The position numbers were made by a program, and so were the translations under genes. A stretch of 64,000 nt of DNA from Gordius sp. MW1 (Eukaryota > Nematomorpha > Gordioida > Gordea > Gordiidae). The stretch covers positions 11,408,168 to 11,472,167 of the forward strand of contig OZ038531.1 of NCBI GenBank assembly GCA_964036665.1. Direction: 5' to 3'. The notes under the pieces are model-generated. The model did not search any database and was not told the origin of the DNA. It saw only the letters and a list, made by a program, of their open reading frames with translations. Below, in pieces: positions 1 to 64,000 of this stretch. Position 1 is the first letter of the stretch; every line of letters starts with the position of its first letter.

Positions 1-250
1 AGGATAATAGGATTCTCAAATTGGCTTACTTTTATATATTTTTTTACGCTCTTTCACATAGAATCGAAAAAAATTAATATTTTTACCTCAAAATTTTTCA
101 CATATTTTTCTTTGAACCGTATTGATCCGATGAAAGTTGTCGTTTTCAGACGTGGTTTCTATGATCCCAAGTAAAAATTTATATGAATCTGAAAACTATT
201 ACTTTGAAATCATGATCGCATAATGCATTTTTTTAAAATTAAGCACTCAC

Positions 251-277
251 GTTGCGATACAACAAACTAATCGCAAC
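251..277. other. Inverted repeat, 8-bp arms with 11-bp loop (example)
   Basis: Arms GTTGCGAT (251-258) and ATCGCAAC (270-277) are perfect reverse complements around ACAACAAACTA. The arrangement recurs in every monomer with GTTGCGATAC. It is weakened by one mismatch in GTTGCGGTAC, GTGGCGATAC and GTAGCGATAC classes, and in GTAGCG monomers of class b also by ATCGCATC. Confidence 0.9.
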
Positions 278-1101
278 AATAAAACGTTGTCTTTTGTCAA
301 AATGATAGTTCTCGCAGCTTAAAACCTCTTTTCAGAAGTCAATCGAGGATAATAGGATTCTCAAATTGGCTTACTTTTATATATTTTTTCATGCTCTTTC
401 ACATAGAATCGAAAAAAATAAATATTTTTACCTCAAAATTTTTCACATATTTTTCTTTCTACCGTATGCATCCGATGAAAGGTGTCGTTTTCAGACATGG
501 TTTCTATGATAAATAGTAAAAATTTATCAGAATCTGAAAACTATTACTTTGAAATCATGATCGCATAGAGCAGTTTTCAAAAATTAAGCACTCACGTAGC
601 GATACAAAAAACTAATCGCATCAATAAAACGTTGTCTTTTGTCAAAATGAATAGCTCTGGCAGCTTAAAACCTCTTTGCGGAAGTCAATCGAGGATAATA
701 GGATTCTCAAACTGGCTTACTTTTATATATTTGTTTACGCTCTTTCACATAGAATCGAAAAAAATAAATATTTTTACCTCAAAATTTTTCACATATTTTT
801 CTTTGAACCGTATTCATCCGATGAAAGTTGTCGTTTTCAGACGTGGTTTCTATGATCCCAAGTAAAAATTTATCAGAATCTGAAAACTATTACTTTGAAA
901 TCATGATCGCATAGAGCCATTTTCAAAAATTAAGCACTCACGTTGCGGTACAACAAACTAATCGCAACAATAAAACGTTGTCTTTTGTCAAAATGATAGT
1001 TCTGGCAGCTTAAAACCTCTTTTCGGAAGTCAATCGAGGATAATAGGATTCTCAAATTGGCTTACTTTTATATATTTTTTTACGCTCTTTCACATAGAAT
1101 C

Positions 1102-1150
1102 GAAAAAAATAAATATTTTTACCTCAAAATTTTTCACATATTTTTCTTTG
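1102..1150. other. Run of A/T tracts, candidate bent DNA (example)
   Basis: Within 49 bp there are A7, T5, A4T5 and T5 tracts, with centres about 12-13 bp apart by hand count. Such tracts can give intrinsic curvature. The spacing is somewhat longer than one helical turn, so strong bending is not certain. Confidence 0.6.
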
Positions 1151-1157
1151 AACCGTA

Positions 1158-1170
1158 TTCATCCGATGAA
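1158..1170. other. 13-bp dyad TTCATC-C-GATGAA (example)
   Basis: A perfect 6+1+6 dyad present in monomers with GTATTCATCC. Classes with GTATGCATCC carry an ATGCAT palindrome there instead, and class k loses a pair through CCGATGTAAG. Confidence 0.9.
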
Positions 1171-1283
1171 AGTTGTCGTTTTCAGACGTGGTTTCTATGA
1201 TCCCAAGTAAAAATTTATCAGAATCTAAAAACTATTACTTTGAAATCATAATCGCATAGAGCAGTTTTCAAAAATTAAGCACT

Positions 1284-1289
1284 CACGTG
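1284..1289. promoter_or_regulatory. CACGTG hexamer (E-box-like), class d/e/d' only (example)
   Basis: CACGTG arises from CTCACGTGGCG, where other classes have CTCACGTTGCG or CTCACGTAGCG. It is present in d, e and d' monomers and absent from the others. It matches the core bound by bHLH proteins. Binding or function is not shown by the sequence. Confidence 0.45.
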
Positions 1290-1381
1290 GCGATACAACA
1301 AACTAATCGCAACAATAAAACGTTGTCTTTTGTCAAAATGATAGTTCTCTCAGCTTAAAACCTCTTTTCGGAAGTCAATCG

Positions 1382-1726
1382 AGGATAATAGGATTCTCAA
1401 ATTGGCTTACTTTTATATATTTTTTTACGCTCTTTCACATAGAATTGAAAAAAATAAATATTTTTACCTCAAAATTTTTCACATATTTTTCTTTGAACCG
1501 TATTCATCCGATGAAAGTTGTCGTTTTCAGACGTGGTTTCTATGATCCCAAGTAAAAATTTATCAGAATCTAAAAACTATTACTTTGAAATCATAATCGC
1601 ATAGAGCAGTTTTCAAAAATTAAGCACTCACGTGGCGATACAACAAACTAATCGCAACAATAAAACGTTGTCTTTTGTCAAAATGATAGTTCTCTCAGCT
1701 TAAAACCTCTTTTCAGAAGTCAATCG
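1382..1726. repeat. Reference monomer, class e
   Basis: Very close to class d (AATCTAAAAAC, CATAATCGC, CACGTGGCG, TTCTCTCAGC). It is distinguished by CTTTTCAGAAG at its end and, in most copies, by CTCTTTTACAT. The d-e pair behaves as a unit and is tandemly doubled at 5519-6898. Confidence 0.85.
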
Positions 1727-2071
1727 AGGATAATAGGATTCTCAAATTGGCTTACTTTTATATATTTTTTCATGCTCTTTCACATAGAATCGAAAAAAAT
1801 AAATATTTTTACCTCAAAATTATTCACATATTTTTCTTTCAACCGTATGCATCCGATGAAAGTTGTCGTTTTCAGACGTGGTTTCGATGATAAAAAGTAA
1901 AAATTTATCAGAATCAGAAAACTATTACTTTAAAATCATGATCGCATAGTAAATTTTTGAAAAATTAAGCACTCACGTTGCGATACAACAAACTAATCGC
2001 AACAATAAAACGTTGTCTTTTGTCAAAATGATAGTTCTCGCAGCTTAAAATCTCTTTTCGGAAGTAAATCG
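1727..2071. repeat. Reference monomer, class f
   Basis: Diagnostic sites are CATGCTCTTTCACATAG, AAAATTATTCACAT, TTTCAACCGTATGC, TTTCGATGATAAAAAG, CAGAATCAGAAAAC, TTTAAAATC and ATAGTAAATTTTTG. The copy ends in AAAATCTC and GAAGTAAATCG. A sub-variant with GATCGAATAG is confined to 6899-21730. A sub-variant with GATGATAGAAAG marks the middle region (27590, 31725, 38270). Confidence 0.9.
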
Positions 2072-2416
2072 AGGATAATAGGATTCTCAAATTGGCTTAC
2101 TTTTATATATTTTTTCATGCTCTTTCACAGAGAATCGAAAAAAATAAAAATTTTTACCTCAAAATTTTTCACATATTTTTCTTTGAACCGTATTCATCCG
2201 ATGAAAGTTGTCGTTTTCAGACGTGGTTTCTATGATCCCAAGTAAAAATTTATCAGAATCTGAAAACTATTACTTTGAAATCATGATCGCATAGAGCCTT
2301 TTTCAAAAATTAAGCACTCACGTTGCGGTACTACAAACTAATCGCAACAATAAAACGTTGTCTTTTGTCAAAATGATAGTTCTCGCAGCTAAAAACCTCT
2401 TTTCGGAAGTCAATCG
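2072..2416. repeat. Reference monomer, class g
   Basis: Recognised by CATGCTCTTTCACAGAG, AAATAAAAATTTTT, GAACCGTATTCATCC, CTATGATCCC, GAGCCTTTTTC and GTTGCGGTACTAC. It follows class f. In the middle region g copies have AAATAAATATTTTT and GAGCCATTTTC instead. Confidence 0.9.
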
Positions 2417-2760
2417 AGGATAATAGGATTCTCAAATTGGCTTACTTTTATATATTTTTTTACGCTCTTTCACATAGAATCGAAAAAAATAAATATTTTT
2501 GCCTCAAAATTTTTCACATATTTTTCTTTGAACCGTATTCATCCGATGAAAGCTGTCGTTTTCAGACGTGGTTTCTATGATCCCAAGTAAAAATTTATCA
2601 GAATTTTAAAACTATTACTTTGAAATCATAATCGCATAGAGCATTTTCAAAAATTAAGCACTCACGTTGCGATACAACAAACTAATCGCAACAATAAAAC
2701 GTTGTCTTTTGTCAAAATGATAGTTCTCGCAGCTTAAAACCTCTTTTCGGAAGTCAATCG
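2417..2760. repeat. Reference monomer, class h
   Basis: Diagnostic sites are ATTTTTGCCTC (G for A), GAAAGCTGTCG, CAGAATTTTAAAAC and GCATAGAGCATTTTC, which is one base shorter than other classes. Copies start at 12767, 22076, 28278, 42056 and 47224. The later ones also have TTTTAACCG and, at 42056 and 47224, a short deletion in AATTTTAAAATTAC. Confidence 0.9.
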
Positions 2761-3105
2761 AGGATAATAGGATTCTCAAATTGGCTTACTTTTATATATT
2801 TTTTCATGCTCTTTCACATAGAATCGAAAAAAATAAATATTTTTACCTCAAAATTTTTCACATATTTTTCTTTCTACCGTATGCATCCGATGAAAGTTGT
2901 CGTTTTCAGACGTGGTTTCTATGATCCCAAGTGAAAATTTATCAGAATCTGAAAACTATTACTTTGAAATCATGATCGCATAGAGCCATTTTCAAAAATT
3001 AAGCACTCACGTTGCGGTACAACATACTAATCGCAACAATAAAACGTTGTCTTTTGTCAAAATGATAGTTCTCGCAGCTTAAAACCTCTTTGCGGAAGTC
3101 AATCG
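2761..3105. repeat. Reference monomer, class i
   Basis: Recognised by TTTCTACCGTATGC combined with GAAAGTTG (not GAAAGGTG), CCCAAGTGAAAA, GAGCCATTTTC and GTTGCGGTACAACATAC. Copies start at 13111, 22420, 28622, 32066, 38611 and 47565. It always lies between h (or f/h) and j. Confidence 0.88.
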
Positions 3106-3450
3106 AGGATAATAGGATTCTCAAATTGGCTTACTTTTATATATTTTTTTACGCTCTTTCACATAGAATCGAAAAAAATAAATATTTTTACCTCAAAATT
3201 TTTCACATATTTTTCTTTGAACCGTATTCATCCGATGAAAGTTGTCGTTTTCAGACGTGGTTTCTATGATCCCAAGTAAAAATTTATCAGAATCTGAAAA
3301 CTATTACTTTGAAATCATGATCGCATAGAGCAGTTTCCAAAAATTAAGCACTCACGTTGCGATACAACAAACTAATCGCAACAATAAAACGTTGTCTTTT
3401 GTCAAAATGATAGTTCTCGCAGCTTAAAACCTCTTTTCGGATGTCAATCG
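3106..3450. repeat. Reference monomer, class j
   Basis: A near-consensus monomer marked by GAGCAGTTTCCAAAAATT. In the middle region it also has CCGATAAAAGTTG. Copies in the right region have GGTGTCTATG (52386, 53076, 57897) or TTTGGACCG with AACCATTAC (54109, 58930). Confidence 0.88.
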
Positions 3451-3794
3451 AGGATAATAGGATTCTCAAATTGGCTTACTTTTATATATTTTTTCATGCG
3501 GTTTCACATAGAATCGAAAAAAATAAATATTTTTACCCCAAAATTTTTCATATATTTTTCTTACAACCGTATGCATCCGATGTAAGTTGTCGTTTTCAGA
3601 CGTGGTTTCGATGATAAAAAGTAAAAATTTATCAGAATCAGAAAACTATTACTTTAAAATCATGATCGCATAGTGAATTTTTGAAAAATTAAGCACTCAC
3701 GTTGCGATACAACAAACTAATCGCAACAATAAAAGTTGTCTTTTGTCAAAATGATAGTTCTCGCAGCTTAAAACCTCTTTGCGGAAGTCAATCG
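3451..3794. repeat. Reference monomer, class k (most diverged class)
   Basis: This class has many private changes: CATGCGGTTTCAC, TTTTTACCCCAAAA, TTCATATATTT, TTCTTACAACCG, CCGATGTAAG, TTTCGATGATAAAAAG, ATAGTGAATTTTTG, and loss of the C in AAAACGTTG, leaving AATAAAAGTTG. The single-base loss removes the AACGTT palindrome present in nearly all other monomers and shifts the frame, which opens an 88-codon ORF in some copies. The class is normally followed by l. Copies occur in all parts of the window, for example 8283, 9317, 23110, 23799, 29311, 32755, 35168, 39299, 44465 (5' half only), 48254, 54454, 59275 and 62717. Confidence 0.93.
3676..3690. other. 15-bp dyad AATTTTT-G-AAAAATT in class k (example)
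   Basis: A perfect 7+1+7 dyad created by the class k/f/a-type change to ATTTTTGAAAAATT, where most monomers have CATTTTCAAAAATT or CAGTTTTCAAAAATT. Confidence 0.85.
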
Positions 3795-4138
3795 AGGATA
3801 ATAGGATTCTCAAATTGGCTTACTTTTATATATTTTTTTACCTCTTTCACATAGAATCGAAAAAAATAAATTTTTTTACCTCAAAATTTTTGCACATATT
3901 TTTCTTTGAACCGTATTCATCTGATGAAAGTTGTCGTTTTCAGACGTGGTTTCTATGATCCCAAGTGAAAATTTATCAGAATCTGAAAACTTTACTTTGA
4001 AATCATGATCGCATAGAGCCATTTTCAAAAATTAACCACTCACGTTGCGGTACAACAAACTAATCGCAACAATAAAACGTTGTCTATTGTCAAAATGATA
4101 GTTCTCGCATCTTAAAACCTCTTTTCGGAATTCAATCG
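3795..4138. repeat. Reference monomer, class l
   Basis: Recognised by TTTTTTTACCTCTTTCAC (loss of the G of TACGCTC), AAATTTTTTTACC, GTATTCATCTG, CCCAAGTGAAAA, AATTAACCACTC, GTCTATTGTC and CTCGCATCTT. Copies of the middle region also have GGCTTAATTTT. It follows k almost without exception and is normally followed by m. Confidence 0.92.
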
Positions 4139-4482
4139 AGGATAATAGGATTCTCAATTGGCTTACTTTTATATATTTTTTCATGCTCTTTCACATAGAA
4201 TCGAAAAAAATAAATATTTTTACCTCAAAATTTTTCACATATTTTTCTTTCTACCGTATGCATCCGATGAAAGGTGTCGTTTTCAGACATGGTTTCTATG
4301 ATAAAAAGTAAAAATTTATCAGAATCTGAAAACTTTTACTTTGAAATCATGATCGCATAGAGCAGTTTTCAAAAATTAAGCACTCACGTAGCGATACAAA
4401 AAACTAATCGCAACATAAAACGTTGTCTTTTGTCAAAATGAATAGTTCTGGCAGCTTAAAACCTCTTTGCGGAAGTCAATCG
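4139..4482. repeat. Reference monomer, class m
   Basis: Recognised by TTTCTACCGTATGC, GAAAGGTG, GACATGG with GATAAAAAG, and AACTTTTACTTTG. In the left region it ends GTAGCGATACAAAA, AACATAAAACG, GAATAGTTCTGG. In the middle region it ends GAGCCATTTTC, GCACTAACGTTGCG, CTATTGTC. This copy also lacks one A near its start (CTCAATTGGC). Confidence 0.9.
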
Positions 4483-4827
4483 AGGATAATAGGATTCTCA
4501 AACTGGCTTACTTTTATATATTTTTTTACGCTCTTTCACATAGAATCGAAAAAAATAAATATTTTTACCTCAAAATTTTTCACATATTTTTCTTTGAACC
4601 GTATTGATCCGATGAAAGTTGTCGTTTTCAGACGTGGTTTCTATGATCCCAAGTAAAAATTTATATGAATCTGAAAACTATTACTTTGAAATCATGATCG
4701 CATAATGCATTTTTGAAAAATTAAGCACTCACGTTACGATACAACAAACTAATCGCAACAATAAAACGTTGTCTTTTGTCAAAATGATAGTTCTCGCAGC
4801 TTAAAACCTCTTTTCAGAAGTCAATCG
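4483..4827. repeat. Reference monomer, class a
   Basis: Diagnostic sites are AAACTGGC near the start, GTATTGATCC instead of GTATTCATCC, TATATGAATCTG in place of TATCAGAATCTG, and GCATAATGCATTTTTG in place of the usual GCATAGAGC. Copies occur at 1, 4483, 10351 and 14146. It always follows class m where m is present, and opens each 13-mer-type unit. The copy at 1 has AAATTGGC rather than AAACTGGC. Confidence 0.88.
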
Positions 4828-5173
4828 AGGATAATAGGATTCTCAAATTGGCTTACTTTTATATATTTTTTCATGCTCCTTCACATAGAATCGAAAAAAA
4901 TAAATATTTTTACCTCAATATTTTTCACATATTTTTCTTTCTACCGTATGCATCCGATGAAAGGTGTCGTTTTCAGACATGGTTTCTATGATAAATAGTA
5001 AAATTTTATCAGAATCAGAAAACTATTACATTGAAATCATGATCGCATAGAGCAGTTTTCAAAAATTAAGCACTCACGTAGCGATACAAAAAACTAATCG
5101 CATCAATAAAACGTTGTCTTTTGTCAAAATGAATAGTTCTGGCAGCTTAAAACCTCTTTGCGGAAGTCAATCG
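4828..5173. repeat. Reference monomer, class b
   Basis: Recognised by CATGCTCCTTCAC, CTCAATATTTTT, TTTCTACCGTATGC, GAAAGGTG, GACATGG and GATAAATAG, then GTAGCGATACAAAA, ATCGCATCAAT and the one-base insertion GAATAGTTCTGG. That insertion makes the class 346 bp and opens the reading frame of the recurrent 77-codon ORF across the b-c junction. Near-identical copies start at 10696, 14491, 16562 and 20005. The copy at 346 lacks the CTCCTTC and AATATTTTT changes. Confidence 0.88.
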
Positions 5174-5518
5174 AGGATAATAGGATTCTCAAACTGGCTT
5201 ACTTTTATATATTTGTTTACGCTCTTTCACATAGAATCGAAAAAAATAAATATTTTTACCTCAAAATTTTTCACATATTTTTCTTTGAACCGTATTCATC
5301 CGATGAAAGTTGTCGTTTTCAGACGTGGTTTCTATGATCCCAAGTAAAAATTTATCAGAATCTGAAAACTATTACTTTGATATCATGATCGCATAGAGCC
5401 ATTTTCAAAAATTAAGCACTCACGTTGCGGTACAACAAACTAATCGCAACAATAAAACGTTGTTTTTTGTCAAAATGATAGTTCTGGCAGCTTAAAACCT
5501 CTTTTCGGAAGTCAATCG
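5174..5518. repeat. Reference monomer, class c
   Basis: Recognised by AAACTGGC, TATTTGTTTACGC (a G in the T run), GAACCGTATTCATCC, GAGCCATTTTC, GTTGCGGTACAAC and CTGGCAGC. Copies start at 692, 14837, 16908 (with an 8-bp deletion) and 20351. The copy at 11042 lacks the AAACTGGC and TTTGTTT changes and looks like an e/c hybrid. The copies at 55827 and 60647 carry AAACTGGCTCAC and CTCTTACAC. Confidence 0.88.
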
Positions 5519-8500
5519 AGGATAATAGGATTCTCAAATTGGCTTACTTTTATATATTTTTTTACGCTCTTTCACATAGAATCGAAAAAAATAAATATTT
5601 TTACCTCAAAATTTTTCACATATTTTTCTTTGAACCGTATTCATCCGATGAAAGTTGTCGTTTTCAGACGTGGTTTCTATGATCCCAAGTAAAAATTTAT
5701 CAGAATCTAAAAACTATTACTTTGAAATCATAATCGCATAGAGCAGTTTTCAAAAATTAAGCACTCACGTGGCGATACAACAAACTAATCGCAACAATAA
5801 AACGTTGTCTTTTGTCAAAATGATAGTTCTCTCAGCTTAAAACCTCTTTTCGGAAGTCAATCGAGGATAATAGGATTCTCAAATTGGCTTACTTTTATAT
5901 ATTTTTTTACGCTCTTTTACATAGAATCGAAAAAAATAAGTATTTTTACCTCAAAATTTTTCACATATTTTTCTTTGAACCGTATTCATCCGATGAAAGT
6001 TGTCGTTTTCAGACGTGGTTTCTATGATCCCAAGTAAAAATTTATCAGAATCTAAAAACTATTACTTTGAAATCATAATCGCATAGAGCAGTTTTCAAAA
6101 ATTAAGCACTCACGTTGCGGTACAACAAACTAATCGCAACAATAAAACGTTGTTTTTTGTCAAAATGATAGTTCTGGCAGCTTAAAACCTCTTTTCGGAA
6201 GTCAATCGAGGATAATAGGATTCTCAAATTGGCTTACTTTTATATATTTTTTTACGCTCTTTCACATAGAATCGAAAAAAATAAATATTTTTACCTCAAA
6301 ATTTTTCACATATTTTTCTTTGAACCGTATTCATCCGATGAAAGTTGTCGTTTTCAGACGTGGTTTCTATGATCCCAAGTAAAAATTTATCAGAATCTAA
6401 AAACTATTACTTTGAAATCATAATCGCATAGAGCAGTTTTCAAAAATTAAGCACTCACGTGGCGATACAACAAACTAATCGCAACAATAAAACGTTGTCT
6501 TTTGTCAAAATGATAGTTCTCTCAGCTTAAAACCTCTTTTCGGAAGTCAATCGAGGATAATAGGATTCTCAAATTGGCTTACTTTTATATATTTTTTTAC
6601 GCTCTTTTACATAGAATCGAAAAAAATAAATATTTTTACCTCAAAATTTTTCACATATTTTTCTTTGAACCGTATTCATCCGATGAAAGTTGTCGTTTTC
6701 AGACGTGGTTTCTATGATCCCAAGTAAAAATTTATCAGAATCTAAAAACTATTACTTTGAAATCATAATCGCATAGAGCAGTTTTCAAAAATTAAGCACT
6801 CACGTGGCGATACAACAAACTAATCGCAACAATAAAACGTTGTCTTTTGTCAAAATGATAGTTCTCTCAGCTTAAAACCTCTTTTCAGAAGTCAATCGAG
6901 GATAATAGGATTCTCAAATTGGCTTACTTTTATATATTTTTTCATGCTCTTTCACATAGAATCGAAAAAAATAAATATTTTTACCTCAAAATTATTCACA
7001 TATTTTTCTTTCAACCGTATGCATCCGATGAAAGTTGTCGTTTTCAGACGTGGTTTCGATGATAAAAAGTAAAAATTTATCAGAATCAGAAAACTATTAC
7101 TTTAAAATCATGATCGAATAGTAAATTTTTGAAAAATTAAGCACTCACGTTGCGATACAACAAACTAATCGCAACAATAAAACGTTGTCTTTTGTCAAAA
7201 TGATAGTTCTCGCAGCTTAAAATCTCTTTTCGGAAGTAAATCGAGGATAATAGGATTCTCAAATTGGCTTACTTTTATATATTTTTTCATGCTCTTTCAC
7301 ATAGAATCGAAAAAAATAAATATTTTTACCTCAAAATTATTCACATATTTTTCTTTCAACCGTATGCATCCGATGAAAGTTGTCGTTTTCAGACGTGGTT
7401 TCGATGATAAAAAGTAAAAATTTATCAGAATCAGAAAACTATTACTTTAAAATCATGATCGAATAGTAAATTTTTGAAAAATTAAGCACTCACGTTGCGA
7501 TACAACAAACTAATCGCAACAATAAAACGTTGTCTTTTGTCAAAATGATAGTTCTCGCAGCTTAAAATCTCTTTTCGGAAGTAAATCGAGGATAATAGGA
7601 TTCTCAAATTGGCTTACTTTTATATATTTTTTCATGCTCTTTCACAGAGAATCGAAAAAAATAAAAATTTTTACCTCAAAATTTTTCACATATTTTTCTT
7701 TGAACCGTATTCATCCGATGAAAGTTGTCGTTTTCAGACGTGGTTTCTATGATCCCAAGTAAAAATTTATCAGAATCTGAAAACTATTACTTTGAAATCA
7801 TGATCGCATAGAGCCTTTTTCAAAAATTAAGCACTCACGTTGCGGTACTACAAACTAATCGCAACAATAAAACGTTGTCTTTTGTCAAAATGATAGTTCT
7901 CGCAGCTTAAAACCTCTTTTCGGAAGTCAATCGAGGATAATAGGATTCTCAAATTGGCTTACTTTTATATATTTTTTTACGCTCTTTCACATAGAATCGA
8001 AAAAAATAAATATTTTTGCCTCAAAATTTTTCACATATTTTTCTTTGAACCGTATTCATCCGATGAAAGCGGTCGTTTTCAGACGTGGTTTCTATGATCC
8101 CAAGTAAAAATTTATCAGAATTTTAAAACTATTACTTTGAAATCATGATCGCATAGAGCAGTTTCCAAAAATTAAGCACTCACGTTGCGATACAACAAAC
8201 TAATCGCAACAATAAAACGTTGTCTTTTGTCAAAATGATAGTTCTCGCACGCAGCTTAAAACCTCTTTTCGGAAGTCAATCGAGGATAATAGGATTCTCA
8301 AATTGGCTTACTTTTATATATTTTTTCATGCGGTTTCACATAGAATCGAAAAAAATAAATATTTTTACCCCAAAATTTTTCATATATTTTTCTTACAACC
8401 GTATGCATCCGATGTAAGTTGTCGTTTTCAGACGTGGTTTCGATGATAAAAAGTAAAATTTTATCAGAATCAGAAAACTATTACTTTAAAATCATGATCG

Positions 8501-10350
8501 CATAGTGAATTTTTGAAAAATTAAGCACTCACGTTGCGATACAACAAACTAATCGCAACAATAAAAGTTGTCTTTTGTCAAAATGATAGTTCTCGCAGCT
8601 TAAAATCTCTTTTCGGAAGTAAATCGAGGATAATAGGATTCTCAAATTGGCTTACTTTTATATATTTTTTCATGCTCTTTCACAGAGAATCGAAAAAAAT
8701 AAAAATTTTTACCTCAAAATTTTTCACATATTTTTCTTTGAACCGTATTCATCCGATGAAAGTTGTCGTTTTCAGACGTGGTTTCTATGATCCCAAGTAA
8801 AAATTTATCAGAATCTGAAAACTATTACTTTGAAATCATGATCGCATAGAGCCTTTTTCAAAAATTAAGCACTCACGTTGCGGTACTACAAACTAATCGC
8901 AACAATAAAACGTTGTCTTTTGTCAAAATGATAGTTCTCGCAGCTTAAAACCTCTTTTCGGAAGTCAATCGAGGATAATAGGATTCTCAAATTGGCTTAC
9001 TTTTATATATTTTTTTACGCTCTTTCACATAGAATCGAAAAAAATATATATTTTTACCTCAAAATTTTTCACATATTTTTCTTTGAACCGTATTCATCCG
9101 ATGAAAGTTGTCGTTTTCAGACGTGGTTTCTATGATCCCAAGTAAAAATTTATCAGAATCTGAAAACTATTACTTTGAAATCATGATCGCATAGAGCAGT
9201 TTCCAAAAATTAAGCACTCACGTTGCGATACAACAAACTAATCGCAACAATAAAACGTTGTCTTTTGTCAAAATGATAGTTCTCGCAGCTTAAAACCTCT
9301 TTTCGGAAGTCAATCGAGGATAATAGGATTCTCAAATTGGCTTACTTTTATATATTTTTTCATGCGGTTTCACCTAGAATCGAAAAAAATAAATATTTTT
9401 ACCCCAAAAGTTTTCATATATTTTTCTTACAACCGTATGCATCCGATGTAAGTTGTCGTTTTCAGACGTGGTTTCGATGATAAAAAGTAAAAATTTATCA
9501 GAATCAGAAAACTATTACTTTAAAATCATGATCGCATAGTGAATTTTTGAAAAATTAAGCACTCACGTTGCGATACAACAAACTAATCGCAACAATAAAA
9601 GTTGTCTTTTGTCAAAATGATAGTTCTCGCAGCTTAAAACCTCTTTGCGGAAGTCAATCGAGGATAATAGGATTCTCAAATTGGCTTACTTTTATATATT
9701 TTTTTACCTCTTTCACATAGAATCGAAAAAAATAAATTTTTTTACCTCAAAATTTTTGCACATATTTTTCTTTGAACCGTATTCATCTGATGAAAGTTGT
9801 CGTTTTCAGACGTGGTTTCTATGATCCCAAGTGAAAATTTATCAGAATCTGAAAACTATTACTTTGAAATCATGATCGCATAGAGCCATTTTCAAAAATT
9901 AACCACTCACGTTGCGGTACAACAAACTAATCGCAACAATAAAACGTTGTCTATTGTCAAAATGATAGTTCTCGCATCTTAAAACCTCTTTTCGGAATTC
10001 AATCGAGGATAATAGGATTCTCAAATTGGCTTACTTTTATATATTTTTTCATGCTCTTTCACATAGAATCGAAAAAAATAAATATTTTTACCTCAAAATT
10101 TTTCACATATTTTTCTTTCTACCGTATGCATCCGATGAAAGGTGTCGTTTTCAGACATGGTTTCTATGATAAAAAGTAAAAATTTATCAGAATCTGAAAA
10201 CTTTTACTTTGAAATCATGATCGCATAGAGCAGTTTTCAAAAATTAAGCACTCACGTAGCGATACAAAAAACTAATCGCAACATAAAACGTTGTCTTTTG
10301 TCAAAATGAATAGTTCTGGCAGCTTAAAACCTCTTTGCGGAAGTCAATCG

Positions 10351-13300
10351 AGGATAATAGGATTCTCAAACTGGCTTACTTTTATATATTTTTTTACGCT
10401 CTTTCACATAGAATCGAAAAAAATAAATATTTTTACCTCAAAATTTTTCACATATTTTTCTTTGAACCGTATTGATCCGATGAAAGTTGTCGTTTTCAGA
10501 CGTGGTTTCTATGATCCCAAGTAAAAATTTATATGAATCTGAAAACTATTACTTTGAAATCATGATCGCATAATGCATTTTTGAAAAATTAAGCACTCAC
10601 GTTGCGATACAACAAACTAATCGCAACAATAAAACGTTGTCTTTTGTCAAAATGATAGTTCTCGCAGCTTAAAACCTCTTTTCAGAAGTCAATCGAGGAT
10701 AATAGGATTCTCAAATTGGCTTACTTTTATATATTTTTTCATGCTCCTTCACATAGAATTGAAAAAAATAAATATTTTTACCTCAATATTTTTCACATAT
10801 TTTTCTTTCAACCGTATGCATCCGATGAAAGGTGTCGTTTTTAGACATGGTTTCTATGATAAATAGTAAAATTTTATCAGAATCAGAAAACTATTACTTT
10901 TAAATCATGATCGCATAGAGCAGTTTTCAAAAATTAAGCACTCACGTAGCGATACAAAAAACTAATCGCATCAATAAAACGTTGTCTTTTGTCAAAATGA
11001 ATAGTTCTGGCAGCTTAAAACCTCTTTTCGGAAGTCAATCGAGGATAATAGGATTCTCAAATTGGCTTACTTTTATATATTTTTTTACGCTCTTTTACAT
11101 AGAATCGAAAAAAATAAATATTTTTACCTCAAAATTTTTCACATATTTTTCTTTGAACCGTATTCATCCGATGAAAGTTGTCGTTTTCAGACGTGGTTTC
11201 TATGATCCCAAGTAAAAATTTATCAGAATCTGAAAACTTTTACTTTGAAATCATGATGGCATAGAGCCATTTTCAAAAATTAAGCACTCACGTTGCGGTA
11301 CAACAAACTAATCGCAACAATAAAACGTTGTTTTTTGTCAAAATGATAGTTCTGGCAGCTTAAAACCTCTTTTCGGAAGTCAATCGAGGATAATAGGATT
11401 CTCAAATTGGCTTACTTTTATATATTTTTTTACGCTCTTTCACATAAAATCGAAAAAAATAAATATTTTTACCTCAAAATTTTTCACATATTTTTCTTTG
11501 AACCGTATTCATCCGATGAAAGTTGTCGTTTTCAGACGTGGTTTCTATGATCCCAAGTAAAAATTTATCAGAATCTAAAAACTATCACTTTGAAATCATA
11601 ATCGCATAGAGCAGTTTTCAAAAATTAAGCACTCACGTGGCGATACAACAAACTAATCTCAACAATAAAACGTTGTCTTTTGTCAAAATGATAGTTCTCT
11701 CAGCTTAAAACCTCTTTTCGGAAGTCAATCGAGGATAATAGGATTCTCAAATTGGCTTACTTTTATATATTTTTTTACGCTCTTTTACATAGAATCGAAA
11801 AAAATAAATATTTTTACCTCAAAATTTTTCACATATTTTTCTTTGAACCGTATTCATCCGATGAAAGTTGTCGTTTTCAGACGTGGTTTCTATGATCCCA
11901 AGTAAAAATTTATCAGAATCTAAAAACTATTACTTTGAAATCATAATCGCATAGAGCAGTTTTCAAAAATTAAGCACTCACGTGGCGATACAACAAACTA
12001 ATCGCAACAATAAAACGTTGTCTTTTGTCAAAATGATAGTTCTCTCAGCTTAAAACCTCTTTTCAGAAGTCAATCGAGGATAATAGGATTCTCAAATTGG
12101 CTTACTTTTATATATTTTTTCATGCTCTTTCACATAGAATCGAAAAAAATAAATATTTTTACCTCAAAATTATTCACATATTTTTCTTTCAACCGTATGC
12201 ATCCGATGAAAGTTGTCGTTTTCAGACGTGGTTTCGATGATAAAAAGTAAAAATTTATCAGAATCAGAAAACTATTACTTTAAAATCATGATCGAATAGT
12301 AAATTTTTGAAAAATTAAGCACTCACGTTGCGATACAACAAACTAATCGCAACAATAAAACGTTGTCTTTTGTCAAAATGATAGTTCTCGCAGCTTAAAA
12401 TCTCTTTTCGGAAGTAAATCGAGGATAATAGGATTCTCAAATTGGCTTACTTTTATATATTTTTTCATGCTCTTTCACAGAGAAGCGAAAAAAATAAAAA
12501 TTTTTACCTCAAAATTTTTCACATATTTTTCTTTGAACCGTATTCATCCGATGAAAGTTGTCGTTTTCAGACGTGGTTTCTATGATCCCAAGTAAAAATT
12601 TATCAGAATCTGAAAACTATTACTTTGAAATCATGATCGCATAGAGCCTTTTTCAAAAATTAAGCACTCACGTTGCGGTACTACAAACTAATCGCAACAA
12701 TAAAACGTTGTCTTTTGTCAAAATGATAGTTCTCGCAGCTTAAAACCTCTTTTCGGAAGTCAATCGAGGATAATAGGATTCTCAAATTGGCTTACTTTTA
12801 TATATTTTTTTACGCTCTTTCACATAGAATCGAAAAAAATAAATATTTTTGCCTCAAAATTTTTCACATATTTTTCTTTGAACCGTATTCATCCGATGAA
12901 AGCTGTCGTTTTCAGACGTGGTTTCTATGATCCCAAGTAAAAATTTATCAGAATTTTAAAACTATTACTTTGAAATCATAATCGCATAGAGCATTTTCAA
13001 AAATTAAGCACTCACGTTGCGATACAACAAACTAATCGCAACAATAAAACGTTGTCTTTTGTCAAAATGATAGTTCTCGCAGCTTAAAACCTCTTTTCGG
13101 AAGTCAATCGAGGATAATAGGATTCTCAAATTGGCTTACTTTTATATATTTTTTCATGCTCTTTCACATAGAATCGAAAAAAATAAATATTTTTACCTCA
13201 AAATTTTTCACATATTTTTCTTTCTACCGTATGCATCCGATGAAAGTTGTCGTTTTCAGACGTGGTTTCTATGATCCCAAGTGAAAATTTATCAGAATCT

Positions 13301-14145
13301 GAAAACTATTACTTTGAAATCATGATCGCATAGAGCCATTTTAAAAAATTAAGCACTCACGTTGCGGTACAACATACTAATCGCAACAATAAAACGTTGT
13401 CTTTTGTCAAAATGATAGTTCTCGCAGCTTAAAACCTCTTTTCGGAAGTCAATCGAGGATAATAGGATTCTCAAATTGGCTTACTTTTATATATTTTTTT
13501 ACGCTCTTTCACATAGAATCGAAAAAAATAAATATTTTTACCTCAAAATTTTTCACATATTTTTCTTTGAACCGTATTCATCCGATGAAAGTTGTCGTTT
13601 TCAGACGTGGTTTCTATGATCCCAAGCAAAAATTTATCAGAATCTGAAAACTATTACTTTGAAATCATGATCGCATAGAGCAGTTTCCAAAAATTAAGCA
13701 CTCACGTTGCGATACAACAAACTAATCGCAACAATAAAACGTTGTCTTTTGTCAAAATGATAGTTCTCGCAGCTTAAAACCTCTTTTCGGAAGTCAATCG
13801 AGGATAATAGGATTCTCAAATTGGCTTACTTTTATATATTTTTTCATGCTCTTTCACATAGAATCGAAAAAAATAAATATTTTTACCTCAAAATTTTTCA
13901 CATATTTTTCTTTCTACCGTATGCATCCGATGAAAGGTGTCGTTTTCAGACATGGTTTCTATGATAAAAAGTAAAAATTTATCAGAATCTGAAAACTTTT
14001 ACTTTGAAATCATGATCGCATAGAGCAGTTTTCAAAAATTAAGCACTCACGTAGCGATACAAAAAACTAATCGCAACATAAAACGTTGTCTTTTGTCAAA
14101 ATGAATAGTTCTGGCAGCTTAAAACCTCTTTGCGGAAGTCAATCG
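10351..14145. repeat. Higher-order repeat, 11-mer lacking k and l
   Basis: The class order is a b c/e d e f g h i j m, 3795 bp. From about 10000 to 12805 the sequence is nearly identical to 13795-16600 at an offset of 3795 bp. Shared private variants include ACTATCACTTTG and AATCTCAACAA (11656 and 15451). The monomer at 11042 lacks the c-specific AAACTGGC and has an e-like CTCTTTTACAT. Confidence 0.85.
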
Positions 14146-16561
14146 AGGATAATAGGATTCTCAAACTGGCTTACTTTTATATATTTTTTTACGCTCTTTC
14201 ACATAGAATCGAAAAAAATAAATATTTTTACCTCAAAATTTTTCACATATTTTTCTTTGAACCGTATTGATCCGATGAAAGTTGTCGTTTTCAGACGTGG
14301 TTTCTATGATCCCAAGTAAAAATTTATATGAATCTGAAAACTATTACTTTGAAATCATGATCGCATAATGCATTTTTGAAAAATTAAGCACTCACGTTGC
14401 GATACAACAAACTAATCGCAACAATAAAACGTTGTCTTTTGTCAAAATGATAGTTCTCGCAGCTTAAAACCTCTTTTCAGAAGTCAATCGAGGATAATAG
14501 GATTCTCAAATTGGCTTACTTTTATATATTTTTTCATGCTCCTTCACATAGAATTGAAAAAAATAAATATTTTTACCTCAATATTTTTCACATATTTTTC
14601 TTTCTACCGTATGCATCCGATGAAAGGTGTCGTTTTTAGACATGGTTTCTATGATAAATAGTAAAATTTTATCAGAATCAGAAAACTATTACTTTTAAAT
14701 CATGATCGCATAGAGCAGTTTTCAAAAATTAAGCACTCACGTAGCGATACAAAAAACTAATCGCATCAATAAAACGTTGTCTTTTGTCAAAATGAATAGT
14801 TCTGGCAGCTTAAAACCTCTTTGCGGAAGTCAATCGAGGATAATAGGATTCTCAAACTGGCTTACTTTTATATATTTGTTTACGCTCTTTCACATAGAAT
14901 CGAAAAAAATAAATATTTTTACCTCAAAATTTTTCACATATTTTTCTTTGAACCGTATTCATCCGATGAAAGTTGTCGTTTTCAGACGTGGTTTCTATGA
15001 TCCCAAGTAAAAATTTATCAGAATCTGAAAACTTTTACTTTGAAATCATGATCGCATAGAGCCATTTTCAAAAATTAAGCACTCACGTTGCGGTACAACA
15101 AACTAATCGCAACAATAAAACGTTGTTTTTTGTCAAAATGATAGTTCTGGCAGCTTAAAACCTCTTTTCGGAAGTCAATCGAGGATAATAGGATTCTCAA
15201 ATTGGCTTACTTTTATATATTTTTTTACGCTCTTTCACATAGAATCGAAAAAAATAAATATTTTTACCTCAAAATTTTTCACATATTTTTCTTTGAACCG
15301 TATTCATCCGATGAAAGTTGTCGTTTTCAGACGTGGTTTCTATGATCCCAAGTAAAAATTTATCAGAATCTAAAAACTATCACTTTGAAATCATAATCGC
15401 ATAGAGCAGTTTTCAAAAATTAAGCACTCACGTGGCGATACAACAAACTAATCTCAACAATAAAACGTTGTCTTTTGTCAAAATGATAGTTCTCTCAGCT
15501 TAAAACCTCTTTTCGGAAGTCAATCGAGGATAATAGGATTCTCAAATTGGCTTACTTTTATATATTTTTTTACGCTCTTTTACATAGAATCGAAAAAAAT
15601 AAATATTTTTACCTCAAAATTTTTCACATATTTTTCTTTGAACCGTATTCATCCGATGAAAGTTGTCGTTTTCAGACGTGGTTTCTATGATCCCAAGTAA
15701 AAATTTATCAGAATCTAAAAACTATTACTTTGAAATCATAATCGCATAGAGCAGTTTTCAAAAATTAAGCACTCACGTGGCGATACAACAAACTAATCGC
15801 AACAATAAAACGTTGTCTTTTGTCAAAATGATAGTTCTCTCAGCTTAAAACCTCTTTTCAGAAGTCAATCGAGGATAATAGGATTCTCAAATTGGCTTAC
15901 TTTTATATATTTTTTCATGCTCTTTCACATAGAATCGAAAAAAATAAATATTTTTACCTCAAAATTATTCACATATTTTTCTTTCAACCGTATGCATCCG
16001 ATGAAAGTTGTCGTTTTCAGACGTGGTTTCGATGATAAAAAGTAAAAATTTATCAGAATCAGAAAACTATTACTTTAAAATCATGATCGAATAGTAAATT
16101 TTTGAAAAATTAAGCACTCACGTTGCGATACAACAAACTAATCGCAACAATAAAACGTTGTCTTTTGTCAAAATGATAGTTCTCGCAGCTTAAAATCTCT
16201 TTTCGGAAGTAAATCGAGGATAATAGGATTCTCAAATTGGCTTACTTTTATATATTTTTTCATGCTCTTTCACAGAGAATCGAAAAAAATAAAAATTTTT
16301 ACCTCAAAATTTTTCACATATTTTTCTTTGAACCGTATTCATCCGATGAAAGTTGTCGTTTTCAGACGTGGTTTCTATGATCCCAAGTAAAAATTTATCA
16401 GAATCTGAAAACTATTACTTTGAAATCATGATCGCATAGAGCCTTTTTCAAAAATTAAGCACTCACGTTGCGGTACTACAAACTAATCGCAACAATAAAA
16501 CGTTGTCTTTTGTCAAAATGATAGTTCTCGCAGCTTAAAACCTCTTTTCGGAAGTCAATCG
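14146..16561. repeat. Partial higher-order repeat, 7 monomers (abcdefg)
   Basis: Seven monomers repeat the start of the 11-mer unit. After g, the expected h is replaced by a jump back to class b at 16562, so an unequal exchange is inferred at the g-b junction. Confidence 0.83.
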
Positions 16562-19500
16562 AGGATAATAGGATTCTCAAATTGGCTTACTTTTATATAT
16601 TTTTTCATGCTCCTTCACATAGAATTGAAAAAAATAAATATTTTTACCTCAATATTTTTCACATATTTTTCTTTCTACCGTATGCATCCGATGAAAGGTG
16701 TCGTTTTTAGACATGGTTTCTATGATAAATAGTAAAATTTTATCAGAATCAGAAAACTATTACTTTTAAATCATGATCGCATAGAGCAGTTTTCAAAAAT
16801 TAAGCACTCACGTAGCGATACAAAAAACTAATCGCATCAATAAAACGTTGTCTTTTGTCAAAATGAATAGTTCTGGCAGCTTAAAACCTCTTTGCGGAAG
16901 TCAATCGAGGATAATAGGATTCTCAAACTGGCTTACTTTTATATATTTGTTTACGCTCTTTCACATAGAATCGAAAAAAATAAATATTTTTACCTCAAAA
17001 TTTTTCACATATTTTTCTTTGAACCGTATTCATCCGATGAAAGTTGTCGTTTTCAGACGTGGTTTCTATGATCCCAAGTAAAAATTTATCAGAATCTGAA
17101 AACTTTTACTTTGAAATCATGATCGCATAGAGCCATTTTCAAAAATTAAGCACTCACGTTGCGGTACAACAAAAACAATAAAACGTTGTTTTTTGTCAAA
17201 ATGATAGTTCTGGCAGCTTAAAACCTCTTTTCGGAAGTCAATCGAGGATAATAGGATTCTCAAATTGGCTTACTTTTATATATTTTTTTACGCTCTTTCA
17301 CATAGAATCGAAAAAAATAAATATTTTTACCTCAAAATTTTTCACATATTTTTCTTTGAACCGTATTCATCCGATGAAAGTTGTCGTTTTCAGACGTGGT
17401 TTCTATGATCCCAAGTAAAAATTTATCAGAATCTAAAAACTATCACTTTGAAATCATAATCGCATAGAGCAGTTTTCAAAAATTAAGCACTCACGTGGCG
17501 ATACAACAAACTAATCTCAACAATAAAACGTTGTCTTTTGTCAAAATGATAGTTCTCTCAGCTTAAAACCTCTTTTCGGAAGTCAATCGAGGATAATAGG
17601 ATTCTCAAATTGGCTTACTTTTATATATTTTTTTACGCTCTTTTACATAGAATCGAAAAAAATAAATATTTTTACCTCAAAATTTTTCACATATTTTTCT
17701 TTGAACCGTATTCATCCGATGAAAGTTGTCGTTTTCAGACGTGGTTTCTATGATCCCAAGTAAAAATTTATCAGAATCTAAAAACTATTACTTTGAAATC
17801 ATAATCGCATAGAGCAGTTTTCAAAAATTAAGCACTCACGTGGCGATACAACAAACTAATCGCAACAATAAAACGTTGTCTTTTGTCAAAATGATAGTTC
17901 TCTCAGCTTAAAACCTCTTTTCAGAAGTCAATCGAGGATAATAGGATTCTCAAATTGGCTTACTTTTATATATTTTTTCATGCTCTTTCACATAGAATCG
18001 AAAAAAATAAATATTTTTACCTCAAAATTATTCATATATTTTTCTTTCAACCGTATGCATCCGATGAAAGTTGTCGTTTTCAGACGTGGTTTCGATGATA
18101 AAAAGTAAAAATTTATCAGAATCAGAAAACTATTACTTTAAAATCATGATCGAATAGTAAATTTTTGAAAAATTAAGCACTCACGTTGCGATACAACAAA
18201 CTAATCGCAACAATAAAACGTTGTCTTTTGTCAAAATGATAGTTCTCGCAGCTTAAAATCTCTTTTCGGAAGTAAATCGAGGATAATAGGATTCTCAAAT
18301 TGGCTTACTTTTATATATTTTTTCATGCTCTTTCACAGAGAATCGAAAAAAATAAAAATTTTTACCTCAAAATTTTTCACATATTTTTCTTTGAACCGTA
18401 TTCATCCGATGAAAGTTGTCGTTTTCAGACGTGGTTTCTATGATCCCAAGTAAAAATTTATCAGAATCTGAAAACTATTACTTTGAAATCATGATCGCAT
18501 AGAGCCTTTTTCAAAAATTAAGCACTCACGTTGCGGTACTACAAACTAATCGCAACAATAAAACGTTGTCTTTTGTCAAAATGATAGTTCTCGCAGCTTA
18601 AAACCTCTTTTCGGAAGTCAATCGAGGATAATAGGATTCTCAAATTGGCTTACTTTTATATATTTTTTCATGCTCTTTCACATAGAATCGAAAAAAATAA
18701 ATATTTTTACCTCAAAATTATTCACATATTTTTCTTTCAACCGTATGCATCCGATGAAAGTTGTCGTTTTCAGACGTGGTTTCGATGATAAAAAGTAAAA
18801 ATTTATCAGAATCAGAAAACTATTACTTTAAAATCATGATCGAATAGTAAATTTTTGAAAAATTAAGCACTCACGTTGCGATACAACAAACTAATCGCAA
18901 CAATAAAACGTTGTCTTTTGTCAAAATGATAGTTCTCGCAGCTTAAAATCTCTTTTCGGAAGTAAATCGAGGATAATAGGATTCTCAAATTGGCTTACTT
19001 TTATATATTTTTTCATGCTCTTTCACAGAGAATCGAAAAAAATAAAAATTTTTACCTCAAAATTTTTCACATATTTTTCTTTGAACCGTATTCATCCGAT
19101 GAAAGTTGTCGTTTTCAGACGTGGTTTCTATGATCCCAAGTAAAAATTTATCAGAATCTAAAAACTATTACTTTGAAATCATAATCGCATAGAGCAGTTT
19201 TCAAAAATTAAGCACTCACGTGGCGATACAACAAACTAATCGCAACAATAAAACGTTGTCTTTTGTCAAAATGATAGTTCTCTCAGCTTAAAACCTCTTT
19301 TCAGAAGTCAATCGAGGATAATAGGATTCTCAAATTGGCTTACTTTTATATATTTTTTCATGCTCTTTCACATAGAATCGAAAAAAATAAATATTTTTAC
19401 CTCAAAATTATTCACATATTTTTCTTTCAACCGTATGCATCCGATGAAAGTTGTCGTTTTCAGACGTGGTTTCGATGATAAAAAGTAAAAATTTATCAGA

Positions 19501-20004
19501 ATCAGAAAACTATTACTTTAAAATCATGATCGAATAGTAAATTTTTGAAAAATTAAGCACTCACGTTGCGATACAACAAACTAATCGCAACAATAAAACG
19601 TTGTCTTTTGTCAAAATGATAGTTCTCGCAGCTTAAAATCTCTTTTCGGAAGTAAATCGAGGATAATAGGATTCTCAAATTGGCTTACTTTTATATATTT
19701 TTTCATGCTCTTTCACAGAGAATCGAAAAAAATAAAAATTTTTACCTCAAAATTTTTCACATATTTTTCTTTGAACCGTATTCATCCGATGAAAGTTGTC
19801 GTTTTCAGACGTGGTTTCTATGATCCCAAGTAAAAATTTATCAGAATCTGAAAACTATTACTTTGAAATCATGATCGCATAGAGCCTTTTTCAAAAATTA
19901 AGCACTCACGTTGCGGTACTACAAACTAATCGCAACAATAAAACGTTGTCTTTTGTCAAAATGATAGTTCTCGCAGCTTAAAACCTCTTTTCGGAAGTCA
20001 ATCG
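16562..20004. repeat. Partial higher-order repeat, 10 monomers (bcdefg f g/e f g)
   Basis: Ten monomers, 3443 bp. The f-g pair is present three times, and the monomer at 18970 is a hybrid that begins as g (CACAGAG, AAAAATTTTT) and ends as e (AATCTAAAAAC, GTGGCG, CTCTCAG). The class c copy carries an 8-bp deletion at about 17173. Confidence 0.83.
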
Positions 20005-23000
20005 AGGATAATAGGATTCTCAAATTGGCTTACTTTTATATATTTTTTCATGCTCCTTCACATAGAATTGAAAAAAATAAATATTTTTACCTCAATATTT
20101 TTCACATATTTTTCTTTCTACCGTATGCATCCGATGAAAGGTGTCGTTTTTAGACATGGTTTCTATGATAAATAGTAAAATTTTATCAGAATCAGAAAAC
20201 TATTACTTTTAAATCATGATCGCATAGAGCAGTTTTCAAAAATTAAGCACTCACGTAGCGATACAAAAAACTAATCGCATCAATAAAACGTTGTCTTTTG
20301 TCAAAATGAATAGTTCTGGCAGCTTAAAACCTCTTTGCGGAAGTCAATCGAGGATAATAGGATTCTCAAACTGGCTTACTTTTATATATTTGTTTACGCT
20401 CTTTCACATAGAATCGAAAAAAATAAATATTTTTACCTCAAAATTTTTCACATATTTTTCTTTGAACCGTATTCATCCGATGAAAGTTGTCGTTTTCAGA
20501 CGTGGTTTCTATGATCCCAAGTAAAAATTTATCAGAATCTGAAAACTTTTACTTTGAAATCATGATCGCATAGAGCCATTTTCAAAAATTAAGCACTCAC
20601 GTTGCGGTACAACAAACTAATCGCAACAATAAAACGTTGTTTTTTGTCAAAATGATAGTTCTGGCAGCTTAAAACCTCTTTTCGGAAGTCAATCGAGGAT
20701 AATAGGATTCTCAAATTGGCTTACTTTTATATATTTTTTTACGCTCTTTCACATAGAATCGAAAAAAATAAATATTTTTACCTCAAAATTTTTCACATAT
20801 TTTTCTTTGAACCGTATTCATCCGATGAAAGTTGTCGTTTTCAGACGTGGTTTCTATGATCCCAAGTAAAAATTTATCAGAATCTAAAAACTATCACTTT
20901 GAAATCATAATCGCATAGAGCAGTTTTCAAAAATTAAGCACTCACGTGGCGATACAACAAACTAATCTCAACAATAAAACGTTGTCTTTTGTCAAAATGA
21001 TAGTTCTCTCAGCTTAAAACCTCTTTTCGGAAGTCAATCGAGGATAATAGGATTCTCAAATTGGCTTACTTTTATATATTTTTTTACGCTCTTTTACATA
21101 GAATCGAAAAAAATAAATATTTTTACCTCAAAATTTTTCACATATTTTTCTTTGAACCGTATTCATCCGATGAAAGTTGTCGTTTTCAGACGTGGTTTCT
21201 ATGATCCCAAGTAAAAATTTATCAGAATCTAAAAACTATTACTTTGAAATCATAATCGCATAGAGCAGTTTTCAAAAATTAAGCACTCACGTGGCGATAC
21301 AACAAACTAATCGCAACAATAAAACGTTGTCTTTTGTCAAAATGATAGTTCTCTCAGCTTAAAACCTCTTTTCAGAAGTCAATCGAGGATAATAGGATTC
21401 TCAAATTGGCTTACTTTTATATATTTTTTCATGCTCTTTCACATAGAATCGAAAAAAATAAATATTTTTACCTCAAAATTATTCACATATTTTTCTTTCA
21501 AGCGTATGCATCCGATGAAAGTTGTCGTTTTCAGACGTGGTTTCGATGATAAAAAGTAAAAATTTATCAGAATCAGAAAACTATTACTTTAAAATCATGA
21601 TCGAATAGTAAATTTTTGAAAAATTAAGCACTCACGTTGCGATACAACAAACTAATCGCAACAATAAAACGTTGTCTTTTGTCAAAATGATAGTTCTCGC
21701 AGCTTAAAATCTCTTTTCGGAAGTAAATCGAGGATAATAGGATTCTCAAATTGGCTTACTTTTATATATTTTTTCATGCTCTTTCACAGAGAATCGAAAA
21801 AAATAAAAATTTTTACCTCAAAATTTTTCACATATTTTTCTTTGAACCGTATTCATCCGATGAAAGTTGTCGTTTTCAGACGTGGTTTCTATGATCCCAA
21901 GTAAAAATTTATCAGAATCTGAAAACTATTACTTTGAAATCATGATCGCATAGAGCCTTTTTCAAAAATTAAGCACTCACGTTGCGGTACTACAAACTAA
22001 TCGCAACAATAAAACGTTGTCTTTTGTCAAAATGATAGTTCTCGCAGCTTAAAACCTCTTTTCGGAAGTCAATCGAGGATAATAGGATTCTCAAATTGGC
22101 TTACTTTTATATATTTTTTTACGCTCTTTCACATAGAATCGAAAAAAATAAATATTTTTGCCTCAAAATTTTTCACATATTTTTCTTTGAACCGTATTCA
22201 TCCGATGAAAGCTGTCGTTTTCAGACGTGGTTTCTATGATCCCAAGTAAAAATTTATCAGAATTTTAAAACTATTACTTTGAAATCATAATCGCATAGAG
22301 CATTTTCAAAAATTAAGCACTCACGTTGCGATACAACAAACTAATCGCAACAATAAAACGTTGTCTTTTGTCAAAATGATAGTTCTCGTAGCTTAAAACC
22401 TCTTTTCGGAAGTCAATCGAGGATAATAGGATTCTCAAATTGGCTTACTTTTATATATTTTTTCATGCTCTTTCACATAGAATCGAAAAAAATAAATATT
22501 TTTACCTCAAAATTTTTCACATATTTTTCTTTCTACCGTATGCATCCGATGAAAGTTGTCGTTTTCAGACGTGGTTTCTATGATCCCAAGTGAAAATTTA
22601 TCAGAATCTGAAAACTATTACTTTGAAATCATGATCGCATAGAGCCATTTTAAAAAATTAAGCACTCACGTTGCGGTACAACATACTAATCGCAACAATA
22701 AAACGTTGTCTTTTGTCAAAATGATAGTTCTCGCAGCTTAAAACCTCTTTTCGGAAGTCAATCGAGGATAATAGGATTCTCAAATTGGCTTACTTTTATA
22801 TATTTTTTTACGCTCTTTCACATAGAATCGAAAAAAATAAATATTTTTACCTCAAAATTTTTCACATATTTTTCTTTGAACCGTATTCATCCGATGAAAG
22901 TTGTCGTTTTCAGACGTGGTTTCTATGATCCCAAGCAAAAATTTATCAGAATCTGAAAACTATTACTTTGAAATCATGATCGCATAGAGCAGTTTCCAAA

Positions 23001-24486
23001 AATTAAGCACTCACGTTGCGATACAACAAACTAATCGCAACAATAAAACGTTGTCTTTTGTCAAAATGATAGTTCTCGCAGCTTAAAACCTCTTTTCGGA
23101 TGTAAATCGAGGATAATAGGATTCTCAAATTGGCTTACTTTTATATATTTTTTCATGCGGTTTCACATAGAATCGAAAAAAATAAATATTTTTACCCCAA
23201 AATTTTTCATATATTTTTCTTACAACCGTATGCATCCGATGTAAGTTGTCGTTTTCAGACGTGGTTTCGATGATAAAAAGTAAAATTTTATCAGAATCAG
23301 AAAACTATTACTTTAAAATCATGATCGCATAGTGAATTTTTGAAAAATTAAGCACTCACGTTGCGATACAACAAACTAATCGCAACAATAAAAGTTGTCT
23401 TTTGTCAAAATGATAATTCTCGCAGCTTAAAATCTCTTTTCGGAAGTAAATCGAGGATAATAGGATTCTCAAATTGGCTTACTTTTATATATTTTTTCAT
23501 GCTCTTTCACAGAGAATCGAAAAAAATAAAAATTTTTACCTCAAAATTTTTCACATATTTTTCTTTGAACCGTATTCATCCGATGAAAGTTGTCGTTTTC
23601 AGACGTGGTTTCTATGATCCCAAGTAAAAATTTATCAGAATCTGAAAACTATTACTTTGAAATCATGATCGCATAGAGCCTTTTTCAAAAATTAAGCACT
23701 CACGTTGCGGTACTACAAACTAATCGCAACAATAAAACGTTGTCTTTTGTCAAAATGATAGTTCTCGCAGCTTAAAACCTCTTTTCGGAAGTCAATCGAG
23801 GATAATAGGATTCTCAAATTGGCTTACTTTTATATATTTTTTCATGCGGTTTCACATAGAATCGAAAAAAATAAATATTTTTACCCCAAAATTTTTCATA
23901 TATTTTTCTTACAACCGTATGCATCCGATGTAAGTTGTCGTTTTCAGACGTGGTTTCGATGATAAAAAGTAAAAATTTATCAGAATCAGAAAACTATTAC
24001 TTTAAAATCATGATCGCATAGTGAATTTTTGAAAAATTAATCACTCACGTTGCGATACAACAAACTAATCGCAACAATAAAAGTTGTCTTTTGTCAAAAT
24101 GATAGTTCTCGCAGCTTAAAACCTCTTTGCGGAAGTCAATCGAGGATAATAGGATTCTCAAATTGGCTTACTTTTATATATTTTTTTACCTCTTTCACAT
24201 AGAATCGAAAAAAATAAATTTTTTTACCTCAAAATTTTTCACATATTTTTCTTTGAACCGTATTCATCTGATGAAAGTTGTCGTTTTCAGATGTGGTTTC
24301 TATGATCCCAAGTGAAAATTTATCAGAATCTGAAAACTATTACTTTGAAATCATGATCGCATAGAGCCATTTTCAAAAATTAACCACTCACGTTGCGGTA
24401 CAACAAACTAATCGCAACAATAAAACGTTGTCTATTGTCAAAATGATAGTTCTCGCATCTTAAAACCTCTTTTCGGAAGTCAATCG
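20005..24486. repeat. Partial higher-order repeat, 13 monomers (bcdefghijk g k l)
   Basis: Class b restarts at 20005 and runs in order to k at 23110, followed by g, k and l. The stretch about 22000-23050 matches about 12690-13740 at an offset of 9309 bp, sharing TTTTAAAAAATTAAGC and CCCAAGCAAAAA. This is the last block of the left-type organisation. Confidence 0.83.
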
Positions 24487-26554
24487 AGGATAATAGGATT
24501 CTCAAATTGGCTTACTTTTATATATTTTTTCATGCTCGTTCACATAGAATCGAAAAAAATAAATATTTTTACCTCAAAAATTTTCACATATTTTTCTTAC
24601 CGTATGCATCCGATGAAAGGTGTCGTTTTCAGACATGGTTTCTATGATAAAAAGTAAAAATTTATCAGAATCTGAAAACTATTACTTTAAAATCATGATC
24701 GCATAGAGCAGTTTTCAAAAATTAAGCACTCACGTTGCGATACAACAAACTAATCGCAACAATAAAACGTTGTCTTTTGTCAAAATGATAGTTCTCGCAG
24801 CTTAAAACCTCTTTTCGGAAGTCAATCGAGGATAATAGGATTCTCAAATTGGCTTACTTTTATATATTTTCTCATGCTCTTTCACGTAGAATTGAAAAAA
24901 ATAAATTTTTTTGCCTCAAAATTTTTCACATATTTTTCTTTGAACCGTATTCATCCGATGAAAGTTGTCGTTTTCAGACGTGGTTTCTATGATCCCAAGT
25001 AAAAATTTATCAGAATCTAAAAACTATTACTTTGAAATCATGATCGCATAGAGCAGTTTTCAAAAATTAAGCACTCACGTTGCGATACAACAAACTAATC
25101 GCAACAATAAAACGTTGTCTTTTGTCAAAATGATAGTTCTCGCAGCTTAAAACCTCTTTTTGGATGTCAATCGAGGATAATAGGATTCTCAAATTGGCTT
25201 ACTTTTATATATTTTTTTACGCTCTTTCACATAGAATCGAAAAAAATAAATATTTTTACCTCAAAATTTTTCACATATTTTTCTTTGAACCGTATTTATC
25301 CGATGAAAGGTGTCGTTTTCAGACATGGTTTCGATGATAAAAAGTAAAAATTTATCAGAATCAGAAAACTATTACTTTGAAATTATGATCGCATAGAGCA
25401 GTTTTCAAAAATTAAGCACTCACGTTGCGATACAACAAACTAATCGCAACAATAAAACGTTGTCTTTTGTCAAAATGATAGTTCTCGCAGCTTAAAACCT
25501 CTTTTCAGAAGTCAATCGAGGATAATAGGATTCTCAAATTGGCTTACTTTTATATATTTTTTCATGCTCTTTCACAGAGAATCGAAAAAAATAAATATTT
25601 TTACCTCAAAATTTTTCACATATTTTTCTTTCTACCGTATGCATCCGATGAAAGGTGTCGTTTTCAGACATGGTTTCTATGATAAAAAGTAAAAATTTAT
25701 CAGAATCTGAAAACTTTTACTTTGAAATCATGATCGCATAGAGCAGTTTTCAAAAATTAAGCACTCACGTAGCGATACAAAAAACTAATCGCAACATAAA
25801 ACGTTGTCTTTTGTCAAAATGAATAGTTCTGGCAGCTTAAAACCTCTTTGCGGAAGTCAATCGAGGATAATAGGATTCTCAAACTGGCTTACTTTTATAT
25901 ATTTTTTTACGCTCTTTCACATAGAATCGAAAAAAATAAATATTTTTACCTCAAAATTTTTCACATATTTTTCTTTGAACCCATATTCATCCGATGAAAG
26001 TTGTCGTTTTCAGACGTGGTTTCTAAGATCCCAAGTAAAAATTTATCAGAATCTGAAAACTATTACTTTGAAATCATGATCGCATAGAGTCATTTTCAAA
26101 AATTAAGCACTCACGTTGAGGTACAACATACTAATCGCAACAATAAAACGTTGTCTTTTGTCAAAATGATAGTTCTCGCAGCTTAAAACCTCTTTTCAGA
26201 AGTCAATCGAGGATAATAGGATTCTCAAATTGGCTTACTTTTATATATTTTTTCATGCTCTTTCACAGAGAATCGAAAAAAATAAATATTTTTACCTCAA
26301 AATTTTTCACATATTTTTCTTTGAACCGTATTCATCCGATGAAAGTTGTCGTTTTCAGACGTGGTTTCTATGATCCCAAGTGAAAATTTATCAGAATCTG
26401 AAAACTATTACTTTGAAATCATGATCGCATAATACATTTTAGAAAAATTAAGCACTCACGTTGCGATACAACAAACTAATCGCAACAATAAAACGTTGTC
26501 TTTTGTCAAAATGATAGTTCTCGCAGCTTAAAACCTCTTTTCAGAAGTCAATCG
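24487..26554. repeat. Mixed zone: six monomers, several one-off
   Basis: This is the least regular stretch. The monomer at 24487 has CATGCTCGTTC and lacks a few bases before CCGTATGC. That at 24829 has TTTTCTCATGC, CACGTAGAATTG and TTTTTTTGCCTC. That at 25174 has GTATTTATCC with GACATGGTTTCGATG. That at 25864 has GAACCCATATT, CTAAGATCCC and GTTGAGGTAC. That at 26210 has GCATAATACATTTTAG. None of these full combinations recurs elsewhere in the window. It separates left-type from middle-type organisation. Confidence 0.8.
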
Positions 26555-29500
26555 AGGATAATAGGATTCTCAAATTGGCTTACTTTTATATATTTTTTCA
26601 TGCTCTTTCACATAGAATCGAAAAAAATAAATATTTTTACCTCAAAATTTTTCACATATTTTTCTTTCTACCGTATGCATCCGATGAAAGGTGTCGTTTT
26701 CAGACATGGTTTCTATGATAAATAGTAAAAATTTATCAGAATCTGAAAACTATTACTTTGAAATCATGATCGCATAGAGCCATTTTCAAAAATTAAGCAC
26801 TCACGTTGCGGTACAACAAACTAATCGCAACAATAAAACGTTGTCTTTTGTCAAAATGATAGTTCTGGCAGCTTAAAACCTCTTTTCGGAAGTCAATCGA
26901 GGATAATAGGATTCTCAAATTGGCTTACTTTTATATATTTTTTTACGCTCTTTCACATAGAATCGAAAAAAATAAATATTTTTACCTCAAAATTTTTCAC
27001 ATATTTTTCTTTGAACCGTATTCATCCGATGAAAGTTGTCGTTTTCAGACGTGGTTTCTATGATCCCAAGTAAAAATTTATCAGAATCTAAAAACTATTA
27101 CTTTGAAATCATAATCGCATAGAGCAGTTTTCAAAAATTAAGCACTCACGTGGCGATACAACAAACTAATCGCAACAATAAAACGTTGTCTTTTGTCAAA
27201 ATGATAGTTCTCTCAGCTTAAAACCTCTTTTCGGAAGTCAATCGAGGATAATAGGATTCTCAAATTGGCTTACTTTTATATATTTTTTTACGCTCTTTCA
27301 CATAGAATCGAAAAAAATAAATATTTTTACCTCAAAATTTTTCACATATTTTTCTTTGAACCGTATTCTTCCGATGAAAGTTGTCGTTTTCAGACGTGGT
27401 TTCTATGATCCCAAGTAAAAATTTATCAGAATCTAAAAACTATTACTTTGAAATTATAATCGCATAGAGCAGTTTTCAAAAATTAAGCACTCACGTGGCG
27501 ATACAACAAACTAATCGCAACAATAAAACGTTGTCTTTTGTCAAAATGATAGTTCTCTCAGCTTAAAACCTCTTTTCAGAAGTCAATCGAGGATAATAGG
27601 ATTCTCAAATTGGCTTACTTTTATATATTTTTTCATGCTCTTTCACATAGAATCGAAAAAAATAAATATTTTTACCTCAAAATTATTCATATATTTTTCT
27701 TTCAACCGTATGCATCCGATGAAAGTTGTCGTTTTCAGACGTGGTTTCGATGATAGAAAGTAAAAATTTATCAGAATCAGAAAACTATTACTTTAAAATC
27801 ATGATCGCATAGTAAATTTTTGAAAAATTAAGCACTCACGTTGCGATACAACAAACTAATCGCAACAATAAAACGTTGTCTTTTGTCAAATGATAGTTCT
27901 CGCAGCTTAGAATCTCTTTTCGGAAGTAAATCGAGGATAATAGGATTCTCAAATTGGCTTACTTTTATATATTTTTTCATGCTCTTTCACAGAGAATCGA
28001 AAAAAATAAATATTTTTACCTCAAAATTTTTCACATATTTTTCTTTGAACCGTATTCATCCGATGAAAGTTGTCGTTTTCAGACGTGGTTTCTATGATCC
28101 CAAGTAAAAATTTATCAGAATCTGAAAACTATTACTTTGAAATCATGATCGCATAGAGCCATTTTCAAAAATTAAGCACTCACGTTGCGATACAACAAAC
28201 TAATCGCAACAATAAAACGTTGTCTTTTGTCAAATGATAGTTCTCGCAGCTTAGAATCTCTTTTCGGAAGTAAATCGAGGATAATAGGATTCTCAAATTG
28301 GCTTACTTTTATATATTTTTTTACGCTCTTTCACATAGAATCGAAAAAAATAAATATTTTTGCCTCAAAATTTTTCACATATTTTTCTTTTAACCGTATT
28401 CATCCGATGAAAGCTGTCGTTTTCAGACGTGGTTTCTATGATCCCAAGTAAAAATTTATCAGAATTTTAAAACTATTACTTTGAAATCATAATCGCATAG
28501 AGCGTTTTCAAAAATTAAGCACTCACGTTGCGATACAACAAACTAATCGCAACAATAAAACGTTGTCTTTTGTCAAAATGATAGTTCTCGCAGCTTAAAA
28601 CCTCTTTTCGGAAGTCAATCGAGGATAATAGGATTCTCAAATTGGCTTACTTTTATATATTTTTTCATGCTCTTTCACATAGAATCGAAAAAAATAAATA
28701 TTTTTACCTCAAAATTTTCACATATTTTTTTTTCTACCGTATGCATCCGATGAAAGTTGTCGTTTTCAGACGTGGTTTCTATGATCCCAAGTGAAAATTT
28801 ATCAGAATCTGAAAACTATTACTTTGAAATCATGATCGCATAGAGCCATTTTCAAAAATTAAGCACTCACGTTGCGGTACAACAAACTAATCGCAACAAT
28901 AAAACGTTGTCTTTTGTCAAAATGATAGTTCTTGCAGCTTAAAACCTCTTTTCGGAAGTCAATCGAGGATAATAGGATTCTCAAATTGGCTTACTTTTAT
29001 ATATTTTTTTACGCTCTTTCACATAGAATCGAAAAAAATAAATATTTTTACCTCAAAATTTTTCACATATTTTTCTTTGAACCGTATTCATCCGATAAAA
29101 GTTGTCGTTTTCAGACGTGGTTTCTATGATCCCAAGTAAAAATTTATCAGAATCTGAAAACTATTACTTTGAAATCATGATCGCATAGAGCAGTTTCCAA
29201 AAATTAAGCACTCACGTTGCGATACAACAAACTAATCGCAACAATAAAACGTTGTCTTTTGTCAAAATGATAGTTCTCGCAGCTTAAAACCTCTTTTCGG
29301 AAGTCAATCGAGGATAATAGGATTCTCAAATTGGCTTACTTTTATATATTTTTTCATGCGGTTTCACATAGAATCGAAAAAAATAAAAATTTTTACCCCA
29401 AAATTTTTCATATATTTTTCTTACAACCGTATGCATCCGATGTAAGTTGTCGTTTTCAGACGTGGTTTCGATGATAAAAAGTAAAAATTTATCAGAATCA

Positions 29501-30343
29501 GAAAACTATTACTTTAAAATCATGATCGCATAGTGAATTTTTGAAAAATTAAGCACTCACGTTGCGATACAACAAACTAATCGCAACAATAAAAGTTGTC
29601 TTTTGTCAAAATGATAGTTCTCGCAGCTTAAAACCTCTTTGCGGAAGTCAATCGAGGATAATAGGATTCTCAAATTGGCTTAATTTTATATATTTTTTTA
29701 CCTCTTTCACATAGAATCGAAAAAAATAAATTTTTTTACCTCAAAATTTTTCACATATTTTTCTTTGAACCGTATTCATCTGATGAAAGTTGTCGTTTTC
29801 AGACGTGGTTTCTATGATCCCAAGTGAAAATTTATTAGAATCTGAAAACTATTACTTTGAAATCATGATCGCATAGAGCCATTTTCAAAAATTAACCACT
29901 CACGTTGCGGTACAACAAACTAATCGCAACAATAAAACGTTGTCTATTGTCAAAATGATAGTTCTCGCATCTTAAAACCTCTTTTCGGAAGTCAATCGAG
30001 GATAATAGGATTCTCAAATTGGCTTACTTTTATATATTTTTTCATGCTCTTTCACATAGAATCGAAAAAAATAAATATTTTTACCTCAAAATTTTTCACA
30101 TATTTTTCTTTCTACCGTATGCATCCGATGAAAGGTGTCGTTTTCAGACATGGTTTCTATGATAAAAAGTAAAAATTTATCAGAATATGAAAACTTTTAC
30201 TTTGAAATCATGATCGCATAGAGCCATTTTCAAAAATTAAGCACTAACGTTGCGATACAACAAACTAATCGCAACAATAAAACGTTGTCTATTGTCAAAA
30301 TGATAGTTCTCGCATCTTAAAACCTCTTTTCGGAAGTCAATCG
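26555..30343. repeat. Higher-order repeat, 11 monomers (b/c d e f g h i j k l m)
   Basis: A last run in the ancestral order, but with middle-region sub-variants: GATGATAGAAAG in f, GTCAAATGATAG (one A lost) with CTTAGAATC after f and g, TTTTAACCG in h, CCGATAAAAG in j and GGCTTAATTTT in l. From about 28460 it matches about 31905 onwards at an offset of 3443 bp. It is a plausible precursor of the 10-mer unit to its right. Confidence 0.82.
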
Positions 30344-30688
30344 AGGATAATAGGATTCTCAAATTGGCTTACTTTTATATATTTTTTTACGCTCTTTCAC
30401 ATAGAATCGAAAAAAATAAATATTTTTACCTCAAAATTTTTCACATATTTTTCTTTGAACCGTATTCATCCGATGAAAGTTGTCGTTTTCAGACGTGGTT
30501 TCTATGATCCCAAGTAAAAATTTATCAGAATCTAAAAACTATTACTTTGAAATCATAATCGCATAGAGCAGTTTTCAAAAATTAAGCACTCACGTGGCGA
30601 TACAACAAACTAATCGCAACAATAAAACGTTGTCTATTGTCAAAATGATAGTTCTCGCATCTTAAAACCTCCTTTCGGAAGTCAATCG
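30344..30688. repeat. Reference monomer, class d'
   Basis: A d-class body (AATCTAAAAAC, CATAATCGC, CACGTGGCG) joined to the 3' end typical of l/m monomers (CTATTGTC, CTCGCATC), followed by CCTCCTTTCGG. It opens the 10-monomer unit of the middle region. Copies start at 33787, 36889, 40331 and 43775, with partial hybrids at 45154 and 48590. Confidence 0.88.
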
Positions 30689-31033
30689 AGGATAATAGGA
30701 TTCTCAAATTGGCTTACTTTTATATATTTTTTCATGCTCTTTCACAGAGAATCGAAAAAAATAAATATTTTTACCTCAAAATTTTTCACATATTTTTCTT
30801 TGAACCGTATTCATCCGATGAAAGTTGTCGTTTTCAGACGTGGTTTCTATGATCCCAAGTAAAAATTTATCAGAATCTGAAAACTATTACTTTGAAATCA
30901 TGATCGCATAGAGCCATTTTCAAAAATTAAGCATCACGTTGCGATACAACAAACTAATCGCAACAATAAAACGTTGTCTTTTGTCAAAATGAATAGTTCT
31001 GGCAGCTTAAAACCTCTTTTCGGAAGTCAATCG
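30689..31033. repeat. Reference monomer, class g'
   Basis: Carries CACAGAG with AAATAAATATTTTT, and GAGCCATTTTC followed by AAGCATCACG (one C lost), then the inserted A in GAATAGTTCTGGCAG. Many copies have GGATTTTCAAATTGG. Copies start at 34132, 37234, 40676, 45844 and 48934. Confidence 0.88.
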
Positions 31034-31379
31034 AGGATAATAGGATTCTCAAATTGGCTTACTTTTATATATTTTTTCATGCTCTTTCACATAGAATCGA
31101 AAAATATAAATATTTTTACCTCAAAATTTTTCACATATTTTTCTTTGAACCCATATTCATCCGATGAAAGTTGTCGTTTTCAGACGTGGTTTCTATGATC
31201 CCAAGTAAAAATTTATCAGAATCTGAAAACTATTACTTTGAAATCATGATCGCATAGAGCCATTTTTAAAAATTAAGCACTCACGTTGCGGTACAACAAA
31301 CTAATCGCAACAATAAAACGTTGTCTTTTGTCAAAATGATAGTTCTGGCAGCTTAAAACCTCTTTTCGGAAGTCAATCG
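31034..31379. repeat. Reference monomer, class p
   Basis: Diagnostic sites are ATCGAAAAATATAAAT, GAACCCATATTCATCC (an inserted base that ends the ORF frame differently), GAGCCATTTTTAAA, GTTGCGGTAC and CTGGCAGC. Copies start at 34477, 37579, 41021, 46189, 49279 and 50660. The GAACCCATATT change already appears at 25980, in the monomer starting at 25864, which may be the ancestor of the class. Confidence 0.9.
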
Positions 31380-31724
31380 AGGATAATAGGATTCTCAAAT
31401 TGGCTTACTTTTATATATTTTTTTACGCTCTTTCACATAGAATCAAAAAAAATAAAAATTTTTACCTCAAAATTTTTCACATATTTTTCTTTGAACCGTA
31501 TTCATCCGATGAAAGGTGTCGTTTTAAGACATGGTTTCTATGATCCCAAGTAAAAATTTATATGAATCTGAAAACTATTACTTTGAAATCATGATCGCAT
31601 AATGCATTTTTGAAAAATTAAGCACTCACGTTGCGATACAACAAACCAATCGCAACAATAAAACGTTGTCTTTTGTCAAAATGATAGTTCTCGCAGCTTA
31701 AAACCTCTTTGCGGAAGTCAATCG
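31380..31724. repeat. Reference monomer, class q
   Basis: Diagnostic sites are CATAGAATCAAAAAA, GAAAGGTGTCGTTTTAAGACATGG, CTATGATCCC, TATATGAATCTG, GCATAATGCATTTTTG and often CAAACCAATCG. The 3' half resembles class a, so q is probably an a-derived monomer. It is absent left of 31 kb and becomes the commonest class right of 51 kb (for example 51006, 52041, 52731, 53765, 56172, 56862, 57552, 58586, 60992). Confidence 0.9.
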
Positions 31725-33786
31725 AGGATAATAGGATTCTCAAATTGGCTTACTTTTATATATTTTTTCATGCTCTTTCACATAGAATCGAAAAAAATAA
31801 ATATTTTTACCTCAAAATTATTCACATATTTTTCTTTCAACCGTATGCATCCGATGAAAGTTGTCGTTTTCAGACGTGGTTTCGATGATAGAAAGTAAAA
31901 ATTTATCAGAATTTTAAAATTACTTTGAAATCATAATCGCATAGAGCATTTTCAAAAATTAAGCACTCACGTTGCGATACAACAAACTAATCGCAACAAT
32001 AAAACGTTGTCTTTTGTCAAAATGATAGTTCTCGCAGCTTAAAACCTCTTTTCGGAAGTCAATCGAGGATAATAGGATTCTCAAATTGGCTTACTTTTAT
32101 ATATTTTTTCATGCTCTTTCACATAGAATCGAAAAAAATAAATATTTTTACCTCAAAATTTTCACATATTTTTCTTTCTACCGTATGCATCCGATGAAAG
32201 TTGTCGTTTTCAGACGTGGTTTCTATGATCCCAAGTGAAAATTTATCAGAATCTGAAAACTAGTACTTTGAAATCATGATCGCATAGAGCCATTTTCAAA
32301 AATTAAGCACTCACGTTGCGGTACAACATACTAATCGCAACAATAAAACGTTGTCTTTTGTCAAAATGATAGTTCTCGCAGCTTAAAACCTCTTTTCGGA
32401 AGTCAATCGAGGATAATAGGATTCTCAAATTGGCCTACTTTTATATATTTTTTTACGCTCTTTCACATAGAATCGAAAAAAATAAATATTTTTACCTCAA
32501 AATTTTTCACATATTTTTCTTTGAACCGTATTCATCCGATAAAAGTTGTCGTTTTCAGACGTGGTTTCTATGATCCCAAGTAAAAATTTATCAGAATCTG
32601 AAAACTATTACTTTGAAATCATGATCGCATAGAGCAGTTTCCAAAAATTAAGCACTCACGTTGCGATACAACAAACTAATCGCAACAATAAAACGTTGTC
32701 TTTTGTCAAAATGATAGTTCTCGCAGCTTAAAACCTCTTTTCGGAAGTCAATCGAGGATAATAGGATTCTCAAATTGGCTTACTTTTATATATTTTTTCA
32801 TGCGGTTTCACATAGAATCGAAAAAAATAAATATTTTTACCCCAAAATTTTTCATATATTTTTCTTACAACCGTATGCATCCGATGTAAGTTGTCGTTTT
32901 CAGACGTGGTTTCGATGATAAAAAGTAAAAATTTATCAGAATCAGAAAACTATTACTTTAAAATCATGATCGCATAGTGAATTTTTGAAAAATTAAGCAC
33001 TCACGTTGCGATACAACAAACTAATCGCAACAATAAAAGTTGTCTTTTGTCAAAATGATAGTTCTCGCAGCTTAAAACCTCTTTGCGGAAGTCAATCGAG
33101 GATAATAGGATTCTCAAATTGGCTTAATTTTATATATTTTTTTACCTCTTTTACATAGAATCGAAAAAATAAATTTTTTTACCTCAAAATTTTTCACATA
33201 TTTTTCTTTGAACCGTATTCATCTGATGAAAGTTGTCGTTTTCAGACGTGGTTTCTATGATCCCAAGTGAAAATTTATTAGAATCTGAAAACTCTTACTT
33301 TGAAATCATGATCGCATAGAGCCATTTTAAAAAATTAACCACTCACGTTGCGGTACAACAAACTAATCGCAACAATAAAACGTTGTCTATTGTCAAAATG
33401 ATAGTTCTCGCATCTTAAAACCTCTTTTCGGAAGTCAATCGAGGATAATAGGATTCTCAAATTGGCTTACTTTTATATATTTTTTCATGCTCTTTCACAT
33501 AGAATCGAAAAAAATAAATATTTTTACCTCAAAATTTTTCACATATTTTTCTTTCTACCGTATGCATCCGATGAAAGGTGTCGTTTTCAGACATGGTTTC
33601 TATGATAAAAAGTAAAAATTTATCAGAATATGAAAACTTTTACTTTGAAATCATGATCGCATAGAGCCATTTTCAAAAATTAAGCACTAACGTTGCGATA
33701 CAACAAACTAATCGCAACAATAAAACGTTGTCTATTGTCAAAATGATAGTTCTCGCATCTTAAAACCTTTTTTCGGAAGTCAATCG

Positions 33787-36700
33787 AGGATAATAGGATT
33801 CTCAAATTGGCTTACTTTTATATATTTTTTTACGCTCTTTCACATAGAATCGAAAAAAATAAATATTTTTACCTCAAAATTTTTCACATATTTTTCTTTG
33901 AACCGTATTCATCCGATGAAAGTTGTCGTTTTCAGACGTGGTTTCTATGATCCCAAGTAAAAATTTATCAGAATCTAAAAACTATTACTTTGAAATCATA
34001 ATCGCATAGAGCAGTTTTCAAAAATTAAGCACTCACGTGGCGATACAACAAACTAATCGCAACAATAAAACGTTGTCTATTGTCAAAATGATAGTTCTCG
34101 CATCTTAAAACCTCCTTTCGGAAGTCAATCGAGGATAATAGGATTTTCAAATTGGCTTACTTTTATATATTTTTTCATGCTCTTTCACAGAGAATCGAAA
34201 AAAATAAATATTTTTACCTCAAAATTTTTCACATATTTTTCTTTGAACCGTATTCATCCGATGAAAGTTGTCGTTTTCAGACGTGGTTTCTATGATCCCA
34301 AGTAAAAATTTATCAGAATCTGAAAACTATTACTTTGAAATCATGATCGCATAGAGCCATTTTCAAAAATTAAGCATCACGTTGCGATACAACAAACTAA
34401 TCGCAACAATAAAACGTTGTCTTTTGTCAAAATGAATAGTTCTGGCAGCTTAAAACCTCTTTTCGGAAGTCAATCGAGGATAATAGGATTCTCAAATTGG
34501 CTTACTTTTATATATTTTTTCATGCTTTTTCACATAGAATCGAAAAATATAAATATTTTTACCTCAAAATTTTTCACATATTTTTCTTTGAACCCATATT
34601 CATCCGATGAAAGTTGTCGTTTTCAGACGTGGTTTCTATGATCCCAAGTAAAAATTTATCAGAATCTGAAAACTATTACTTTGAAATCATGATCGCATAG
34701 AGCCATTTTTAAAAATTAAGCACTCACGTTGCGGTACAACAAACTAATCGCAACAATAAAACGTTGTCTTTTGTCAAAATGATAGTTCTGGCAGCTTAAA
34801 ACCTCTTTTCGGAAGTCAATCGAGGATAATAGGATTCTCAAATTAACTTACTTTTATATATTTTTTCATGCTCTTTCACAGAGAATCGAAAAAAATAAAA
34901 ATTTTTACCTCAAAATTTTTCACATATTTTTCTTTGAACCGTATTCATCCGATGAAAGTTGTCGTTTTCAGACGTGGTTTCTATGATCCCAAGTAAAAAT
35001 TTATCAGAATCTGAAAACTATTACTTTGAAATCATGATCGCATAGAGCCTTTTTCAAAAATTAAGCACTCACGTTGCGGTACTACAAACTAATCGCAACA
35101 ATAAAACGTTGTCTTTTGTCAAAATGATAGTTCTCGCAGCTTAAAACCTCTTTTCGGAAGTCAATCGAGGATAATAGGATTCTCAAATTGGCTTACTTTT
35201 ATATATTTTTTCATGCGGTTTCACATAGAATCGAAAAAAATAAATATTTTTACCCCAAAATTTTTCATATATTTTTCTTACAACCGTATGCATCCGATGT
35301 AAGTTGTCGTTTTCAGACGTGGTTTCGATGATAAAAAGTAAAAATTTATCAGAATCAGAAAACTATTACTTTAAAATCATGATCGCATAGTGAATTTTTG
35401 AAAAATTAATCACTCACGTTGCGATACAACAAACTAATCGCAACAATAAAAGTTGTCTTTTGTCAAAATGATAGTTCTCGCAGCTTAAAACCTCTTTGCG
35501 GAAGTCAATCGAGGATAATAGGATTCTCAAATTGGCTTACTTTTATATATTTTTTTACCTCTTTCACATAGAATCGAAAAAAATAAATTTTTTTACCTCA
35601 AAATTTTTCACATATTTTTCTTTGAACCGTATTCATCTGATGAAAGTTGTCGTTTTCAGATGTGGTTTCTATGATCCCAAGTGAAAATTTATCAGAATCT
35701 GAAAACTATTACTTTGAAATCATGATCGCATAGAGCCATTTTCAAAAATTAACCACTCACGTTGCGGTACAACAAACTAATCGCAACAATAAAACGTTGT
35801 CTATTGTCAAAATGATAGTTCTCGCATCTTAAAACCTCTTTTCGGAAGTCAATCGAGGATAATAGGATTCTCAAATTGGCTTACTTTTATATATTTTTTC
35901 ATGCTCGTTCACATAGAATCGAAAAAAATAAATATTTTTACCTCAAAAATTTTCACATATTTTTCTTTCTACCGTATGCATCCGATGTAAGTTGTCGTTT
36001 TCAGACGTGGTTTCGATGATAAAAAGTAAAAATTTATCAGAATCAGAAAACTATTACTTTAAAATCATGATCGCATAGTGAATTTTTGAAAAATTAAGCA
36101 CTCACGTTGCGATACAACAAACTAATCGCAACAATAAAAGTTGTCTTTTGTCAAAATGATAGTTCTCGCAGCTTAAAACCTCTTTGCGGAAGTCAATCGA
36201 GGATAATAGGATTCTCAAATTGGCTTAATTTTATATATTTTTTTACCTCTTTCACATAGAATCGAAAAAAATAAATTTTTTTACCTCAAAATTTTTCACA
36301 TATTTTTCTTTGAACCGTATTCATCTGATGAAAGTTGTCGTTTTCAGACGTGGTTTCTATGATCCCAAGTGAAAATTTATTAGAATCTGAAAACTATTAC
36401 TTTGAAATCATGATCGCATAGAGCCATTTTCAAAAATTAACCACTCACGTTGCGGTACAACAAACTAATCGCAACAATAAAACGTTGTCTATTGTCAAAA
36501 TGATAGTTCTCGCATCTTAAAACCTCTTTTCGGAAGTCAATCGAGGATAATAGGATTCTCAAATTGGCTTACTTTTATATATTTTTTCATGCTCTTTCAC
36601 ATAGAATCGAAAAAAATAAATATTTTTACCTCAAAATTTTTCACATATTTTTCTTTCTACCGTATGCATCCGATGAAAGGTGTCGTTTTCAGACATGGTT

Positions 36701-36888
36701 TCTATGATAAAAAGTAAAAATTTATCAGAATATGAAAACTTTTACTTTGAAATCATGATCGCATAGAGCCATTTTCAAAAATTAAGCACTAACGTTGCGA
36801 TACAACAAACTAATCGCAACAATAAAACGTTGTCTATTGTCAAAATGATAGTTCTCGCATCTTAAAACCTCTTTTCGGAAGTCAATCG
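33787..36888. repeat. Higher-order repeat, rearranged 9-mer (d' g' p g k l m/k l m)
   Basis: Nine monomers, 3102 bp. After p, the q f/h i j segment is replaced by g k l. The monomer at 34823 has AAATTAACTTAC at its start, then a left-type g body with GAGCCTTTTTC and GTACTAC. The stretch about 34865-35960 resembles 23460-24600, including AATTAATCACTC and TTTTCAGATGTGG. The monomer at 35857 is an m/k hybrid with its joint at 35971-35987. Confidence 0.82.
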
Positions 36889-39800
36889 AGGATAATAGGA
36901 TTCTCAAATTGGCTTACTTTTATATATTTTTTTACGCTCTTTCACATAGAATCGAAAAAAATAAATATTTTTACCTCAAAATTTTTCACATATTTTTCTT
37001 TGAACCGTATTCATCCGATGAAAGTTGTCGTTTTCAGACGTGGTTTCTATGATCCCAAGTAAAAATTTATCAGAATCTAAAAACTATTACTTTGAAATCA
37101 TAATCGCATAGAGCAGTTTTCAAAAATTAAGCACTCACGTGGCGATACAACAAACTAATCGCAACAATAAAACGTTGTCTATTGTCAAAATGATAGTTCT
37201 CGCATCTTAAAACCTCCTTTCGGAAGTCAATCGAGGATAATAGGATTCTCAAATTGGCTTACTTTTATATATTTTTTCATGCTCTTTCACAGAGAATCGA
37301 AAAAAATAAATATTTTTACCTCAAAATTTTTCACATATTTTTCTTTGAACCGTATTCATCCGATGAAAGTTGTCGTTTTCAGACGTGGTTTCTATGATCC
37401 CAAGTAAAAATTTATCAGAATCTGAAAACTATTACTTTGAAATCATGATCGCATAGAGCCATTTTCAAAAATTAAGCATCACGTTGCGATACAACAAACT
37501 AATCGCAACAATAAAACGTTGTCTTTTGTCAAAATGAATAGTTCTGGCAGCTTAAAACCTCTTTTCGGAAGTCAATCGAGGATAATAGGATTCTCAAATT
37601 GGCTTACTTTTATATATTTTTTCATGCTCTTTCACATAGAATCGAAAAATATAAATATTTTTACCTCAAAATTTTTCACATATTTTTCTTTGAACCCATA
37701 TTCATCCGATGAAAGTTGTCGTTTTCAGACGTGGTTTCTATGATCCCAAGTAAAAATTTATCAGAATCTGAAAACTATTACTTTGAAATCATGATCGCAT
37801 AGAGCCATTTTTAAAAATTAAGCACTCACGTTGCGGTACAACAAACTAATCGCAACAATAAAACGTTGTCTTTTGTCAAAATGATAGTTCTGGCAGCTTA
37901 AAACCTCTTTTCGGAAGTCAATCGAGGATAATAGGATTCTCAAATTGGCTTACTTTTATATATTTTTTTACGCTCTTTCACATAGAATCAAAAAAAATAA
38001 AAATTTTTACCTCAAAATTTTTCACATATTTTTCTTTGAACCGTATTCATCCGATGAAAGGTGTCGTTTTAAGACATGGTTTCTATGATCCCAAGTAAAA
38101 ATTTATATGAATCTGAAAACTATTACTTTGAAATCATGATCGCATAATGCATTTTTGAAAAATTAAGCACTCACGTTGCGATACAACAAACCAATCGCAA
38201 CAATAAAACGTTGTCTTTTGTCAAAATGATAGTTCTCGCAGCTTAAAACCTCTTTGCGGAAGTCAATCGAGGATAATAGGATTCTCAAATTGGCTTACTT
38301 TTATATATTTTTTCATGCTCTTTCACATAGAATCGAAAAAAATAAATATTTTTACCTCAAAATTATTCACATATTTTTCTTTCAACCGTATGCATCCGAT
38401 GAAAGTTGTCGTTTTCAGACGTGGTTTCGATGATAGAAAGTAAAAATTTATCAGAATTTTAAAATTACTTTGAAATCATAATCGCATAGAGCATTTTCAA
38501 AAATTAAGCACTCACGTTGCGATACAACAAACTAATCGCAACAATAAAACGTTGTCTTTTGTCAAAATGATAGTTCTCGCAGCTTAAAACCTCTTTTCGG
38601 AAGTCAATCGAGGATAATAGGATTCTCAAATTGGCTTACTTTTATATATTTTTTCATGCTCTTTCACATAGAATCGAAAAAAATAAATATTTTTACCTCA
38701 AAATTTTCACAATTTTTCTTTCTACCGTATGCATCCGATGAAAGTTGTCGTTTTCAGACGTGGTTTCTATGATCCCAAGTGAAAATTTATCAGAATCTGA
38801 AAACTAGTACTTTGAAATCATGATCGCATAGAGCCATTTTCAAAAATTAAGCACTCACGTTGCGGTACAACATACTAATCGCAACAATAAAACGTTGTCT
38901 TTTGTCAAAATGATAGTTCTCGCAGCTTAAAACCTCTTTTCGGAAGTCAATCGAGGATAATAGGATTCTCAAATTGGCTTACTTTTATATATTTTTTTAC
39001 GCTCTTTCACATAGAATCGAAAAAAATAAATATTTTTACCTCAAAATTTTTCACATATTTTTCTTTGAACCGTATTCATCCGATAAAAGTTGTCGTTTTC
39101 AGACGTGGTTTCTATGATCCCAAGTAAAAATTTATCAGAATCTGAAAACTATTACTTTGAAATCATGATCGCATAGAGCAGTTTCCAAAAATTAAGCACT
39201 CACGTTGCGATACAACAAACTAATCGCAACAATAAAACGTTGTCTTTTGTCAAAATGATAGTTCTCGCAGCTTAAAACCTCTTTTCGGAAGTCAATCGAG
39301 GATAATAGGATTCTCAAATTGGCTTACTTTTATATATTTTTTCATGCGGTTTCACATAGAATCGAAAAAAATAAATATTTTTACCCCAAAATTTTTCATA
39401 TATTTTTCTTACAACCGTATGCATCCGATGTAAGTTGTCGTTTTCAGACGTGGTTTCGATGATAAAAAGTAAAAATTTATCAGAATCAGAAAACTATTAC
39501 TTTAAAATCATGATCGCATAGTGAATTTTTGAAAAATTAAGCACTCACGTTGCGATACAACAAACTAATCGCAACAATAAAAGTTGTCTTTTGTCAAAAT
39601 GATAGTTCTCGCAGCTTAAAACCTCTTTGCGGAAGTCAATCGAGGATAATAGGATTCTCAAATTGGCTTAATTTTATATATTTTTTTACCTCTTTTACAT
39701 AGAATCGAAAAAATAAATTTTTTTACCTCAAAATTTTTCACATATTTTTCTTTGAACCGTATTCATCTGATGAAAGTTGTCGTTTTCAGACGTGGTTTCT

Positions 39801-40330
39801 ATGATCCCAAGTGAAAATTTATTAGAATCTGAAAACTCTTACTTTGAAATCATGATCGCATAGAGCCATTTTAAAAAATTAACCACTCACGTTGCGGTAC
39901 AACAAACTAATCGCAACAATAAAACGTTGTCTATTGTCAAAATGATAGTTCTCGCATCTTAAAACCTCTTTTCGGAAGTCAATCGAGGATAATAGGATTC
40001 TCAAATTGGCTTACTTTTATATATTTTTTCATGCTCTTTCACATAGAATCGAAAAAAATAAATATTTTTACCTCAAAATTTTTCACATATTTTTCTTTCT
40101 ACCGTATGCATCCGATGAAAGGTGTCGTTTTCAGACATGGTTTCTATGATAAAAAGTAAAAATTTATCAGAATATGAAAACTTTTACTTTGAAATCATGA
40201 TCGCATAGAGCCATTTTCAAAAATTAAGCACTAACGTTGCGATACAACAAACTAATCGCAACAATAAAACGTTGTCTATTGTCAAAATGATAGTTCTCGC
40301 ATCTTAAAACCTTTTTTCGGAAGTCAATCG
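36889..40330. repeat. Higher-order repeat, 10-mer (d' g' p q f/h i j k l m), copy 2
   Basis: Ten monomers, 3442 bp, in exactly the same class order as the unit at 30344 and with nearly all its private variants, including the 341-bp f/h hybrid (38270). It differs by a one-base loss at about 38710 in class i and GGCTTACTTT instead of GGCCTACTTT in class j. Confidence 0.86.
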
Positions 40331-43300
40331 AGGATAATAGGATTCTCAAATTGGCTTACTTTTATATATTTTTTTACGCTCTTTCACATAGAATCGAAAA
40401 AAATAAATATTTTTACCTCAAAATTTTTCACATATTTTTCTTTGAACCGTATTCATCCGATGAAAGTTGTCGTTTTCAGACGTGGTTTCTATGATCCCAA
40501 GTAAAAATTTATCAGAATCTAAAAACTATTACTTTGAAATCATAATCGCATAGAGCAGTTTTCAAAAATTAAGCACTCACGTGGCGATACAACAAACTAA
40601 TCGCAACAATAAAACGTTGTCTATTGTCAAAATGATAGTTCTCGCATCTTAAAACCTCCTTTCGGAAGTCAATCGAGGATAATAGGATTTTCAAATTGGC
40701 TTACTTTTATATATTTTTTCATGCTCTTTCACAGAGAATCGAAAAAAATAAATATTTTTACCTCAAAATTTTTCACATATTTTTCTTTGAACCGTATTCA
40801 TCCGATGAAAGTTGTCGTTTTCAGACGTGGTTTCTATGATCCCAAGTAAAAATTTATCAGAATCTGAAAACTATTACTTTGAAATCATGATCGCATAGAG
40901 CCATTTTCAAAAATTAAGCATCACGTTGCGATACAACAAACTAATCGCAACAATAAAACGTTGTCTTTTGTCAAAATGAATAGTTCTGGCAGCTTAAAAC
41001 CTCTTTTCGGAAGTCAATCGAGGATAATAGGATTCTCAAATTGGCTTACTTTTATATATTTTTTCATGCTTTTTCACATAGAATCGAAAAATATAAATAT
41101 TTTTACCTCAAAATTTTTCACATATTTTTCTTTGAACCCATATTCATCCGATGAAAGTTGTCGTTTTCAGACGTGGTTTCTATGATCCCAAGTAAAAATT
41201 TATCAGAATCTGAAAACTATTACTTTGAAATCATGATCGCATAGAGCCATTTTTAAAAATTAAGCACTCACGTTGCGGTACAACAAACTAATCGCAACAA
41301 TAAAACGTTGTCTTTTGTCAAAATGATAGTTCTGGCAGCTTAAAACCTCTTTTCGGAAGTCAATCGAGGATAATAGGATTCTCAAATTAACTTACTTTTA
41401 TATATTTTTTTACGCTCTTTCACATAGAATCAAAAAAAATAAAAATTTTTACCTCAAAATTTTTCACATATTTTTCTTTGAACCGTATTCATCCGATGAA
41501 AGGTGTCGTTTTAAGACATGGTTTCTATGATCCCAAGTAAAAATTTATATGAATCTGAAAACTATTACTTTGAAATCATGATCGCATAATGCATTTTTGA
41601 AAAATTAAGCACTCACGTTGCGATACAACAAACTAATCGCAACAATAAAACGTTGTCTTTTGTCAAATGATAGTTCTCGCAGCTTAGAATCTCTTTTCGG
41701 AAGTAAATCGAGGATAATAGGATTCTCAAATTGGCTTACTTTTATATATTTTTTCATGCTCTTTCACAGAGAATCGAAAAAAATAAATATTTTTACCTCA
41801 AAATTTTTCACATATTTTTCTTTGAACCGTATTCATCCGATGAAAGTTGTCGTTTTCAGACGTGGTTTCTATGATCCCAAGTAAAAATTTATCAGAATCT
41901 GAAAACTATTACTTTGAAATCATGATCGCATAGAGCCATTTTCAAAAATTAAGCACTCACGTTGCGGTACTACAAACTAATCGCAACAATAAAACGTTGT
42001 CTTTTGTCAAAATGATAGTTCTCGCAGCTTAAAACCTCTTTTCGGAAGTCAATCGAGGATAATAGGATTCTCAAATTGGCTTACTTTTATATATTTTTTT
42101 ACGCTCTTTCACATAGAATCGAAAAAAATAAATATTTTTGCCTCAAAATTTTTCACATATTTTTCTTTTAACCGTATTCATCCGATGAAAGCTGTCGTTT
42201 TCAGACGTGGTTTCTATGATCCCAAGTAAAAATTTATCAGAATTTTAAAATTACTTTGAAATCATAATCGCATAGAGCATTTTCAAAAATTAAGCACTCA
42301 CGTTGCGATACAACAAACTAATCGCAACAATAAAACGTTGTCTTTTGTCAAAATGATAGTTCTCGCATCTTAAAACCTCCTTTCGGAAGTCAATCGAGGA
42401 TAATAGGATTTTCAAATTGGCTTACTTTTATATATTTTTTCATGCTCTTTCACAGAGAATCGAAAAAAATAAATATTTTTACCTCAAAATTTTTCACATA
42501 TTTTTCTTTGAACCGTATTCATCCGATAAAAGTTGTCGTTTTCAGACGTGGTTTCTATGATCCCAAGTAAAAATTTATCAGAATCTGAAAACTATTACTT
42601 TGAAATCATGATCGCATAGAGCAGTTTCCAAAAATTAAGCACTCACGTTGCGATACAACAAACTAATCGCAACAATAAAACGTTGTCTTTTGTCAAAATG
42701 ATAGTTCTCGCAGCTTAAAACCTCTTTTCGGAAGTCAATCGATAATAATAGGATTCTCAAATTGGCTTACTTTTATATATTTTTTCATGCGGTTTCACAT
42801 AGAATCGAAAAAAATAAATATTTTTACCCCAAAATTTTTCATATATTTTTCTTACAACCGTATGCATCCGATGTAAGTTGTCGTTTTCAGACGTGGTTTC
42901 GATGATAAAAAGTAAAAATTTATCAGAATCAGAAAACTATTACTTTAAAATCATGATCGCATAGTGAATTTTTGAAAAATTAAGCACTCACGTTGCGATA
43001 CAACAAACTAATCGCAACAATAAAAGTTGTCTTTTGTCAAAATGATAGTTCTCGCAGCTTAAAACCTCTTTGCGGAAGTCAATCGAGGATAATAGGATTC
43101 TCAAATTGGCTTAATTTTATATATTTTTTTACCTCTTTTACATAGAATCGAAAAAAATAAATTTTTTTACCTCAAAATTTTTCACATATTTTTCTTTGAA
43201 CTGTATTCATCTGATGAAAGTTGTCGTTTTCAGACGTGGTTTCTATGATCCCAAGTGAAAATTTATTAGAATCTGAAAACTCTTACTTTGAAATCATGAT

Positions 43301-43774
43301 CGCATAGAGCCATTTTTAAAAATTAACCACTCACGTTGCGGTACAACAAACTAATCGCAACAATAAAACGTTGTCTATTGTCAAAATGATAGTTCTCGCA
43401 TCTTAAAACCTCTTTTCGGAAGTCAATCGAGGATAATAGGATTCTCTAATTGGCTTACTTTTATATATTTTTTCATGCTCTTTCACATAGAATCGAAAAA
43501 AATAAATATTTTTACCTCAAAATTTTTCACATATTTTTCTTTCTACCGTATGCATCCGATGAAAGGTGTCGTTTTCAGACATGGTTTCTATGATAAAAAG
43601 TAAAAATTTATCAGAATATGAAAACTTTTACTTTGAAATCATGATCGCATAGAGCCATTTTCAAAAATTAAGCACTAACGTTGCGATACAACAAACTAAT
43701 CGCAACAATAAAACGTTGTCTATTGTCAAAATGATAGTTCTCGCATCTTAAAACCTTTTTTCGGAAGTCAATCG
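40331..43774. repeat. Higher-order repeat, 10 monomers (d' g' p q g h g'/j k l m)
   Basis: A 3444-bp unit in which f/h i j is replaced by g h g'/j. The hybrid at 42397 starts as g' (GGATTTTCAAA, CACAGAG) and ends as j (CCGATAAAAG, CAGTTTCC). The k monomer at 42742 has CGATAATAATAG at its start, a single change of the otherwise invariant GAGGATAATAG. Confidence 0.82.
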
Positions 43775-46700
43775 AGGATAATAGGATTCTCAAATTGGCT
43801 TACTTTTATATATTTTTTTACGCTCTTTCACATAGAATCGAAAAAAATAAATATTTTTACCTCAAAATTTTTCACATATTTTTCTTTGAACCGTATTCAT
43901 CCGATGAAAGTTGTCGTTTTCAGACGTGGTTTCTATGATCCCAAGTAAAAATTTATCAGAATCTAAAAACTATTACTTTGAAATCATAATCGCATAGAGC
44001 AGTTTTCAAAAATTAAGCACTCACGTGGCGATACAACAAACTAATCGCAACAATAAAACGTTGTCTATTGTCAAAATGATAGTTCTCGCATCTTAAAACC
44101 TCCTTTCGGAAGTCAATCGAGGATAATAGGATTTTCAAATTGGCTTACTTTTATATATTTTTTCATGCTCTTTCACAGAGAATCGAAAAAAATAAATATT
44201 TTTACCTCAAAATTTTTCACATATTTTTCTTTGAACCGTATTCATCCGATGAAAGTTGTCGTTTTCAGACGTGGTTTCTATGATCCCAAGTAAAAATTTA
44301 TCAGAATCTGAAAACTATTACTTTGAAATCATGATCGCATAGAGCAGTTTCCAAAAATTAAGCACTCACGTTGCGATACAACAAACTAATCGCAACAATA
44401 AAACGTTGTCTTTTGTCAAAATGATAGTTCTCGCAGCTTAAAACCTCTTTTCGGAAGTCAATCGAGGATAATAGGATTCTCAAATTGGCTTACTTTTATA
44501 TATTTTTTCATGCGGTTTCACATAGAATCGAAAAAAATAAATATTTTTACCCCAAAATTTTTCATATATTTTTCTTACAACCGTATGCATCCGATGAAAG
44601 TTGTCGTTTTCAGACGTGGTTTCTATGATCCCAAGTAAAAATTTATCAGAATCTGAAAACTATTACTTTGAAATCATGATCGCATAGAGCCATTTTTAAA
44701 AATTAAGCACTCACGTTGCGGTACAACAAACTAATCGCAACAATAAAACGTTGTCTTTTGTCAAAATGATAGTTCTGGCAGCTTAAAACCTCTTTTCGGA
44801 AGTCAATCGAGGATAATAGGATTCTCAAATTAACTTACTTTTATATATTTTTTTACGCTCTTTCACATAGAATCAAAAAAAATAAAAATTTTTACCTCAA
44901 AATTTTTCACATATTTTTCTTTGAACCGTATTCATCCGATGAAAGGTGTCGTTTTAAGACATGGTTTCTATGATCCCAAGTAAAAATTTATATGAATCTG
45001 AAAACTATTACTTTGAAATCATGATCGCATAATGCATTTTTGAAAAATTAAGCACTCACGTTGCGATACAACAAACTAATCGCAACAATAAAACGTTGTC
45101 TTTTGTCAAATGATAGTTCTCGCAGCTTAGAATCTCTTTTCGGAAGTAAATCGAGGATAATAGGATTCTCAAATTGGCTTACTTTTATATATTTTTTCAT
45201 GCTCTTTCACAGAGAATCGAAAAAAATAAATATTTTTACCTCAAAATTTTTCACATATTTTTCTTTGAACCGTATTCATCCGATGAAAGTTGTCGTTTTC
45301 AGACGTGGTTTCTATGATCCCAAGTAAAAATTTATCAGAATCTAAAAACTATTACTTTGAAATCATAATCGCATAGAGCAGTTTTCAAAAATTAAGCACT
45401 CACGTGGCGATACAACAAACTAATCGCAACAATAAAACGTTGTCTATTGTCAAAATGATAGTTCTCGCATCTTAAAACCTCCTTTCGGAAGTCAATCGAG
45501 GATAATAGGATTTTCAAATTGGCTTACTTTTATATATTTTTTCATGCTCTTTCACAGAGAATCGAAAAAAATAAATATTTTTACCTCAAAATTTTTCACA
45601 TATTTTTCTTTGAACCGTATCCATCCGATGAAAGTTGTCGTTTTCAGACGTGGTTTCTATGATCCCAAGTAAAAATTTATCAGAATCTGAAAACTATTAC
45701 TTTGAAATCATGATCGCATAGAGCCATTTTCAAAAATTAAGCACTCACGTTGCGGTACTACAAACTAATCGCAACAATAAAACGTTGTCTATTGTCAAAA
45801 TGATAGTTCTCGCATCTTAAAACCTCCTTTCGGAAGTCAATCGAGGATAATAGGATTTTCAAATTGGCTTACTTTTATATATTTTTTCATGCTCTTTCAC
45901 AGAGAATCGAAAAAAATAAATATTTTTACCTCAAAATTTTTCACATATTTTTCTTTGAACCGTATTCATCCGATGAAAGTTGTCGTTTTCAGACGTGGTT
46001 TCTATGATCCCAAGTAAAAATTTATCAGAATCTGAAAACTATTACTTTGAAATCATGATCGCATAGAGCCATTTTCAAAAATTAAGCATCACGTTGCGAT
46101 ACAACAAACTAATCGCAACAATAAAACGTTGTCTTTTGTCAAAATGAATAGTTCTGGCAGCTTAAAACCTCTTTTCGGAAGTCAATCGAGGATAATAGGA
46201 TTCTCAAATTGGCTTACTTTTATATATTTTTTCATGCTTTTTCACATAGAATCGAAAAATATAAATATTTTTACCTCAAAATTTTTCACATATTTTTCTT
46301 TGAACCCATATTCATCCGATGAAAGTTGTCGTTTTCAGACGTGGTTTCTATGATCCCAAGTAAAAATTTATCAGAATCTGAAAACTATTACTTTGAAATC
46401 ATGATCGCATAGAGCCATTTTTAAAAATTAAGCACTCACGTTGCGGTACAACAAACTAATCGCAACAATAAAACGTTGTCTTTTGTCAAAATGATAGTTC
46501 TGGCAGCTTAAAACCTCTTTTCGGAAGTCAATCGAGGATAATAGGATTCTCAAATTAACTTACTTTTATATATTTTTTTACGCTCTTTCACATAGAATCA
46601 AAAAAAATAAAAATTTTTACCTCAAAATTTTTCACATATTTTTCTTTGAACCGTATTCATCCGATGAAAGGTGTCGTTTTAAGACATGGTTTCTATGATC

Positions 46701-48933
46701 CCAAGTAAAAATTTATATGAATCTGAAAACTATTACTTTGAAATCATGATCGCATAATGCATTTTTGAAAAATTAAGCACTCACGTTGCGATACAACAAA
46801 CTAATCGCAACAATAAAACGTTGTCTTTTGTCAAATGATAGTTCTCGCAGCTTAGAATCTCTTTTCGGAAGTAAATCGAGGATAATAGGATTCTCAAATT
46901 GGCTTACTTTTATATATTTTTTCATGCTCTTTCACAGAGAATCGAAAAAAATAAATATTTTTACCTCAAAATTTTTCACATATTTTTCTTTGAACCGTAT
47001 TCATCCGATGAAAGTTGTCGTTTTCAGACGTGGTTTCTATGATCCCAAGTAAAAATTTATCAGAATCTGAAAACTATTACTTTGAAATCATGATCGCATA
47101 GAGCCATTTTCAAAAATTAAGCACTCACGTTGCGGTACTACAAACTAATCGCAACAATAAAACGTTGTCTTTTGTCAAAATGATAGTTCTCGCAGCTTAA
47201 AACCTCTTTTCGGAAGTCAATCGAGGATAATAGGATTCTCAAATTGGCTTACTTTTATATATTTTTTTACGCTCTTTCACATAGAATCGAAAAAAATAAA
47301 TATTTTTGCCTCAAAATTTTTCACATATTTTTCTTTTAACCGTATTCATCCGATGAAAGCTGTCGTTTTCAGACGTGGTTTCTATGATCCCAAGTAAAAA
47401 TTTATCAGAATTTTAAAATTACTTTGAAATCATAATCGCATAGAGCATTTTCAAAAATTAAGCACTCACGTTGCGATACAACAAACTAATCGCAACAATA
47501 AAACGTTGTCTTTTGTCAAAATGATAGTTCTCGCAGCTTAAAACCTCTTTTCGGAAGTCAATCGAGGATAATAGGATTCTCAAATTGGCTTACTTTTATA
47601 TATTTTTTCATGCTCTTTCACATAGAATCGAAAAAAATAAATATTTTTACATCAAAATTTTCACATATTTTTCTTTCTACCGTATGCATCCGATGAAAGT
47701 TGTCGTTTTCAGACGTGGTTTCTATGATCCCAAGTCAAAATTTATCAGAATCTGAAAACTATTACTTTGAAATCATGATCGCATAGAGCCATTTTCAAAA
47801 ATTAAGTACTCACGTTGCGGTACAACATACTAATCGCAACAATAAAACGTTGTCTTTTGTCAAAATGATAGTTCTCGCAGCTTAAAACCTCTTTTCGGAA
47901 GTCAATCGAGGATAATAGGATTCTCAAATTGGCTTACTTTTATATATTTTTTTACGCTCTTTCACATAGAATCGAAAAAAATAAATATTTTTACCTCAAA
48001 ATTTTTCACATATTTTTCTTTGAACCGTATTCATCCGATAAAAGTTGTCGTTTTCAGACGTGGTTTCTATGATCCCAAGTAAAAATTTATCAGAATCTGA
48101 AAACTATTACTTTGAAATCATGATCGCATAGAGCAGTTTCCAAAAATTAAGCACTCACGTTGCGATACAACAAACTAATCGCAACAATAAAACGTTGTCT
48201 TTTGTCAAAATGATAGTTCTCGCAGCTTAAAACCTCTTTTCGGAAGTCAATCGAGGATAATAGGATTCTCAAATTGGCTTACTTTTATATATTTTTTCAT
48301 GCGGTTTCACATAGAATCGAAAAAAATAAATATTTTTACCCCAAAATTTTTCATATATTTTTCTTACAACCGTATGCATCCGATGTAAGTTGTCGTTTTC
48401 AGACGTGGTTTCGATGATAAAAAGTAAAAATATCAGAAAACTATTACTTTAAAATCATGATCGCATAGTGAATTTTTGAAAAATTAAGCACTCACGTTGC
48501 GATACAACAAACTAATCGCAACAATAAAAGTTGTCTTTTGTCAAAATGATAGTTCTCGCAGCTTAAAACCTCTTTGCGGAAGTCAATCGAGGATAATAGG
48601 ATTCTCAAATTGGCTTAATTTTATATATTTTTTTACCTCTTTCACATAGAATCGAAAAAAATAAATATTTTTACCTCAAAATTTTTCACATATTTTTCTT
48701 TGAACCGTATTCATCCGATGAAAGTTGTCGTTTTCAGACGTGGTTTCTATGATCCCAAGTAAAAATTTATCAGAATCTAAAAACTATTACTTTGAAATCA
48801 TAATCGCATAGAGCAGTTTTCAAAAATTAAGCACTCACGTGGCGATACAACAAACTAATCGCAACAATAAAACGTTGTCTATTGTCAAAATGATAGTTCT
48901 CGCATCTTAAAACCTCCTTTCGGAAGTCAATCG
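43775..48933. repeat. Rearranged block, 15 monomers with several hybrids
   Basis: The class order is d' g'/j k/p q g/d' g' g' p q g h i j k l/d'. Hybrids start at 44120, 44465, 45154 and 48590. The stretch about 45768-47530 matches about 40600-42362 at an offset of 5168 bp. The k copy at 48254 has an 8-bp deletion at about 48430. This is the densest cluster of hybrid monomers in the window. Confidence 0.8.
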
Positions 48934-51900
48934 AGGATAATAGGATTTTCAAATTGGCTTACTTTTATATATTTTTTCATGCTCTTTCACAGAGAATCGA
49001 AAAAAATAAATATTTTTACCTCAAAATTTTTCACATATTTTTCTTTGAACCGTATTCATCCGATGAAAGTTGTCGTTTTCAGACGTGGTTTCTATGATCC
49101 CAAGTAAAAATTTATCAGAATCTGAAAACTATTACTTTGAAATCATGATCGCATAGAGCCATTTTCAAAAATTAAGCATCACGTTGCGATACAACAAACT
49201 AATCGCAACAATAAAACGTTGTCTTTTGTCAAAATGAATAGTTCTGGCAGCTTAAAACCTCTTTTCGGAAGTCAATCGAGGATAATAGGATTCTCAAATT
49301 GGCTTACTTTTATATATTTTTTCATGCTTTTTCACATAGAATCGAAAAATATAAATATTTTTACCTCAAAATTTTTCACATATTTTTCTTTGAACCCATA
49401 TTCATCCGATGAAAGTTGTCGTTTTCAGACGTGGTTTCTATGATCCCAAGTAAAAATTTATCAGAATCTGAAAACTATTACTTTGAAATCATGATCGCAT
49501 AGAGCCATTTTTAAAAATTAAGCACTCACGTTGCGGTACAACAAACTAATCGCAACAATAAAACGTTGTCTTTTGTCAAAATGATAGTTCTCGCAGCTTA
49601 AAACCTCTTTTCGGAAGTCAATCGAGGATAATAGGATTCTCAAATTAACTTACTTTTATATATTTTTTTACGCTCTTTCACATAGAATCAAAAAAAATAA
49701 AAATTTTTACCTCAAAATTTTTCACATATTTTTCTTTGAACCGTATTCATCCGATGAAAGGTGTCGTTTTAAGACATGGTTTCTATGATCCCAAGTAAAA
49801 ATTTATATGAATCTGAAAACTATTACTTTGAAATCATGATCGCATAATGCATTTTTGAAAAATTAAGCACTCACGTTGCGATACAACAAACCAATCGCAA
49901 CAATAAAACGTTGTCTTTTGTCAAAATGATAGTTCTCGCAGCTTAAAACCTCTTTGCGGAAGTCAATCGAGGATAATAGGATTCTCAAATTGGCTTACTT
50001 TTATATATTTTTTCATGCTCTTTCACATAGAATCGAAAAAAATTAATATTTTTACCTCAAAATTATTCACATATTTTTCTTTCAACCGTATGCATCCGAT
50101 GAAAGTTGTCGTTTTCAGACGTGGTTTCGATGATAAAAAGTAAAAATTTATCAGAATCAGAAAACTATTACTTTAAAATCATGATCGCATAGTAAATTTT
50201 TGAAAAATTAAGCACTCACGTTGCGATACAACAAACTAATCGCAACAATAAAACGTTGTCTTTTGTAAAAATGATAGTTCTCGCAGCTTAAAATCTCTTT
50301 TCGGAAGTAAATCGAGGATAATAGGATTCTAAAATTGGCTTACTTTTATATAGTTTTTCATGCTCTTTCACAGAGAATCGAAAAAAATAAATATTTTTAC
50401 CTCAAAATTTTTCACATATTTTTCTTTGAACCGTATTCATCCGATGAAAGTTGTCGTTTTCAGACGTGGTTTCTATGATCCCAAGTAAAAATTTATCAGA
50501 ATCTGAAAACTATTACTTTGAAATCATGATCGCATAGAGCCATTTTCAAAAATTAAGCATCACGTTGCGATACAACAAACTAATCGCAACAATAAAACGT
50601 TGTCTTTTGTCAAAATGAATAGCTCTGGCAGCTTAAAACCTCTTTTCGGAAGTCAATCGAGGATAATAGGATTCTCAAATTGGCTTACTTTTATATATTT
50701 TTTCATGCTCTTTCACATAGAATCGAAAAATATAAATATTTTTACCTCAAAATTTTTCACATATTTTTCTTTGAACCCATATTCATCCGATGAAAGTTGT
50801 CGTTTTCAGACGTGGTTTCTATGATCCCAAGTAAAAATTTATCAGAATCTGAAAACTATTACTTTGAAATCATGATCGCATAGAGCCATTTTCAAAAATT
50901 AAGCACTCACGTTGCGGTACAACAAACTAATCGCAACAATAAAACGTTGTCTTTTGTCAAAATGATAGTTCTGGCAGCTTAAAACCTCTTTTCGGAAGTC
51001 AATCGAGGATAATAGGATTCTCAAATTGGCTTACTTTTATATATTTTTTTACGCTCTTTCACATAGAATCAAAAAAAATAAATATTTTTACCTCAAAATT
51101 TTTCACATATTTTTCTTTGAACCGTATTCATCCGATGAAAGGTGTCGTTTTAAGACATGGTTTCTATGATCCCAAGTAAAAATTTATATGAATCTGAAAA
51201 CTATTACTTTGAAATCATGATCGCATAATGCATTTTTGAAAAATTAAGCACTCACGTTGCGATACAACAAACCAATCGCAACAATAAAACGTTGTCTTTT
51301 GTCAAAATGATAGTTCTCGCAGCTTAAAACCTCTTTGCGGAAGTCAATCGAGGATAATAGAATTCTCAAATTGGCTTACTTTTATATATTTTTTCATGCT
51401 CTTTCACATAGAATCGAAAAAAATAAATATTTTTACCTCAAAATTATTCACATATTTTTCATTCAACCGTATGCATCCGATGAAAGTTGTCGTTTTCAGA
51501 CGTGGTTTCGATGATAAAAAGTAAAAATTTATCAGAATCAGAAAACTATTACTTTAAAATCATGATCGCATAGTAAATTTTTGAAAAATTAAGCACTCAC
51601 GTTGCGGTACAACAAACTAATCGCAACAATAAAACGTTGTCTTTTGTCAAAATGATAGTTCTGGCAGCTTAAAACCTCTTTTCGGAAGTCAATCGAGGAT
51701 AATAGGATTCTCAAATTGGCTTACTTTTATATATTTTTTCATGCTCTTTCACAGAGAATCGAAAAAAATAAATATTTTTACCTCAAAATTTTTCACATAT
51801 TTTTCTTTGAACCGTATTCATCCGATGAAAGTTGTCGTTTTCAGACATGGTTTCTATGATAAAAAGTAAAAATTTATCAGAATCTAAAAACTTTTACTTT

Positions 51901-52040
51901 GAAATCATGATCGCATAGAGCCATTTTCAAAAATTAAGCCCTAACGTTGCGATACAACAAACTAATCGCAACAATAAAACGTTGTCTATTGTCAAAATGA
52001 TAGTTCTCGCATCTTAAAACCTCTTTTCGGAAGTCAATCG
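48934..52040. repeat. Block of 9 monomers (g' p q f g p q f g/m)
   Basis: A four-monomer motif, p q f g, occurs twice in tandem (49279-50659 and 50660-52040, about 1381 bp each). The second ends in a g/m hybrid at 51696 with GACATGG, AACTTTTAC and AAGCCCTAACG. The monomer at 50315 has CTAAAATTGG and TATAGTTTTTC, and that at 51351 has ATAATAGAATTC, creating an EcoRI-type site. Confidence 0.82.
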
Positions 52041-52730
52041 AGGATAATAGGATTCTCAAATTGGCTTACTTTTATATATTTTTTTACGCTCTTTCACATA
52101 GAATCAAAAAAAATAAATATTTTTACCTCAAAATTTTTCACATATTTTTCTTTGAACCGTATTCATCCGATGAAAGGTGTCGTTTTAAGACATGGTTTCT
52201 ATGATCCCAAGTAAAAATTTATATGAATCTGAAAACTATTACTTTGAAATCATGATCGCATAATGCATTTTTGAAAAATTAAGCACTCACGTTGCGATAC
52301 AACAAACCAATCGCAACAATAAAACGTTGTCTTTTGTCAAAATGATAGTTCTCGCAGCTTAAAACCTCTTTGCGGAAGTCAATCGAGGATAATAGGATTC
52401 TCAAATTGGCTTACTTTTATATATTTTTTTACGCTCTTTCACATAGAATCGAAAAAAATAAATATTTTTACCTCAAAATTTTTCACATATTTTTCTTTGA
52501 ACCGTATTCATCCGATGAAAGTTGTCGTTTTCAGACGTGGTGTCTATGATCCCAAGTAAAAATTTATCAGAATCTGAAAACTATTACTTTGAAATCATGA
52601 TCGCATAGAGCAGTTTCCAAAAATTAAGCACTCACGTTGCGATACAACAAACTAATCGCAACAATAAAACGTTGTCTTTTGTCAAAATGATAGTTCTCGC
52701 ATCTTAAAACCTCTTTTCGGAAGTCAATCG
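52041..52730. repeat. q-j dimer, first of two tandem copies
   Basis: The 690-bp pair q j is followed at 52731-53420 by an almost identical pair. Both j copies share the rare GGTGTCTATG. The only difference noticed is CAAACTAATCG versus CAAACCAATCG near the end of the second pair. Confidence 0.85.
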
Positions 52731-55700
52731 AGGATAATAGGATTCTCAAATTGGCTTACTTTTATATATTTTTTTACGCTCTTTCACATAGAATCAAAAA
52801 AAATAAATATTTTTACCTCAAAATTTTTCACATATTTTTCTTTGAACCGTATTCATCCGATGAAAGGTGTCGTTTTAAGACATGGTTTCTATGATCCCAA
52901 GTAAAAATTTATATGAATCTGAAAACTATTACTTTGAAATCATGATCGCATAATGCATTTTTGAAAAATTAAGCACTCACGTTGCGATACAACAAACCAA
53001 TCGCAACAATAAAACGTTGTCTTTTGTCAAAATGATAGTTCTCGCAGCTTAAAACCTCTTTGCGGAAGTCAATCGAGGATAATAGGATTCTCAAATTGGC
53101 TTACTTTTATATATTTTTTTACGCTCTTTCACATAGAATCGAAAAAAATAAATATTTTTACCTCAAAATTTTTCACATATTTTTCTTTGAACCGTATTCA
53201 TCCGATGAAAGTTGTCGTTTTCAGACGTGGTGTCTATGATCCCAAGTAAAAATTTATCAGAATCTGAAAACTATTACTTTGAAATCATGATCGCATAGAG
53301 CAGTTTCCAAAAATTAAGCACTCACGTTGCGATACAACAAACCAATCGCAACAATAAAACGTTGTCTTTTGTCAAAATGATAGTTCTCGCAGCTTAAAAC
53401 CTCTTTGCGGAAGTCAATCGAGGATAATAGGATTCTCAAATTGGCTTACTTTTATATATTTTTTCATGCTCTTTCACATAGAATCGAAAAAAATAAATAT
53501 TTTTACCTCAAAATTATTCACATATTTTTCTTTCAACCGTATGCATCCGATAAAGTTGTCGTTTTCAGACGTGGTTTCGATGATAAAAAGTAAAAATTTA
53601 TCAGAATCAGAAAACTATTACTTTAAAATCATGATCGCATAGTAAATTTTTGAAAAATTAAGCACTCACGTTGCGGTACAACAAACTAATCGCAACAATA
53701 AAACGTTGTCTTTTGTCAAAATGATAGTTCTGGCAGCTTAAAACCTCTTTTCGGAAGTCAATCGAGGATAATAGGATTCTCAATTGGCTTACTTTTATAT
53801 ATTTTTTTACGCTCTTTCACATAGAATCAAAAAATATAAATATTTTTACCTCAAAATTTTTCACATATTTTTCTTTGAACCGTATTCATCCGATGAAAGG
53901 TGTCGTTTTAAGACATGGTTTCTATGATCCCAAGTAAAAATTTATATGAATCTGAAAACTATTACTTTGAAATCATGATCGCATAATGCATTTTTGAAAA
54001 ATTAAGCACTCACGTTGCGATACAACAAACCAATCGCAACAATAAAACGTTGTCTTTTGTCAAAATGATAGTTCTCGCAGCTTAAAACCTCTTTGCGGAA
54101 GTCAATCGAGGATAATAGGATTCTCAAATTGGCTTACTTTTATATATTTTTTTACGCTCTTTCACATAGAATCGAAAAAAATAAATATTTTAACCTCAAA
54201 ATTTTTCACATATTTTTCTTTGGACCGTATTCATCCGATGAAAGTTGTCGTTTTCAGACGTGGTTTCTATGATCCCAAGTAAAAATTTATCAGAATCTGA
54301 AAACCATTACTTTGAAATTATGATCGCATAGAGCAGTTTCCAAAAATTAAGCACTCACGTTGCGATACAACAAACTAATCGCAACAATAAAACGTTGTCT
54401 TTTGTCAAAATGATAGTTCTCGCAGCTTAAAACCTCTTTTCGGAAGTCAATCGAGGATAATAGGATTCTCAAATTGGCTTACTTTTATATATTTTTTCAT
54501 GCGGTTTCACATAGAATCGAAAAAAATAAATATTTTTACCCCAAAATGTTTCATATATTTTTCTTACAACCGTATGCATCCGATGTAAGTTGTCGTTTTC
54601 AGACGTGGTTTCGAAAAGTAAAAATTTATCAGAATCAGAAAACTATTACTTTAAAATCATGATCGCATAGTGAATTTTTGAAAAATTAAGCACTCACGTT
54701 GCGATACAACAAACTAATCGCAACCATAAAAGTTGTCTTTTGTCAAAATGATAGTTCTCGCAGCTTAAAACCTCTTTGCGGAAGTCAATCGAGGATAATA
54801 GGATTCTCAAATTGGCTTACTTTTATATATTTTTTTACCTCTTTCACATAGAATCGAAAAAAATAAAGTTTTTTACCTCAAAATTTTTCACATATTTTTC
54901 TTTGAACCGTATTCATCTGATGAAAGTTGTCGTTTTCAGACGTGGTTTCTATGATCCCAAGTGAAAATTTATCAGAATCTGAAAACTATTACTTTGAAAT
55001 CATGATCGCATAGAGCCATTTTCAAAAATTAACCACTCACGTTGCGGTACAACAAACTAATCGCAACAATAAAACGTTGTCTATTGTCAAAATGATAGTT
55101 CTCGCATCTTAAAACCTCTTTTCGGAAGTCAATCGAGGATAATAGGATTCTCAAATTGGCTTACTTTTATATATTTTTTCATGCTCTTTCACATAGAATC
55201 GAAAAAAATAAATATTTTTACCTCAAAATTTTTCACATATTTTTCTTTCTACCGTATGCATCCGATGAAAGGTGTCGTTTTCAGACATGGTTTCTATGAT
55301 AAAAAGTAAAAATTTATCAGAATCTGAAAACTTTTACTTTAAAATCATGATCGCATAGAGCAGTTTTCAAAAATTAAGCACTCACGTAGCGATACAAAAA
55401 ACTAATCGCAACATAAAACGTTGTCTTTTGTCAAAATGAATAGTTCTGGCAGCTTAAAACCTCTTTGCGGAAGTCAATCGAGGATAATAGGATTCTCAAA
55501 CTGGCTTACTTTTATATATTTTTTTACGCTCTTTCACATAGAATCGAAAAAAATAAATATTTTTACCTCAAAATTTTTCACATATTTTTCTTTCTACCGT
55601 ATGCATCCGATGAAAGGTGTCGTTTTCAGACATGGTTTCTATGATAAATAGTAAAAATTTATCAGAATCTGAAAACTATTACTTTGAAATCATGATCGCA

Positions 55701-57551
55701 TAGAGCAGTTTTCAAAAATTAAGCACTCACGTAGCGATACAAAAAACTAATCGCATCAATAAAACGTTGTCTTTTGTCAAAATGAATAGTTCTGGCAGCT
55801 TAAAACCTCTTTGCGGAAGTCAATCGAGGATAATAGGATTCTCAAACTGGCTCACTTTTATATATTTTTTTACGCTCTTACACATAGAATCGAAAAAAAT
55901 AAATATTTTTACCTCAAAATTTTTCACATATTTTTCTTTGAACCGTATTCATCCGATGAAAGTTGTCGTTTTCAGACGTGGTTTCTATGATCCCAAGTAA
56001 AAATTTATCAGAATCTGAAAACTATTACTTTGAAATCATGATCGCATAGAGCCATTTTCAAAAATTAAGCACTCACGTTGCGGTACAACAAACTAATCGC
56101 AACAATAAAACGTTGTCTTTTGTCAAAATGATAGTTCTGGCAGCTTAAAACCTCTTTTCGGAAGTCAATCGAGGATAATAGGATTCTCAAATTGGCTTAC
56201 TTTTATATATTTTTTTACGCTCTTTCACATAGAATCAAAAAAAATAAATATTTTTACCTCAAAATTTTTCACATATTTTTCTTTGAACCGTATTCATCCG
56301 ATGAAAGGTGTCGTTTTAAGACATGGTTTCTATGATCCCAAGTAAAAATTTATATGAATCTGAAAACTATTACTTTGAAATCATGATCGCATAATGCATT
56401 TTTGAAAAATTAAGCACTCACGTTGCGATACAACAAACCAATCGCAACAATAAAACGTTGTCTTTTGTCAAAATGATAGTTCTCGCAGCTTAAAACCTCT
56501 TTGCGGAAGTCAATCGAGGATAATAGGATTCTCAAATTGGCTTACTTTTATATATTTTTTCATGCTCTTTCACATAGAATCGAAAAAAATAAATATTTTT
56601 ACCTCAAAATTATTCACATATTTTTCATTCAACCGTATGCATCCGATGAAAGTTGTCGTTTTCAGACGTGGTTTCGATGATAAAAAGTAAAAATTTATCA
56701 GAATCAGAAAACTATTACTTTAAAATCATGATCGCATAGTAAATTTTTGAAAAATTAAGCACTCACGTTGCGGTACAACAAACTAATCGCAACAATAAAA
56801 CGTTGTCTTTTGTCAAAATGATAGTTCTGGCAGCTTAAAACCTCTTTTCGGAAGTCAATCGAGGATAATAGGATTCTCAAATTGGCTTACTTTTATATAT
56901 TTTTTTACGCTCTTTCACATAGAATCAAAAAATATAAATATTTTTACCTCAAAATTTTTCACATATTTTTCTTTGAACCGTATTCATCCGATGAAAGGTG
57001 TCGTTTTAAGACATGGTTTCTATGATCCCAAGTAAAAATTTATATGAATCTGAAAACTATTACTTTGAAATCATGATCGCATAATGCATTTTTGAAAAAT
57101 TAAGCACTCACGTTGCGATACAACAAACTAATCGCAACAATAAAACGTTGTCTTTTGTCAAAATGATAGTTCTCGCAGCTTAAAATCTCTTTTCCGAAGT
57201 CAATCGAGGATAATAGGATTCTCAAATTGGCTTACTTTTATATATTTTTTCATGCTCTTTCACAGAGAATCGAAAAAAATAAATATTTTTACCTCAAAAT
57301 TTTTCACATATTTTTCTTTGAACCGTATTCATCCGATGAAAGTTGTCGTTTTCAGACATGGTTTCTATGATAAAAAGTAAAAATTTATCAGAATCTGAAA
57401 ACTTTTACTTTGAAATCATGATCGCATAGAGCCATTTTCAAAAATTAAGCCCTAACGTTGCGATACAACAAACTAATCGCAACAATAAAACGTTGTCTAT
57501 TGTCAAAATGATAGTTCTCGCATCTTAAAACCTCTTTTCGGAAGTCAATCG
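52731..57551. repeat. Higher-order repeat, 14-mer (q j f q j k l m a/b c q f q g/m), copy 1
   Basis: Fourteen monomers, 4821 bp. Private variants include CCGATAAAGTTG (53550), CTCAATTGGC (about 53780), TTTGGACCG and AACCATTAC (54109 monomer), GTTTCGAAAAGTAA (deletion in k, about 54612), CAACCATAAAAG, AAAGTTTTTTACC, and AAACTGGCTCAC with CTCTTACAC (55827 monomer). The monomer at 55481 starts like class a and ends like class b. Confidence 0.88.
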
Positions 57552-60500
57552 AGGATAATAGGATTCTCAAATTGGCTTACTTTTATATATTTTTTTACGC
57601 TCTTTCACATAGAATCAAAAAAAATAAATATTTTTACCTCAAAATTTTTCACATATTTTTCTTTGAACCGTATTCATCCGATGAAAGGTGTCGTTTTAAG
57701 ACATGGTTTCTATGATCCCAAGTAAAAATTTATATGAATCTGAAAACTATTACTTTGAAATCATGATCGCATAATGCATTTTTGAAAAATTAAGCACTCA
57801 CGTTGCGATACAACAAACCAATCGCAACAATAAAACGTTGTCTTTTGTCAAAATGATAGTTCTCGCAGCTTAAAACCTCTTTGCGGAAGTCAATCGAGGA
57901 TAATAGGATTCTCAAATTGGCTTACTTTTATATATTTTTTTACGCTCTTTCACATAGAATCGAAAAAAATAAATATTTTTACCTCAAAATTTTTCACATA
58001 TTTTTCTTTGAACCGTATTCATCCGATGAAAGTTGTCGTTTTCAGACGTGGTGTCTATGATCCCAAGTAAAAATTTATCAGAATCTGAAAACTATTACTT
58101 TGAAATCATGATCGCATAGAGCAGTTTCCAAAAATTAAGCACTCACGTTGCGATACAACAAACCAATCGCAACAATAAAACGTTGTCTTTTGTCAAAATG
58201 ATAGTTCTCGCAGCTTAAAACCTCTTTGCGGAAGTCAATCGAGGATAATAGGATTCTCAAATTGGCTTACTTTTATATATTTTTTCATGCTCTTTCACAT
58301 AGAATCGAAAAAAATAAATATTTTTACCTCAAAATTATTCACATATTTTTCTTTCAACCGTATGCATCCGATAAAGTTGTCGTTTTCAGACGTGGTTTCG
58401 ATGATAAAAAGTAAAAATTTATCAGAATCAGAAAACTATTACTTTAAAATCATGATCGCATAGTAAATTTTTGAAAAATTAAGCACTCACGTTGCGGTAC
58501 AACAAACTAATCGCAACAATAAAACGTTGTCTTTTGTCAAAATGATAGTTCTGGCAGCTTAAAACCTCTTTTCGGAAGTCAATCGAGGATAATAGGATTC
58601 TCAATTGGCTTACTTTTATATATTTTTTTACGCTCTTTCACATAGAATCAAAAAATATAAATATTTTTACCTCAAAATTTTTCACATATTTTTCTTTGAA
58701 CCGTATTCATCCGATGAAAGGTGTCGTTTTAAGACATGGTTTCTATGATCCCAAGTAAAAATTTATATGAATCTGAAAACTATTACTTTGAAATCATGAT
58801 CGCATAATGCATTTTTGAAAAATTAAGCACTCACGTTGCGATACAACAAACCAATCGCAACAATAAAACGTTGTCTTTTGTCAAAATGATAGTTCTCGCA
58901 GCTTAAAACCTCTTTGCGGAAGTCAATCGAGGATAATAGGATTCTCAAATTGGCTTACTTTTATATATTTTTTTACGCTCTTTCACATAGAATCGAAAAA
59001 AATAAATATTTTAACCTCAAAATTTTTCACATATTTTTCTTTGGACCGTATTCATCCGATGAAAGTTGTCGTTTTCAGACGTGGTTTCTATGATCCCAAG
59101 TAAAAATTTATCAGAATCTGAAAACCATTACTTTGAAATTATGATCGCATAGAGCAGTTTCCAAAAATTAAGCACTCACGTTGCGATACAACAAACTAAT
59201 CGCAACAATAAAACGTTGTCTTTTGTCAAAATGATAGTTCTCGCAGCTTAAAACCTCTTTTCGGAAGTCAATCGAGGATAATAGGATTCTCAAATTGGCT
59301 TACTTTTATATATTTTTTCATGCGGTTTCACATAGAATCGAAAAAAATAAATATTTTTACCCCAAAATGTTTCATATATTTTTCTTACAACCGTATGCAT
59401 CCGATGTAAGTTGTCGTTTTCAGACGTGGTTTCGAAAAGTAAAAATTTATCAGAATCAGAAAACTATTACTTTAAAATCATGATCGCATAGTGAATTTTT
59501 GAAAAATTAAGCACTCACGTTGCGATACAACAAACTAATCGCAACCATAAAAGTTGTCTTTTGTCAAAATGATAGTTCTCGCAGCTTAAAACCTCTTTGC
59601 GGAAGTCAATCGAGGATAATAGGATTCTCAAATTGGCTTACTTTTATATATTTTTTTACCTTTTCACATAGAATCGAAAAAAATAAAGTTTTTTACCTCA
59701 AAATTTTTCACATATTTTTCTTTGAACCGTATTCATCTGATGAAAGTTGTCGTTTTCAGACGTGGTTTCTATGATCCCAAGTGAAAATTTATCAGAATCT
59801 GAAAACTATTACTTTGAAATCATGATCGCATAGAGCCATTTTCAAAATTTAACCACTCACGTTGCGGTACAACAAACTAATCGCAACAATAAAACGTTGT
59901 CTATTGTCAAAATGATAGTTCTCGCATCTTAAAACCTCTTTTCGGAAGTCAATCGAGGATAATAGGATTCTCAAATTGGCTTACTTTTATATATTTTTTC
60001 ATGCTCTTTCACATAGAATCGAAAAAAATAAATATTTTTACCTCAAAATTTTTCACATATTTTTCTTTCTACCGTATGCATCCGATGAAAGGTGTCGTTT
60101 TCAGACATGGTTTCTATGATAAAAAGTAAAAATTTATCAGAATCTGAAAACTTTTACTTTAAAATCATGATCGCATAGAGCAGTTTTCAAAAATTAAGCA
60201 CTCACGTAGCGATACAAAAAACTAATCGCAACATAAAACGTTGTCTTTTGTCAAAATGAATAGTTCTGGCAGCTTAAAACCTCTTTGCGGAAGTCAATCG
60301 AGGATAATAGGATTCTCAAACTGGCTTACTTTTATATATTTTTTTACGCTCTTTCACATAGAATCGAAAAAAATAAATATTTTTACCTCAAAATTTTTCA
60401 CATATTTTTCTTTCTACCGTATGCATCCGATGAAAGGTGTCGTTTTCAGACATGGTTTCTATGATAAATAGTAAAAATTTATCAGAATCTGAAAACTATT

Positions 60501-61336
60501 ACTTTGAAATCATGATCGCATAGAGCAGTTTTCAAAAATTAAGCACTCACGTAGCGATACAAAAAACTAATCGCATCAATAAAACGTTGTCTTTTGTCAA
60601 AATGAATAGTTCTGGCAGCTTAAAACCTCTTTGCGGAAGTCAATCGAGGATAATAGGATTCTCAAACTGGCTCACTTTTATATATTTTTTTACGCTCTTA
60701 CACATAGAATCGAAAAAAATAAATATTTTTACCTCAAAATTTTTCACATATTTTTCTTTGAACCGTATTCATCCGATGAAAGTTGTCGTTTTCAGACGTG
60801 GTTTCTATGATCCCAAGTAAAAATTTATCAGAATCTGAAAACTATTACTTTGAAATCATGATCGCATAGAGCCATTTTCAAAAATTAAGCACTCACGTTG
60901 CGGTACAACAAACTAATCGCAACAATAAAACGTTGTCTTTTGTCAAAATGATAGTTCTGGCAGCTTAAAACCTCTTTTCGGAAGTCAATCGAGGATAATA
61001 GGATTCTCAAATTGGCTTACTTTTATATATTTTTTTACGCTCTTTCACATAGAATCAAAAAAAATAAATATTTTTACCTCAAAATTTTTCACATATTTTT
61101 CTTTGAACCGTATTCATCCGATGAAAGGTGTCGTTTTAAGACATGGTTTCTATGATCCCAAGTAAAAATTTATATGAATCTGAAAACTATTACTTTGAAA
61201 TCATGATCGCATAATGCATTTTTGAAAAATTAAGCACTCACGTTGCGATACAACAAACCAATCGCAACAATAAAACGTTGTCTTTTGTCAAAATGATAGT
61301 TCTCGCAGCTTAAAACCTCTTTGCGGAAGTCAATCG
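57552..61336. repeat. Higher-order repeat, 14-mer copy 2, truncated to 11 monomers
   Basis: Repeats the first 11 monomers of the unit at 52731 with every private variant listed there. Differences noticed are one lost C (TTTTTTTACCTTTTCAC at about 59655) and TTCAAAATTTAACC for TTCAAAAATTAACC at about 59842. The match ends just into the next monomer (61337), which has CACAGAG where copy 1 has CACATAG. Confidence 0.88.
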
Positions 61337-64000
61337 AGGATAATAGGATTCTCAAATTGGCTTACTTTTATATATTTTTTCATGCTCTTTCACAGAGAAT
61401 CGAAAAAAATAAATATTTTTACCTCAAAATTATTCACATATTTTTCTTTCAACCGTATGCATCCGATGAAAGTTGTCGTTTTCAGACGTGGTTTCGATGA
61501 TAAAAAGTAAAAATTTATCAGAATCAGAAAACTATTACTTTAAAATCATGATCGCATAGTAAATTTTTGAAAAATTAAGCATTCACGTTGCGATACAACA
61601 AACTAATCGCAACAATAAAACGTTGTCTTTTGTCAAAATAATAGTTCTCGCAGCTTAAAATCTCTTTTCGGAAGTAAATCGAGGATAATAGGATTCTCAA
61701 ATTGGCTTACTTTTATATATTTTTTCATGCTCTTTCACAGAGAATCGAAAAAAATAAATATTTTTACCTCAAAATTTTTCACATATTTTTCTTTGAACCG
61801 TATTCATCCGATGAAAGTTGTCGTTTTCAGACGTGGTTTCTATGATCCCAAGTAAAAATTTATCAGAATCTGAAAACTATTACTTTGAAATCATGATCGC
61901 ATAGAGCCATTTTCAAAAATTAAGCACTCACGTTGCGGTACAACAAACTAATCGCAACAATAAAACGTTGTCTTTTGTCAAAATGATAGTTCTCGCAGCT
62001 TAAAACCTCTTTTCGGAAGTCAATCGAGGATAATAGGATTCTCAAATTGGCTTACTTTTATATATTTTTTTACGCTCTTTCACATAGAATCGAAAAAAAT
62101 AAATATTTTTACCTCAAAATTTTTCACATATTTTTCTTTGAACCGTATTCATCCGATGAAAGTTGTCGTTTTCAGACGTGGTTTCTATGATCCCAAGTAA
62201 AAATTTATCAGAATCTGAAAACTATTACTTTGAAATCATGATCGCATAGAGCCATTTTCAAAAATTAAGCACTCACGTTGCGGTACAACAAACTAATCGC
62301 AACAATAAAACGTTGTCTATTGTCAAAATGATAGTTCTCGCAGCTTAAAACCTCTTTTCGGAAGTCAATCGAGGATAATAGGATTCTCAAATTGGCTTAC
62401 TTTTATATAATTTTTCATGCTCTTTCACATAGAATCGAAAAAAATAAATATTTTTACCTAAAAATTTTTCACATATTTTTCTTTGAACCGTATTCATCCG
62501 ATGAAAGTTGTCGTTTTCAGACGTGATTTCTATGATCCCAAGTAAAAATTTATCAGAATCTGAGAATTATGTCTTTGAAATCATGATCGCATAGAGTCAT
62601 TTTTAAAAATTAAGCACTCACGTTGCGGTACAACAAACTAATCGCAACAATAAAACGTTGTCTTTTGTCAAAATGATAGTTCTCGCAGCTTAAAACCTCT
62701 TTTCGGAAGTCAATCGAGGATAATAGGATTCTCAAATTGGCTTACTTTTATATATTTTTTCATGCGGTTTCACATAGAATCGAAAAAAATAAATATTTTT
62801 ACCCCAAAATTTTTCATATATTTTTCTTACAACCGTATGCATCCGATGTAAGTTGTCGTTTTCAGACGTGGTTTCGATGATAAAAAGTAAAAATTTATCA
62901 GAATCAGAAAACTATTACTTTAAAATCATGATCGCATAGTGAATTTTTGAAAAATTAAGCACTCACGTTGCGATACAACAAACTAATCGCAACAATAAAA
63001 GTTGTCTTTTGTCAAAATGATAGTTCTCGCAGCTTAAAACCTCTTTGCGGAAGTCAATCGAGGATAATAGGATTCTCAAATTGGCTTACTTTTATATATT
63101 TTTTTACGCTCTTTCACATAGAATCGAAAAAAATAAATATTTTTACCTCAAAATTATTCACATATTTTTCTTTGAACCGTATTCATCCGATGAAAGTTGT
63201 CGTTTTCAGACGTGGTTTCTATGATCCCAAGTAAAAATTTATCAGAATCTAAAAACTATTACTTTGAAATCATAATCGCATAGAGCAGTTTTCAAAAATT
63301 AAGCACTCACGTGGCGATACAACAAACTAATCGCAACAATAAAACGTTGTCTATTGTCAAAATGATAGTTCTCGCATCTTAAAACCTCTTTTCGGATGTC
63401 AATCGAGGATAATAGGATTCTCAAATTGGCTTACTTTTATATATTTTTTTACGCTCTTTCACATAGAATCGAAAAAAATAAATATTTTTACCTCAAAATT
63501 TTTCACATATTTTTCTTTAAACCGTATTCATCCGATGAAAGTTGTCGTTTTCAGACGTGGTTTCTATGATCCCAAGTAAAAATTTATCAGAATCTGAAAA
63601 CTATTACTTTGAAATCATGATCGCATAGAGCCATTTTCAAAAATTAAGCACTCACGTTGCGGTACAACAAACTAATCGCAACAATAAAACGTTGTCTATT
63701 GTCAAAATGATAGTTCTCGCAGCTTAAAACCTCTTTTCGGAAGTCAATCGAGGATAATAGGATTCTCAAATTGGCTTACTTTTATATATTTTTTCATGCT
63801 CTTTCACATAGAATCGAAAAAAATTAATATTTTTACCTAAAAATTTTTCACATATTTTTCTTTGAACCGTATTCATCCGATGAAAGTTGTCGTTTTCAGA
63901 CGTGGTTTCATGATCCCAAGTAAAAATTTATCAGAATCTGAGAATTATGTCTTTGAAATCATGATCGCATAGAGTCATTTTTAAAAATTAAGCACTCACG
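61337..64000. repeat. Right-end segment: f, g, near-consensus monomers, k, d' and class r
   Basis: Seven complete monomers and a 250-bp partial one. The order is f (with CACAGAG), g, near-consensus (62027), r, k, d' (with AAAATTATTCAC), near-consensus (63406) and r (partial). No longer unit is evident except the r to r spacing of 1379 bp. No array boundary is seen at base 64000. Confidence 0.82.
62372..62716. repeat. Reference monomer, class r (only near the right end)
   Basis: Carries TTTTTACCTAAAAATTTTT, AATCTGAGAATTATGTCTTTG and GAGTCATTTTTAAA, changes seen nowhere else in the window except the last, partial monomer at 63751. This copy also has GACGTGATTTC, and its partner has GGTTTCATGATCCC. 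The two lie 1379 bp (four monomers) apart. Confidence 0.85.

Follow-up and report, generated by a model that had tools for sequence, protein, structure and literature searches.

A 345-bp satellite array of Gordius sp. MW1 as a probable patchwork of short, irregular higher-order repeats

The 64,000-nucleotide stretch of Gordius sp. MW1 analyzed here (the window, positions 1 to 64000, forward strand) clearly illustrates a known process and is not a set of three clean historical layers. It probably represents a patchwork of numerous higher-order repeats (HORs), short and irregular, that derive from one 345-bp monomer family and were remade by in-register homologous recombination. A sequence-only reading had proposed three successive HOR generations. 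The higher divergence between than within blocks is in line with that proposal, but the copies of the first two blocks are equally diverged, the classes are shared in a network, and the array comprises more than three blocks, with other short patterns present on both flanks.

Organization of the array

The whole window was returned by TRF in one row as a single continuous tandem array of a 345-bp satellite monomer (185.7 copies, 93% match). Its 185 full monomers are 336 to 349 bp long despite many order changes, and the median divergence between monomers is 5.7%. Monomer classes were defined by average-linkage clustering with a cut-off of 2%, on which the relations between classes depend; 648 monomers fell into 231 clusters, 116 of them singletons. 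L024 and L025, which belong to a different family, were excluded from the clustering alignment and compared separately. Repeat spacings were taken from a lag scan. The DNA is of centromere-type satellite, most likely pericentromeric. The CENP-B box has the motif TTCG....A..CGGG, and no occurrence was found in the window on either strand, even with one substitution allowed. The class order divides the window into the following parts.

1 to 24486, forward strand: Left block, irregular 13-class order P Y R C C D S T U V H W X
24487 to 27933, forward strand: mixed zone of 10 monomers, 6 of which are one-offs
28278 to 50314, forward strand: Middle block, 10-class order C' b c d e U V H W a, with variants, at spacings of 3443, 3444, and 3102 bp
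52731 to 61336, forward strand: Right block, 14-class order d V h d V j W X Q R d h d i

The class order thus changes where the sequence-only reading had placed the changes, including a mixed zone between the left and middle patterns, but the regularity of the proposed units was only partly recovered. A distinct left pattern extends to about 24.5 kb; the canonical 13-mer occurs once (1 to 4482), the other versions being a 17-mer, an 11-mer, and internally reshuffled, with starts spaced 4482, 5868, and 3795 bp apart. The 10-mer of about 3443 bp was confirmed at spacings of 3443 and 3444 bp from about 28.3 kb onward. Its two canonical copies (30344 to 33786 and 36889 to 40330) both lie within one near-identical duplication.

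29655 to 41366, forward strand: recent Middle duplication, in which a run of 15 monomers starting at 29655 recurs at 36200 with a lag of 6545 bp

The copies of this duplication differ by one substitution and one indel in 5163 bp. For the 14-mer on the right, the spacing of 4821 bp is real (52731 to 57552), but the 25 monomers amount to 1.8 copies and reflect a single recent duplication, in which a stretch of 11 monomers recurs with one substitution and one indel in 3783 bp.

Collinear runs of at least four monomers at less than 2% divergence were found 33 times, compared with 0.09 on average and at most 2 in shuffled orders (n = 200). Classes recur in order, and unit copies (runs at 0.1 to 0.5%) are more alike than neighboring monomers (median, 5.7%), as is characteristic of HORs. 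A regular unit in many consecutive copies was not found in the 13-mer, 10-mer, or 14-mer pattern, and the array is an irregular, short-run form of HOR satellite.

Hybrid monomers at the breaks in order

Tests were made on 16 monomers or classes that do not belong to the 21 parent classes; eight of these proved to be two-parent mosaics (P ≤ 0.004), and the remaining eight gave P values of 0.014 to 1. Of the 13 sides that could be tested, 12 carry a parent that fits the flanking order, whereas about 1.4 would be expected if all 21 classes were equally likely; this is a hand count from neighbor tables in which two tied best-parent choices slightly raise chance agreement.

5864 to 6208, forward strand: hybrid C|R between C and C (P = 0.004; both sides agree)
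18970 to 19314, forward strand: hybrid S|C between D and D (P = 0.002; both sides agree)
26210 (mixed zone), forward strand: hybrid S|P (P = 0.004)
26555 (mixed zone), forward strand: hybrid X|R (P = 0.002)
35856 to 36199, forward strand: hybrid X|H between W and W (0 of 500 shuffles; flanking order consistent on both sides)
44465 to 44809, forward strand: hybrid H|c between V and f (0 of 500 shuffles; both sides agree)
29999 to 30343, forward strand: class a monomer, first ~195 bp X-type, followed by a different 3' part common to class i (P = 0.002)
31725 to 32065, forward strand: class e monomer, two copies, 5' part D-type and 3' part T-type (0 of 500 shuffles)

The coincidence of order breaks with hybrid monomers is sequence evidence for in-register recombination generating new units. 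Neighboring monomers may have recombined by unequal crossing-over, single-strand annealing, or conversion-type exchange; such events would duplicate or delete whole numbers of monomers and leave hybrid monomers at the joints. The sequence does not distinguish between these pathways, and any direction ascribed to a single event is inferential. Class e, for instance, has the structure that an in-step D-S-T deletion would leave. Its halves have sources in the window at 0 to 3 mismatches (T) and 3 mismatches (D), and only for the 5' part is there a nearer one, which lies in the 3' flank at 84410 and has 1 mismatch.

The nearest source in the window for the X half of class a is 1 mismatch away, and all five copies of class a at 99% or more among the genome-wide matches listed are situated in the Middle block. 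The 3' side of class a showed no match to the usual predecessor of its right-hand neighbor, and a source elsewhere is possible for this second part. The X-type first half (181 bases) is matched at 99% on contig C3 and at 98% in many other places on C5, and its source therefore need not be local. An origin of class a from the 98% matches at 11.68 to 11.69 Mb was considered and rejected, because the monomers of two short stretches examined there differ from class a at 9 to 10 aligned columns. Six of the differences lie in the X-type part and three to four in the rest, whereas left X differs from class a at one column in the first part, which is accordingly nearer to left X; from a near-consensus class the same monomers differ at six to seven columns.

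Relative age of the blocks

A linear layered history, in which the 13-mer would be the oldest unit and would have been replaced by the 10-mer and then by the 14-mer, is unlikely, although several observations lean toward it. The divergence between Left and Middle (0.768%) exceeds that within Left (0.465%; P = 0.003) and within Middle (0.388%; P = 0.011), and the between-block values are 0.77% and 0.65%. These are pooled values of overlapping collinear runs selected at less than 2% per monomer, which holds the between-block values down, and the P values are therefore to be taken as guides. The Right block is less diverged than the other two (0.104%, pooled over two runs). Left and Middle, however, do not differ in within-block divergence (P = 0.95), and every block contains a very recent duplication (Left, 0.048%; Middle, 0.019%; Right, 0.026%). 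Age layers therefore do not separate Left from Middle, and the assembly-line pattern, with successive blocks differing in within-block divergence and becoming younger toward the core, was not observed between them.

The direction of change is equally ambiguous. With the overall consensus as indicator, raw counts of derived sites were 6:13 for Left versus Middle, 9:11 for Left versus Right, and 8:5 for Middle versus Right; the first lean toward a derived Middle block, but these few sites give no clear polarity. The claim that newer units were built from an older one holds insofar as the left-type parts of classes a and e indicate that part of the middle unit re-used left-type monomers. Classes b, c, and d gave no such indication, and a hybrid origin from left classes did not account for them (P = 0.10 to 0.27). 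The derived classes that the sequence-only reading called d', g', p, and q (C', b, c, and d in our own mapping of the letters) are indeed absent from the Left block at 1 to 24.5 kb. C' is related to the Left class C as a variant with four consensus differences, and class d has 97% relatives (class P) inside the Left block and 98% relatives in the 5' flank beyond it. The k-l-m segment persists only loosely: 12 mismatches separate the middle "m" (class a) from left X, and 8 separate the right "k" (class j) from H.

The composition of the Right block is a further objection to a linear succession. It combines X, Q, and R, which are common to Left and absent in Middle, with b, c, and d, which are common to Middle and absent in Left. 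A succession from left to middle to right does not yield this combination, and the relationship is that of a network, not a line. The further blocks on both flanks likewise speak against three layers. Short class strings read by eye may mimic a clean succession even though the history is reticulate. Under the patchwork reading, the Right unit would combine left-like and middle-like classes, and the three blocks would be relatives drawing largely on one local class set.

The wider array

Independent local amplification from an older shared monomer library, with each block freezing a different sample of classes and no parent-child relation between blocks, is about as improbable as the layered history. 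It would account for the 98% relatives of class d in both flanks, for the 98 to 99% matches of the X-type half of class a elsewhere, and for the local sets of their own in 11 of 12 sampled places (median nearest distance within the place, 0.1 to 1.5%; the exception is 11.60 Mb with 2.9%). The 3' flank is also as close to Left (median nearest distance, 2.0%) as Right is, compared with 2.3% for the 5' flank, and the local class set is therefore not limited to the window. On the other hand, the three blocks of the window are closer to one another (median nearest distance, 1.2 to 2.0%) than they are to each of the 12 places sampled elsewhere (at least 2.6%), and the nearest known sources of the a and e halves lie in the window's own blocks, except for the 5' part of e. 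Among the matches listed for class Y (40 of 4304 candidates scored), 15 were full-length relatives with an identity of at least 96%, all within the window.

Misordered or falsely duplicated blocks are very improbable: judged from the assembly alone, the near-identical duplications at lags of 6545 and 4821 bp are of a misassembly-prone kind, but the window is free of N and random misjoins would not produce hybrids that agree with the flanking order on nearly all testable sides.

The array is probably pericentromeric, more than 2 Mb in size, and surrounds a different satellite of 350 to 352 bp, which was found at 12.59 to 12.91 Mb. The median nearest distance of the copies of this satellite (0.3 to 0.6%) is not below that of several flank places (0.1 to 0.6%). 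More tentatively, the 24-Mb contig with its TTAGGG-type end might harbor a megabase-scale nested centromere, with 345-bp outer arms of opposing orientation, a stretch on one of the sides that diverges by 15%, a strand-changing inner 350- to 352-bp satellite, and hybrid monomers recording events. If so, the hybrid monomers left by continual in-register recombination would allow centromere growth to be followed event by event. One end of the contig consists of CCCTAA repeats.

Comparison with known satellite systems

HOR turnover is best known from primates, and the present case is a contiguous invertebrate array. A literature search for 345-bp satellites arranged in HORs listed a single paper, on a conifer. 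Tandem monomers in HORs, local blocks, recent duplications, and a distinct inner array are shared with the alpha-satellite HORs of humans and apes and the layered symmetry of chromosome 8 (PMC8099727). Compared with that account, the units of Gordius are irregular, occur in one to two canonical copies instead of long homogeneous arrays, and are built from a 345-bp monomer; an age layering between left and middle is not borne out, and the window is devoid of a CENP-B box. The orangutan patchwork likewise places several different HOR blocks next to one another within an array; those blocks are reported to share only 80 to 90% identity (PMC12428378), whereas the collinear runs common to the blocks studied here differ by 0.6 to 0.8%. 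The macro-dyad (inverted) satellites of Tribolium madens are similar in their invertebrate origin, their probable location in (peri)centromeres, the strand change within one region, and the adjoining of two related families (PMC13081366). The monomer lengths differ, and the Tribolium dyads reach up to 75 kb, whereas the strand change in Gordius spans a megabase-size region of the assembly. As a separate observation on the same assembly, COX1 on contig C12 is open with the invertebrate code and broken with the vertebrate code.

Organization of the array

A single tandem array of a 345-bp monomer fills the window (G000:C5:11408168-11472167, in a genome of 211.8 Mb and 12 contigs) from end to end, with an A+T content of 69.5% from base counts and 185 full monomers of 336 to 349 bp. 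Together with 47.8 kb of flanks and an adjoining 10-kb sample (L017), the array runs uninterrupted for ~108 kb, from 11388168 to ~11496100, where it is broken by 4.0 kb of nonsatellite DNA (C5:11496100-11500142; end of locus L033, start of L017). The one open frame searched in this interruption (L033:5002-5652) had no Pfam family match at an E value of 0.001. A retroelement fragment lies within the array at 11.85 Mb of contig C5 (L020:4043-6085), its RNase H-like, integrase zinc-binding, and integrase core matches being split between two separate frames.

With monomer classes defined at a 2% cutoff, the change of organization along the array proved to be real, the three blocks having distinct orders.

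Monomer order in the blocks (window positions)
Left, 1-24486: P Y R C C D S T U V H W X (a to m of the sequence-only reading, by our own letter mapping)
Mid, 28278-50314: C' b c d e U V H W a
Right, 52731-61336: d V h d V j W X Q R d h d i

Monomer order is strongly nonrandom: 33 collinear runs of four or more monomers occur, whereas 200 shuffles averaged 0.09 such runs and never gave more than 2. Despite this, the units are irregular. The proposed 13-mer, 10-mer, and 14-mer exist as orders, but the canonical 13-mer occurs once (start-to-start distances in the Left block, 4482, 5868, and 3795 bp), both canonical 10-mers sit in a single duplication of 15 monomers (lag, 6545 bp; 1 substitution/5163 bp), and the 14-mer is one duplication of 1.8 copies (1 substitution/3783 bp). 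The array thus has the monomer order of a higher-order repeat (HOR) array, and a regular unit in many copies is lacking. Further short patterns occur in the 5' flank (A-B; C-D-E-F) and the 3' flank (k-l-H; m-P-n-k-C-o; B-p-H-g-q-r).

Divergence and relations among blocks

Divergence over runs of three or more collinear monomers
Within Left: 0.465%, 28 runs
Within Mid: 0.388%, 16 runs
Within Right: 0.104%, 2 runs
Left-Mid: 0.768%, 12 runs
Mid-Right: 0.645%, 3 runs
Left-Right: no such runs

Divergence within blocks was lower than between Left and Mid (P = 0.003 for Left and 0.011 for Mid), but Left and Mid themselves did not differ (Mann-Whitney P = 0.95), these P values being guides only because the runs overlap and were preselected at <2% per monomer. 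No age layering between Left and Mid emerged, and the succession of three generations that had been proposed is not borne out. When differences between block consensuses were polarized against the overall consensus, derived states numbered 6 in Left versus 13 in Mid, 9 in Left versus 11 in Right, and 8 in Mid versus 5 in Right, which decided the direction for none of the three block pairs. Judged from their shared classes, the blocks are related as a network, not a line.

Classes common to two blocks
Left and Right: D, Q, R, S, V, W, X
Mid and Right: D, S, V, W, b, c, d
Left and Mid: C, D, H, S, T, U, V, W

Mid is devoid of X, Q, and R, and Left of b, c, and d; for class d, one of those read as new, the closest relatives beyond the blocks (98%) lie in the 5' and the 3' flank alike.

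Hybrid monomers

Sixteen monomers or classes at positions 1-62000 that fell outside 21 parent classes were tested as two-parent mosaics against 500 column shuffles each. Eight were mosaics at P ≤ 0.004; the remaining eight gave P values of 0.014 to 1.

Hybrid monomers (window positions; 5' parent, then 3' parent)
5864: C, R
18970: S, C
26210: S, P
26555: X, R
Class a (e.g., 29999-30343): X, i
Class e (e.g., 31725-32065): D, T
35856: X, H
44465: H, c

When the parent of each half was compared with class orders elsewhere in the window, omitting sides with one-off neighbors, it fitted the flanking order for 12 of the 13 sides that could be tested (all but the 3' side of class a); had the parent been any of the 21 classes, agreement on 29/21, or ~1.4, sides would be expected by chance, as counted from the neighbor tables. 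In the 5' part of class a (~195 bp, to column 198), 17/18 informative columns are X-type; beyond it, only 3/14 are. X itself stays within 2 and 3 mismatches of class Q over the two parts, so the likely recombinant is class a and not X. Class e is D-type at 10/13 informative columns in its 5' part and T-type at 13/16 in its 3' part, the other three being a private 3-base gap; it would arise via a D-S-T deletion from the order d-D-S, which exists at 60992-61682.

The parentage of classes a and e indicates that some Mid classes re-used left-type monomers. To this extent newer units were built from older ones, as had been suggested, but classes b, c, and d were not accounted for as such hybrids. 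The hybrids and the agreement of parents with flanks point to in-register recombination as the likely generator of new units, and the array is most likely a patchwork made by this process.

A purely local account has its limits: the 181 bases that make up the X-type start of class a are matched at 99% on contig C3 and at 98% at many other places on C5. For class Y, the best 40 of 4304 candidates include 15 full-length relatives at ≥96%, all of them inside the window, and the next, at 95%, are on C5, C2, C3, C4, and C6; among the matches listed, C2, C3, C4, and C6 carry related monomers at 93-97%. An alignment of 648 monomers comprised 338 from a 122-kb stretch around the window and 310 from 12 sampled C5 places (two further places, loci L024 and L025, being excluded as a different family). 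The three blocks are 1.2-2.0% from one another versus at least 2.6% from the 12 places. The median nearest distance to the Left block is 2.0% for both the 3' flank and the Right block and 2.3% for the 5' flank.

Ancestral alpha satellites are reportedly arranged in layers, according to one paper. The array works like the HORs of human chromosome 8, whose growth is layered and mirrored (PMC8099727), though age layering of Left versus Mid is not seen here; like the patchwork HOR blocks of the orangutan (PMC12428378); and like the inverted satellite arrays of Tribolium (PMC13081366).

Chromosomal surroundings

The satellite or a relative was present in 15/20 10-kb samples from 9.0 to 13.5 Mb of C5 and absent from five (9.0-10.9 Mb). 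In these samples, it lies on the + strand from 11.05 to 12.4 Mb, on the - strand at 13.0 and 13.2 Mb, and on both at 13.5 Mb, and its monomers at 12.40 Mb (L023) are ~15% diverged from the window family. A related satellite of ~350-352 bp occurs at 12.6 Mb (+) and 12.8 Mb (-), its best identity being 78% across roughly half the sequence; in a genome search with one of its monomers, the hits listed from the best 39 of 775 candidates were all on C5 (+, 12.593-12.621 Mb; -, 12.721-12.906 Mb). It is possibly the core of a centromere, and the surroundings look as those of a pericentromeric array would.

Locus L023 has its own repeat at a 3130-bp lag and is placed with the outer array on one side and the 350-352-bp satellite on the other. 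At 12.59-12.91 Mb (L024, L025), the ~22%-diverged satellite between the + and - halves of the array switches strand internally. Another strand switch is found in the 10-kb locus L028 (C5, 13.50-13.51 Mb), close to position 3512, followed at 6381-7475 by short CTCGT-rich tandem repeats. One end of C5 (ends sampled as L036 and L037) is a CCCTAA array (TTAGGG-type telomere), whereas the opposite end has short repeats resembling GTTAAA and GGTGGG. Contig C12 was taken to be mitochondrial; an almost equal match to its COX1, spanning the full length, lies within C8 (G000:C8:2829490-2830827), and there are several partial matches on C1, C3, C4, and C5, which suggests nuclear mitochondrial copies.
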